From Sipunculus nudus (Eukaryota > Annelida > Sipuncula > Golfingiida > Sipunculidae): DNA of 64,000 nt. The notes below the pieces were generated by a model that was not told where the DNA came from, ran no database searches, and saw nothing but the letters and a program-made list of their open reading frames with translations. Each line of letters starts with the position of its first letter. Within the stretch, counting starts at the first letter, position 1. Shown here one piece after another: positions 1 through 64,000 of this stretch. The position numbers were made by a program, and so were the translations under genes. The stretch is taken from NCBI GenBank assembly GCA_026874595.1, contig CM049308.1, positions 51,094,624 to 51,158,623 of the forward strand. Reading direction: 5' to 3'.

Positions 1-683
1 TAAGGAGGCTTCATATAATCCATTCTAAGTTAGTCCATCAAGAGACAAACCAGACAGATGAAGATTTATGTTCACTGATAATTTAACTGGAGTTGCTATT
101 AGACCTTTTTAGGCCATGGCATTTTCATAAGGGTGTTACAAATAGCTTTATTATTTTACAGATTATGTCTACTGACACTGTCAACTGAACAGTAATGAAT
201 ATAAGGATGCTATATATAACTGTTAAACCTTCTAATGTCAAGTTTTCTATGCCCAGGTCTAGGGATACTTCAGTCCAAGGAGCAATAAAACTGAACAAGT
301 TGGTGACATATTGTAAAAAAGCTTTGCAGAGAACAAATATGGCAGCTGGGATCAGGGAACTGCTGTATTATACAGATAGCCCTCAGGCCAGATTTCACTG
401 AGTGACTCTCTTGTCAAATTGTAAAAAAGTACTCAGAATCACACAGTTTTATCAGGCTTGTAACAATTTTCAAGTTACTTTCAAGAAGAATATCAAGAGT
501 ATTAACTATTTATATATAGCTGGATTCTTTATCATGCATTCAGCACAAGCTTACATATAACAGGCCATACATAGAATGACCTACATTTAATACAGTACCA
601 CCACAAATTACAGATACCCCTCCCCTTCAGACTATTTTTATAACCTCTCTAGTATGTACAGGTCTGGCCTTAATGTGTTCCCC

Positions 684-1344
684 TTATGTAGGACATGTAC
701 ACAAGGTACACAGAATACAGTACATATATAGGATCAGGCTAGATGATAATCGGTCTGGCTCCCTGCTGTGTATAGAAGCTTTATCTGAAAATGTCCGTTC
801 AAGTTTATCAGTAAGCCAAGGTCGCATGAAGGAGATTTACAATATGTGAGAATCAAATAAAACAATTAAGTCTTCATGAACTAATATGGGTTATTTAATC
901 ATGCACCTACCTGAGATAAAAATAGTCAGAGCAGAACGTCCAATAAGAATAAATGTTATGACTATTATCAACTCCAAATGGATGTGTGTATTATCAATGC
1001 ACTCCAGGACATGCGGCCGGAAATAACTGTTTGTTATAGGTTCTTAACAAATACCACTCCTTGAAAGTTTGTCTACACATGCCATTCTGATAATAACAAT
1101 CCATGTACCGTGGGAAAATCCACAGAGAGGAATAAATATAAATTACAACCTACAGTCAAACTGACCTTGCACAGAAAATGCCAGGAGCTATCTTTAATAC
1201 ATGAGAATATTTGAACAGCTCAGTTTGAAACTTAGCAGGTCATATATATTTATTTATCTGTACAAACATATGCATTTATTAAGCATCTGATTGACTTGTT
1301 CAAACTTATTTTTGGATGTTAATTGCCACTCACCGTCTTGCCAT
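684..1344 (-). CDS. Candidate small three-exon gene, possible single-pass membrane protein, unrecognised
   Basis: This is a tentative gene model. Exon 1 is 1344-1334 (ATG, start MAR), exon 2 is 1026-911 and exon 3 is 784-684 with a TAA stop. Donors are CG|GTGAGTG and CAG|GTAGGTG; acceptors are aacaaacag and attttcag. The phases agree at both junctions, giving a 75-residue product. An in-frame TAA lies just upstream of the ATG. Residues about 20-40 form one hydrophobic stretch (LELIIVITFILIG onward), followed by a polar segment containing HSREPDR. I do not recognise the family. AT-rich DNA can give short hydrophobic frames by chance, so the support is the two good donors plus phase agreement. 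A real gene could instead use only some of these exons. Confidence 0.33.
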
Positions 1345-1379
1345 GATTGTAGCTTTTTGACACAGGACAACAAGAAAGT

Positions 1380-1731
1380 CTTACACCTTTAACAGTCTGT
1401 GGCTCTACTAACACGTCAAAGTACAAACGGGTCATGTGACTTAGGAAGTGACAGCGACATCAAAATATACCCAGGGTAGAAAAAAGTAACAAATTATCTT
1501 TTTGATAATTAATCACTTATAACATCATTAATAATTGTTTAAGTTACTTAAATTGCTGATAAGCTAATCAGTGCAAAACAATAATTACAATTATAAGTTT
1601 TCTGCTCGTCCTAATCAAGATCCTATTTGTCAGGGCTATGTTCCAGGCTCAGACATGTTTGCATGATAAGGGATTTTGTTTGCCATTTGAACCCAGCCAA
1701 GAGTTAGGTCTCCGTTACTATATGATCAAAC
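1380..1731. promoter_or_regulatory. Possible bidirectional promoter between two divergent start codons
   Basis: This stretch lies between the candidate minus-strand ATG (1344) and the candidate plus-strand ATG (1732). Around 1412-1460 it carries ACGTCA (a CRE half-site), TCATGTGAC (E-box-like) and GGAAGTGAC (ETS-like) within about 45 bp, a typical housekeeping-promoter combination. The sites are seen; promoter activity is inferred. Confidence 0.3.
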
Positions 1732-1790
1732 ATGGCAGATCTGGATGTTATACAAAGGGCTTTATATTACAGCTTGATAAATAATAACAA
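1732..1790 (+). CDS. Candidate first coding exon, gene unrecognised
   Basis: An ATG in a good context (caaacATGG) opens a 59-bp frame encoding MADLDVIQRALYYSLINNN plus two bases. It stops exactly at a consensus donor, AA|GTAAGTTG. An in-frame TGA lies nine bases upstream, so this is the first possible ATG. No downstream exon could be joined with confidence. A possible 48-bp internal exon at 8802-8849 (cttcctctcag acceptor side, GNSRQVRDLDIKANK, GTAACA donor) has the wrong phase to follow directly. The protein is not recognised. It may be the N-terminus of a gene whose later exons lie in the next 20 kb. Confidence 0.3.
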
Positions 1791-2410
1791 GTAAGTTGTC
1801 ATACTTACTTTCATAAAATCAATTAATCGGTACATAATGATGTAAAGTAATTTCACAAACAAACATAAATTATGATGTGCAAAACAGTTAATTATTGTCT
1901 GAAAGAAGGCAGATAGCAAACAGTATGGCACAGGTTGTGATAATACAGGAAGTAATCAATATTAGAACTTTGCTGATGTACATTGCACAAAGGCATCAAA
2001 TATTAATTGTTGAAATCAGTGTCTGGATGAATGAAAGTCGTGTTAATTCATACCTGATGATGTAGGTCCAATCAATATTGCATAGGGTCAGTAGTTTAAA
2101 CAAAGAGCCCTTTGACTTCAAGCAAAATAATTTACAACTGCTGGTAAACTAGGAATTATACTGAACTGAATAGTAATGATAGGAATACAATTCATCAAAC
2201 TTAAACTGTCTGCTGTCTTCCTCACTGGAAGGTGCAGTTATCTGACACACACTGCCTCATTTACAGTCAGCATCCCCCTCCTCATCTTGCCTATCTTAAA
2301 ATAATATTTATCTTTCAAACACTTTCACTTTCTTTATACTTAGTTACAAGGTAATCTGTGTCTGTCCAATGGTCTCCCCTCCCTGCTACTTAATCTACCT
2401 CTGGGTGTAA

Positions 2411-3470
2411 TGCTACGGTCACAAATCACTAAATGCCTCCTGCCAGCGTGGTAACTGCCAGTTTTCACTAAAATTCATCAGGTGGCAGCTCGGTGGCAGG
2501 CACAATCGGCAGTCGGCATTTAAAACGCCGCTAGGACGCCGCTGAAATTTTAAGAAAAAGTTAAAATTCTGTCTGCCACCGGCCGATTTTTTCCAATTAT
2601 GCCAGTCATCAGGTCCCCGGCCGGGCGCATTTCGAAGTTGCACGGTGGCTATCAAGTGGCAGGCGGGCAGCAGCGCGATTTTTATTCGGTCGTGGGGCTC
2701 GAGGTCCTTCAAACTTCATCCGGCGATCGGTAGGATCTAACTGCCACTCTCTAGCATACGGCCTGCTGCCGTTATGCTACTGACATGCCACCGTACGATT
2801 TCAAAATATCTGCCGGCGGCAGGGCGGAGATTGAAAGGCAGCTGGGAGGCGGCTGTCGGTGTTGGTAGGTGGCAGGACAGCGATCTGCCGATTGCAGACT
2901 CCCGGACCCCTGAATATAAATCCGAGGCCATCTACCATACAACATACTCGCTTTGGGGCTGGCGCCTTGTCCTTTCCCTTGCCTTTAGGGGGCATCTTGT
3001 TGGAAGGAAATGGTTGATAATAATGGTTGATGGAAAATGGTTGATAATAAATGGTTGATGGTACACTTTGTAGTGATACGAGAGCAATCTAGGTTTATAT
3101 ATCCAACCGGGAACCAGACTGCCGCGGTCAGATTATCGGGCGGGCGCCGGCCGGTGGATATTAGAACGCCTGATCGTTGGCTGGTGGCAGGTGTAAATGG
3201 CCGGTGTCCGCCAGGTCACCGGAAGGTGGCAGGTAAAATCTGACGGCTGCCAGCCTGTCGCCTAACTGCCAACACCCTGATGACGTCACACACACCCTCG
3301 AACTTAGACACTGCCTTGGGCTGCCCTGAGCCCGTCAGGCGGCCTTTTACTGGCAGTTATTTATGACCACTCACACCGATTTGCAAAAAATCGGCCGGCG
3401 GCATGTAACTTTAAGAATCCGCCGATGTCTAAAAATCGGCAGGCGGCAGTTTCACATTGTGACCGTAGCA
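2411..3470. mobile_element. MITE of 1060 bp with TAA target duplication (PIF/Harbinger-like)
   Basis: The ends are exact inverted repeats, TGCTACGGTCACAA at 2411 and TTGTGACCGTAGCA ending at 3470. Both are flanked by TAA (2408-2410 and 3471-3473). A 3-bp TWA duplication is the signature of PIF/Harbinger transposons; assignment from this alone is an inference. The interior is GC-rich compared with its surroundings and full of GGCAGGCGGCAG-type motifs in both orientations. It also holds a small tandem array of TGGTTGATAATAAA-like units at 3010-3062. No transposase frame is visible. Confidence 0.7.
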
Positions 3471-3473
3471 TAA

Positions 3474-4530
3474 GGTATAATATCAGGGGTAGCTGCTACA
3501 GACTGCTGCATTCACCTGCATGAGTAATAATGTCAGACTATATATGTTGGAATCTGTCTTTGGAGATTCAATAATATTAGTAAAAACTCTCAATTAACTT
3601 ATGGATTAGCAGCAAGTACTTAAGTTGGGGAGTTTTGACATATCTTAAGTGATGATAAGTTTACACTCAGGGATTCATGTTATCTGTATAAGGAGCTGGA
3701 AAATTGGTTTATGGACCCTGGATTAAACACAGATGATATCTGTAATTTTATTTTAATTTATGGTTTGGTAATTTTTATCCTGGTCAGGTATTTATAAATA
3801 CCCTATAAAATTACAACTAAGTCACAACAGTGTCTGACATTTATATTAAATTGTTTTAATGGATATAGTATGTACTGGTAATTACAATTCTTGCAACCAT
3901 CTTGGAAGTTTTCAAGAAGCATTTTTGTTACTCATATGTATATGTATATGTCAAGGCCAGAAGACTGAATCCCAATCTTCAATTAATGACAAAGATAATG
4001 ACTTCCTGTTTTATCAGTTGAAGATTATGGCTAGCCATACCCCTGTTCCAGCTCAAAACTATATCTACTTTCTAACTTTATGTCCACAAGGCTTTTTGTA
4101 TCCAGTCAGTGTAAAATTATTTATATTTATAAATTTTTTTGTTTTTGTTAAGTTTAGATACAGAATTTACTTATTTTGATTCATACATACATGATGCATA
4201 TAAGTAATACAAGCCAGAAAAAGTTTCATTCATCAATTTTTACATATTTTTAATTTTTACACATGTTAAGTTGTGCCACAAAAGTCAATATAGTGTTCTT
4301 TCAATCTAAATTAATTCATGTCAGGTTCCAGTCCTTCTAATATTCATTTATTCAACTAACTCATTGTATTATTTTACTTGCTCATTGTATTATTTAACTA
4401 ACTCATTGTATTTGAAATATTTAAAAATATTTGTCTTGATGAAATTAGATTTTAGTTTATGAGATAGCTGAACTAAAGTGAATTTTCCTTAATAAAATCA
4501 GAAGTATGTGTTGTTTATTTTTATGTTAAC
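3474..4530. other. AT-rich intergenic stretch
   Basis: Nothing recognisable was seen apart from short direct repeats of ACTCATTGTATTATTT near 4358-4410. The 106-codon open frame at 3859-4179 is low-complexity, rich in hydrophobic residues and without splice or start context. Confidence 0.4.
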
Positions 4531-4532
4531 AC

Positions 4533-4739
4533 AGTCTGAACCAGGATTTGGCTGGGCCAGATCTTGATCGGGTTTGGACTGGTCAAGATCTCCATTGGGG
4601 ATTTGGTCTGGACCAATTCCCGATTGGTCCAGACTTAACAGCAATTGGTCCAGACCAAATCCCGATTCGGATCAGTCCAGCCTTAACCCTGATCAGGATC
4701 TGAGCTGGATCAGGGCTGGATCAGGATCTTGGCCTTGAC
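4533..4739. repeat. Block of short palindromes made of a GATC/CCAGACC vocabulary
   Basis: The block contains self-complementary pairs, for example GGGATTTGGTCTGGACCAAT at about 4598 against ATTGGTCCAGACCAAATCCC at about 4645. It ends GGCCTTGACACATA, which resembles the terminus of the adjoining fold-back element. It is probably a diverged half of the same repeat family. Confidence 0.5.
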
Positions 4740-4743
4740 ACAT

Positions 4744-6790
4744 ATAATATATATATGTCGAGGCCCAGATTAGAATCTGGCCCAATTTAAAACTAGGCCA
4801 GCCCAGATCAAAATTTTGATTTGGACCGGCCCAGATCAAAATTCTAATCCGGGCCAGACCAGTTTTAAACTGGGCCAGCCCAGATTAAAATTTTGATCTG
4901 GGCCGGTCCAGATTAAAATCCTTTGGTGAAGCCTTCAGGATTTAAATCTGGTCTGGACTGATTTGAAACTGGGCTGGCCCAGATTAGAATTTTGATCTGG
5001 GCCAGTCAAGTTAACAATCCTGTGGTGGCCTGATTTTAAACTGGACCAGCCCAGATCAGAATCCTAATCTACTCCTAGGCTGGCTTCAATTACACTAGAT
5101 TTAACCAGCTGGCCTTTCATCAATTCAAAGAATTTGTAAAACATTGTGAGACTGTAAGTCAATAAAAATTAATATTTAATGAATTTATTTTATATTCTTT
5201 GAAAATATCATTTGTTGGATCCTGTCATATTTATTTTGTAATTTCACCTCTTATGTGAAATGTCTAATATATAATTATAAGATAATCATGTTAAACATTG
5301 GTATTTTACAGCTAAAAAATACATATATAGCTTGCAGAACATTTGCATTAATTCAAGAAACTAAAACAAAAATTAATCAATAATAATTAATACATATCTT
5401 TCTCAATGTTAAGCTTGTGATCCAAGACCTGTAAATTCAAAATTTTATTTGTTATGTTATTTATCATTTATCATTAGTTGGTGTTTTTTGTCTGTGATCT
5501 CCCCCCCCCCCCCCCCCCCCAGTCACCTATTAAAAAATGTGCACTTATTGTAACATTGGACATAGAACTTATAACGTACTACATTTTAAGGAAAGAAGGC
5601 CCTGAAACATCTATTTAGATAGAACAGTGGGAACAATATTCACCAGCTCAGCATTTTAACTATTGAAGGTAGAGAATATTTGTATTGCAGCTTTTAACTA
5701 TCTTCAATTTACATTAGTTATCAGTTAATAGATTAGCTTTTTTTAGGTTATTCACTCCAAAGTGAAAACTCCACCATGTTTGTCACCCTCTGAAATAAAA
5801 TTCTAAATCCAATTTTCACTCATGTTTACCTCTATTTTTGAGACTGACAAATGACAACAATCATATCATTTTCTCAGCTGTTGATTTTTTGCTATTGTAA
5901 ATTACAGAAATTGTATCACAAACCTCCCCCTTGCCCCATGTTAGGGCACAATGTCATGCTGCTCACCCAAATGAGCATCAAGACTGATAAATTACTTTTG
6001 TTAACTTATAAATGGGTAAAGCTGGTATTAAATTATGCATGTATATATTTAATATTACACATGAAATTTTGATATTCAGAACAGAAAATTATCTCAGTTA
6101 AGTTGAAAATTTTGATATTAAGTCAAGTTGATGTCTCAGAACTGACACATATTCTAAACTGTGGTTAATTATGGTAGATGGTTTAGGTGAAGTTCAAATG
6201 TGAAGTTGTATGCTTGAAGAATAGATGAAACCAAAGAAGCACATCAAATTTGTTCATTAGCTTTTTCCTCACTAAAATATTTTAAATGATCTTGTTCATT
6301 ATGTGTTTTGTGCCCTTTAAAATGGTGTATCTGGAATAAATGTTTACTGTATTATCTGATTTAAGATGATGAAAATCAAGCCAGCCTAAGATTAGATTAG
6401 GATTCTGATCTGGTTAGGCCCAGTTTAAAATCAGTCCACCACAGGATTGTAATCTTGACTAGCCCAGATCAAAATTTTGATCTGGGCCAGCCTAGTTTTA
6501 AATCAGTCCACCACAGGATAATAAACTTAACCAGCCAAGATCAAAATTCTAATCTGGGGCAGCCCAGTTTAAAATCAGTCCAGACCAGATTTAAATCCTG
6601 AAGTCTTCACCAAAGGATTTTAATCTGGACCGGCCCAAATCAAAATTTTAATCTGGGCTGGCCCAGTTTAAAACTGGTCTGGCCCAGATTACAATTTTGA
6701 TCTGGGCCGGTCCAAATCAAAATTTTGATCTGGGCTGGCCCAGTTTTAAATTGGGCCAGATTCTAAACTGGGCCTCGACATATATATTAT
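4744..6790. mobile_element. Fold-back element with two arms of about 340-400 bp
   Basis: The outer ends are inverted copies: ATATATGTCGAGGCCCA at about 4751 and TGGGCCTCGACATATAT ending about 6785, each bordered by ATAAT/ATTAT. The arms run about 4750-5090 and 6380-6785. Each arm is built of repeated 20-40 bp palindromic modules (CCCAGATCAAAATTTTGATC and relatives), so each can fold on itself and the two can pair with each other. The core of about 1.3 kb (5091-6379) is AT-rich, has a 20-base C run at 5501-5520 and no coding potential that I can see. This fits a fold-back or long-TIR non-autonomous DNA element; no superfamily is assigned. Confidence 0.7.
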
Positions 6791-9700
6791 AACACCAATA
6801 ATGTAGTAATTGTAATATTTTACAATTAACAGTTACTGTTATTGTATATAAACTGTATTATATTTAGTTGTGTAAACAGAGCTGACACCCTCAATGCTTA
6901 AACTGTATGTAGTACGCAGCAGTCTGTGTGGAAAGTGTTTTAAAATCATCCATAACTCATACACAAGACACACCCCTGGCCTACACATGACTGTGGTAAA
7001 GATGATTCATAGCACAGATGTCCTATTTACCCTCCTATGTACTCACAGCACAGAATAGCTTAGCCCAGTTTTTTTACACAACCACTGCTGGGTGCACGCA
7101 AGTACAGAACATGATCACTGTGGTGTAGCATACAGCACAGGGTCATATATCATATTTCACTCAATGCAGTAGCTCACAGCTCATGTTTAATCCTGAAATA
7201 TAACTATTAATCTTCTAGGAAATTTTATATGTTTCATGAATAATTAAGTATTTCATGTATTTTAATGTGATCACCTGAAAATTAAAACATTTGTTGGATC
7301 TACCAAATTTTGAACTGGAAAATTGGACATGTTATATAATCCAAAATATCGATGTTTAGTATCCTTTTTATTTTGGCAAATGATATCTGCTTCAATTCCT
7401 ACTATTAAAAGAAAGTTTTAAATTATGTACATATTGAATTTTACAAGTAAGCTTAGAAAAAAAACATTTATAACAGACTAGTTTCCCTTGAGGAGTACAA
7501 CTAATGAAATTTTGTGATTCAAGAAGAATGATTCATTTCAACTGAAACCCAGTGCAGGATAACATGAAAGTCAGTAAAAATTTGATACAAATTGGATGAT
7601 TAAGACTGAACTGGTGACCAAGTGATTAAAAAGGTTGATTTTTTATGTCACTCAAGATGTTAAATTGGTCAGCTTCTTAGGTTTTCCTTCATTAACCATG
7701 TCCTACTGCCAGTGATACACAAACTGCCCCTATCTCTCTTCTGTATGTTCTCAAATGGAACTAACCCTTTATACCTACTATAATTCACCATCCATCTTAC
7801 TCAAGACAATTAATTAGCACATAACAAACTCTCAGAGAGCATAGATGACCATTTGTTAGTCTGTGTGAAATATAGAAGAACATATACAGGACCTTACTGA
7901 TTGGTTTTAACTTCTCATGAAATAAGTTAAGAAATCCTAATGGAAATACCACTTGATTGATGTCAGATCAAATGATGTCAACATATTTATTAAAAGAAAT
8001 TGTAACAACTTAAAGAGTAGGTGGGAAGCTGCTCAGTAGTAAACTTCATGGTGAGGGTGCATGTTTTAAATCTCTCTACACCTCTAAGTGCAACATTGTG
8101 AAATTATATGTTAGAAACAAATAGAAACAAGGAAGAACTGTTGATGTCTTAAATACAGGTTTTGACTTTTAGAAATATTAAAACCTAATATTTAGGAGGC
8201 TTAAAAATAACATCTATAGAATCCTTGAACTCTATACGGCTGTCTCCAGCTTTTTTCAAGACACACTGTCATTAACAGACCATGGGGTTATCCTTTAACA
8301 GAATTGGAAAAAGAAAATAACTGATCCTGGGAGCTGGCTGTATCATATATGACAACTTCATCACTGAAACTTGTCTGTCAGCTGAGGCGTCTCATTATTT
8401 TTTCATGAGTACAACATCCTATGATTCCTATCAATGAGAATTATTCAGTCAGTCAGGTCATGTCTGGCTAACACATGTACATCTAATGGATAGCACAATA
8501 TAATACAGGAAATGTGTTGATACTGTTATTCTCTCTGTTTACTTAACTATTAAACAAAGCCAGTCAATTGATTCCCAGGAAATGAATTATGCCCTGGGTG
8601 CAATTTTTTTTATAGATACAGTTCATACTCTCAGGCATTACTTATTTTTCATAAAATTCATTTCTACTGCCAACAATACTACAACTTTCTACATATATGA
8701 CTTAAATATTGTCTCACATAATCCTAATTGTATATTTTAGCAATTTACATAAAACAATACTAAATGGGTTACTTTATACTTAATGTGTGGTTTCCTCTCA
8801 GGCTGGTAACTCAAGACAAGTAAGGGATCTTGACATCAAAGCCAATAAGGTAACATTAAATGATAATGCCTACTTCATCATTATGAGCTGCCGGGATTCT
8901 GGTATTACCCTCACAGTCAAGGTCCACATTATCTCACACTTGCACTCATCTCATGTGCTTGAACATGTCTGGATGGCAGGAACGGCACTTCAGTGAAAAG
9001 CCTGGCTCAGGGATATTTGTATGAGGATATAACATCTAATTTTATTGACTAGTCTTACCTAGCACCCTCAGTATAAAGTATGTGAAGCCCAGCACACTTC
9101 CACAGCCAGCAGCAGTCAGTGATAATCAGACCAGTGTCGAGACAGATAAATGTGGCACATCAAATCAATCCTTGAAATCCAGACACCAGGTGATATAAAC
9201 CGTAGTTACAGAAATCCTCACACCCACAGAATGCTTAATCCTCAGCACCTTGCCCTGGCTTTCTGACTCACTGATAATTATCAAATAAGGTAAATAAGGC
9301 TTATTAACCTTGATGGCCAGTTTAAGTGTTTTCAAGTAAATAAATGCTGATTTAAGCAATTTGCACTAAAAAAGTGCATTCTGAGGAATGCAAGCCTCTG
9401 CCATATGGTGGCAGAGCGGGGTCCTTATTGTTGGATGATCCCCTCCATGTGTTTGCATTCACTTATGTGCCCCAGGTTCATTCATGGATAAGTGACTCTA
9501 CATTTGTGAATATTCCTTGATGATTTACCGAATCCATATCAAAATTCTATGTGATTCCACTCATGATTGATTGTGTGAGTTATCTTATGTGAACAAATAC
9601 AAACACACACACGAAGGCAAATAATGAAGACAATTATATTCATGTTGACATTTGATCTGGTTTTCAAATAAGAGTGATTGATATTCTGTTCCTCCTTTAC

Positions 9701-10269
9701 TTTTTTTATATTTCTGTGTTTAAATAACAGAGGGTATTATAGATAAATGAAACAAAATCATATTTTAATTTGTATGTACTTAACATCAGCATGAGCTCTT
9801 GGAAAGTAATTTTTAAGGACTTTAAAACCACTTGACATAAAACTGAAGTTCTAAAATAAAAAGAGTATCAAGTAGGTACTCTGAATGATTAAGTATGAGT
9901 ATTGTAGTAACTGTTAACTCCCCCCCCCCCCCCCCAACCCAATGGTTTCAGCAAGCCAGGTAGCTTTTGTAACTTACACTTACAAGGAACAAACTCACAG
10001 CATGCTACCATTAACTACTGATTAAATTGTGCCCTTGTTGTAAATATATCAAAAAGGAAGTGTCTACAGAATTCTTAGAGCTTCCTGGAAGTGGATATAA
10101 TGATTCATCAGAATATATTAGTTCTTAAACATTAAGGTCAACAGCAAAATAAATAAAAATGGATCAATCCTTACACCTTGAGGGAATTATTGTAACTACT
10201 GTGTCAGTGTACCCAGGACTCAACATAAGCAATAACATGACAGGTAATCACAAATGATTCAAACGAAAG
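6791..10269. other. Intergenic, no gene recognised
   Basis: This is AT-rich sequence with no convincing coding frame. Two adjacent perfect hairpins at 9375-9416 are listed separately, and there is a poly-C run at 9920-9935. A possible short exon at 8802-8849 is mentioned under the candidate exon at 1732. Confidence 0.4.
9375..9416. repeat. Two adjacent perfect hairpins
   Basis: The first is TGCATTC (9375-9381) with GAATGCA (9386-9392). The second is CTCTGCCA (9396-9403) with TGGCAGAG (9409-9416). TTGCATTCACTT recurs downstream at about 9454. The arrangement resembles the palindromic end of a Helentron-like element, but no matching second end was found. Confidence 0.4.
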
Positions 10270-12889
10270 AACAAGGGACCTATGGGTCACGACGCTCAGC
10301 TGTTATATATGATAAAAAAATATTATTTAGAAATGAGACACATGCTGGTTTTGTGTGGTAATTTATATAAGCTGTATTATGAGTTGTTGTTGTTTAGCTT
10401 ATGTATGATTTTGATAGTACCTTTGGAGACAGGGAAGAGGATTGATTTCATTTATTTTATTAACAAATGGAGTACTATTGTCACACAGATTTTGACTTGT
10501 CCATATAACTTATAAGCAGAACATATAATATAAGAGTTTAACTATTTATTAAAAAAAATTACAAATATTGTCCCAAATATAATTTTTATTAAAAATAATA
10601 AGAGAATCATATGAATTTTTAAAATGAAATATAACTGATATGATTATTAAAATAATATTAAAGAATATATTCATGAATGCACTCATGAATACATTTTGAA
10701 AGTATTTGCACTGGTATTCACATACTTTCATTTTTACCTGAATTCCCATTCTTTATGCAAGAAATTTTATAATGGAGTATATAATCATATTCGTATTTAA
10801 ATACAATTACAAAGTATTCGCACCATGTCTGGTATTTATTCAGTTTTCACCAAACAATGATGTTGAGAATCCAGAATATACAAAATTCACACATTTAAAT
10901 AATGATCATAAGTACCTGGTTTTATGGCTTTTATTTATATTAAAAAATAACTGTAAAAAATTCATTTTGGACTAATTTCACATCAATGTACACACTAGAC
11001 ACAGTAGGAATCTAGATTAATATTATCAACTGCTTCTTTGTCTATCATTAATTTCCTTCATATGATCCCTAATGATTAGTAATGAATAATATGATTTACT
11101 TCTTTATCATTAAAATTGAACTGAAAAATGCCATAGGTGACTGCATGGTGTTATTTGGAATATGTGACATTCTACCCATTGATACAAGATTCTTATATCA
11201 TCAGTAACTGCAAGTTAATTTCCTGTTATTATAAACTAACAAATTCCTTTTCTATTTTTCTTTAATTTGTTATTAAAAACCAATAAAAATTTATTAATTT
11301 ATTGTTTATTGTTATGTTGTTGGTTAAAACTACTAGATGAGTTAGGTTGGACACCTGGATCAACTGTGGCTGGCCATAAGCTGCCTGGATTCCTGTATGC
11401 CTCGCCTCAAGCGTGCATAATTTGATGAAAGGTCAACAAGGTCAACATACAGGTGACTCAAGAGGGGCTGGAGAGAGCCAAAGTCTGACAGGGTCTCATA
11501 AAAAACATTAATAAAAGCTACAATTTTTGGCCAATTTCTTTCAGCTTTCCAAACTAAAAAGCTGAAATCCTTATGTGTGCATGATATGAAAATTATATCA
11601 ACAGTGCTCACGGGAAACAAACGTGCCATGGTCACAGTTGGGCAAAATTTAAGGTACTAATTTTATATTTATACTAATAACTTATAAAATTTGAAAAATT
11701 CAGAACTAATTTTTGGTATTCAATTGAATCTTGATTAAAAAATGTTACATCCCTGACAAAAAAATCTCTAGCTTCAGCAATGCCCTTGTTAAGGGATAAA
11801 TATATTTCTTGATTTTTTACAAAGTGCATTATGTTTGGGCCCATAACTTAAAACAATTAAGCAATACTGACATCATTCTGGCATGTGCATAGAGAATGAA
11901 AAATATGTATATTATTTATGATTAAAGTCAGATCAGTGGTTTTGATATTAGGCAGTCTTAAAGTGTAACAATGGGTTTTTAATTGAAAAATGAAGTTTTT
12001 CATTAATATCTCGAAGGTATTAAGTCCTAGTGACCAAATTCTTGGCATGGTAGGGGATTTTGGAGACATCTAACTGTATGCCGAATTTAAGGAACTTAGA
12101 GCTGAAGCTGGGGAGCCGAGCTCTTGCAAACTGCATAATACTAGCTTGATGTAAACAATATGTTACATGGTGCTTGAAAACTTGATTAAAATCTACAGTT
12201 TTTGATCAACTGGTTTCAAATTTTTGGTGTTAACAGTTGAAATGCTAACAAAAACATGCTGTGAAAATTAAATCCACAGTACTTACAGGAAAAAAAACGT
12301 GCCATGGTCAAAGTTGGGCAAAATTTAAGGTACCAATTTTTTATTTTTATTAATATTTTAAAAAATTTAAAAGATTTTCATCTAATTTTGGGTATACAAT
12401 TTAATTTTGATTAATTAAAGTTATATTACTGGAAAAAAGGTCCATAGCTTTAACATTTTTTGTGTTAAGTGATCAAATATCTTTCCTGATTTTTTACAAA
12501 ATGCATTATGTTTGGGCCCATAACTTTTTTAAATTAAATAATACAGACATAATTTCTGGCATGTACATAGGAACTATATAGAGGAATATTTATGGTAAAT
12601 ATGAGGAAAAACAGATGAGTGGTTTTGATATTAGGCAGTCCTGAAGTGTGAAAATAGGTTTTTAATATAAAATTGAGGTTTTTCCTTAATTTCTCAAAGG
12701 AACTAAGTTGCAAAGACCCAGTTTTCGGCTTGGTAGGAGATCTTGGGGACATCTAACATTATGCCGAATTTTGGATTCCTAGGTCTTACGGTTTCAAAAC
12801 GTGCCACATCTACGGACGGACGGACGGACGGACGACGGACAATGGACCACGACTATAGCTCAGATGACTTATAGTCAGCTGAGCTAAAA
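10270..12889 (-). mobile_element. Helentron-like non-autonomous element, family A (minus orientation)
   Basis: Read on the minus strand, the 5' end at about 12889 is TTTTTAGCTCAGCTGACT. Its continuation folds back on itself (AGCTCAG...CTGAGCT, 12858-12885) and is followed by a run of CCGTCCGTCCG. The other end (10270-10303) reads CAGCTGAGCGTCGTGACC, then a near-palindrome TGACCCATAGGTC and CTTGTT. Between about 11340 and 12800 are two diverged tandem copies with a period near 680 bp. The open frame at 11360-11635 lies in this repeat and is not a gene. Linking the two ends across the AT-rich 10310-11340 interval is an inference. Confidence 0.55.
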
Positions 12890-14942
12890 ACACTCACACC
12901 AGGATTATCGGACTTTTGTTAATGCATTTTAGCAAGTTTCTCTATGATTGAATACAAAATTAATTGCAAAATTGCACAATAATGCAGCTATCACCTCAAT
13001 CAACTTCAGAATTTTCACAATGATTCATAAATTGATAAATCAAACACTTAAACCTATTAACAGTCCTGATGGAGCTGGAGGATATCAGTAGAGTCCTGGA
13101 CACCATGTGATTACTGACCAACCTTTCATAATTAACTACAATATACGTAGCTGTAGGTGCCCTAGTTTCTTAGATTAACAGCCTATATACCGCCCTACCA
13201 TCAAGCAGATTAGTACACGACTATCAGCCAATGTTAGCCAAGAGGAGACATTTTCTGACCTGCTATCACCCTTGATAAGGATAAAGTCATGACTCTATGG
13301 TCAGAGAGTGACCACTTACTGTTTGCGTGGCGCCCACTGAGCCATTTTGGTGGCTGTGAAGTTCACGCCCAAGCAGCAACTGTATGCTTATAATTGTGCT
13401 CCTAACAGGCAGTGCCACTCAGCATTAACTAGGACTGTATAACCCCGACTGTGACAGCACTTGGCATAGATCACAGTACCTTCCCAGCTTCCCCGATGAT
13501 GTTTATCTGACTGTTGTGTAATATGAAACCTATGTGTACATTTACTGTGATATTTACTTATGTCAGTCCTGATGCTGTCTTGTTCAGGATATATCATTTG
13601 ATGAAAAGCACTGGGTTTGATGAACAGCAACAGAAACAAAAATAGTTACCATTGCATGTATATCATGCTAAATGTCCTATAATAATGCACAGTCCCGAGT
13701 TTACAGCTTAACATGTTTCATCAAGAACATTCCACTTTCAACGACCAAATTACAAAAAACTAGAAAACATATACTTTTTATCAACATATATCTAATTTAT
13801 AATTATGATTTATGTAGAAATAAATTTATAAATATAGAATAACCATTCATAATTAAAATAACTGAGATGAAAACACTTCATATCTTTGAGTGTCAAAATT
13901 TGTAAGAACACAAACTTCTGCCCATTACTCTTGCCTAAATACAGGTTCAAGTTACTCACTGCTGACATCTGCAACAAAATGTGGTACTATCAAGAAATGT
14001 GAGTCTTCAGACAGTAGTAATATAACCTAATAAGTGGTGGTCTGCAAATATTGACCAGTGGTGGGTATGCACATAGTTCTATCCATTATTTGAAAAGGCC
14101 AGATTTGAAATTAAATGTAAGTTCCTGCCATTAGGAAATCTGCTCAAGTACTCAGATGTACAGTGGTCACTGAATCAGTCTGCTTAATACTCAAATATAA
14201 CAGGTAATATATGTAGTTTAATCAAATAAAGGTCAAGAGCCTTTAAGATAAAAGAAACTTGGACTGTTTATAACAGGAAATATGACCTAAACCTCAGGCC
14301 AGCTGCTTACTTGTTCACCTAACTCACAACGTGTCAGAGATCACAGCCACCATGGAGGTGTAGTCATCAGGACATTAACATGTTTGCCACACCTGTTTAC
14401 CAGGTATCTTTTTAGAGCCAGGCTCTGTGATCATGTAACGCAGTTCTCTGGTAACACACCTGTGGCCTAAAAAATCAACTCTTGTTATTGTGAGGCCCCA
14501 GGTGAACACACTGGTGAATACACAGCCATGTTTTGTGTGCAGGATACACTAATTTGTTCTGTAGGTGAACCATGCTTTTTTTTCAATATCCTCTCTTGAT
14601 AAATGTGCTTTATTTCCATTTCATTTAAATGAATACATGATTCATGTCCATTCATGTCCATACACCTGTGCTTATATATACATGTACATACTTACATACT
14701 CAGTTTAAATTGTAACAGTAAAGTCTAAAGTTAAAGTTTGAAATGTTACATTTTAAAGTAGCAAACATTGCAAAGGAACAATCTACCATAACAATGAAGT
14801 CAAAAGTATGTCATATGTTTTTATATTTGGATACTTTTTTATATTTAAAGTATCCATACCATATATTTAATTATCATGGTGACTTTAAGCAACTTAAAGG
14901 GGCCTAGCTGCCTCTGTTATGTTATACTTGCAGGGACATTTA
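12890..14942. other. Intergenic, no gene recognised
   Basis: No supported coding sequence, RNA gene or clear transposon terminus was found. Confidence 0.35.
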
Positions 14943-16669
14943 AACAAGGGACCTTTGTGTCACAGCACTCAGCTGTAATTAATTTTGAGAATTTTCCTAC
15001 TCCATAACAATATAATCAGCTGAAATTGTCATTAAGGATTTTTTTATGAGCTGTTTCACAATGTGGGTCCTGTGATCAAGTTTGATGCTTTAGTAACAAA
15101 ACTTGAGTTATCATCTGTTAACTTATTTGTGAATGAATTGGCCCTGTAACCTTGACCTTTAAGCTAATGACCCAAAAAATCCATCCGTTTCTTCCACTAT
15201 TGGCAGGTTGAAGAAGAAAGGTTTTGGATGAAAAGTTTAGCTTAAAAAGCATCCACAATCTTTCTAAATAAGTGGAATCTGTGACCTTGACCTTTGACCT
15301 CACTAATGACCCAAAAATTAATAGAGTTCTTGCTTTATAGGTGGACCATATATGATTCATGTTTGTAATTGTTCTAAATTGATTTATCAATCCAAACTGG
15401 GTTATCATAAGGAAAAAAATCTGACAGACATTGGCCTACTGAAAGACAAACAGATTGACAGACAGAACGGACAGGGTGATTACTAAAGCACATCTGCTTA
15501 TTCAAGTGGGGCCATAATAAAACACAAGGTTTCAGGACACTAGATGAAACCACAGTTGCAAATCTGATAGTATCAATATAATTTGGAAGTCTCAAAATAA
15601 AGAAAAAAATTCATAAAAAAATAGTAAAAATACAGGTATTGCCAACCGTATTCAGGAACTGAGGAAACCAGTCATAATCCATAAACACACCAGGTTTCAA
15701 GTCACTGGATGAAACCACAGTTGAGAAACTGATATTATTAGTGTCATTTGACGGTCTAAAAAAACAGGAAAAAATCGTAAAAATTAGAAAAAACCAGGTA
15801 GTATCAACAGTCCTTTGGAACTGACAACCCAAGTCATGGACAATATTCAAAGCAAGATTCACTGTAATCCATCCATTAAATATCAAAATAATGGAGGTTT
15901 TGTATAAAATTTTAAAGATGCCCAATCACCTATAAAGCATATTGAGTTAACACAAAAAATAGCTTCTTCCCTTTAAAATAAATCTGTACCTGCCAAAATA
16001 TTGCCTTGAAACCGTTTTCTTACACCTGTGAACAAGTGTTAAAAACAGTGAACCGGGCGCGATCGCCTGTATAAACATAAACATAGTGCGCCGGGCCTTG
16101 TGCTACACAGAGCCCCAACACGTGTCAATCAGGAGATACCCTACCTGACTTGGCTAAAAAAAATGTAATTCATGTTCCCGCTGGCTTAAAAACCGCGCGT
16201 TGCCCCTCTTTATCAGACCTCCGGTCAAGCGGCCTTGTTATGGTAAACAGACTGTGTTTACAAACACGCAAGGCTAAAACAAGGTGTTAAACAGTCGTAT
16301 GCGAGGAAATGAAATTGTGGGCTGGAATGGTTTTGCTGGGAAACTTTTGTATAAAGCAAAACTGAACAAATAGTGTGAAAGAATATGAATAATGTGGCTC
16401 CTGATTATATCCCTTTAAATTATTTGGGGTGGGGGGAGGAGGGTACTTTCAAGCCCCATAGCACAGAGGATATAGGTCACAGTGACCTATTTTCAGGTTT
16501 CCAGGAGATTTATATAGGCCTCCTTAGATATTCAGTTACAGGTTTCTAGGTTCACTGATGTCAAAACATGCCTGTCTTATGTACCTACAGACAGACAGAC
16601 TATCAGATGGACGATGGATGCTGACTGATCACTATAGCTCAGTTAAATTACAGTCAGCTTTGCTAAAAA
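14943..16669 (-). mobile_element. Helentron-like element, family A (minus orientation), diverged
   Basis: The minus-strand 5' end at 16633-16669 reads TTTTTAGCAAAGCTGACT with a pairing CTGAGCTATAG, followed by remnants of the TCCATCTGATAG pyrimidine tract. The 3' end at 14943-14975 reads CAGCTGAGTGCTGTGACAC then GGTCCCTTGTT. Internal degenerate repeats carry GTGACCTTGACCTTTGACCT at about 15281-15300. A short GC-rich patch lies at about 16050-16250. Confidence 0.5.
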
Positions 16670-17219
16670 GCAACAAATTCAGTCCAAGTTCAGTCCAATT
16701 GTACAGCACAACCCGTCACTCAGTGTTTCCACCCTAACAGTGAGACACCAGTAAATGTTAAAACCTCTGTGCACCAGCTGAGCCCAAGCACCTGATGTAG
16801 GTGACCTTCTCCTGAGCAAACAGACAAATATAAACCAACAGTAACTCAACAGTGATCAAATTAGCACAGACTTTGCTCCTTATTCTCCTTCAAATAACTA
16901 CATTATTGTTGAAGATGCACCAAGTGATCACTTATGATAAGAGACCAGTGTTAATATGTATCATATATCACTACACATTCTATCTTGGGGATAATGGAGT
17001 CAAAGGTCACAACCCTCATCACTAATGGAACCTTCCATGCTATAAACTAATGCATAGCAATAGCTATTTATGACAGCTAGCTCACATAATTTTTCACCAG
17101 CAAATAGTTTATGAATAGTTGGGAATGAATCCTTCATATTACATGTGATAAAAAAGTGTATCCCTTCAAACAATTGCTCATTTATTATATATGTGTATAT
17201 ATATATGCAATGTTACAGT

Positions 17220-17228
17220 GTATATATA

Positions 17229-17276
<48 letters not shown>

Positions 17277-17286
17277 ACACACACAC
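17220..17286. repeat. (AT)n microsatellite running into (AC)n
   Basis: About 65 bp of alternating AT, ending in ACACACACAC. Confidence 0.9.
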
Positions 17287-18004
17287 TTGCTTGAACTTAT
17301 TCCTTATATATCAACAAGTATTCAGTCAGCAGATAATAAAGAAAACAGGCTGGTAGTGCCAGTAAAAAAATCATTTTCACATGAAAAAGAACAGTAAACA
17401 TTATAAATTGTGATAACTTGACTAAGAATTGTCCATACCTAACCAGAAGATAATCTGACCACAATATCACTGAAATTATGGCATACTCCTTTCAAGCAAT
17501 AAGCCTATATATGTGGCAAGCTATGTAAATAAAATTAATTTGCATAGTATAATGAGTATATCTGCATAGTATATGAGCTCATTTGGAACAAAGGAAGTAT
17601 ACACTTATCACAATTTTGTGATTGTAACTTTTTTAAGTTCAAGAAAAACCTACATCAAGAAAATGTAGGGCTCTCAGGAAATGTGAGTCATATTTGTATT
17701 TTTATATATATACCACTTTAAGCTAATATCCACACCTTATGTGTCATGAGAGGCCTGTATGTATGTACTGCCTACTTTCCACATCATTAACAAACATGAC
17801 AAAGCATGTCATTATCTCCGTCACCATGCACAGAAAAGAGGTGTTTTGCTACACCACTGTACATCTCTGCTTCACTGCTCAGTGTAAGTTTTTATGTCCA
17901 AGGGGAAAACTGTTGACTCAAGTACCTGCCTATATATCTATAAAATTCCTTGCAGACACCTGATTTATTTCACACTCACAAGCAGACATAAACACAGACA
18001 CTTC

Positions 18005-18018
18005 ATATATATATATAT

Positions 18019-18106
<88 letters not shown>
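18005..18106. repeat. (AT)n microsatellite, about 100 bp
   Basis: Near-pure TA dinucleotides. The apparent reading frame of repeated IY residues is an artefact of the repeat. Confidence 0.95.
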
Positions 18107-18110
<4 letters not shown>

Positions 18111-18170
18111 GGTAGTGTTACCCTCCGATGTAAAGTGCTCTATGGCCTACAGACTAGGCCAGAGCGGTAT

Positions 18171-18224
18171 AACTCTGAAGAATTCAGAGTTCTTCAGAGT
18201 TATATATATATATATATATATATA
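18171..18224. repeat. Perfect 12-bp-arm hairpin abutting an (AT)n tract
   Basis: AACTCTGAAGAA (18171-18182) pairs with TTCTTCAGAGTT (18190-18201) around a 7-base loop. The tract (TA)n follows directly to about 18224. The hairpin and the flanking (AT)n at 18005-18106 may be one insertion. Confidence 0.6.
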
Positions 18225-18559
18225 CTGTATTAAATGCACATAAGATTAGACAGCTGTTACAGCCATATATAGAACTAGTCTTTAACAATGTAGAATCCAG
18301 TGCTGGTACTCTTTGCATGTGTAAATGGAAAATTACAATATTTCATTCATTTTTTGTATATGGACTGTTACAGATTCCTCCCAAACACAAGTCTGGATAA
18401 AGATTAAGGTGTACAATTAAATCTATAAATCTTCTTAAAAGATTTGGGCTGCAATATATATATAAAAAATGAAGAATAAAACTTTTATTGCATAAGCCCA
18501 TATAACAAACACCACTATAAAACTGTTCTCATTTACTAAAACCACGGAAGGGATATAAT

Positions 18560-19500
18560 AAAATTATGAATGATGGACGGACACGTACGTGCCCGTTACT
18601 ACCTCTGGCTTGGATGCTGGGCCAGTTACTAGAGGCAGCCTGTACGTAACCGCAACGCCAGCCTCATAATACCAGGCCCCGATCTGAAAACCAGGGCTCG
18701 CCCGTCCCTGGTCAAAACATCAATATATATTAATGTCCCCCTAACCCGGGGACGATTCAAGGGCATCCGTTATCAATAAAGGGCAAAGCAATACAAAGCC
18801 CTGATGATAGTGAAGCCTAAAATCACCCTGTCCTTAAGCAAGAGGTGTTGGGTTTTATTTGTACCAATTCACAATAAAAACCATACATTACACGGTGTCC
18901 GCTGTTTATTTATCCCTGATGGAGTCCATTATCATCTTGACAACCTGACATTCATCATTTTAAAATCCTTACCTTGTGCGTGAAGCGTAGAACAATATAA
19001 ACACCTGCGCACGAGAGCGTGGACCTCTTTGAAATGTGCTGGTAACTACACTCCCTCAATCTGGGGTTCACAGTTCACTAAGGTCATTTCAGGCCACCCG
19101 CTCGTCGGGGCAGCTCGGGTCAGTTCGGCTGTTATCGACTTTTTTCTAGGAACCGTCGTCTCATTCCAGTAATACACGATAACTCGAATATATGTACAAC
19201 GTCCAATGTTCACCGTTCACAAGAGCAAAATATACTCCAGCTGCCCTGAAATGAATAAATAAACACGTGTATGGATGCGGGGTTAACTAGATGGCGCTGT
19301 GTACTCGATCCCGTTGAAGGATTGCGCGGGTAAATTAGTTGGCCGTCTGGTCTGGCACGCCTCCTCTATCAGGCTCTATGTAATATGATCTGTGATGGGT
19401 CACTTTCGTATCGATTGTTTCAGTCAATTCCTGTTAAAACACTCTTGCAAACGATGATGGCCTCATGGTTTAACCACGTACGGATATGATGCAAGCAGGA
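18560..19500 (-). promoter_or_regulatory. CpG-dense island with a minus-strand splice donor; candidate promoter and non-coding first exon
   Basis: CpG density rises clearly above the surrounding AT-rich DNA. On the minus strand CGCACAAG|GTAAGG gives a strong donor, with the last exon base at 18973, as for a 5'-untranslated exon. No coding exon could be attached to it. The assignment as a promoter is inferred from composition plus the donor. Confidence 0.35.
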
Positions 19501-19612
19501 CGCAACTGGGTGGCAGATAGTATATTATGCTTCCCGAGAGTTCATTATATATATTAGGCTATTCACATCAAAATGACATGTAGGCTATACATGTACTTGA
19601 CTTGACAAGTCA

Positions 19613-19755
19613 CAGGCACGGATCCAGGATTTTTTGCAGAGTTGGGTCAACGGGTGTCATGCATAATATCCCTTAAAAAGGGTCGTTGGTTGAGAGCGGG
19701 GGGGGGGGGGGGGGTCCCCCCCCCTTCTCGACTTCCCCCTCTGGATCCGCGCCTG
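19613..19755. mobile_element. Short MITE with CAGGCRCGGATCCAG ends (hAT-like)
   Basis: The ends CAGGCACGGATCCAG (19613) and CTGGATCCGCGCCTG (ending 19755) are inverted repeats with one mismatch. CAGG...CCTG-type termini with GGATCCAG are typical of hAT MITEs in animals. No clean 8-bp duplication flanks it. The middle contains a G-run followed by a C-run (about 19700-19732) that could itself fold. Confidence 0.6.
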
Positions 19756-20038
19756 AGTCCTTCCACGTTTTGAATTACATTGCTTTAAATATAACGGTTG
19801 TTAAATTCTAACAGTCTGCTCTAAATCATTGACAAATTATATTTTGTCTTTTGAATTGAGGGTAAGATAAATTATAGCCGACAAGACATAAACCGAATAG
19901 CCTTGTAAGTTGCTTTCTAATTCTTTGGGGAAATAGGGGCTGGGCAGTATGTACTTGCATAATTCAAAGAAATAAAACAACACTGTTTTAACTAAAATAT
20001 TATTTAAACCATAGACTTAACTGAGAATAACTTGGTAC

Positions 20039-20078
20039 CCCCCCTCCCCCCCCCCCCCCCCCCAAAAAAAAAAAAAAA
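20039..20078. repeat. Poly-C followed by poly-A tract
   Basis: About 24 bases, almost all C, are followed directly by about 15 A. This tract is prone to sequencing-length error. Confidence 0.8.
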
Positions 20079-20303
20079 TTTAATACTAGCTGCAGAAGGT
20101 AGGGTAAACCCGCTGCCTTGTAACTGGCTTACTTGGTCAGGACATTCGTTGACTAACAGGTAAACAGGTATACGCTGGGACACAGTCAGTCATGGACAAC
20201 CTGTCCCTTGACTATACCAAAGGTTAATTAGTCTAAAGGTTTAACATTATGCATGTAGGGCCGGATGTCAGAGCCTAATATAGCCTACACCAGGGCTTGT
20301 ACA

Positions 20304-20306
<3 letters not shown>

Positions 20307-20369
<63 letters not shown>
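20307..20369. repeat. (AT)n microsatellite
   Basis: About 60 bp of pure TA dinucleotides. Confidence 0.95.
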
Positions 20370-20371
<2 letters not shown>

Positions 20372-20797
20372 TGTAGGCCTATATACACTTGTTGTTTGTA
20401 TCAAACCTTGGACTAAAAACACAGCTTTGACATCCTGTATAGGCCTATCGGTCTCATCAACGAAATATCCGGTTAAAAAAAGAGAACGTCATATGGCATG
20501 TCCGAATAAATCGATATAAACAAATAAGTATACAGTATATATACAGACTAAGTATATATGTATATAAAAATGTATATATAACCGAATTGTTTTTGTTAAT
20601 TGATTTTTTTAGGTCTGGGATGGTGTGTGTTTATGTGTGTGACACCGTCCTTCTCCAAGTAGAGGAAAAAAAAAAAAGAAACGCGTGTATTTTTTTACAG
20701 ACCTGATAATATTAAGCGATGAATATCTCTGTAACTGGATGTTGTTGTGTAAAACTAGAAACAATAATAATTATGGAAGTACGAAAATAACATTTTA

Positions 20798-21178
20798 CAC
20801 TCTAAAAACACATCGGTTAAAATCAACTGAAAAAACAGTTAATTTTAACCGATTCAATCGGTCAAAATAGCCCCAACCTAAATATCAGTTGACATAACTG
20901 TTTTAAGATCAGTAACCATAACAACTGATAGGATCAGTTAACATTTAACTGATATTTCGTTTGACAGCAACTGATATTTTAGGTTGAATATAACTGATTT
21001 ATTATTAACCTTTTTCAATAGGTTACTTTCAAACGGTTAAATTTAACTGATCTCTCCAGTTGCACGTAAAATATTTAACCGGTGGCTTTCTGGCTGAAAA
21101 ATATGAAATTTTTTTGCTAGAAGCTAACGAATACATTTGATTTACTTCGTGGGTATATAAATTATATCTTATATGTAT

Positions 21179-21229
<51 letters not shown>

Positions 21230-22447
21230 CCATAAAAAAAAGATCACAAGCAAAACTTAAAACCAAATTTACTAAATGTATCAAGCTGGGCCACCTTTAT
21301 AATTTGAACAATAGCAAAATCAACCACACCAAATTCCATATTCTACAATTTTTATGAAGAAACAACTGCTTCATCAGCAAAGTTTTATTATTTCTAAACA
21401 AAATAAATATACAAGATTTTTTTATATATCTTATATATGATAAGATGGGGGTATCATATATATATTAGGATAAAGAAAAAATGGGAAGTTATATCCTATT
21501 AATGTTTCTATATACATGCACTAAAAAAACATTCATATATGAGTTGGGCTATACGCAATATATGTGTGAATACATTCACTCACTATTAGGTTAAAAACAG
21601 CAAATGTGGCTAGCTTCACACTCGATTTGAATGTGCCCACCTTCACTCTCCATAAGATATCAAGAAGAAATGAGGTTGACTTCACTCAGTATGTGCCTGC
21701 CTTCACTCGCTCTTAGACATCAACAGTAAATGTGACTGGCCCCACACACAAAATGCATGTTCCAATCTTCAATTGATAACAAAGCTCAGATGACTTCAAG
21801 AAGAACATAAAGCTGGTCATATCGGTCAAGGACAACTGTAACCTATTATAGATAATCATACAACATTGCACAAACACTGAAACGGGTTATAAATAATCAT
21901 AAAATATATAACAAATGTAAAGTTTATGACAATCAGCTCAGCGCTGGATTTCTTTTTTGCTGGGATTATTATTTTTTTTTTCATGCTGCATACGTTTTGG
22001 CACTTTGCTTTAGTACTTCCACCATGACGAATTTCAACACGTGTCTTCAGCTCTTCATACTTAATATCTAGTCATTGGCGTGTGCCAAAGAGTATTTACT
22101 CATCCTGAAAATATAGAACAATATTTATTTAGATTGAGTGTGAATTGTGCCATAATTTTTTTTTTATTTCAGTAAAGCAAGTTACCTACGAATCAGTATG
22201 TTCATTTAGATGTATATCTTGCCTAAATGACATGGAAATATGTAACCCATGGGTCATGACGCTCCATATATAACAATGAATGATCCATCATCTACAGTGT
22301 TGCATGTGTATTATATTAACTGATATCAACAGTACCCCTGTTAACCGACCAATCAGTTAGATGCCAACGGATTTTTCAGTTGAAATCAACTGATTTCAGT
22401 CAACCTATTTTATCAGTTACCATTTTAACCGATGTGTTTTAAGAGTG
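20798..22447. mobile_element. Inverted-repeat DNA element of 1650 bp with TA target duplication (Tc1/mariner-like ends)
   Basis: The ends CACTCTAAAAACACATCGG (20798) and CCGATGTGTTTTAAGAGTG (ending 22447) are inverted repeats with one length or base difference, flanked by TA (20796-20797 and 22448-22449). About 150-250 bp inside each end is packed with AACTGAT/ATCAGTT heptamers in both orientations, probably repeated transposase-binding sites. Inside lie an (AT)n tract (21173-21227) and about three degenerate units of roughly 70 bp at 21573-21770. No transposase frame is visible, so it is non-autonomous. Confidence 0.65.
22243..22264 (-). repeat. Fragment of family A 3' terminus
   Basis: AACCCATGGGTCATGACGCT matches, on the minus strand, the terminal hairpin found at 33250 and 44330. 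It lies inside the 20798-22447 element and has no nearby partner end. Confidence 0.45.
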
Positions 22448-23159
22448 TATAAAGTTCTATGATCCTATTTAAGTTTTGCATTGTTGTATTCTCCAACTCA
22501 CGCTCCCATGCACACACGATTTTGTGGCACACTGCCACAACCGACGAATTCAGCAACTTAAGTAATAGGTAACCATTTTTCATACTCCATTGGTGAGAGG
22601 GTTCCGTTGAACTCCACCACGTATACTGGCCAATCAAATAAAGGGGCAGTTTGTTGATAATACTCCTGACAAATGCAAAGTCAAAGTCCACATACAGTAT
22701 AATTATACATTACACGTATCTATATCGTGACATCAGCTGTCTGTGCATGTGTGCTCATGGCTGACCGAACATCATGCTCACCCCCAATAGTGTAAACCTC
22801 GCCTGTACAAACAAGGGGCCAGTAACCATTGTCAGGAGATAATGCAATCTGTACCCGGTATCTGGGAACAAAGGCCTGTTGTATGAAATGTCACACGGTA
22901 ATGCAAAAGTTTGAATGTAGGCAAGATAAAACTCACAAAATCAGTAAAATTATAATAATAATTAAAATATTCATATTACCGAGAAAAGCTGCAAATGAGA
23001 GAAAGAAGCCCATTGAACTCATTTAGTGTAATATGAAATAAAAAGAATATACAGGTTATCATGCCAAATCTTACATTTTTTTGCCAGCATTGTATTTAGA
23101 TCAGTACTTATTAACCGAAATTTGTAAAATGGGCCCAAAGACGCATAATGTATGTATAT

Positions 23160-23370
23160 GCAAAGGTGTTGTAACCTCCACCTTTCCCCCGCCCCCTCCC
23201 CCCCCCCCCACACACACACCATTGAGTCCTTCCACCTGAGCACTGGGGAAAATAGTTTAATTGCAACTGCACAACATTTATTAAATAAACAAAATATATA
23301 TAAAGGTACGGAGGAGTTGTAACTCCCATCTGTATCATCCCCCCCACCCCCCCACACATACACACACCGC
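23160..23370. repeat. Imperfect tandem duplication with C-rich/(CA)n tracts
   Basis: Two units each contain GTTGTAACTCC(C/A)-like sequence, a run of C with interruptions, then CACACACAC and a run ending CTTCCA. The reverse-strand frames of G and C residues are artefacts. Confidence 0.5.
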
Positions 23371-23736
23371 TCTACTATCAAGTACTTCCAAATAGGGACT
23401 TGGAACTTATTTCAACTGTTCACATTTTATAAAATTGAAAAAAAAAATGTTTAATAAAAAAATGGAATCCTATTGAATAAATGTGTAAACTACTGAATTG
23501 TCAATACCTTATCAAAAAGCCAACCAATGAGCATGGTATAGTATAGATCTTATTCAAAAACTGCCTACATGCTTCAGTTTCAACATTAGGAAATATACGG
23601 TCAGATCACAAAATATTATTTGCAACATTATCTTTAATCATGTCAACCGTCAAAGGCCTATTCCTGTTATTACCTGTTCCTCTCAGTCTTTATTTCCATT
23701 TGATATTATTTTAGATGTTTAACTTCAAGGCCAACT

Positions 23737-23770
23737 TCAGCTGAGCACAGTGACCCATGGGTCCTTGTTT
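23737..23770 (+). repeat. Solo family A 3' end
   Basis: TCAGCTGAGCACAGTGACCC followed by ATGGGTCCTTGTTT reproduces the inverted repeat, the TGACCCATGGGTC palindrome and the CTTGTT end of family A. No matching 5' end was recognised upstream, so it is a truncated copy. Confidence 0.55.
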
Positions 23771-24036
23771 TGTGTTAAAATTTCACCTGGACCTGTACTT
23801 TTCCCCATGTGTAAAACACACACGCACAAAACAGGCAATAAAAAGTCCTCCATCATAAATACGTGTACGTAGTTTTTATGAGAATCTGTTCAACCGATAT
23901 TTGCTGTATGGGAAGAGCTACTAACAGACGGGCGGAAGGCGACGGATGGACTTGGCACAATGTCTACAGGGAGAAAGGGAGCCAAAATAAGGAAAAATGT
24001 GAACATACATAAATACTATAGGCAAATTACTCCTAA

Positions 24037-24040
<4 letters not shown>

Positions 24041-24103
<63 letters not shown>
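24041..24103. repeat. (AT)n microsatellite
   Basis: About 62 bp of TA dinucleotides. Confidence 0.95.
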
Positions 24104-24105
<2 letters not shown>

Positions 24106-24388
24106 CGAAACCGGTCTATTTATGCACGCCGAATTCCTAAAAAATCCTGTTTCAGTCAATTTACTTATATTTGCTGAATTCTAAATGTTTGCCATATTGT
24201 TAAAGGCAGCCGTTCATCTACCTGTTTGTAGACGTTATGTGATTTCTGGCTTCCTATGTACAGCTTTGTACATATTAATTAACTGTAGGTAATCCCTATA
24301 ATGAAAAGATCTTTAACGCCTCTGTGACAGATTTATGAGCTTGTTTATCTACAAGCTGTCGGTAAAGAAGGTACATGCGCAGTTATTG

Positions 24389-24403
24389 ATATATATATAT
24401 ATT

Positions 24404-24459
<56 letters not shown>

Positions 24460-24485
24460 TATATATATATATATATATATATATA
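24389..24485. repeat. (AT)n microsatellite interrupted by TTTA
   Basis: An interrupted TA tract that directly precedes the first copy of the 214-bp duplication. Confidence 0.9.
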
Positions 24486-24486
24486 A

Positions 24487-24915
24487 ACCATGTAATCTAT
24501 GGTTGTTGTTTGCACATGTGCGGAAGCTGAAAGATTACTTATTCAGAAATTCCTTTGCAAACCTCTTGTTCGTCTGACCTGCCGCCAGATGCTGGACGTG
24601 TACCCCACATGTTACAAACACGTGGATATAAAAGAAAACGAACAGCCTGTGTTCGGTTAGCCATGAAAACATAACATTCAGACTTTTAGTAAACTAGAAT
24701 ACCATGTAATCTATCGTTGTTGTTTGCACAACCTGAAGGATCACTTATTGCGAAATGCCCTTTGCAAACCTCCACCAGATGTCCCTATTGAACGTGTACG
24801 GGTTATTTTGGCACAGCCCCCCCCCCCCCGCATGTTACAAATACGTGGATATAAAAGAAAACGAACAGCCTGTGTGCGGTTAGCAATGACAACATGACAT
24901 TCAGGCCTTTATTAA
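24487..24915 (+). repeat. Direct tandem duplication, period about 214 bp
   Basis: Copy 1 starts at 24487 and copy 2 at 24701, both with ACCATGTAATCTAT. They share TTGTTGTTTGCACA, CACGTGGATATAAAAGAAAA (TACGTGG in copy 2) and GAACAGCCTGTGT. Copy 2 has a poly-C insertion and small deletions. TATAAAAG in each copy looks like a TATA box, but no transcript is evident. Confidence 0.75.
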
Positions 24916-25837
24916 ATAAACTGATAAGGGCCTAGGAGTCATGATACAAGTCATAATAAAATACCCATTCCAAGGAATAGATCAAAATATTTGCTGTGTG
25001 GTATAGTATTTGATATCAGAGGCTTATATGGTCATGTTTTATTTGCTAAATAATGAAGAAAAAATGTGGTTGGAAAAAATGTTTGTGGTTACAATTAACG
25101 GAAGTTTGAAGCAGTTTCAGGAACTGCAATTTCTGCTGTCAAGCCGTCATGACGGACGGAGAGATAAACTTTTCGAGTAAAAACAGCCTCGTTATTAATA
25201 ACTGCCGCGTGAATACACTGAAAGTCAGTCATGAATGTAATATTTATTACTTTTATCAACATAAAACGCCACTTTTTGTCTTACCTCGGGTAAATGAAAG
25301 TTCGAAAAGCAGATGAAAATGAAAAATTACCTTAAAAATGGCGTGCACATCTACTTATATAGGCATACTAGAATTGATAAGCTTGTTCTGTCACCTAGAC
25401 GTCTTCAGTTAATTAAAACGTTTTGGTAGCAGGCTGCCGCTAGTGTGCGGTGAATTTAGTATCTTTCGTAAATATCGGAATAGGCCCCTTTCAATTAAAT
25501 TATTTAAAGTAGACCTATGATCAACCGTAAACACATAACATTTCATGAAAAATTGTCACTTTTTTTCAAGCCGTCCCGAAGAAACCTGGCATTGGCATTT
25601 ATTTTTGCAAACAAACATATTACAGAAACTTCTTTGGTGCAAAAAGCGGAGATTTAGGTTCTAAAGGCATTTCCAAGGGAAAAGGGGAAAGGAAATGGGA
25701 CTTGGTGGATTTGTTTATTTACCGGCCAGCAGATGGAGCTATTTGACGATAAGACTAAGCCCTGGGCGATAATTGGGCGAGTTTTAGCGTTTGACAACCC
25801 TTGTTAATGATCAGTGGGAGACTCATTGCCTGTCAAG

Positions 25838-28800
25838 ATGTGTAAAGACTGTGTAAAGCAGCAGTATCCAGACAGGGTAGGTATACCTGTAAATGAACAT
25901 TGTAGAACTGGTGGAAAGACCGCTTTGACATATGATGTAACATGTGACTCATATGCATCATCAGATTCATCAGTGATCATACAAAAATATACGGAAGCAA
26001 TCCTCAATTATGCTGTTTTAGTGTTTCAGTATCGGGTAATTGTAGACAAAGACGTTATGCATTATGGAAATTTCATAATTTAAATAAATAGTCAGAAAAC
26101 CCCAAACTTGCCTTTCATGGAACGTTACCTAACATATTAAAATAATATCATAACACTTAAATTACAATAATCATATAAAAGGAAAATTAAGTTATTAAGA
26201 TAAGATAACATAACAATTATTAGTCTTCATTTCAAGGAATATCTTGTTGACTTGCAATTCATTACATAAAATAAATAAATACATGACAATAACACAGAAC
26301 ATAATAGACCATGCATGTTGAAATAATAAGCATGTAAAATAATGATAAAACAGATAATTCTGCAGGTAGAAAACATTATTAAAAATATTGTATATCTAGA
26401 GGGTTGTGAGTTAAAAAGTTAAATACTGTATGGCACAAGAGATTTTTTAAAGCGAGTAGTTCTGCAGAATGTTACATCTAATGTTTACCTGAAGGTAAAA
26501 AACTGAACTCTGAATGTAGGGGCTGTAGTGTGTCATTCAAAACTTTGATATGAAGGCCATTGATTTGGTTTCACAGATTCCTGGTCAGTGTGGCAAGAGC
26601 AGTACTAGTTATTCTACAACTTTTCTTCCTGGTATTATTTAGTTGTTTCTTTAACTTATCAGATATATTTGTAAACCAGCACTCAAGTGCATAAGTTATG
26701 ACACTGGAAATTACTGAATAATAAAACATGGTAATAATGGTGTCGTCAATTTTTAAGCTTTCTTAGATGATATAGGTAATTTATCTTTTGTTTGCTTTCT
26801 TGGATTGATTCCACACATGTTCTTTCCCATTCAGATTTCTGTCAATAGTACATCCTAAGTATTTATAATTTCCACAATATCTACTTCTTCATTGATAGCA
26901 GCTGTAATAATAGATTATTAACTGACCTAGAACTAGCCATTTTAAAGAACTCCACTCAAGTGATGTAAGTAAAGTTTAATGTGACTGAGGAAATATAAAA
27001 AGTAGGGTTATCAGAATATCCAGGTGACTCTATACCTTCTTTCTTAAAAATGTCTATGGTTTTTTTCTGTTAATGGAATGCAGGCAAAAGAAATGTGCTG
27101 CAATGAAGGATTATGGAGACTGATGATATATACACTATCTATAGCCAGGGCATATTAAATTCTGAGGTTCATTTATATGTATTAGTTTCATTAGATCATG
27201 GCATTTAGTATCAGGTTAATGTTTTCAGGGTTCAATATGTCTGGAGACTGGATCGTACTTGATGAACTTTGTTGGGTGTGCTGCCTGCCACCGGAAAGAA
27301 CCAATGAGAGTAGAAAATAAGGAGGAGGATGAGGAGGATGGAGAGGAAATCGTGACATACCAGCGTGAGCAGCTTGATGTATTCGGAAACAACCCTTCAC
27401 ATAAATATTGAGAACATGCCACTTTCAAAGGAAAAATGTTACTAATTGCATGTTAAAACCTTTATTGGCTACCAGTATGGATAAAATTAGTACTTTTTAC
27501 AAGGCTGAATTTAAAGAAAAAAACATACTTCATAAAAAGCAATAATGATATGAAAATATGACACAAAGATGTCCAGTGGTTACTTGTGAATATTTTTTCC
27601 TTATGACCAAGTAATGGTTACAGCTATCAAAATGAATGAAATAAAAAAATAATTTTTTTTTGTTTAGCTGAGATTACATTGAGCATTACATACAGTTTAT
27701 TAGAAAAATACAAATTCTGTTTAAAAATTTTAAGAATTTAGAGGATTCAACACTGAAAGGAAGAAATGTGTCCAGTCTTGGCATCAACCAATAGTTGTAC
27801 AGTGATTTAAATACAAGTTTAATACAAGGTTGTACATTTCTATAGTCTGGAGCACATAGAGGGAGGGAATGCTGGAGACAATGCAACCTTCCCCCCCCCC
27901 CCCCCCCCTCCGTGACCTAAAAATCCTAAAATATCCTGACAAATTTTAAATGTTGCTTTTCAACTACCCCCAGCCATTACTGCCTCAATTTTTCAAAAAC
28001 TTGCAGCACCATAACCCATTTCATACAACCCCACTCTACTAATTGGTGTCTTAGATAATCGAATCCTGTATGATTCACCCTACATCCCTTGTTAGTAAAA
28101 ATTTTCTGTAAGTTTATACATCCAGGTTTTTTCCTTGATGTTTCTATAGAACTGGTTTTGGTTAAATTTTCTTCATATTGTGCACCATTATGTGGGCCAG
28201 CAATTTATTGTTTTACCTTTTTCACTTTGACAAAAATTAAGTTGATATAATCCTGGCTGAATAGAAGCTTAAGCTTTGATTGAACCAGTTTCTATTGCAT
28301 CATTTAAATTGAAATATATGCTTTTTTATGTTTTACTCGCAGATGTTTGTGATAACTGTGGCCATATGATTGCAAATCATGAATATAAATTTGAAGTAGA
28401 TGAAGAATTCCAGGTAATTCATTAAGTTTTCATCAAGATACAAGATAATAGAAAACTAATTTACATGCACCTAAAGGCAGTATGGATTTTATGAACAAAA
28501 CAAACTATTTCTGGAAAGAAAAATGACAAAATGTTCTGTGTTATCATTTTATGTCAGAAGGTTGTTTCATAGTTTGTGGATAGAAACAAAGGAAATGTGG
28601 AGAAAAAATTTGGATTGAAATGCTCTTTCATCATGGGAAAAGTATATTTATATATTAATTTTTATATTGAGGATGACATTTTGCTAGAGTATGTCTAATT
28701 TAATCCTTTTTTTAACATGATTTTATGAAACATTTCTTGTTCAAAATCATTGTAAAATATATAAACAAAACGCATAGGTTAAGTAGAGACACCATCTTTT

Positions 28801-28972
28801 GTTTAGAATGTAGTTCCATACCATATTAATTCAATGGCCATCTGCAGTTTACAGACTAGGGGGTACAGCTTATATTTTATATGATATTTTACAGTTGTAC
28901 GAGATGTACTGTCTGCTGTGTGGACGAGGAGAAGATATGAGAAGTTGTCTGCCAGTTGATCCTCGAAAATAA
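25838..28972 (+). CDS. CHURC1: Churchill (CHURC1) orthologue, small zinc-binding protein, four exons
   Basis: Exons are 25838-25876, 27229-27364, 28343-28413 and 28895-28972 (TAA). All introns are GT/AG and the phases agree, giving 107 residues against 112 in human. The start MCKDCVKQQYPDR matches the Churchill N-terminus. Exon 2 has CLETGSYLMNFVGCAACHRK and DGEEIVTYQH; exon 3 has CDNCGHMIANHEYKF; exon 4 has YCLLCGRGED and ends VDPRK. The paired CxxC motifs and HEY histidine are the family's zinc ligands. An in-frame TGA at 25808 fixes the ATG as first. Churchill was described as an FGF-induced factor in vertebrate neural induction; later structural work found zinc binding without clear DNA binding, so its molecular role is unsettled. 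Differences here are an acidic ENKEEDEEDGEE loop and a C-terminus ending at DPRK, without the human MTLLF tail. Intron 1 holds a LINE relic. Confidence 0.95.
26150..26905 (-). pseudogene. Degenerate LINE 3' end (CR1/Jockey-type reverse transcriptase C-terminus) in Churchill intron 1
   Basis: On the minus strand, the region about 26905-26400 reads with scattered stops and frameshifts through the typical C-terminal blocks of CR1/Jockey-clade ORF2. These are IYKYLGCTIDRNLNGKEHV, then FYYSVISSVITYALECWF, then PLHSEFSFLPSG, then CRTTRFKKSLVPYSI. An AT-rich tail with TTATCTTATCTT follows to about 26150, consistent with a 3'-untranslated region. The copy is 5'-truncated and dead. Clade placement is from motif memory only. 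Confidence 0.75.
27892..27908. repeat. Poly-C tract in Churchill intron 2
   Basis: About 18 C in a row, an unstable length in any assembly. Confidence 0.8.
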
Positions 28973-29095
28973 GCAATATTTTAACACCAGCAACTCATCC
29001 ATCAATACTTTTTATAATATGACAAACAACAACCTTCATGTGCCAAATCATCCCCATCAGAGTGCTGGACAGAGCCACCTGGTGACATTTTGGGA

Positions 29096-29101
29096 AATAA
29101 A
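29096..29101 (+). promoter_or_regulatory. Polyadenylation signal AATAAA for Churchill
   Basis: A canonical AATAAA lies 124 bp after the stop codon, the first in the 3' flank, implying a short 3'-untranslated region. Confidence 0.6.
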
Positions 29102-29665
29102 ATTTAGTGGTGGTGCAGATTGTGAATGAAAATCTCAAAATGCAAAGGCAGCACTGCTAAAGGGTCTTATTTCTTCAGTGAGGAACGTATATATGTTACA
29201 ACTCAGGGGGTGTCTTCTGACAACCAGAGTTTGGATATACCATGAGTCCTCAGTGGGAGCAAAGCAAACTGATACAGCAGTGGAGTTTTCACAGCCATGT
29301 TCATCTTTAGTGAATGTTAGATCAATCAAATGGGGGACAATGATTCCTTGGCACAGCTGCCTGGATACAGTCTTTCAGCATGATATCTGTTATTGCATTT
29401 TAAAGGCAGCTTAGACATCCATTGTGCAGCAGGTTTAGGAAGTCCTTTACAGGCTTGTTGCATTAAAAATGAATTTATATTTATAAAAGGTTATCCATTA
29501 ATGAAGTGATAACTTATAACACTGATGGTCATACAAGGGAAATTAGTAAGCTGCTGCTCATTTATGTGTGAACCCTGATTTGCATTATCATGGGTTTAAC
29601 CATTAGTCTATCAGCCCGAGGGGTACCCTGGTACCAAAAGAGGGGCAATTGCTCATATTGTTTTT

Positions 29666-32600
29666 AGCTCAGCTGACTTTCAGTCATGCTGGGCTATAGT
29701 GATGGGTCTTTGTCTGGCGTCCTTCCATCTGTCCGTCTGTCCGTCCGGCCATCCGGCCATTAGCAGGGCACAAATCGTAACCATAGGGGCTAGGGCCATG
29801 AACCCTATGCAGTCTTAGAGGTTCTAAAAAGATCTCCTTGCAAACCTGAAATTAGGTCACTGCGACCTATATTCTCAAAGTTATGGGGTGTGTTTGCACC
29901 CCCCAGAAATAATTCTTTTAGCCAAAATTTTCGTCCCAAACCTTCCATCTTTCACATACAGCTCACCTACCAACAGGGGAAGAACCATAATTATTTTGAG
30001 GTCACAAGGTCAAAGGTCAAGGTCACAGAACCAACTTCTTTTAAAAGCCTCAGGATGCATTTTAAGCCAAACCTTTCATCCCAATTCTTTGATCTTTCAC
30101 ATGTAGCTCACCTACTAAGTGGGAGAAGAATCCTATAGATGTTGAGGTCACAAGGTCAAAGGTCAGGGTCACAGGATCCAATTTTTTTAAAAGGTTGTGG
30201 ACATATTTCAAGCTAGACCTTTCATTCCAAACCTTTCAGCACTGATATCGCTTCTCTGCCAACAGGGGAAAAGACCTGTTGATTTTGAGGTCAAAGGTCA
30301 AGTTCACAGCACCCTCTTCTTGCGTGGAGCCATTTTCAGCAAACTTTTCAATCTATACTTTCCATCTGTCATATATGGCTTACCTACCAATAGGAGAAGA
30401 AGCCTATTGATGTTGAGTTCAAAAGGTCAAAGGTCAAGGTCACAATATTGTTCTAAATGCTTGTGAACATATTTCAAGTGAAACTGTTCAACCCAAACCT
30501 TCAGTCTTCCACATATGCCACATCTATGCATCACTGAATTTGATTCAAACTTCATATTTATGGGTCTTTTTGCATGAAGAAATAACTAATTGATTTTTAG
30601 GTCAGCTGGTCAGGAGGTTAAAGGTTGCAGGTCTAAGTTATTCACTCATTGGTTGCCAAGTAATTACACCCGGCCAGATGTAAGTGGTTAGTAATTACCC
30701 ATCATTTAGAAAGAATCCAGTTGATATGTGGGCAAAAGGCCAAGGTCATAGGTCAGGGATTGTTCACAATAACTTATTTTGTAGACCATCTCTATTTTAA
30801 TGCCCCCGCCACAAGGTGGCTGGGGCATATAGTTTAACCCATGTCCGTCCTTCCGTCATTCCGAAATCAAACAGTTGTACGGACTTTTTTTTGCAATGCC
30901 TGCAGATATTGGCCTGATTTTTGGTGTGTTGGCAGATATAGACCAGTTACAGATCAAGTTCGAGTTTCTTCCCGGTTGACCTACTTTTGACCGTTTTACG
31001 GCTCCTGAACATAGAAAATTTCATGAAAAATATGAAATTTCATGACAGATACACATGTACAGACTTTTTTTCGCAATGCCTGCAGATATTGGCCTGATTT
31101 TTGGTGTGTGGGCAGATATTGACCAGTTACAGGTCGAGTTCACGTTTCGTCCCAGTTGACATACTTTTGACTGTTTTACCGCTCCTGAACATAGAAAATT
31201 TCATTTAAAATATAAATTTTCATGACAAATACATTTGTACAGACTTTTCTTCGCAATACCTGCAGATATTGGCCTGATTTTTGGTGTGTGGGCAGATATT
31301 GACCAGTTACAGGTCGAGTTCACATTTTGTCCCGGTTGACATACTTTTGACTGTTTGACAGTGCTCTAACATAGAAAATTTCATAAAAAAGTGCACATGT
31401 ATGGACTTTTTTTCGCAGTGTCTGCAGATACGGGCCTGATTTTTGGTGTGTAGGTAGATAATGACCAGTAACAGATCGAGACTGTTTTGTCCCAGTTGAC
31501 CTACTTTTGACCATTTGACTGCTCCTGAACATAGAAAGTTTCATAAAAAATAGAAATTTCATAACAAATGCATATGTACTGACTTTTTTTCCTCAATGCC
31601 TGCAGATACCACCCTGATTTTTTATGTGTGGGCAGATAATGACAGTTACAGGTCAAGTTCGCGTTTCCTCCTGGTTGACCTACTTTTGATTGTTTTACGG
31701 CTCCTTAACATAGAAAATTTCATGAAAGACAGAAATTTTTGTGGAAAATGCACATGTATGGACTTTTTTTTCACAATGCCTGCATATACTGGCATGATTT
31801 TTGGTGTGTTGCTTGATAATGACCCGTTACAGATTGAGTTTGCATTTTGCCCTTGTTGACCTACTTTTGACCATACGACACCTCCTGAACTTAAAAAATT
31901 TTTCAAAATTTTTCAAATGTTTCTAATTTGCCCCAGGCGGGGGCATTTGTGTCGTTCCGACACATCTAGTTCTTGTTTTCTTGTATATATAACCATATGG
32001 CACTCACAACTGGTACATCTCACTATATACCCATAATTGTCAGTGACACTTGTAATATATGACTCCCTTTTGTATCAGCTCATGGAGTGATAAGGATATA
32101 TCATTAGTGCATAACAAAAACACTGTTGCCGGAATGCTTTGGCCAGGCATTAAGACTGTAAGAGTTAAGTGTTAAGTTTAGCTACTGATTTATGGGAACA
32201 TTTTGCAGTTTATATCATGGAATCATAGCAATAAACTTAGTTTTCTAGATATCTGAATATTATTATACAAATCATCAGATATACCAGCAAGTGTTTGTTC
32301 TGATAATATGTGGGTCTGTACCTGGATTTAGGATGGCTTTATTTGATTACAAGACTCTTAGTGATGCTTTCTGCATTTCTTTTCTTTTAGGTTTTGCAGT
32401 TTACCTACCCTGCTGACCCCATTCAATAGCAAGCTGATAATTAAAACAAATTGGGCTTTCACTTTTTACATTTGCATGTTCATAAATCTGATATGAGAGC
32501 TCTCCAACCTGATCATGCCTTTTGAATTGTTTTGGACATTCATAACTGTTACATTCTTTGAAGCAATTGCTACAAGTTTAGTGTCTTATTGGAGGATGTG

Positions 32601-33266
32601 CGACTTGTCAGAAAACCATTATGTCTGCCAGGTAGCCATTTTAGAAATCCTTTTACCAGGACAGTTTCTGTGATTTTTTTATGATGTTTGGTCCCTTTTA
32701 GAGGATGTTTGTTGTTCAATTTCCGACCTGTCAGAAATCCAATATGGCCACCAGGACGCCATCTTTAAATTCCTTTAGAACATATTTTCTCAAGAACTAT
32801 TAAAGTGAATGCAGTGGGATGTATATTAATGTAATCTTGCATTGGGTCAAAGATTTCTTAATAAATATGACCATCATTTATGAAAGCTCAGTACAGTTGG
32901 CTTGTATTGAATAAAAATTAATATGGAAGCACCCGTTTCACAATAATTCTTGCATGGATTTCCTTGATCTTTTGCTATATTTTGATCTTATATGTGGCCT
33001 GTGTGGTATTCCTTTTGAGACTGACAGGTATCGAGCAAGCTGTGGGATTAGTTCCTGATAGCTCAACAACCATACATTTTGCCTCAGACCATCATTCACT
33101 ATGTTTTAACCAGACATATATGATAAGAATTTATTGCAATGTAGAAAGTTTAAACAAAATTGGCATATAGGTTCTGCAAAATTTTACTAGAAGTTGTGAA
33201 TTGCAGCCCATGATGTCGCAGGTCATGCTTGGCAGCTGAGCGTCATGACCCATGGGTCACTTGTTT
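29666..33266 (+). mobile_element. Helentron-like element, family A, with a nested family B element
   Basis: The 5' end is TTTTTAGCTCAGCTGACT plus a self-pairing GACTTTCAGTC, followed by CCGTCTGTCCGTCCGGCC. The 3' end is GGCAGCTGAGCGTCATGACC, then the perfect palindrome TGACCCATGGGTCA and CTTGTTT (33234-33266). The region 29790-30780 holds degenerate tandem units of about 145 bp, each with AGGTCAAAGGTCA clusters. Family B sits inside at 30801-31969. The rest (31970-33230) is unique-looking AT-rich sequence. It begins about 0.7 kb after the Churchill stop. Confidence 0.7.
30801..31969 (+). mobile_element. Helentron-like element, family B, with about 178-bp tandem monomers
   Basis: The 5' end is a hairpin, TGCCCCCGCCAC pairing with GTGGCTGGGGCA (30801-30827), followed by GTCCGTCCTTCCGTCATTCC. 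About six monomers of roughly 178 bp follow; diagnostic words are CGCAATGCCTGCAGATATTG and GGTTGACCTACTTTTGACC. The 3' end has GGCGGGGGCA (31936-31945), the inverse of the 5' TGCCCCCGCC. It is followed by the hairpin GTGTCG-TTC-CGACAC (31949-31963) and CTAG (31966-31969). Subterminal inverted repeats plus a 3' hairpin and CTAG end fit a non-autonomous Helentron (HINE). The layout also recalls bivalve pearl/BIV160-type elements. Confidence 0.8.
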
Positions 33267-34139
33267 CTAAAGGCATTGATCTATAGATTACAAAAATGCA
33301 TGATAGCAGTTTGGGAGTGGTGGCTTTCTGTAAAATAACAGCCCGTTTCCATGGTAACAATGGTTATATTGGCAGTAATTATGAAAATTACAAAGAAGGC
33401 CATAGCATTTTTAGTTTTTAATATAAAAGGATGAAAATGTCTATTGATCTTTTTTATGACCCAAGCCCTTTTGACTGATTATAGGTGTTCTGCAAATGCA
33501 ATGTTATGTAAATCAGGAATATTAAATTGATCATACTGAGTGGAAATATTGATGCATAATACATATATTCATACAACTGTCGTGACACGTATTTAAAACT
33601 ATCATCATCATCAATTTTATCATCAAAATCAGCTCTTTGTATTAATAATTAGGTAGTTTTGCTTCTCAGGTGCATTAATCCATGTAATAAAGTTTGTCCC
33701 TCTCCTCAACTTCTTAATAGAGAATTTTAGTTAGTCCCACGATATCAGAAGAAACAATAAAACACTAAAATTCTACGGAGACAAGAGGTTGCCAGCATGT
33801 GAACTTTTCACTGTCGGTCTGTAACTTTGTTAAACTACTCATTAAAGTCTGTAGCATTCCAGAGGTTGTCTGTCTCCATAATTCCGTCCAAGAGTATCTC
33901 TGTCTTCAGCAGCGTATGTACAGTCTTCTAAGTCGCGTGTCAACGTGACAGTTCCTCAAAAACGTGACAAGAAGGAGTTGGAGCCGTCTGATTATTTTTT
34001 TGTCAAGCCTGGTCTTGTTTGTATCAGAATGGACCAATGATGTGACACTTGATGGAGTGATTATTACTTTTGTTGTGCATGTCACCTCAAAACCCGTATC
34101 TCCCAACCTCCCCTAATATCATATGAAACGGGACCTGTA
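33267..34139. other. Intergenic, no gene recognised
   Basis: Nothing supported was seen; two ATCATCATCA-type short runs occur near 33600. Confidence 0.35.
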
Positions 34140-34147
34140 TGTATATC

Positions 34148-34963
34148 GGGGTCTATCTAAAACGCGGAGAATCCGCGGAGAGATGGAGAATTCGCGGAGA
34201 ATTTTAAATGCAATGATATTTTTAAATACACTTTAAAATCACTTAAATCTCCAACTATATTACCCTTAACATATTTGCGCCCTGTTAAATGACCGATATA
34301 ATTAAAACATATGTACATTATTAATGCTTAGACTCAACGCCGAGTTAATGTGTTACACAAAACGTAACAATCGTCCGAGTCACAAGCTGACACTGACAGA
34401 TCTAAAGACGAAACCGTAACACTCTTAAATTAATGTTTCAACAGTTTATTGTGCAAACCATAACTAAACCATGCAGGTGTTTATAGGTGGCGAACGAAAT
34501 ATTTAATATAATAAATAAATCATACGTTTACCTACATTTACTGGTAGATATAAAACACAATCACCATTAATAGTGTATAGGCCTAGACCCAATTTACGTG
34601 ACATGCACAAATAAAAGTTGTTTAATTTCTGGAATTAAACAAAAATCAACTGCATTTGCAATTGCAAATAGTCCACAGTCTCCTGATGCTGTGCGTTGTC
34701 TCTGGCATGGCATTAATGAAATTTTATATCGGAGAAGAACTTGCTTGTCCAAACAACTGAGAGCTGAATTTTACGTGAATGTACAGATTTTTAATTATTT
34801 CGGTCATTTAACAGTGAAAAAAAATATGTTACCAGTAGTATAGTTGGAGATTTTAAGTGATTTTAATGCGTATGTAAAAGAATCATTGCATATAAAAAAC
34901 TCTCCGCAAATTCTCCGCGAATTTTCCATCTCTCCGCGGATTCTCCGCGTTTTAGACAGCCCC
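34148..34963. mobile_element. Inverted-repeat DNA element of 816 bp with perfect 8-bp target duplication
   Basis: The ends GGGGTCTATCTAAAACGCGG (34148) and CCGCGTTTTAGACAGCCCC (ending 34963) open inverted arms of about 120-130 bp that include GCGGAGAATCCGCGGAGAGA and AAATCTCCAACTATA. The direct repeat TGTATATC flanks it at 34140-34147 and 34964-34971. An 8-bp duplication fits hAT, P or Merlin; I cannot choose, though the GGGG start is not the usual hAT CAG. The interior encodes nothing recognisable. The perfect duplication suggests a fairly recent insertion. Confidence 0.75.
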
Positions 34964-34971
34964 TGTATATC

Positions 34972-37599
34972 GCAATGACGCTGGAAAGTAACCTTTCTCT
35001 GCATGGAAAGTTTCATGTCACAGGCTGGTCAGTGTTTAAGGTTCTGCTCAGTGCTGCTCTGGTGAGCAGCCAGTTTCCTTAAAGACGATTTCGCTTTGTC
35101 TGATTTGAAGTTCCTGGGTTGTCAGCCGCGTTACAACATCCTAAACTGTCGGGCTTTTTTTAACCGACGAACATATGGAAATACCGAAGGCCAAGCCAGA
35201 TATATATCTTTTAGTGTCTATATGACACATTTCAAATATATTACAGTTAAGTACAATGTTCCAGAATATATTTTCTAAACCAGGTTTTGATGTAAAATAT
35301 TTCACCGTAAACTCATCAGTGGAACCAAAGTCTTTATTTCAGATTATTAATATATTTAATTTCCAAAAAATAAATATTATTCTCTGAATATTAGGGAGTG
35401 GGGATGATTACATTGACCATCCCTCCTTGCTAAAAAGTGGGGGGAGGGGACCTCAAATATTGACGCACCTGCCGCAGAGGTTTTCTTTAAATCCGTTCCT
35501 CTCCCTTTAAAAAAAATGTATGAAGCACGAGGTCATTGTATTGCGCCTCCACAGTCGCATAGATTCAACGCCAATTGGTACAGGTTCATCTTAAAGGAAG
35601 TTTGTTCGTTTTCTCCTGGTGTTACCATGAAGTCTCTGAGGAGGGGGGTCAGTCTTTTACCGGGTAGCCAATAAATGTTGGCGCGTTTTCCTCTGCAAAC
35701 TACCAAGTCAGTGTAAATTCCTGAATTCGGAGTTGTTCTCTGAATTTGCCTAACCATACAGACCTAACTGTTTGCTAACAATTCTCTGCCTGATCTGTTT
35801 TCCTTTAATTAGTAAGATAATCAGCTGCATTTGTTTTGAGGTGCCGGATGCAAAACAAAAGTGCGTACTATTTAGACATTTCGCTTTTCTGAGAGCCCCT
35901 TCATCATCCGATGCAATTTACAGGGTCATTGGGTGTATGTTCGACTACAACAGTCGATAGTTGTGAAAGGAAGTTAGCAGAGAAGGTAGACTAACCATTT
36001 AGGGATATTGGGTCAATTATGATTGATCATCCAAAGAAAGAATTTCAAACCTGCTACGTTGCTACGGGGCATTCACAATCAGTCTGATCTTTTCCTTTGA
36101 AGTAAGAAGACTTTCACTTTTGGCCTCGATCATATGCCCTGGATAGGTCCGTGAACGTTTCAGGAGGGCATATTTGTTTCTTTATTCCAAATCCATATTC
36201 CTGAAGTCTTGGTATTCCTTTGTTCAAGTTGTCTGTGTTCCTGGTCAGTTTTCCGGTGCCTACGGTGTCGTCTTAGAAGCACCGAACCCCTTAGTGCTGG
36301 AAGTACCTGCTTTACCATGTGAACTGGCGTGCAGCAACTGTGAGTTCCGGAGATTTTTGGTCCAAGGGTCTTTCACAGACTGCAGCCCCTTTTGAATATA
36401 GCCCCCTTTGGATGTTTCTTGTTAGGAATATATTTAATTCGTCCTCTTCTTTCATAAGGGGTCAGGCGTCGGCGAGGTCAGCCTTTTAGAACAGCTGCCT
36501 GCCTGTCAGTATTTAAAATATCTTCTACACATGGCATCGGATACTGAATATGATAAACTATAAAACATTATAATCCAAATTCTAACTGAACCTTCAGGTT
36601 TAACCAAGGAGGATGGCAAGATATATATGGTATAACCTATGTACTCTTTTAGGGGATATTTTATCTCTGCATAACCTTTCTGGGTTATCATAAACCTTTC
36701 CTAATGCACTTGAGGAATTGTCAGAATTTCGGTTGGTTAGTTCTTATGCAAACACTGCTTTTATTTTGAAGTCTAATTCATTGTTCCCAGCTCATCCTTG
36801 AATAAATCCTCCATGGATTATCCAGGATTTCTTTTGGTTTTCTTTGAAAGACTTCTTCCGCTTTGTTAATTGCTTTCATCGACTGCAAGATGAGCTTATC
36901 ATTTCAGGCCATGAACAAGCAAAACGTATGGGTCCATATGTGTCAGCAGCAAATGGCTGCAGATGTGCATCTATCTTGTTCTTCATTTCTATGACTCCGG
37001 CTGGAAAGCAAGCTTTATACATGTTATATTGAACCAGTTACTACTGAACAACAAATGACCGATCCAGTGTCCGAATCCATAAGGTTTTTGATAACTTACT
37101 TCAGGATATACCCAGATAGATATGCTTTTGCTTCTTGCACAAAGACTTTTATGCAACACTCGTCTTCAACTCTCTGTTGCTGCTTCGTCACTTGAGCTGG
37201 CGTCGGTCTCGACATGGTGATTTTTTTTTTATTTCCATAGCTTTTCATGTAATGTTATTTTTGCACGTCTCCTATGCTGGATGGCTTCACGTGGCATGCC
37301 CTGATAATATGACCTTGTGTATTTACATGTAGCACAAACTGCATAATGTATATGATAAGCAGACTCATCTTTAGTGTGGTTCCTGCCGCTCCATCACGGA
37401 CACCCCTTTGTTACGATTGGACCCGTGTACCAGTTCCTTTTCTGCTTGTGGCTCCCTGCATCTTTTTCTACGCCTCATTCGACCATTTCCATAGCTGTTA
37501 CTGCATCAGCAGCTCTTTTGAAGATTTTCTGCGAGGATGAGACCGGTTTGTATGGTCTCATGTAACAGTCAATCACAATGTGGCCTACGCTCTTTACAC
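34972..37599. other. Unassigned region of near-average GC
   Basis: Several open frames of 60-75 codons occur on both strands (for example 35533-35757 minus, and 36174-36395 and 37346-37540 plus), broken by stops. None resembles a family I know. The base composition is less AT-rich than the flanks and codon-like, so a decayed mobile element or unrecognised exons remain possible. Confidence 0.3.
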
Positions 37600-38320
37600 A
37601 GCGCTTTACCTATAGGGCTACTTCCTATATCGTAAGGCGCTGTTTGTTATGACCTCGTATCCTGCTTTGCAACACCAGAGGGGAGCACTGTATTTTTGTC
37701 CAATCAGATGAAACTTTGTGCTGGAAGACAAAGCCAAGCGAGGAATACACGGAGCCAATCATATTCATTTTTTTTTGAGTGACAGCTCATCCCCCAGCGT
37801 AACCGTCTAAACAGGCCACAGGCTCAGAGAGAATTGCCCCTGACGTGGTTTGCTTAGGGCCTTGGGCACATAGGATGCTCGGCCGGTGAGCTGTAATTCA
37901 AACGAAACGTAACAACAAAGGCTGCGTGCAAACCTCGCTGGCTGGTTTCAGTTCTGCAGACGACAGATACATGGCTACGCTAACACAGTCATAATGTCAT
38001 AATCGAATCGGTCGATGATGCGAGAATGCAGAGGGAGCAATTTAAATTCGACCGGAAACTCATCAAACGGCGCTTGAAGCGCGGCAGTGGGCGGAGCCAG
38101 GATGCCTGTTGAGTGTTTGTTTATTGGCATCTGATTGGCTGCTTGTCACATCGTACGCACGTTTATTTCAGTGGACAACAAACCGCCATCTGGTGTCTAA
38201 ATATATCATAAACGGTCAAAGCTGGCAGCGTGGAAATCAGTTGCTTCTTTAGAAGCGCAAGATTTCCGCTGCCTCGGGAGCGTAAATGTGGCCAATAAAG
38301 GCATCATTTATTGTATCTTT
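37600..38320. promoter_or_regulatory. GC-rich island with several CCAAT boxes; candidate promoter
   Basis: CCAAT or its complement occurs at about 37700 (GTCCAATCAG), 37754 (GCCAATCAT), 38135 (TGATTGGCTG) and 38291 (GGCCAATAAA), in a CpG-containing stretch with GGGCGGAGCC at about 38090. The spacing and composition resemble a promoter. No attached coding exon was found on either strand. Confidence 0.35.
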
Positions 38321-38498
38321 GAACTTCCTCTTCAAATTCTCCTCAGCTATCTAAAAGTTCCTCCGGGTGATATACCTCGTTGGCTGTTGTTGTGAAAGGT
38401 GGTGGTGGCTTTCCATACAGCATTAGACAAATATTGTACTGGGAATAAACTACATGCACTTCCTTCTGTTACAATCCACCATCCATGGGTGTTGGTGA

Positions 38499-38501
<3 letters not shown>

Positions 38502-38565
<64 letters not shown>

Positions 38566-38590
38566 TATATATAAATATATATATATATAT
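38502..38590. repeat. (AT)n microsatellite
   Basis: About 90 bp of TA dinucleotides with two AAAT interruptions near the right end. Confidence 0.95.
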
Positions 38591-39137
38591 GACCTAGTGT
38601 TCTGATGTCCATTGCAGTTATACTAAGGCTTTATTGTTTCTTTGTGCTATCATTGTTGGCTTAACAAATAATTTACTATTAGCTTAGGAGAGGAGAAAAG
38701 CAAATTTAATGATAGGGATTCAAGCCCTTATGCAACCTCCTCCTATGTTGGTATATGGTGTGGAAATTTACTAAAAGCAGTAACTCCTGTAAAATTGCAT
38801 TTATACATATATAGTTTATACATTGCATTCTCGGTGATGATAGGAATATTGCCTCAAGAGGGAATTTATTTTATTTTTTTCTATTGCACAGGATCCCTAT
38901 TTTAAGATAGGTCTCCCTTACATGTAATTCATCTTATTTTATCCTTATACATCTCAAAAAGTGTCATTACTCTCTTTATCACATTCAGAAAAAGCTACAG
39001 TTATCCTATATTTATACTGTAAACTTGTGAATGCATACATACCAACATGGTGCATGTTAGTGGTATTTTCTTGAGTAAATTCTTGAATGCATGACACTCT
39101 AATTTAGTCAGTTATTTATAAAAGTTATTCATGTTGC

Positions 39138-39211
39138 ATATGCCACAGAGGAACACCATCTTTATCAAGTTCATGATTCTTTTTTGATGATGGTGTTCCT
39201 CTGTGGCATAT
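39138..39211. repeat. Perfect 23-bp inverted repeat (hairpin)
   Basis: The arm at 39138-39160 (ATATGCCACAGAGGAACACC then ATC) is exactly complementary to 39189-39211. The 28-base spacer allows a few more pairs (ATCAA with TTGAT) beyond a small bulge. The total length suits a small-RNA precursor, but a short fold-back insertion is equally possible. Confidence 0.6.
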
Positions 39212-39346
39212 TGTGCTAGAGAACAATTTACAACAATAAGAGTGCAATTTCTTAAGGAGTAAAAATCTTGTTTTGTAACATCGTAGTCACAGAACATAAT
39301 AAATCATTGAAACCAGTAATTGTGTTGGTATAGACCTCAAAACTTT

Positions 39347-39596
39347 GTCCCCCACTTTGCGAATGGAGGGGACATCGATTTGGGTTTGTCTGTCTGACCA
39401 TCTGTCTGTCCATCCATTAGGTTTTTCATTTCCGTTGGATAACTTTCCAAATTTTTTTTTTGATTTTATTCAAATTTGGGTCAGTGATTGCTCTCATGCA
39501 TACCTTGGTTTGGATGGTTTTGGAATGTCTATCTTAGAAATAATTCTCTCCAGCTCAAATATTATCAAATTTTGGTCCAATTACTCAATGTTTTTT
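39347..39596 (+). mobile_element. Truncated 5' end of another Helentron-like family (E)
   Basis: A palindromic start, GTCCCC (39347-39352) pairing with GGGGAC (39368-39373), is followed by TGTCTGTCTGACCATCTGTC and TCCATCC. This is the same order as families A to C. It runs about 250 bp before family A begins at 39597. No 3' end was found. Confidence 0.45.
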
Positions 39597-42500
39597 TAGC
39601 TCAGCTGACTGAAAGTCATCTGAGCTATAGGGATCACCTTTTGTCCGTCGTCCGTCCGGCCGTCCGGGCGTCTGTCCGTTAACAGGGCACAAATCATAAC
39701 CGCTAGAATTGGAATCTTCTTACTTGACATCCTGGGAGGTCCATGAAAAATCTCCTTGGAAACCAGAAATTAGGTCTCTGTTACCCATATCCTTCGAGCT
39801 ATGGGGCCCCAAAGTACCCCCCAGAAAAGTCCAAAATTTCATACAAAAACTTCAATATCTCATTAACTACTTGACTGATGGTCATGATTTTTGGCATACA
39901 TATTGATCATGAGAGGTTCCATCAGTTCCTGAAGACTGGTGGCGCCACCTGTATTTTTCGATTTTTTTACGAATTTTTTTCTCTATTTTTGAGACCTTTA
40001 AAAATGTGAACATCTGTTAACAAGGCACAAATCGTAATGACTGGACTTAGAATCTTCATTCTCAACACACTGAGAGACCTATGAAAAGTCTTCATGGAAA
40101 CCAGAAATTAGGTCTCTGTTACCCATATCCTTCCAGCTATGGGGCCCAAAACTACCCCCCAGAAAAGTAGAAAATTTCATACAAAAACTTCAATATCTCA
40201 TTAAATACTGGACTGATGGTCATGATTTTTGTCATACATATTGATCATGAGATGTTCCATCACTTCCTGCCGACTGGTGGCGCCACCTGTATCGTTCAAT
40301 TTTTTACGAATTTTTTTCTCTATTTTTGAGACCTTTCAAAATGTAAACATCTGTTAACAAGGCACAAATCGTAAAGACTGGACCTAGAATCTTCATTCTT
40401 GACACACTGAGAGACCTATGAAAAGTCTCCATGGAAACCAGAAATTAAGTCTCTGTTACCCATATCCTTCCAGCTATGGGGCCCCAAACTACCCCCAAGA
40501 AAAGTAAAAAATTTCATACAAAAACTTCAATATCTCATTAACTACTTGACTGATGGTCATGATTTGTGGCATAACTATTGATCATGAGATGTGTCATCAC
40601 TTCCTGCAGACTGGTGGTGCCACCTTTATGGTTCGATTTTTTACGATTTTTTCCTCTATTTTTGAGACCTTTAAGGATGCTGTCATCTGTTAGCATGGCA
40701 CAAATCGTAACGACTTGACCTAGAATCTTCATTCTTGACACACGAAGAGGTCCATGAAAAATATCCTTGGAAACCAGAAATTAGGTCTCTGTTAACCATA
40801 TCCTTTCGAGCTATGGGGCCCCATAGTACCCCTCCCCCCAGAGTAGTCAAAAATTTCATACAAAAAATTCAATATCTCAATAACTATATCACTGATGGTC
40901 ATGATTTTTGGCATACATATTAATTATGAGATGTTCCATCAGTTCCTGCAGACTTATGGCGCCACCTATATTGTTTGATTTTTTACGATTTTTTCCTCTA
41001 TTTTTGAGACCTTTAAGGATGCTGTCATCTGTTAACGTGGCACAAATCATAACGACTAGACCTAGAATCTTCATTCTCGACACACTGAGAGACCTATGAA
41101 AAGTCTCCAAGGAAACCAAAATTAGGTCTCTGTTACCCATATTCTTCGAGCAATGGAGCCCTAAAGTACCCCCAAGAAAAGTAAAAAATTTCATACAAAA
41201 ACTTCAATATCTCATTAACTACTTGAATGATGGTCATGATTTGTGGCATAACTATTGATCATGAGATGTGTCATCTGTTCCTGCAGACTGGTGGCGCCAC
41301 CTGTATCGTTCGATTTTTTACGATTTTTTCCTCTATTTTTGAGACCTTTAAGGATGCTGTCATCTGTTAGCATGGCACAAATAGTAACGACTGGACCTAG
41401 AATCTTCATTCTCGACTCACAAGAAGACATATGAAAAGTCTCCATGGAAACCAGAAATTAGGTCTCTGTTACCCATATCCTTCGAGCTATGGGGCCCCAA
41501 AGTACCCCCCCCCCAGAGTAGTCAAAAATTTCATACAAAAACTTCAATATCTCAATAACTACATCACTGATGGTCATGATTTTTGGCATACATATTGATT
41601 ATGAGATGTTCCATCAGTTCCTGCAGACTGGTGGCGCCACCTATATTGTTTGATTTTTTTACGATTCTTCCTCTATTTTTGAGACCTTTAAGGATGCTGT
41701 CATCTGTTAGCCTGGCACAAATCGTAACGACTGGACCTAGAATCTTCATTCTCAATACACTGAGAGACCTATGAAAAGTCTCCATGGAAAACAGAAATTA
41801 GGTCTCTGTTACCCATATCCTTCGAGCTATGGGGCCCCAAAGTACCCCCCAGAGTAGTCAAAAATTTCATACAAAAACTTCAATATCTCATTAACTACTT
41901 GACTGATGGTCATGATTTGTGGCATAACTATTGATCAAGAGGTGTTCCATCAGTTCCTGCAGACTGGTGGCACAACCTGTATTTGTTCGGGGGTTTTTTT
42001 TACGAATGTTTTATCTATTTTTGAGACCTTTAAAGATATGAACATCTGTTAACAGGGCACAAATAATAAAAACTGGACCTAGAATCTTCATTCTTGACAC
42101 ACAGGGAGACCCATGAAAATTCTCCATGGAAACCTGAAATTAGGTCTCTGTTACCCATATTCTTTAGGCTGTATGGCTCCAAAATACCCCCGAGAATAAT
42201 GGAAAATTTGATACAAAAAGTGCAGTATCTCAATAACTACAACACTGATGGTCATGATTTTTGGCATACATATTGATCATGAGCTGTTCCATCAGTTTCT
42301 GCAGAGAGGGTGCGCCACCTCTATTTTTTTTCAAATTTTTACGAATTTTTTTTCTCTTTTTTCGAGACCTTTGAAGATGTGGTTATCTATCAAGAGGGTA
42401 CAAATTGCAACAACTGGACCTAGAAACTTCATTCTTGTCATGCAAGGAGGCCCATGAAGAGTGCCTGTGGAAACTTGAAATTAGGTCTCTGTTACCCATA

Positions 42501-44347
42501 TCCTTCAAGCTATAGGACTCTGAAGTATCCCTCAGAATAATGGACAATTTGATACAAAAGCTGAAGTATCTGAACAACTAATACGGAGATCATCATGATT
42601 CTTTGCATGGATATTGACCATTAAGTGTTTTTAGCTCAGCTGACTGTAAGTCATCTGAAGTATCCCTCAGAATAATGGACAATTTGATACAAAAGCTCAA
42701 GTATCTAAACAACTATTGCAGTGATCACCATGATTCTTTGCATGGATATTGATCATGGAATGTGTCATCAGTTTCTGCAGTATGGTGGCGCCACCTGTAT
42801 TTTTTTTATTTTTACAAATTTTTTTCTCTATTTTTGAGACCTCATAAGATGCGGTCATCTGTTAACATGGCACAAATCGTAACAACTGGACCTAGAATCT
42901 TCTCTCTTGACATGCTGAGAGGCCCATGAAAAGTCTCCTTAAAAACTTGAAATTAGGTCTCTGTTACCCATAACCTCTGAGCTATGGGGCTCCGAAGTAC
43001 CCCCCAGAATAATGGAAAATTTGATACAAAAGCTCAAGTATCTGAACAATTATTATATTGATCACCATGATTCTTTGCATGGATATTGATCATGAAATGT
43101 TTCATCACTTTCTGCATTCTGGTGGCGCCACCTGTATTTTTTCAATTTTTAGCTCAGCTGACTGAAAGTCATCTGAGCTGTAGGGATCACCTTATGTCCG
43201 TCGTCCGTCCGGCCATCCAGGCGTCTGTCTGTTAACAGGGCACAAATCGTAACCGCTAGAACGGGAATCTTCTTACTTGAAATCCTGGGAGGTCTATGGA
43301 AATTCTCCCTGTAAACCTGAAATTAGGTCACTGTGACCTATATTCTTCAAGCTATGGGGTTCTGAAGTACCCCCTAGAATAATGCAAAATTTAATACAAA
43401 AGCTCAAGTATCTGAACAACTAATGCATTAATCACCATGATTCTTTGCATGGATATTGATCATGGAGTGTTTCATCAATTTCTGGAGATTGGCGGCGCCA
43501 CCTATTTTTTTTTTATTTTTTTACGATTTTTCTTCTCTACATTTGTGATCTTTAAACATTTGGTCATCTGTAAACAGGGCACAAATCATAATGACTGGAC
43601 CTAGAATCTTCTGTCCTTACCTCCAGGGAAGCCCAAAAAAGGTCTACATGGAAACCCGAAATAAGGTCCCTGTTACCCATATTCTGTGAGCTATGGGGCT
43701 CTGAAGTACCCCCCAGAATAAAGATTTGGTCATATATTAAGAGGGCACAAATCATAATGACTGGACCTATAATCTTCTGTCCTCACCTCCAGGGAAGCCC
43801 ATAAAAGGTCTACATGGATACCCGAAATAAGGTCCCTGTTACCCATATCCTTCATGCTCTGGGGCTCGGAATTACTCCCCAGAATAAAGATTTGGTCATC
43901 TGTTAACAGAGCACAAACTATAATGACTTGACCTAGAATCTCCTTTCTTGATATGCTGGGAGGCCCCTGAAAAGTCTCCTTGTGCACCTGAAATTACATC
44001 TCTGTTACATATATACTTCATCCTATGCGGCTTTGAAATACCCCCCAGAATAAACATTTGGATTTGTTAACAGGGCACAAATCATAATAACTGGACCTAG
44101 AATTTTATTTTTTGACATGCTGGGAGACCCCTGAAAAGTCATCTTGTAAACCTTGAAAATAGGTGTCTGTTACCCATATCCTTCATGCTACAGAGCTCCA
44201 TAGTACCCCAATGAATATTGGATGATTTTATACAAAAGGTCAAGTTTGGAAAAAGTATTTCATTCAAATTTGACATTCAGATGATAAAATTACTTTTGTC
44301 AATGTCTTCCTGGTCAGCTGAGCGTCATGACCCCTGGGTCACTTGTT
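39597..44347 (+). mobile_element. Long family A Helentron-like element with about 340-bp tandem monomers
   Basis: The 5' end is TTTTAGCTCAGCTGACT with its pairing AGTCATCTGAGCT, then CCGTCGTCCGTCCGGCCG. Monomers can be counted by GGCACAAATCGTAA at about 39684, 40020, 40357, 40693, 41036, 41368, 41710, 42050 and on, a period of 333-343 bp. Fresh 5' ends recur inside at about 42630 and 43147, so the array is composite. From about 43570 the units shorten to about 165 bp. The 3' end is GGTCAGCTGAGCGTCATGAC then CCCTGGGTCACTTGTT. Repeated minus-strand frames of 60-100 codons are a by-product of the monomers. Confidence 0.8.
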
Positions 44348-45173
44348 AGTTTTTATGGTCGCCTGCAGATGTCTCCACATTTCATAGTGGGTCTTTTTAA
44401 GCGTTCATGTGCCCTCAAGATTTCTCCACGTTATAATTTTGGTTGCTAATCAAGCATGAAAGACAACAAGAGCCCAAAGCGGTTGACATTAATTCCACAT
44501 ATTTGCTTGGTTCAGGAGCATCTGTCATATTTACAGGACTGGTTCTTCCCTGCAAAGTACCTTAAAATTTGAAAAAGTAAGCAGCCGGGTTGCCATTGTA
44601 TTCCGAGCCTGAGATACAAAATGAGGATACGTACATTTTTAACAATGTTTTAAATGCAGGTCAGTGTAAATGTAAATTATCTTTGCAAAGGAAACAGTTT
44701 TATAACTAACAAGATCGGTTGATTGGTGGAACAAATATGGTTTGTTCCCCACCTGACATGGAAGCAGCTTCCGGAAAGGTTTTGAATACCGTAGGGAAAT
44801 TCAGGAGACACTTAAAAAAGACTGATCAGTGTAATATCAGTAACAAACTGTGGCATGGTCATCCATGTTCAAACTTGACCTTGCCCTGCATCAGATGCAT
44901 AATTGGTCAATCAATTGTAATTGAGCCTCAAATTCTTTTCAAGTTATTGCAATAACATCATTTCAGCAAAATCATATCTGTGACCCAGAAAAATAAGTCA
45001 AGGTCATCCAGATTTGAACTTAACCTAGCCCTTTATAAGATCCAGCTTCTTCATCAATGCTAAGTTTACAATTACAGTAGTCTATTGTGAAGTACATCTG
45101 CTATGGTTAGCAAAAAGCTCAGTTGTTTTGCTTAATAAGTATTGTTTTTAAATTACTTTTTTTATGCCCCCGT
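44348..45173. other. Spacer between family A and family B elements
   Basis: No supported gene. The frame at 44719-44955 (78 codons) has no recognisable domain. Confidence 0.35.
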
Positions 45174-46700
45174 AACAAAGTGGCCGGGGCATATAGTTTT
45201 ACCCAAGTCCGTCATTCCGTCAGTCCGTCATTCCGAAATCAAACAGTTGTACGGACTTTTTTTTCGCAATGCCTGCAGATATTGGCCTGATTTTTGGTGT
45301 GTGGGCAGATAATGACCAGTTACAGATCGAGTTCGCGTTTCGTCCCGGTTGACCTACTTTTGACCGTTTTACGGCTCCTAAACTTAGAAAATTTCATGAA
45401 AAATATAAATTTTCATGACAAATACACATGTACGGACTTTTTTTCGCAATGCCTGCAGATATTGGCCTGATTTTTTGTGTGTGGGCAGATAATGACCAGT
45501 TACAGATTGAGTTCGCGTTTCGTCCCGGTTGACCTACTTTTGACCGTTTTACGGCTGCTAAACTTAGAAAATTTCATGAAAAATGGAAAGTTTCATGACA
45601 AATACACATGTGCGGACTTTTTTCGCAATGCCTGCAGATATTGGCTTGATTTTTTGTGTGTGGGCAGATAATGACCAGTTACAGATTGAGTTCGCGTTTT
45701 GTCCCGGTTGACCTACTTTTGACCGTTTTACGGCTCCTAAACTTAGAAAATTTCATGAAAAATAGAAATTTTATTGACAAATAGACATGTACGGACTTTT
45801 TTTCGCAATGCCTGCAGATATCGGCCTGATTTTTGGTGTGTGGGCAGATAATGACCAGTTACAGATCGAGTTCGCGTTTCGTCCCGGTTGACCTACTTTT
45901 GACCGTTTTACGGCTCCTAAACTTAGAAAATTTCATGAAAAATAGAAATTTTCATGACAAATACACATGTACGGACTTTTTTTCGCAATGCCTGCAGATA
46001 TTGGCCTGATTTTTTGTGTGTGGGCAGATAATGACCAGTTACAGATTGAGTTCGCGTTTCGTCCCGGTTGACCTACTTTTGACCGTTTTACGGCTGCTAA
46101 ACTTAGAAAATTTCATGAAAAATAGAAAGTTTCATGACAAATACACATGTGCGGACTTTTTTCGCAATGCCTGCAGATATTGGCTTGATTTTTTGTGTGT
46201 GGGCAGATAATGACCAGTTACAGATTGAGTTCGCGTTTTGTCCCGGTTGACCTACTTTTGACCGTTTTACGGCTCCTAAACTTAGAAAATTTCATGAAAA
46301 ATAGAAATTTTATTGACAAATACACATGTACAGACTTATTTTCGCAATGCCTGCAGATATTGGCCTGATTTTTGGTGTGTGGGCAGATAATGACCATCTA
46401 CAGATCGAGTTCGCGTTTCGTCCCGGTTGACCTACTTTTGACCGTTTTACGGCTCCTAAACTTAGAAAATTTCATGAAAAATAGAAATTTTATTGACAAA
46501 TAGACATGTACGGACTTTTTTTCGCAATGCCTGCAGATATCGGCCTGATTTTTGGTGTGTGAGCAGATATAGACCAGTTACAGATCGAGTTCGCGTTTCG
46601 TCCCAGTTGACCTACTCTTGACTGTTTTACGGCTCCTAAACTTAGAAAAATTCATGAAAAATAGAAATTTTCATGACAAATACACATGTACAGCCGTTTT

Positions 46701-47376
46701 TAGCCCTCAGCTCATAGGCTGATGGGCTATTGTAGTCACCCAAGCTGTCCGTCTGTCCATCTGTCTGTCCGGTGTCTGTCCGTCCGTCCGTCCGTTCCGC
46801 GTCTGTTAACTTTCACCTTGTGAGCGGGATATCTCTAAAAGGATTCACCGTTGGAATTTTATTTCATCAGTGAAGATGTATATTGATAAAATCTCGGTCA
46901 AGTTCGAAGATGGGTGACCTTGACCCATTTTTCTACTTTTTAGAGCTGATTATAGAAAAACACTCAGAAGTTTTTATCTCAGGAACCATTGTGTGGAATT
47001 TCACAAAACTTACTATGATCATTGGGACTGATGGTCTGTATGTGCTGCACAATTTTGGTGGCGCCACCTGCAATTTCTGATTTTTTAATGAAATTTTATC
47101 GGATTTTTTCAATTTTGGCCTTTTGTGCAGGATATCTCTAAAGGTATTCAACACAGGAACTTCATTTCTTCAGTGCTATTGCATTATATTCACAAAATCT
47201 TGGTCAAGTTCAAAGATGGGTGATCTTGACCTACTTTTCAATATCACAGAGCTTAGTATAGAAAAAAACTTAGGAGCTTATTTCTCAGGAAGCATTTGGT
47301 GGATTGTTATGAAACATGGTATATACCTCTCCAATTTAAATTTATAAATGATTATCAACTTTTGCTAATATTCTAG
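46701..47376 (+). mobile_element. Family C Helentron-like element, copy 1, nested in family B
   Basis: The palindromic start TAGCCCTCAGC pairs with GGCTGATGGGCTA (46701-46729), followed by CTGTCCGTCTGTCCATCTG and TCCGTCCGTCCGTCC. The end is AATATTCTAG (47376). It sits between a T-tract of the host monomer and the resumed TATCGCAATAC, which fits insertion next to T as for Helentrons. Inside are GGTGGCGCCACC (about 47058) and two similar half-units beginning GTGGGATATCTCTAAA-like sequence. The repeated frames of 64-74 codons are not genes. Confidence 0.6.
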
Positions 47377-48281
47377 TATCGCAATACAAAGCTTACAGAT
47401 ACTGGCCTAATGTTTGGTCTGTGGGCGCATAATGACCACTTACAGATCGAGTTCGCGTTTCGTCCCGGTTGACCTACTTTTGACCGTTTTACGGCTCCTA
47501 AACTTAGAAAATTTCATGAAAAATAGAAATTTTCATGACAAATACACATGTACGGACTTTTTTTCGCAATGCCTGCAGATATTGGCCTGATTTTTTGTGT
47601 GTGGGCAGATAATGACCAGTTACAGATTGAGTTCGCGTTTCGTCCCGGTTGACCTACTTTTGACCGTTTTACGGCTGCTAAACTTAGAAAATTTCATGAA
47701 AAATAGAAAGTTTCATGACAAATACACATGTGCGGACTTTTTTCGCAATGCCTGCAGATATTGGCTTGATTTTTTGTGTGTGGGCAGATAATGACCAGTT
47801 ACAGATTGAGTTCGCGTTTTGTCCCGGTTGACCTACTTTTGACCGTTTTACGGCTCCTAAACTTAGAAAATTTCATGAAAAATAGAAATTTTATTGACAA
47901 ATACACATGTACAGACTTATTTTCGCAATGCCTGCAGATATTGGCCTGATTTTTGGTGTGTGGGCAGATAATGACCATCTACAGATCGAGTTCGCGTTTC
48001 GTCCCGGTTGACCTACTTTTGACCGTTTTACGGCTCCTAAACTTAGAAAATTTCATGAAAAATAGAAATTTTATTGACAAATAGACATGTACGGACTTTT
48101 TTTCGCAATGCCTGCAGATATCGGCCTGATTTTTGGTGTGTGAGCAGATATAGACCAGTTACAGATCGAGTTCGCGTTTCGTCCCAGTTGACCTACTCTT
48201 GACTGTTTTACGGCTCCTAAACTTAGAAAAATTCATGAAAAATAGAAATTTTCATGACAAATACACATGTACAGCCGTTTT

Positions 48282-48957
48282 TAGCCCTCAGCTCATAGGC
48301 TGATGGGCTATTGTAGTCACCCAAGCTGTCCGTCTGTCCATCTGTCTGTCCGGTGTCTGTCCGTCCGTCCGTCCGTTCCGCGTCTGTTAACTTTCACCTT
48401 GTGAGCGGGATATCTCTAAAAGGATTCACCGTTGGAATTTTATTTCATCAGTGAAGATGTATATTGATAAAATCTCGGTCAAGTTCGAAGATGGGTGACC
48501 TTGACCCATTTTTCTACTTTTTAGAGCTGATTATAGAAAAACACTCAGAAGTTTTTATCTCAGGAACCATTGTGTGGAATTTCACAAAACTTACTATGAT
48601 CATTGGGACTGATGGTCTGTATGTGCTGCACAATTTTGGTGGCGCCACCTGCAATTTCTGATTTTTTAATGAAATTTTATCGGATTTTTTCAATTTTGGC
48701 CTTTTGTGCAGGATATCTCTAAAGGTATTCAACACAGGAACTTCATTTCTTCAGTGCTATTGCATTATATTCACAAAATCTTGGTCAAGTTCAAAGATGG
48801 GTGATCTTGACCTACTTTTCAATATCACAGAGCTTAGTATAGAAAAAAACTTAGGAGCTTATTTCTCAGGAAGCATTTGGTGGATTGTTATGAAACATGG
48901 TATATACCTCTCCAATTTAAATTTATAAATGATTATCAACTTTTGCTAATATTCTAG
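48282..48957 (+). mobile_element. Family C element, copy 2
   Basis: It reads the same as copy 1, displaced by 1581 bp, so it arose by the block duplication and not by a second insertion. Confidence 0.65.
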
Positions 48958-49343
48958 TATCGCAATACAATGCTTACAGATACTGGCCTAATGTTTGGTC
49001 TGTGGGCGCATAATGACCACTTACAGATCGAGTTCGCGTTTCGTCCCAGTTAACCTATTTTTCACCATATGACAGATCCTGAACATAGAAAATTTCATGA
49101 AAGACAGAAATTTTCATTAAAAATGCACATATATGGACTTTTTTTCACAATGCTTGCAGATACTGGCCTGATTTTTGGTGTGTTGCTTGATAATGACCCT
49201 TTACAGATCGAGTTTGCATTTTGCCCTTGTTGACCTACTTTTGACCATACAACACTTCCTGAACTTAAAAAATTTTACAAAATTTAACAAATGTTTCTAA
49301 TTTGCCCCAGGCGGGGGCATTCGTGTCGTTCCGACACATCTAG

Positions 49344-49821
49344 TTTAAAGTAATTGTTAACCTACATAACAGAGTAGTATTATAGTATTGTTAGAACTAA
49401 AGTTTTTGTTAAATTTGTATTTGTGATTTTCCTTTGTAAACATGTAATGGATTTGGGCTAGTTATCACATTAAGAAGGCTGAATATAAAATGTGGGTTGG
49501 TTGATCCATTCATCCTTGAAAATCAATTGGTAGTCTAGGAAGTGTCAAGGGGATATTTTAGATGAGTGCTGGCAATTCTCTTAAAATCTTTACTGAAAAT
49601 GTGATGACATCGAGAAAATATTTTTACATGAATAGCAAAGACAACAACAGTAAACATTTCTTTAATTTCACTGAGCATTTTCTCACTTTCATAGAAATTT
49701 TTCATAGATATTGTCTTTGTGGATGAACTGGTTACTTTCAGATATAAACAGTACTCGTACACGGGGAACTACATCTGTTTTCTCCAACAGATGTGTGGTG
49801 ACAGACTGACAGGACATCAGT
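49344..49821. other. Downstream flank of TRMT6, probable 3'-untranslated region
   Basis: This lies 3' of the TRMT6 stop on the minus strand. A minus-strand ATTAAA at 49661-49666 is a possible polyadenylation signal about 155 bp after the stop. The frame at 49535-49762 has no known domain. Confidence 0.4.
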
Positions 49822-52800
49822 TTAATCCAATACAGTTGTCCCTGTTAGTAGGTAGCCACTGGCAGCATTCATGTTGATGTCAGGATGTGTTCTGTTTTGA
49901 AGAACCTGTACAAAACAAAAACAGCTGAATACCACTCATGTAATGGTTCACTCTGTGACAAAGTTAAAGACTCCATACTGTTACTTTCATAATGAACATA
50001 GAATTTGTCCTGTATATGAATTAAATGTTAAAAGGAAAAAGCTGACAAGGAGTCCAAAATGTAACCCCCAAGTGAGTGAAAAAGCTGTCAAAGAGCTCCA
50101 TAATGTCACCCTCAAATGAGTTAGTGGATAACATTTATGAATCACCACAGCAGGTATATCTTGAGTTTCTTAGAGCATACTTGTCCCTCCCCTGTCATTT
50201 GGTGCTTGATAGTCTACACCTGAAACTGAGACCTTTGGATAATGCAAAGACAAATCAACCATATTGATGGCATTATATATGACAGTTGACACTAGTTAAG
50301 CTACAATAGGATGAAAATACAAGTACTGGTTTGTTTACAGCATACTGGTTAGTCCAGTGTTGATGTGTGTTCATGTGCAACACACACACTGGAAACCCAG
50401 CCCAAATAGAAAACCAGACATTTCTGGCTTTTTCACCACATACCCCAATTTACTTTTACTCGGAGAAAGGCATATTAAGACTTTTGTGACACAATTTCTG
50501 AAATCCCTGCAAAACTGACCAGACAGAGAAATCGGTTCCAACTAAATAAAATATGTTCTACCATCAAGTGCCCATTGAAGTTTGATCAGTCCCTTAAAAT
50601 TAAAATTATCAGTTTTATATTAAAGCTTAAGAGATCAAAGGTCTAATACAATATCGAAGTTTTCATAACAAAAACAAAAACCTGTATTTTCTGACCTTAT
50701 GGTCCTTGATCTGGTAGCCAAGTGACATGTGGTCTGTCATGGGTTGGCAGCCTCACTTTGACAGTTTCATTTTTTAGAATATTACGACACTAAACAACCA
50801 ATCAGCAGCTTTTAAATTAATGTATATGTAGTTGTTTGAGCATGTGACCAGTGACCCTGACCTTCATCGATGGGGTTGAGATGTTGTATAAAAATACTGT
50901 TTTATCAGATATTGATCATAATGAATAACTAAATTATTGCACCGACCTGTCAATTTAAGAAAGATTAAAAAGTTTCAATGGTTTGCCTAATGTTGGACAG
51001 ACTATAACATCACAAAAACTGCAAATCCCCTGGTGTTAATGTCTCACCTGGTACCCTCTGAACCAGGTCTCTGATACCCGGAGGTTTATGACTCCACCAC
51101 GGACGTTACGAAGCTGATGATACAGGTCAAGCAGCGGCTCCTTCTGGCTGCAGTAAACAACAAACTGTCGGCTCGGAGCCAGGAAATCCAGCAGCTTCAT
51201 CACCAGGGGTGTTGGGTAGAACTTACAGGCCACGATCAAACTAAAGGTGAACAGCAAACATGTCATAATCAGGAGCTGGCCAGAAACTGTCAAGACTTCT
51301 AGTATATTTTGCTGAAAATGCTTTAACATGATAAAGGACATACACCTCAGTACCAATGACAGATAAAGGAAAAGCATCATTTGATTATTGAGAAGTTTTT
51401 TTTTTTAATGACAAAAGTCATTTATAAAACTTCATCTAACAGCATGAATTTTGATGAGAATGTAATTCGGGTGAGAAACTCTATTGGTAAATATGTATAA
51501 TGAGTTTCATGAAAATTCATAGGATTTTTGGCAAGTCACCAAGGTGCCCCCAAAGTGCGGTGACCTCTGACCTCATAAAACATGCTTGGATTTCAATGGA
51601 ATTCGATCTTGGGCGTGATATTTTATGGATTAACACTTCTGATGAATTTTATCAAAATTCTTCTAATTTTTTTATAAGTTATCGTGGCAACACCACTAAG
51701 TAGTTGAGTGACCCATGACCTTATAAGATATGTGTGGACATTGCCAATAATCCAACTTGGGCAAGATAATCTGTTGGTAAGTACTTATGGTGAGTTTTGT
51801 GCTGACACTAAAAGTTAATGGACGGATGGACAGTGGGTATACCGTAATACTCCTGTCATATGACGAGCGGATAAAAATATCTGTTATTATTTCCAATGAT
51901 TAATAATTACATGGAACACAATATTTAACATGAACATTTTAAATCTGTGTAAAGAGAAGACGTCTGAAACTGAACACCTACATTATCCTATATGTGACAT
52001 AATTACATTATACTGGTCTGTTATCACGGAATTCCCACTCAAACCTAGTGGCATTCTACCCCTACGAAATAACAATACGTCAGAGTGGCATGCTTCCAAT
52101 TCTCAATAACCAGGATGAAAATCTCAATAAGATTTTGAAATGTTTTAATTATTTTTACAGTTCAAAACTGTCTTCTAGAAAACAAGACCAGCCACAAGAT
52201 ATGATTGAACTTTCTAACCACACCAAACATGTGAAAAGATTGTTTAGACACGGCAAATTGGTAAAACTCCCTGCACATTTGTTCAATTTCTGACACTGTA
52301 AAAGCATGATGGAAGTGAAGGCAGTTGGATTTACACTGTGGGTTGTATGTTAACATGTATTCTTTTGTGTTAAAACCTGACTTGTAGCCTAATATAACAT
52401 ATGACTGGCATCATGAGTATTAGTAGCCCTATCATTCCAATACACTCACCAGTCCATGTCTCCTTTCTCAATGATACTCCTGGCATGGTCTAATTTTTCT
52501 TGTCTAACTCTTCTTCTTCTCTCGATCTCTTCTTCCTGTCATATCAAATTATCGATGTTTCTTTACCAATTTTAGTATTATTATTACCTCACATATAACA
52601 AGAACATTTTAAATTTACAAGTAGCAGCCAAATTATATATACTGCTTATCAGTATAATCTTATAATATATAAATTAGACAATTAGGTCTAGAATGGCAAA
52701 AATTGGTATCAGATCCTTACAACATACATTCAAATTATTGTAATAAACAAGGATTCACTCAAATAACAGCCTGTTTACCATGAACATTAACTAAATTATT

Positions 52801-55800
52801 TCACTTGCATTTTGTCCATAATTATTAATAAAGAATATCAGTTTTTAGTTCATTGGAAATTGTAAACCAAATCAGCAAATGATTATACCAATAGCTCAGA
52901 ACAGACCAAATAGCACGTCCCCCTTCCCCCTATAGTGACGTGTACTTCTGAATTGCCTACAGTACACAAAATTTCTGAATTTTCAAGATGGAACCACAAG
53001 CAATGTTTAATATTATTAACTACAGTGCTGGTAACAATTTGGGATGTTTTGGTAATGCATGTCTGCTGAGTAAATTATGACTACTTGTATGACATTTAAT
53101 GTTACATAAATTATCAAAGATTATGTCAATGTAAGAAAACTATATATTAACATATACTAACTGGGAGCACAATTTTTTTCCTCTTTTGACCTTTGCCTTG
53201 CCAAAGTCGTATATTCTCTAGGGATTGTGATTGGCTGTCCACCTGGTCTGATTGGTCATTCCCTTCACTGCTCTTCTGTGATTGGTCAGTCCCTTCTGTA
53301 TCTTGCTGTGACTGGTCAGCAGGACTAGTTTTAGTTTCTTGCTGTGACTGGTCACTCCCTTCAATAATATTCTGTGACCGGTTATTCCCTTCTTCCTCAG
53401 GATCTTTATTATGTACTGTTCCTTCCTCACAGTCCATTAAACATTCTACATTTTTAGTTATATTTGTTGATTCCAAGTCTGTATTATCTCCTGATGAGTC
53501 TGCATGACCTGACAGTGTAACTGAACTGTCCTTGACCTTTGATTCTGGGTCACAAACAGTACTTTGTGATTCTGTTATATCTTCTTGTCCTATAGTTTGA
53601 GAATTTTTCTGCAATGAATTTACTTGATCCATTGGGAAAGTTTCCAAAATGTCCATGTGCTCTTTTGGGAAGTTAAATCCTGCCAATATAGGTCTGAAAG
53701 GAAAACAAGAATGCAAACTTTTAAACACACTGGATAACTTCAACCTTGTTATGACAGGCACAACATATAGTTATAAAAGGTATGAATCTGAATTTACCTT
53801 GTAAACATTTATTTGTTAGCTTATCAATCAAACAAAAAAATACCAAAACTTTATGGTATAAAAAATTTCCCAAAATAATGTTTTAGCTCAGCTGACTGAA
53901 AATCATCTGAGCCATATCAATCACTCTTTTTCCTTCGTCCTGTCTGTCTGTCCATTAACAGGGCACAAATCTTTACTGCTGGACCCAGCATCTTCTAACA
54001 GAAAACCCATGGAGGTCCATAAAAAAATCTAAGAAACCTCAAATCATCTCACTGTGACCTATACCCTCTTAGCTATGAGGCTTGAAAGTACCCAAAGAAT
54101 AACTAGAATACGGGTAGTCGACAAGCGACTACGTGTATCCGCCTAAATCAGAGTGGAACGGGTGAAGTGAGGCATGGATTGAGTGGCAAGGGGAAATAGA
54201 GTGAAGTGTTGCATATTAGCATGGATGTCTGCAGCCAAATTGTGTATGTAGGTTGCTCCACCTACCACAAAATCCAGAAAGCCGTCCAAGTTGTATATAT
54301 ATGCAAAATTTAAGGCAGATAAGTCAAACCACTACATGTATATGAGTGATTTTTGCCCTTGGCAGACAAACAGATGGACGCTGTGCAAAAATGGTTGCAG
54401 GTGGCGCCACCAGTTTTGCGTATGATAAAGAGCTATGTGAGAACTATACACATGCAAAACTTTGGCCCAATCGGTCAAACAGTTCCCAAGATATGAGCTT
54501 GGATATCTGTTGCATAAACTAGAATGTAGGTGGCGCCACCTGTAATAAAATCAAGAGAGCTGTCGGGGATGTATAAACCTGGAAAATTTTAGGCAGATAT
54601 GTCAAACCACTGCCGAGATATAAGTGATTTTATCCCATGGCAGACAAATAGACGGGAGCTGTGCAAAACTGGCTGCAGGTGGCGCCACCAGTTTTGCGTA
54701 TGATAAAGAGCTATTTGAGATCTATACACATGCAAAATTTTGGCCTAATAGGTCAAACGGTTCCCGAGATATGAGCTTGGATGTCTGCAGCGTAAACGTG
54801 AATGTAGGTGGCGCCTCCTGTCATAAAATCAGAAAAGCTATCCAGGATGTATACGCATGGCGAATTTCAGGTGAATTAGTCAAGTCACTGCAGAGATATG
54901 AGTGATTTTAACCCAAGGCAGACGAACAGATGGACACTGTGCAAACATGGTTGCAGGTGGCGCCACCATTTTTTGTGTATGTTATAAAGCTCTCCAAGGG
55001 CTACATTTGTGCAAAAAAATTCTCCTGATCGGTCAAACGGTTCCCGAGATATGTGGGTTTATGTGTGGAAACAGACGCACAAACAGATGCAGAGCGCAGA
55101 GGAAAGGTCAGAGGTCATAAACAAAATCAGGGCGCAGCAGTTCACATGTGACCCGAACATAATCCCGGGTTTCATAAAATTCCGCCCAGCGGTTACGGAG
55201 TTCTCCGGACACCTACGCGGCGGTGGCGGCAGGGTGAAAACATAGTATCCGCAAAACTCTGTTTTGGCGGATACAATTACACATTTGATACAAAAGCTCC
55301 AGTATCTGAGTAACTAATGCATTGATTGCCATGATCGTTTCTCATTTCCAGAAGACTGGAGATGCCACCAACATTTTATCTACTTTTTAGCATTTTTTGT
55401 CCTTTTTTTAAGACCTTGAGATGAAGCCATCCATCCTTTAACAGGGCACAAATCGTAACCGTAAGACCTAATATACATCCAAGGAGGTCCTAAGCAAATC
55501 TCCTTGGAAACCTAAAATTAGGTCATGGTGACCTATATTTTGAAAACTACAGGCTGAAAACCTGATTTTGACCTACCAGTCAGTCAGATTGGGCACAAAT
55601 AGTATCTGCTAGGCCTAAAAACTTCAAACAGGCCATTTAGGTAGGTCCTCGGTAATTCTGCCTGGAAAACTAAATTAGACCATGGTGACCTACACTCTGT
55701 GAAACATGGCCCTAGAATGGTCAAAGTAATATACAGAGAAGTCTTGAGCAATCTCCATGGAAACTTGAAATTAAGTCATAGTTACCTATATTGATGACCA

Positions 55801-58800
55801 AAATAATTGTAAGCACCCAGTCAGTCAGACAAGGTATAAAACTTTACTGTTGGACCTAGATTCTTCTGTGTTGTTATCCAGGGATGTCCTTAAAAATGTG
55901 CATGTTCATGTTTATCTCAGCTGACTGCATACAAAAAGGCTAGAATTCATGGGAATGGCTAGACAAATTATCATAAAATATATTTTCTTCTTGTTGAGTT
56001 TGAAGAACTTTAATTGCTAGAGTTGAATGGGGATACCACCTTCAAAATTTGGCATTCTGATTCAGATGATAAAACTCCTTTAGTGAATGTCTTCCTAGTC
56101 TGCTGAGCACAATGACCCACAGATCACTTGTTTATGCTTGATCTAGTTAATATTCAATAATCAATGTTCATTATTAATAATCAATGTTCTCTTGAAAATG
56201 TTATCACATGCAATTAGAAATGCAAAAACAGAATTAATCAGCACCGAATATACACAGGTAACTAATTAGATATTCAAATATTAAAACAAAATCCAAAGTT
56301 TAATTGGTTTAAAGCATTAATTATGAAATAATATATATGAACTGATAATGTGATGATCATACTTTTTCACATACTCAAGCTTTATTTATTTTAGTTTCTG
56401 TCCTTTATCCATGTTCCTTGATATGGGAATGATAATCTATATGTATTACTTACCCCTGAGGAGCTGACCCATGTCTGATTTGTATTATCCGTCCATGTCC
56501 TGTAAGATGAATTAAAACTGCTGGATAAAAGTATCAGGTTTCCCCAAGCATGGCAATATGTAATATGGCTTATAATGGGGAACTGATTTAGTTACAGAAC
56601 CACAGAATAACTACTTTTATAAATGCTTGTTCATCTGATACGTGCATGATCAGTATTTCTATTGTAATTGTTTATGGTGGAGTTAACTTTTGATTAAAAC
56701 AAAAAGTAAAATTAAATGTTTCACAAAGATTTAATGTTTTTAATAAAAATATAATTTTATAGAATAACATAACAAAATGTAAAATTTCTTTCAAGGATCA
56801 TTCAAAATCATACTTAAATATTTTAAATCAAATTAAATTGCACAATGGGACCAATCAAAATATGAAATTTTCTGTGACGGGGCAAGCAACATATTGTATA
56901 TTAAACTTTTGATCATACATTCAATTTCAATCAAGAAAAAGTATTATTTTCAAAAATGAATCAGAAAAGAAATGTTTTTAAATTAATGAAAAGCAACCAA
57001 AGGAGACTGCTGTCAGATATGATGTAACAGTGGCTAGGAAAAGATAGCCCACTTGCTGGAGGAAAAGAGAGCAAGGAGAAAGGTGAGACAACGGAAACAG
57101 CTGATCCTGCAACACCACTCAGACATAAACTGCAAGAAGTGTAGCAGAGACTGCCTTGCCAGAGTAAGACTTCAGACACTGCTCACATGTGGACTGACTG
57201 ACAAGCCACGGTGCTAAAATTGTCTATTAGATAGAAGGATGCCTTCCGAAGTTCCGGTACATTACTGTTAACTCAGAGTACTGCAGGGCGTAAAGAAAAA
57301 CACTTTAATGTCACAAGGGATGCTTCTTACCTGCTAACCTCTCCATGATGGCCCCAAGCACCAGGCCCTGACAGGTCTCGACCAGCAGCACCTTGCTTCC
57401 TGCTCGAACATTACCCTGCGTCAACATCTGACTCAGGGTGTCTAACCTCAGATGACTGTAGTGTGGAACATGGTGAATGTAAAACACAACTTATGAGTGT
57501 CAAATTATATAACATTGTATAATATGAGCAGCTGTTAAGTATTTTGACAATGAAATCATAGCTTGTGAAGAAAACTTGCTGTAATTGCAACAAAACTGAA
57601 TACTAGTATGTTAATTAGCCCTGCCTGGGCTTTAGTGTATTGTTTACTGCTAAAATGCTTCAAATGTAATGTGATTCCATGTACCGATAGACGCGACGTG
57701 ACTCAGTTCTAGCTCTTATCACTGATGCCCTGTAAAGTCTGTATGGCGAATCCCTGATATTTGCATATTAGGGTGTCACAAGGCTCCTGACCATTCCCTT
57801 GCATTTGCATATCAGACCCCCTGGCCTTCTGTGAATGGCATCGTTGCTATGAGGAGGCTAACAGCTTGGTAATATTCGCACTGAAAACATGCATATTTTT
57901 AAAAAGTCCATACATGGACTTTCATGTCCTATGATATATCTCTGCTGTTCGAACATATGGTCCACTGGCAAATTTAAGTATATTGTAGACAATGTCACAT
58001 CGATTTTGTACTGTGTATTTGTTAGTGTTCAAGTTACACATGAAAGTTCTGCCACTGTTGAGTTGCCAACACGCTGAACTGTGATCGTTTCAGTCAGCTG
58101 ATACATAAATAACAGTTTTACTGCGTTCGTCGCGTGTGGACCTAAATATCTCATGCTGATTGGATGACCTGGAGACACATTTTTAAACCGGCCTGCAGCA
58201 ATGAGCACTGGTCTAATAAACAGTGACACACTGACTCACTGAGGCTTAGGGTTTTATATAGTGTTAAAAATCTAGCCGTACTCAACTAGCCGAGGACCTA
58301 AACATATTAAGACTGATAAAATGGGAATATATATATATATATATATCGCAAGCTGGTAGCCCATAACAGGCTGTTAATGAATTAACCATGTTGGTTTTGA
58401 TAAAAAGATCCTGGGAAAGACCACTATAATTACTCCTTACGTCACTGGGAAAGACCTTCGTTCAGCGAGGCGGTGATGTGTGGTGCTGACTGTCAGGTAC
58501 GGCCCAAGTTTACCAGTGGATGAAATAAGAGGGTCAGAGAATGGTAAGTAGTTATGTAAGTTGCTGCAGGGTAGCTGTACCAAAAGTAAGTGCGACACAG
58601 TGAGAGCTGTTTGATATCTCTGTCAGAGCCATTTCATTGACTGGGCCAGTCTAATGATAATTGATGAAGTGTTACCAAGAAAATCCTAATTTCTTATTTC
58701 TTTAGTTCATGCTAATCATTATTACAAACACAAGAGTAATTTACTCAACCTTTATATTCTGATTGGTTAAATATTCCTGAAAGAAGACCATGAAATTGGT

Positions 58801-61800
58801 TAAAATTCACTTGGTCTTACATGACTCACCATATTTTTGATGGTTTCTGACAATAGTAGGTTTCTGCAAGGAGTCGTGTTGTAGGCCTCAGTATTGTGAT
58901 CAGATGTGTATGTCTGAAATATAACATTAAGAGTACTCTTAATTTAAATATCATGAAAAACTATCAAATACGAAAAGACTGAAAGGAATTACTTAAGTAT
59001 ACAAAAAATATTGTCATACAATGGCAATTTATGTTACAATTTTCAAAGATTGAACGGTCTAAATGTTAAATTTTAACTAAAGTGATAATTCATCAGTTAT
59101 GGAACAGCCACAGCTTAAACTGGCGTGATATGATAAATTCATATTTCTCAATTTACAATTAAAAGAAGCATCCACCATGGGGGTGCAAACCCTGCACAGA
59201 AGAAAGTGTTTAAAGTTTGTGCCACGGAACGTTAATTACAAGTAAACCTGTGTTATTCCTGGGAATTTTTCAACTGAAATTTTTGTTTAAAACACCCTGG
59301 ACATTGATGTACGATGGTTTACTGACAGCTCTCAATGAAAACAATAACCTTCGCTTCAAGCAGGTTAAATTAATGAAATATTCTTACATCTGTATTAAAG
59401 AAAGGAGGCATCTAGTTTTATCATATGTCTGTTTAGTGACATGAACATGATTGACATACATCAGCATTGGTCACATACTTTTGTTTTTTCTTCTTGATGT
59501 ACTTCTGTTGGGAATACTCATTTTTCGCACTAAAAGTTGAGCTGTTTTCTATCAACTTGTCCACAATTGTCTACAAAGAAAAATCATTCTCTAATATATA
59601 AAGTATCAACATTTTAAGGTATAAAAACTTTAAATGATGTTAAAATATCAATATCTAAATATTAATATTGGAAATGAGAAATGCTAAACTATCTGTTGTT
59701 TTAATCTGATTCTGAGCTAATGCAAGACAGGCATGACAAGAACTGTATGAAAAACTGAAAAGAAACAAAATATTATAGTTTAATCTTCTCTACCTTTGTA
59801 ATGCAAGCCCTGATTAGCATATGGAAAAGGATGTGTATTTATCAATAAATTTGAGTGACGGCACTGAGCTCCAGTTTAAGGAACTGCAATAATAACTAGT
59901 AGATTTTGTCTGGAGTGACAGTTCATGAATGTATCAATAAGTCAGGCTTAGATCTGACTTCTAAGTCCTAGATAGAGGACTATGGAGGTGTAGAACCTCT
60001 CCAGTAGCTCCTGTTTTCCGCATGGCCTCAATATCTTCTTTGGACAGTTTCTGGTTCTTCTGGATATCATGCAGGTTTCTGTTGTCTCGTCTCTGTACTG
60101 CTTCTCCCTCTGAAAACAGCCAGACAATTTACATTAAATACAAAGACCATACTTAAAGTAACTGTATACAACCAACACATTTCCAAATTATTTTGAAGCT
60201 GGTTTACATTTATTTCCTGGTCACATAACTGAAGAAAATAAACAATAAAAAGTTTTTGATAAACCTTGTAATTAAACAATTTAACTATGTAATTCTTTTC
60301 TTATTCATATACTGATAAAGGATACATCAAACCAATGATTATCATAGAATACATAATAAAAATGGTCTTATTAACACATGACAAGTTGCTCTTTAATTAA
60401 AATGAACTAATATTTATTTGACAATAACAATCCTGGAAAATTAATTTATTAATACAATTCCAGGAGAAATAAGTAAGTCCACCCAAAAAATTATTGTTCT
60501 ATGGGCTCTGGGTACAAAAAAATATGGTGTGAGGGGGTGATTTATTTTCTTTTTATTTCTGGTCAAAAAATCTGCTCAAGTTCTTAAAATGGTGTATATG
60601 ATCAACAAAACATTTAGTCAATTTTTCATACCTTTAAGATTTCTAAAAAGGAATTCATGCCATAGCACAAATTAGCAACATTACCAAAGAAATTGTCTTC
60701 ATTTGCAAAAAAAATTAGATCAACAAAAAATGGGAGCAGTGAATCTGAAGAATGAGTAATTATGTTTTTATGGTCCAATGCAGATTTATATATGAAATCA
60801 AGAAAAGCACAAGTATGAAAAAATAAACCTCAGAAGTGGAATCCCTTAGAAATGATAAAGAACAAAATACAATATAGCATTGAAGGTATGGTAGATGCTA
60901 CACCTGTTTTCTCTTTGAGTGCCTTTCTTGAGATCCTAATGAGCTCCTTGTTTCGCACCTCAAACAGTGATCCGTACGGATGACCCACCGCTCCATCCAG
61001 CTTCAGTGTCACAGTTTTCATCCAAAATTTTCTGTAATATATATGAAGATCCTTTTGGTGAGGCAAAAAAAAATAGAAGGTATGGTTCTCAGGCACCGCC
61101 CGCGTCAATTTTAAACCCCCGCATCAAAAAATTTATTTTGATTTTCAATAGAAACTTACCAATGTTGAGCTCCAGCTGCTCGGACATTTCTTTCAAGAGG
61201 ATAACAATCATTCAATTTTGATAAGATTTCCTTTATTATGCAGTGCTTTTACTTGTTTAGCAAAATAAATCTGTCTTTATCATGCTTTTCCCTTATCATT
61301 TGACATTTTTATTGAAACATACAAAAAAAAATTAAAAATAAAAAAAAACGCCCGCCCGCATTGATTTCTGAAAACATACAAAATGTATACAAAACATACC
61401 ACTTTGATTGAAAAACATTTATCCATTTAAATATCAATTTGGGTTAGTTATTGTCCATAAGTAGTGAGTGCTAGTGACTTGTGTTAAAAGGCAAAAAATA
61501 TGTCTGCCCTTGGTTTCCTCCACAACCACTCATACATGACACCTACGGCCATCTCCTAGTCACAGCTGGGTAAGGATTGTTCAGGCGCATAACAAGGTTT
61601 CTACTGCCAGCTGTGCAAATTATGTCCCCCCTCTTAGTAAACTGGATGTAATCATTGTAAAAGCTTCTATGCTCACATCACACTCAGTTCACTTGCCTTT
61701 TAATTTGATGGTGCATTCCTGGTTCTCAAGTTCTATAAGTGAGACAAGCTTTTGTGGCTAAGGGACTCAAAAATGGGAGATCGCGAGTTCAAATCTCATC

Positions 61801-63721
61801 TGAGGAGCAGTGAGATTTTTCACGGTCGGCCCAAACCAGTGGTGAGCACTCTGCAGGCTAAATGGGACGGCTCTGCCACACAGCCATGTTTCACTCACAA
61901 ACAAGTGCATCTTTAGGGGGTTTCTAGGTGTTATGACCCAGCTATTCGGATGATAACACACCTAGGACCCGCAGGTGCATTAGACACTGGGCTTGGGTGA
62001 CACCAGTATGCAAAATAATGTGATAGGAAGGGAGTGCTACTGCTCAGTCCCAAACCGTAATGCCAACTCTGCAGATGTAGGCCTTAATACTTATGGTCAA
62101 AATTAGATAAGTTAACATTAAAAAAATGGGGGCATTTACCTCCACCAAAAACATTAAAAAAAGTCCTATGAGTGAATGTCAGCTGTTTTCATTCTTAAAC
62201 AGAAAACTGAGTCAAATTTCTTTGTAATTTAAATATATTATTTATTTCTGACCCAAGAATTCCATAAGTTTCCATGTCATAAAAACAATATTTCTTTCTT
62301 ATTATTATTTCACTGTAGCAGTGAGCCTGTTAAGAGACATCAGACAGAAAAGTAACCCTTAGAAATATTTTATATTTATTAATCAAATTATACCGGTATC
62401 ACATCTTAATTTTTTAGCAGCCTCTGTGTAACTGTGAGGTTCGGCTTATGAAGCAGTAGCAAGTGCTCCTAAGGGGCCGTTTCCATGTGCGTGGAAACGC
62501 GCGCATTTCCGCGCGCCGAAAATTTGCGCATGTGTAAATCATGTGTCCCTTTTCCATGCACATGGAAACGCGCGCGGGTAGGCCTTCTTCTGTAGGTCAA
62601 GCCTTCTTCTGATGCGCGATTTTTCAACGCTCGTTTCCGCATGCGGAAAAGTCGCAACAGTGTAAATCATGTGTCCCTTTTCCATGCACATGGAAACGCG
62701 CGCGGGTAAGCCTTCTTCTGGAGGTCAAGGACAAGAATGCAGTCTGTTTTAGGACGCCCAGCATAGACCTATATCATGCATGGTGAAAAATCATACTTAA
62801 CTGCTGTTCTGCTTGTCTACTTTAATGCATGATTATATATATTTTATATAAACATATATATGTGCTGCGGGGTGTTAAATATCTTATTACGGACAATGAA
62901 TAATCTCTTAAAGCCTATATGGCCTATATAGGACCCCCATCGGACTGTCAGTAGCACACTATATCATTATAATAAAATCTGCATGTTCCTGCAAATATAA
63001 CAAAACTTTAAATGTAAACACGCATACAGTGAACTGTACATAACAGGCACATGCTCAACATGGTGCTGGGAAGGCCTTGGGGAGGGGAATCCCTTGTAAA
63101 ATCACGTCACAGGGAGGTGGATTCTGCGGAAACACGTGCGTTTACGCGCAAATGGAAAAGCTCAATTCAGCGCGATTTTTCCAGCACGCGGAAATGCGCG
63201 CATGGAAAAGGGGCCTTAAGGAGCAAAATTATTTGAACTACTAAGTGCAAGCACTTAAAAACATGTGCATGTGAAGAAATAAACACTAAGTACTACAATC
63301 CTTTTAAATTATAAAGTATTTCATTATTCGGAAATGTATTGAAACGCCAGGTTTCTCTTAACGGGACTAAAAATAAAATGGTCATTGCATTTAGTCTTTT
63401 AGAGTATGTCTGTTTAAGATTTAACATGACGTAAAGAAGGCTATCACAGGTAACTGTGGCCGGATCATACTAGGCAGTAAGCAGGTGATGGGCTTGTTGC
63501 GGAATACACAACTGTTGTTGACGGAGAGGAGCAGAGCGGATCGGAATCACACGTCTTGGGACGAGACAAGTGATGGACAATCTGGAGAGGATTTGGGCGA
63601 TAATGAAGGATTTGCAGGTTTTACTTGTTTAAAATACATACTTGTCCTTTCCGATCTGAACAACCTTCGGTGCCTTGTCTTGGTCGTGTTTCAACACGAC
63701 GTAGTCCCCTTCTTTAATCAT
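49822..63721 (-). CDS. TRMT6: TRMT6, non-catalytic subunit of tRNA (adenine58-N1)-methyltransferase, eleven exons
   Basis: Exons, 5' to 3': 63721-63642, 61031-60904, 60109-59997, 59570-59479, 58913-58830, 57455-57331, 56499-56454, 53693-53162, 52535-52450, 51240-51048, 49905-49822 (TAA). They join in phase to 1563 bp, 520 residues (human 497). With TRMT61A, the methyl donor-binding subunit, it makes m1A58 in the tRNA T-loop in the nucleus. Matches to the family in order: EGDYVVLKHD (about 4), WMKTVTLKLD and GHPYGSLFEV (28-60), LIENSSTF (113-120), KKKK before a tRNA-binding helix, LDTLSQMLTQGNVRAGSK, VETCQGLVLGAIMERL (190-205), HGRIIQI, FYPTPLVMKLLDFLAPSR, YCSQKEPLLDLY, RGGVINLRVSETW and SGYLLTGT at the end. 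As in other TRMT6 proteins, the methyl-donor motif is degenerate. Exon 8 carries an acidic, DQSQ-rich disordered insert (about 245-390). An in-frame TGA precedes the ATG. All introns are GT/AG; the exon 3 donor GAG|GTTCTA is weak. Confidence 0.96.
51400..51875 (-). mobile_element. Possible Helentron-like remnant in TRMT6 intron 9
   Basis: The sequence shows GACCTCTGACCTC and GACCCATGACCTT words and two loosely similar halves of about 190 bp. On the minus strand it starts near 51870 with a self-pairing GTCATATGAC followed by CTGTCCATCCGTCCATT. This matches the palindrome-then-pyrimidine layout of families A to C, but the far end is not visible. Confidence 0.35.
53884..56133 (+). mobile_element. 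Family A Helentron-like element in TRMT6 intron 7
   Basis: The 5' end is TTTTAGCTCAGCTGACTGAA with ATCATCTGAGC, then CCTTCGTCCTGTCTGTCTGT. The 3' end is AGTCTGCTGAGCACAATGAC then CCACAGATCACTTGTTT. Monomers carry GGGCACAAATCGTAACCG. It is interrupted at 54103-55275 by family D. It lies antisense to TRMT6 transcription. Confidence 0.7.
54103..55275 (-). mobile_element. Family D Helentron-like element nested in family A (minus orientation)
   Basis: On the minus strand the 5' end is a hairpin, GTATCCGCCAAAACAG pairing with TTTTGCGGATAC (55274-55245). The 3' side has GGCGGATAC (54143-54135), inverse of the start, then hairpin GTAGTCG (54132-54126) with CGACTAC (54120-54114), then CTAG (54106-54103). 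Inside are about three to four units of 290-310 bp with GGTGGCGCCACC. Family A resumes on each side (AGAATAA before, ATTTGATACAAAAGCTC after). The open frame 54624-54905 is from the repeat. Confidence 0.7.
57036..57217 (+). pseudogene. LINE C-terminal zinc-knuckle fragment in TRMT6 intron 6
   Basis: The plus-strand frame ending TAA at 57215-57217 reads LLEEKRARRKVRQRKQLI, then CKKCSRDCLARVRLQTL and LTCGLTDKPRC. A basic helix followed by CxxCxRDCxxRxxLxxH-like spacing is the usual tail of LINE ORF2 proteins. The last histidine is not clear and a TAG precedes the region, so this is a short dead fragment. Confidence 0.55.
58327..58346. repeat. Short (AT)n tract in TRMT6 intron 5
   Basis: About 20 bp of TA dinucleotides. 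Confidence 0.85.
61733..62100 (+). mobile_element. tRNA-derived SINE in TRMT6 intron 1
   Basis: An A-box-like GTGGCTAAGGGACTC (about 61753) and a B-box-like GAGTTCAAATCTC (about 61787-61799) lie at tRNA-like spacing. They are followed by a conserved-looking body (ACTGGGCTTGGGTGACACCA and CTCAGTCCCAAACCG) and GATGTAGGCCTTAATA at the end. The internal pol III promoter is no longer part of a functional tRNA, since the 5' acceptor stem cannot be drawn. Confidence 0.6.
62463..63225. mobile_element. GC-rich MITE of about 760 bp in TRMT6 intron 1
   Basis: The inverted ends are TGCTCCTAAGGGGCCGTTTC (62463) and GAAAAGGGGCCTTAAGGAGC (ending about 63224). Subterminal sequence is rich in CGCGCG and TTTCCATG/CATGGAAA. 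A unit containing CATGTGTCCCTTTTCCATGC is repeated in tandem near 62540 and 62664. No open frame is meaningful. It is close to TRMT6 exon 1 and raises local CpG. Confidence 0.65.
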
Positions 63722-64000
63722 TTTGTCACTTCAAAATAATCTTTTAGTTTCAGATGTGAAGTGTGTGAACAAACGTGAAACCAGCATGGGCTACTGGTAG
63801 TACCCGTATTCTCCGCTAGATCGCAGCAGGGTTATTGTCCTGTCCGTTCCTTTATATTATTAGTTACTTTCAAACCTTGCGCTGGTCATGCACTTACAAA
63901 ATGTACAGAACCTTATTTTCTTGTTTCCAGGTGTTTTAACAGAGTAAAATCTCATCAATGACTACTAGCCGAGTCCTTTAAAATGAGGAAACATTTAATC

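Follow-up and report, generated by a model that had tools for sequence, protein, structure and literature searches.

The DNA analyzed here, a window of 64,000 nucleotides from Sipunculus nudus (contig CM049308.1 of assembly GCA_026874595.1), holds repeat elements of four families, A to D, several of them inserted in one another.

10272..12885, minus strand: fourth family A element, beyond the range of the sequence-only reading and assigned from its two ends
29666..30799, plus strand: family A 5' part with monomers of 146 bp, ending at the B insertion
30800..31969, plus strand: family B element, with a 5' ATGCCCCCGCC hairpin, ~180-bp monomers, 3' GGCGGGGGCA, hairpin and CTAG
33229..33263, plus strand: family A 3' end (subTIR, palindrome, CTTG before TT), listed apart from the copy at 29666
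39598..44345, plus strand: family A element with ~342-bp monomers, from a 5' AGCTCAGCTGAC hairpin to a 3' CACTTG
42633 and 43151, plus strand: additional A 5' ends within the preceding element
39938..43502, no strand assigned: 6 exact matches to GGTGGCGCCACC in A monomers, plus 2 that differ by one base
45164..49343, plus strand: family B element carrying nested C, the C-bearing stretch duplicated in tandem
46701..47376, plus strand: family C copy 1, a passenger within a B monomer
48282..48957, plus strand: family C copy 2, the insertion of copy 1 repeated by tandem duplication
47057..48649, no strand assigned: GGTGGCGCCACC in C, one exact per C copy
53885..56130, plus strand: family A element, broken by D
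54103..55278, minus strand: family D element inserted in A, with its 5' end at ~55278 (TTGTATCCGCC hairpin) and 3' GGCGGATAC, hairpin and CTAG at 54103
54400..54967, no strand assigned: 4 exact matches to GGTGGCGCCACC in D monomers, plus 1 that differs by one base

The sequence-only reading, made earlier from the letters of this DNA, had described four families built to one plan, and their start motifs were found where it had placed them: on the plus strand at 29666, 39598, 42633, 43151 and 53885 for A, with a further one in minus orientation whose 5' end is 12885, at 30801 (plus) for B, at 46701 and 48282 (plus) for C, and at 54135 and 55266 for D. The ends it described are likewise present, with CTTG before TT closing A at 33263, 44345 and 56130 (plus) and at 10272 (minus), CTAG before TT closing B at 31969 and 49343, and CTAG closing C at 47376 and 48957; the CTAG of D, at 54103 and in minus orientation, is followed by T as well, and D accordingly reads from 55278 to 54103. 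Internal tandem monomers were confirmed, and reading also confirmed that A, B and D carry the 5' subTIR again, inverted, near their 3' ends. Folding bears out a 5' palindrome in each family (z -4.5 for A, -4.7 for B, -4.7 for C and -7.8 for D, with 0/200 shuffles equally good in every case). The 3' hairpin claimed for A, B and D folds better than shuffles in B (z -3.0; 1/200 as good) and weakly better than shuffles in D (z -1.9; 11/200), but in A the stem is no better than shuffles (z -0.1; 87/200), and the A 3' palindrome therefore rests on likeness across 11 places, whose ends were collected by similarity to one of them.

Copies of A, B and D are dispersed in the genome. First-look candidates numbered 4257, 7089, 3110, 1803 and 2651, with 40 scored in each, the scored copies being the most similar, so these figures are not copy numbers; for the first 601 bases of A from 29666, 39 non-self full-length matches have 95-97% identity. 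Target-site duplications, which the earlier reading had named as evidence against itself, were sought, and none was seen for B at one full paralogous empty site, where a B relative lies inside a Rep gene copy (L036+L081) and a 98%-identical copy (L038) is empty. Nor was any seen for D in 29 of 30 loci with flanks (locus L059 was dropped), in which flank-match lengths equal those of shuffled pairs; T follows CTAGT in 29/29 of these usable loci, and 5/29 gave empty-site matches.

Family C stands apart from the other three. Its 3' end folds no better than shuffles (z +0.25; 111/200 as good), in keeping with the earlier description of a CTAG end without a clear hairpin, and neither folding nor reading found a 3' hairpin or an inverted 5' subTIR copy near that end. 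The two copies in the window belong to a tandem duplication within one B element (45806-47694 = 47387-49275, 97%), and all 8 genome copies fetched, drawn from the best-scoring among 38 scored matches outside the window, lie at the identical point of the B monomer. We therefore reject C as an independent insertion in the window: a single C insertion has been copied as the passenger of B. Of the four separate families proposed, A, B and D stand as such, and C is known here solely inside B, inserted once and now B's cargo. That C inserted without duplication is read only from the interrupted B monomer.

In five families, A to D and a fifth, E, the stem of the 5' hairpin is broken by a small interruption ~5 bp below a loop of mostly 3 nt. 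Most A hairpins and those of B are interrupted 1x1, those of C, D and E by a bulge; the A subfamily to which 29666 belongs is 1x2 by eye, folding puts the C interruption at 6 bp under a 4-nt loop, the D bulge is able to slip to 6 bp, and one E copy (E2) has a score of 7+7. We spotted the pattern before counting it, and picked the families by a GTC/TCCG-rich stretch after the hairpin that scored >=5 in one copy or more, a cut set post hoc. A first count gave 161 hits against 13 in one mononucleotide shuffle, overlapping frames being counted, and a second gave 107 overlapping hits against 0 in one such shuffle; L001 and L039, duplicates of the window, were left out. Hairpins lacking the GTC/TCCG-rich stretch include two that are interrupted, the inner stem being 3 bp in one and 6 bp in the other, and several that are perfect palindromes. 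Pair counts on the A 5' ends (34 hits, 21 distinct strings, without the same two duplicates) formed each pair in only 10-18/21 and were not used, because not everything in the set is a true 5' end, some of it being reverse-strand or chance hits.

A possible source of this geometry would be descent of the A to D 5' modules from a single ancestral end, both hairpin arms having changed together, and we regard this as evenly balanced. The families had been described as unrelated and differing in sequence, which is right only in part, as likeness exceeds shuffles for B-D (z 4.9; 0/500 shuffles), A-C (z 3.1-3.7; 2-4/500; ~45 bp in common around the palindrome), B-C (z 3.0; 7/500) and C-D (z 2.1; 20/500). 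Yet A-B, A-D and every pair with E are not above shuffles, and their geometry is nonetheless equal.

In the search for Rep genes the genome gave 143 matches to PF14214 (150/195 candidates scored), and among the 28 loci with a usable frame, of 30 fetched, there are at least three Rep lineages. The ORF of the copy on C7, read in part, contains STPR, DUF6570, OTU and Helitron_like_N, along with an HUH-like string and Y...Y strings. In its Rep with Helitron_like_N and its OTU domain, this unit fits a Helentron. A first guess at its ends (an 11-bp inverted match, a hairpin and CTTG) was rejected because the 99%-identical C11 copy continues through both points; the C13 copy (88%) also continues through the guessed 5' point. 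E ends lie 10.7-11.1 kb from the Rep genes in the same orientation on C7, C11 and C17, and homology ends 4 nt outside the E hairpin in 34/39 scored copies. On this sequence evidence E marks the 5' terminus of a Rep-bearing Helentron, whose 5' end resembles those of A to D in kind. Toward 3', six Rep copies, one of them on C7, match L069 from the first base onward, and only the 5' end of the unit is defined.

The earlier proposal that one unseen autonomous element mobilizes all four families draws on their common plan and 5' hairpin geometry, and the weak likeness among some 5' modules also speaks for it. It is unsupported here, as no Rep copy among the fetched Rep loci could be tied to A to D ends by exact motif or BLAST, the sole hit being a B insertion within a Rep gene. 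Against a single mover are also the several Rep lineages and the E ends, not A to D ends, on the only Rep unit with a fixed 5' end; moreover, families are defined by identical subTIRs in the excerpted text of PMC4067079, and the subTIRs of A to D differ. We consider a single mover unlikely.

The tie between E and Rep could itself be fortuitous, if the C7 and C11 copies were a segmental duplication with E beside Rep by chance, and the two are indeed 99% identical in the compared stretches and identical over 120 bases at E1. However, homology ends 4 nt beyond the E2 hairpin, no C11 match was obtained for the outer flank of C7 (15/15 candidates scored), and C17, whose Rep copy is 98% identical upstream, likewise has an E end at a similar distance and strand, a comparison of distance and strand only. 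This explanation is thus improbable, and we retain E as the Helentron 5' terminus.

On the strength of recurring ends, 5' hairpins, CTTG or CTAG before T, insertion without duplication in B (one site) and D, dispersed copies and genomic Rep genes, A, B and D are very probably HINEs, putatively gene-less non-autonomous Helentrons that would move by rolling-circle copying, their ends recognized by a Rep/helicase encoded elsewhere in the genome. The earlier assignment to this class is supported for these three; C, which shares with them the 5' subTIR and nearby inverted copy (by folding and hairpin scan), lacks the 3' hairpin and 3' subTIR, and its residence in B would be a case of one HINE spread by another. 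Ordinary TIR transposons (MITEs), the class to which Pearl, a related bivalve element, was initially assigned (PMC7492417, in part), are a most improbable alternative, given the absence of target-site duplication in B and D and two ends that differ in structure.

HINEs disperse satellite-like repeats in bivalve genomes, and elements of this type are already known from the oyster Crassostrea gigas (Cg_HINE; excerpts of PMC7492417). As described there, Cg_HINE shares with our elements a 5' subTIR with an inverted repeat, a GTCY-type microsatellite in several, central monomers (there 138-181 bp), a 3' subTIR and palindrome, a TT target without duplication, and some families of unrelated sequence. 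The 5' palindrome, read earlier as an extra feature, is thus not one, since in the portions available of PMC4067079 and PMC7492417 both DINE-1 and Cg_HINE have a subTIR accompanied by an inverted repeat close by. A Rep-bearing partner was likewise not found in oyster, where 0/10 Rep-bearing Helentrons could be related to the HINEs (PMC7492417, same excerpts). Unlike Cg_HINE as presented in those excerpts, which do not mention a fixed interruption below the loop, the Sipunculus families have one; here, too, a Rep unit is tied to family E, C travels in B, and C is without 3' subTIR and palindrome. HINEs, DINE-1 and Helentrons of mites, Culex and Drosophila differ in sequence and host, and in the excerpted PMC4067079 they share the 3' palindrome, the T-rich target with ambiguous terminal Ts, a reported OTU, Rep on the minus strand (one case) and, in mite HINEs, subTIRs lying 2-4 nt from the 5' terminus.

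How such ends might be recognized is suggested by the bacterial HUH enzymes TnpA-REP, IS608 and ISDra2, whose substrate is likewise a single-stranded hairpin, an analogy rather than membership. In the available text of PMC8266576, a stem bulge is required in E. coli REP, the IS608 and ISDra2 enzymes contact an unpaired or mismatched stem base, and group 3 REPs, perfect palindromes, are recognized without a bulge. By this analogy an HUH Rep would bind the 5' hairpin as single-stranded DNA, with the small interruption ~5 bp below the loop as its handle, and nick beside the interruption; rolling-circle copying would follow and halt on reaching the 3' palindrome with its CTTG or CTAG, and the copy would be joined into a T-run. 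C, inserted once in a B monomer, would thereafter be copied with it. We tentatively suggest that the Helentron Rep may read the shape of the 5' hairpin, not its sequence, much as bacterial REP and IS605-type enzymes do. If so, one machinery could act on many different end sequences, this would account for HINE families multiplying while partners look unrelated, and a classification of Helentron families from their end sequences alone would be misleading. The E-Rep tie and the common kinked hairpin make Rep-HINE pairing testable.

As part of the same tentative suggestion, the 12-bp palindrome GGTGGCGCCACC, common to the interiors of A, C and D, may be a second, selected signal. The sequence AGGTGGCGCC may resemble the CTCF core.

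The four repeat families of the window, A to D, are most probably non-autonomous Helentrons (HINEs), a kind known from oyster (PMC7492417) and also from mites and flies (PMC4067079). The sequence-only reading had made this match. The window covers 64 kb of contig C3 in a genome of 1.43 Gb, and the elements are laid out as follows.

Family A: 5' end AGCTCAGCTGAC, preceded by TTTT; 3' end a GCTGAGC stretch, then a palindrome around GACCC..GGGTC, then CTTG, followed by TT
Family A, further element: 12885-10272, minus strand
Family B: 5' end ATGCCCCCGCC; 3' end GGCGGGGGCA, then a hairpin, then CTAG, followed by TT
Family C: 5' end TAGCCCTCAGC; 3' end CTAG, followed by T
Family D: 55278 to 54103, minus strand

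Eleven A 3' ends are listed, some diverged, all found through similarity to one among them. Two extra A 5' ends, at 42633 and 43151 inside a long A element, suggest tandem or nested A copies. The 3' end of C has no hairpin better than shuffles and no subterminal inverted repeat, bearing out the earlier remark that C ends in CTAG without a clear hairpin.

Genome searches with A (601 bases), D and C, in which the best 40 of 4257, 7089 and 3110 first-look candidates were scored, returned non-self full-length matches of 95-97%, 94-96% and 97-99% identity, respectively, and two partial A matches at 72%. Flanks were analyzed at 30 D loci, the window copy among them, and 29 were usable; in all 29 the base after CTAGT is T. 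Flank-to-flank matches at these loci do not exceed those of shuffled pairs in length (length 0, 13 observed versus 12.7; length 2, 10 versus 10.9; length 3 or more, 2 versus about 1.2), so that no D target-site duplication was found. Empty-site matches in fetched DNA exist for 5 of the 29: the best, L044, has 92.6% identity over 162 bp, those of the window copy and L049 are A monomers (internal tandem repeats) at 70-79%, that at L058 is 85%, and that at L040 is gapped and weak. One full empty site is available for B, a relative of which interrupts a Helitron replication protein (Rep) gene copy, L036+L081 (C3:10572500 on); the 98% identical copy L038 lacks B, and by reading, the filled site exceeds the empty one by two Ts only. 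Duplications, which had been named as the result that would count against Helentrons, were thus not found at the B site or across the D loci.

Family C, judged from its borders, entered a T-run of a B monomer once and was copied jointly with B afterwards, because the same B-monomer sequence as in the window borders it on both sides in 8 of 8 fetched copies, drawn from the best-scoring matches. The two window copies are the product of an additional tandem duplication. Diverged C occurs elsewhere, at L004 (83%, 5' end kept, with a flank that on inspection does not look like B) and at L065 (about 75%, without the 5' end).

The Helitron_like_N profile PF14214 has at least 143 matches in the genome, from 150 scored among 195 candidates, and several of them lie within open frames longer than 2200 aa. 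The reading frame on contig C7 holds STPR, DUF6570, OTU and Helitron_like_N; in the Rep protein at L069:1988-6001, STPR repeats and DUF6570 come first, then the OTU domain. Of thirty fetched Rep loci, L009 and L010 lack a usable frame; the other 28 form one main lineage and two or more further lineages.

A fifth family, E, has two 5' ends on C7, E1 and E2, which lie on the Rep 3' side and face the gene. E-type monomers occupy the same side in C11 and C13, as do parts of E on C4, C8 and, weakly, C3. The E1 region of C11 equals that of C7 over the 120 bases fetched; the C7 sequence outside E2 is part of a gypsy-type retroelement, and none of its 15 candidate matches, all of them scored, is on C11. 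With the E2 edge as query, the best 40 of 2651 candidates were scored, giving 39 non-self copies, with 25 further partial matches omitted. Homology ends 4 nt outside the E2 hairpin in 34 of the 39; of the other five, two fall 2 nt short of that point, two overrun it by 1 nt and one by 7 nt. Two copies lie near Rep genes, at 11066 bases on C11 and 10716 on C17, compared to 11070 on C7, in the same orientation as on C7. This common stop, with like spacing and orientation on three contigs, indicates that E most likely forms the 5' end of a Helentron that carries Rep on its minus strand; the tie on C11 and C17 is one of distance and orientation, and the element is known from its 5' end. Among the matches listed, E also exists without Rep: the remaining 37 copies, judged by eye, are each over 30 kb away from the listed Rep matches. 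Unplaced contigs C139 and C141 (G000) carry head-to-tail arrays with units mostly of about 4668 bases, each with an E 5' end that comes after repeated copies of the terminal 60-69 bases of that end.

The 5' ends fold into an outer stem of 6-8 bp, one interruption, an inner stem of 5-6 bp and a loop of 3-4 nt. The sequence examined, about 360 kb before duplicates were taken out, was scanned for hairpins next to Ts that have at most one interruption; this gave 107 overlapping matches, and those followed by a GTC/TCCG-rich stretch, a cut set after looking, are families A to E. Every family has one copy or more with an inner stem of 5 bp, although D slips, C has another equally good fold and one E copy is 7+7. 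That the families differ in sequence, as first proposed, holds only in part: three pairs of 5' modules, B-D, A-C and B-C, resemble each other more than shuffles do, and descent may therefore explain part of the likeness. Bacterial HUH enzymes needing a bulged hairpin offer a mechanistic analogue for these kinked hairpins, though other such enzymes act on perfect palindromes (PMC8266576). The accessible parts of PMC7492417 and PMC4067079 do not mention a fixed interruption for HINEs; none of the papers retrieved on the subject has a title about Helitron ends, and the feature may have been published before.

The interiors of A, C and D share a perfect 12-bp palindrome.

GGTGGCGCCACC: 39938-43502, 47057, 48638 and 54400-54967, in A, C and D interiors

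The window has 12 exact copies, and 15 with up to one mismatch (0.00 expected), all within A, C or D. All the sequence examined holds 131, the next 12-bp palindrome reaching 15. The 29 fetched D copies account for 114; D flanks (86 kb) have 3, A loci (25 kb) have 2 and Rep loci (143 kb) have none. Around it, A and C have about 45 bp in common (82%), C and D 17-18 bp, and A and D 17-20 bp. The string also occurs in one paper, whose title concerns a chitinase. Two inverted copies in the window, at 4749-5070 and 6466-6787, are 92% identical over 322 bases and built from short palindromic units; they make up a foldback-like element of a different kind.
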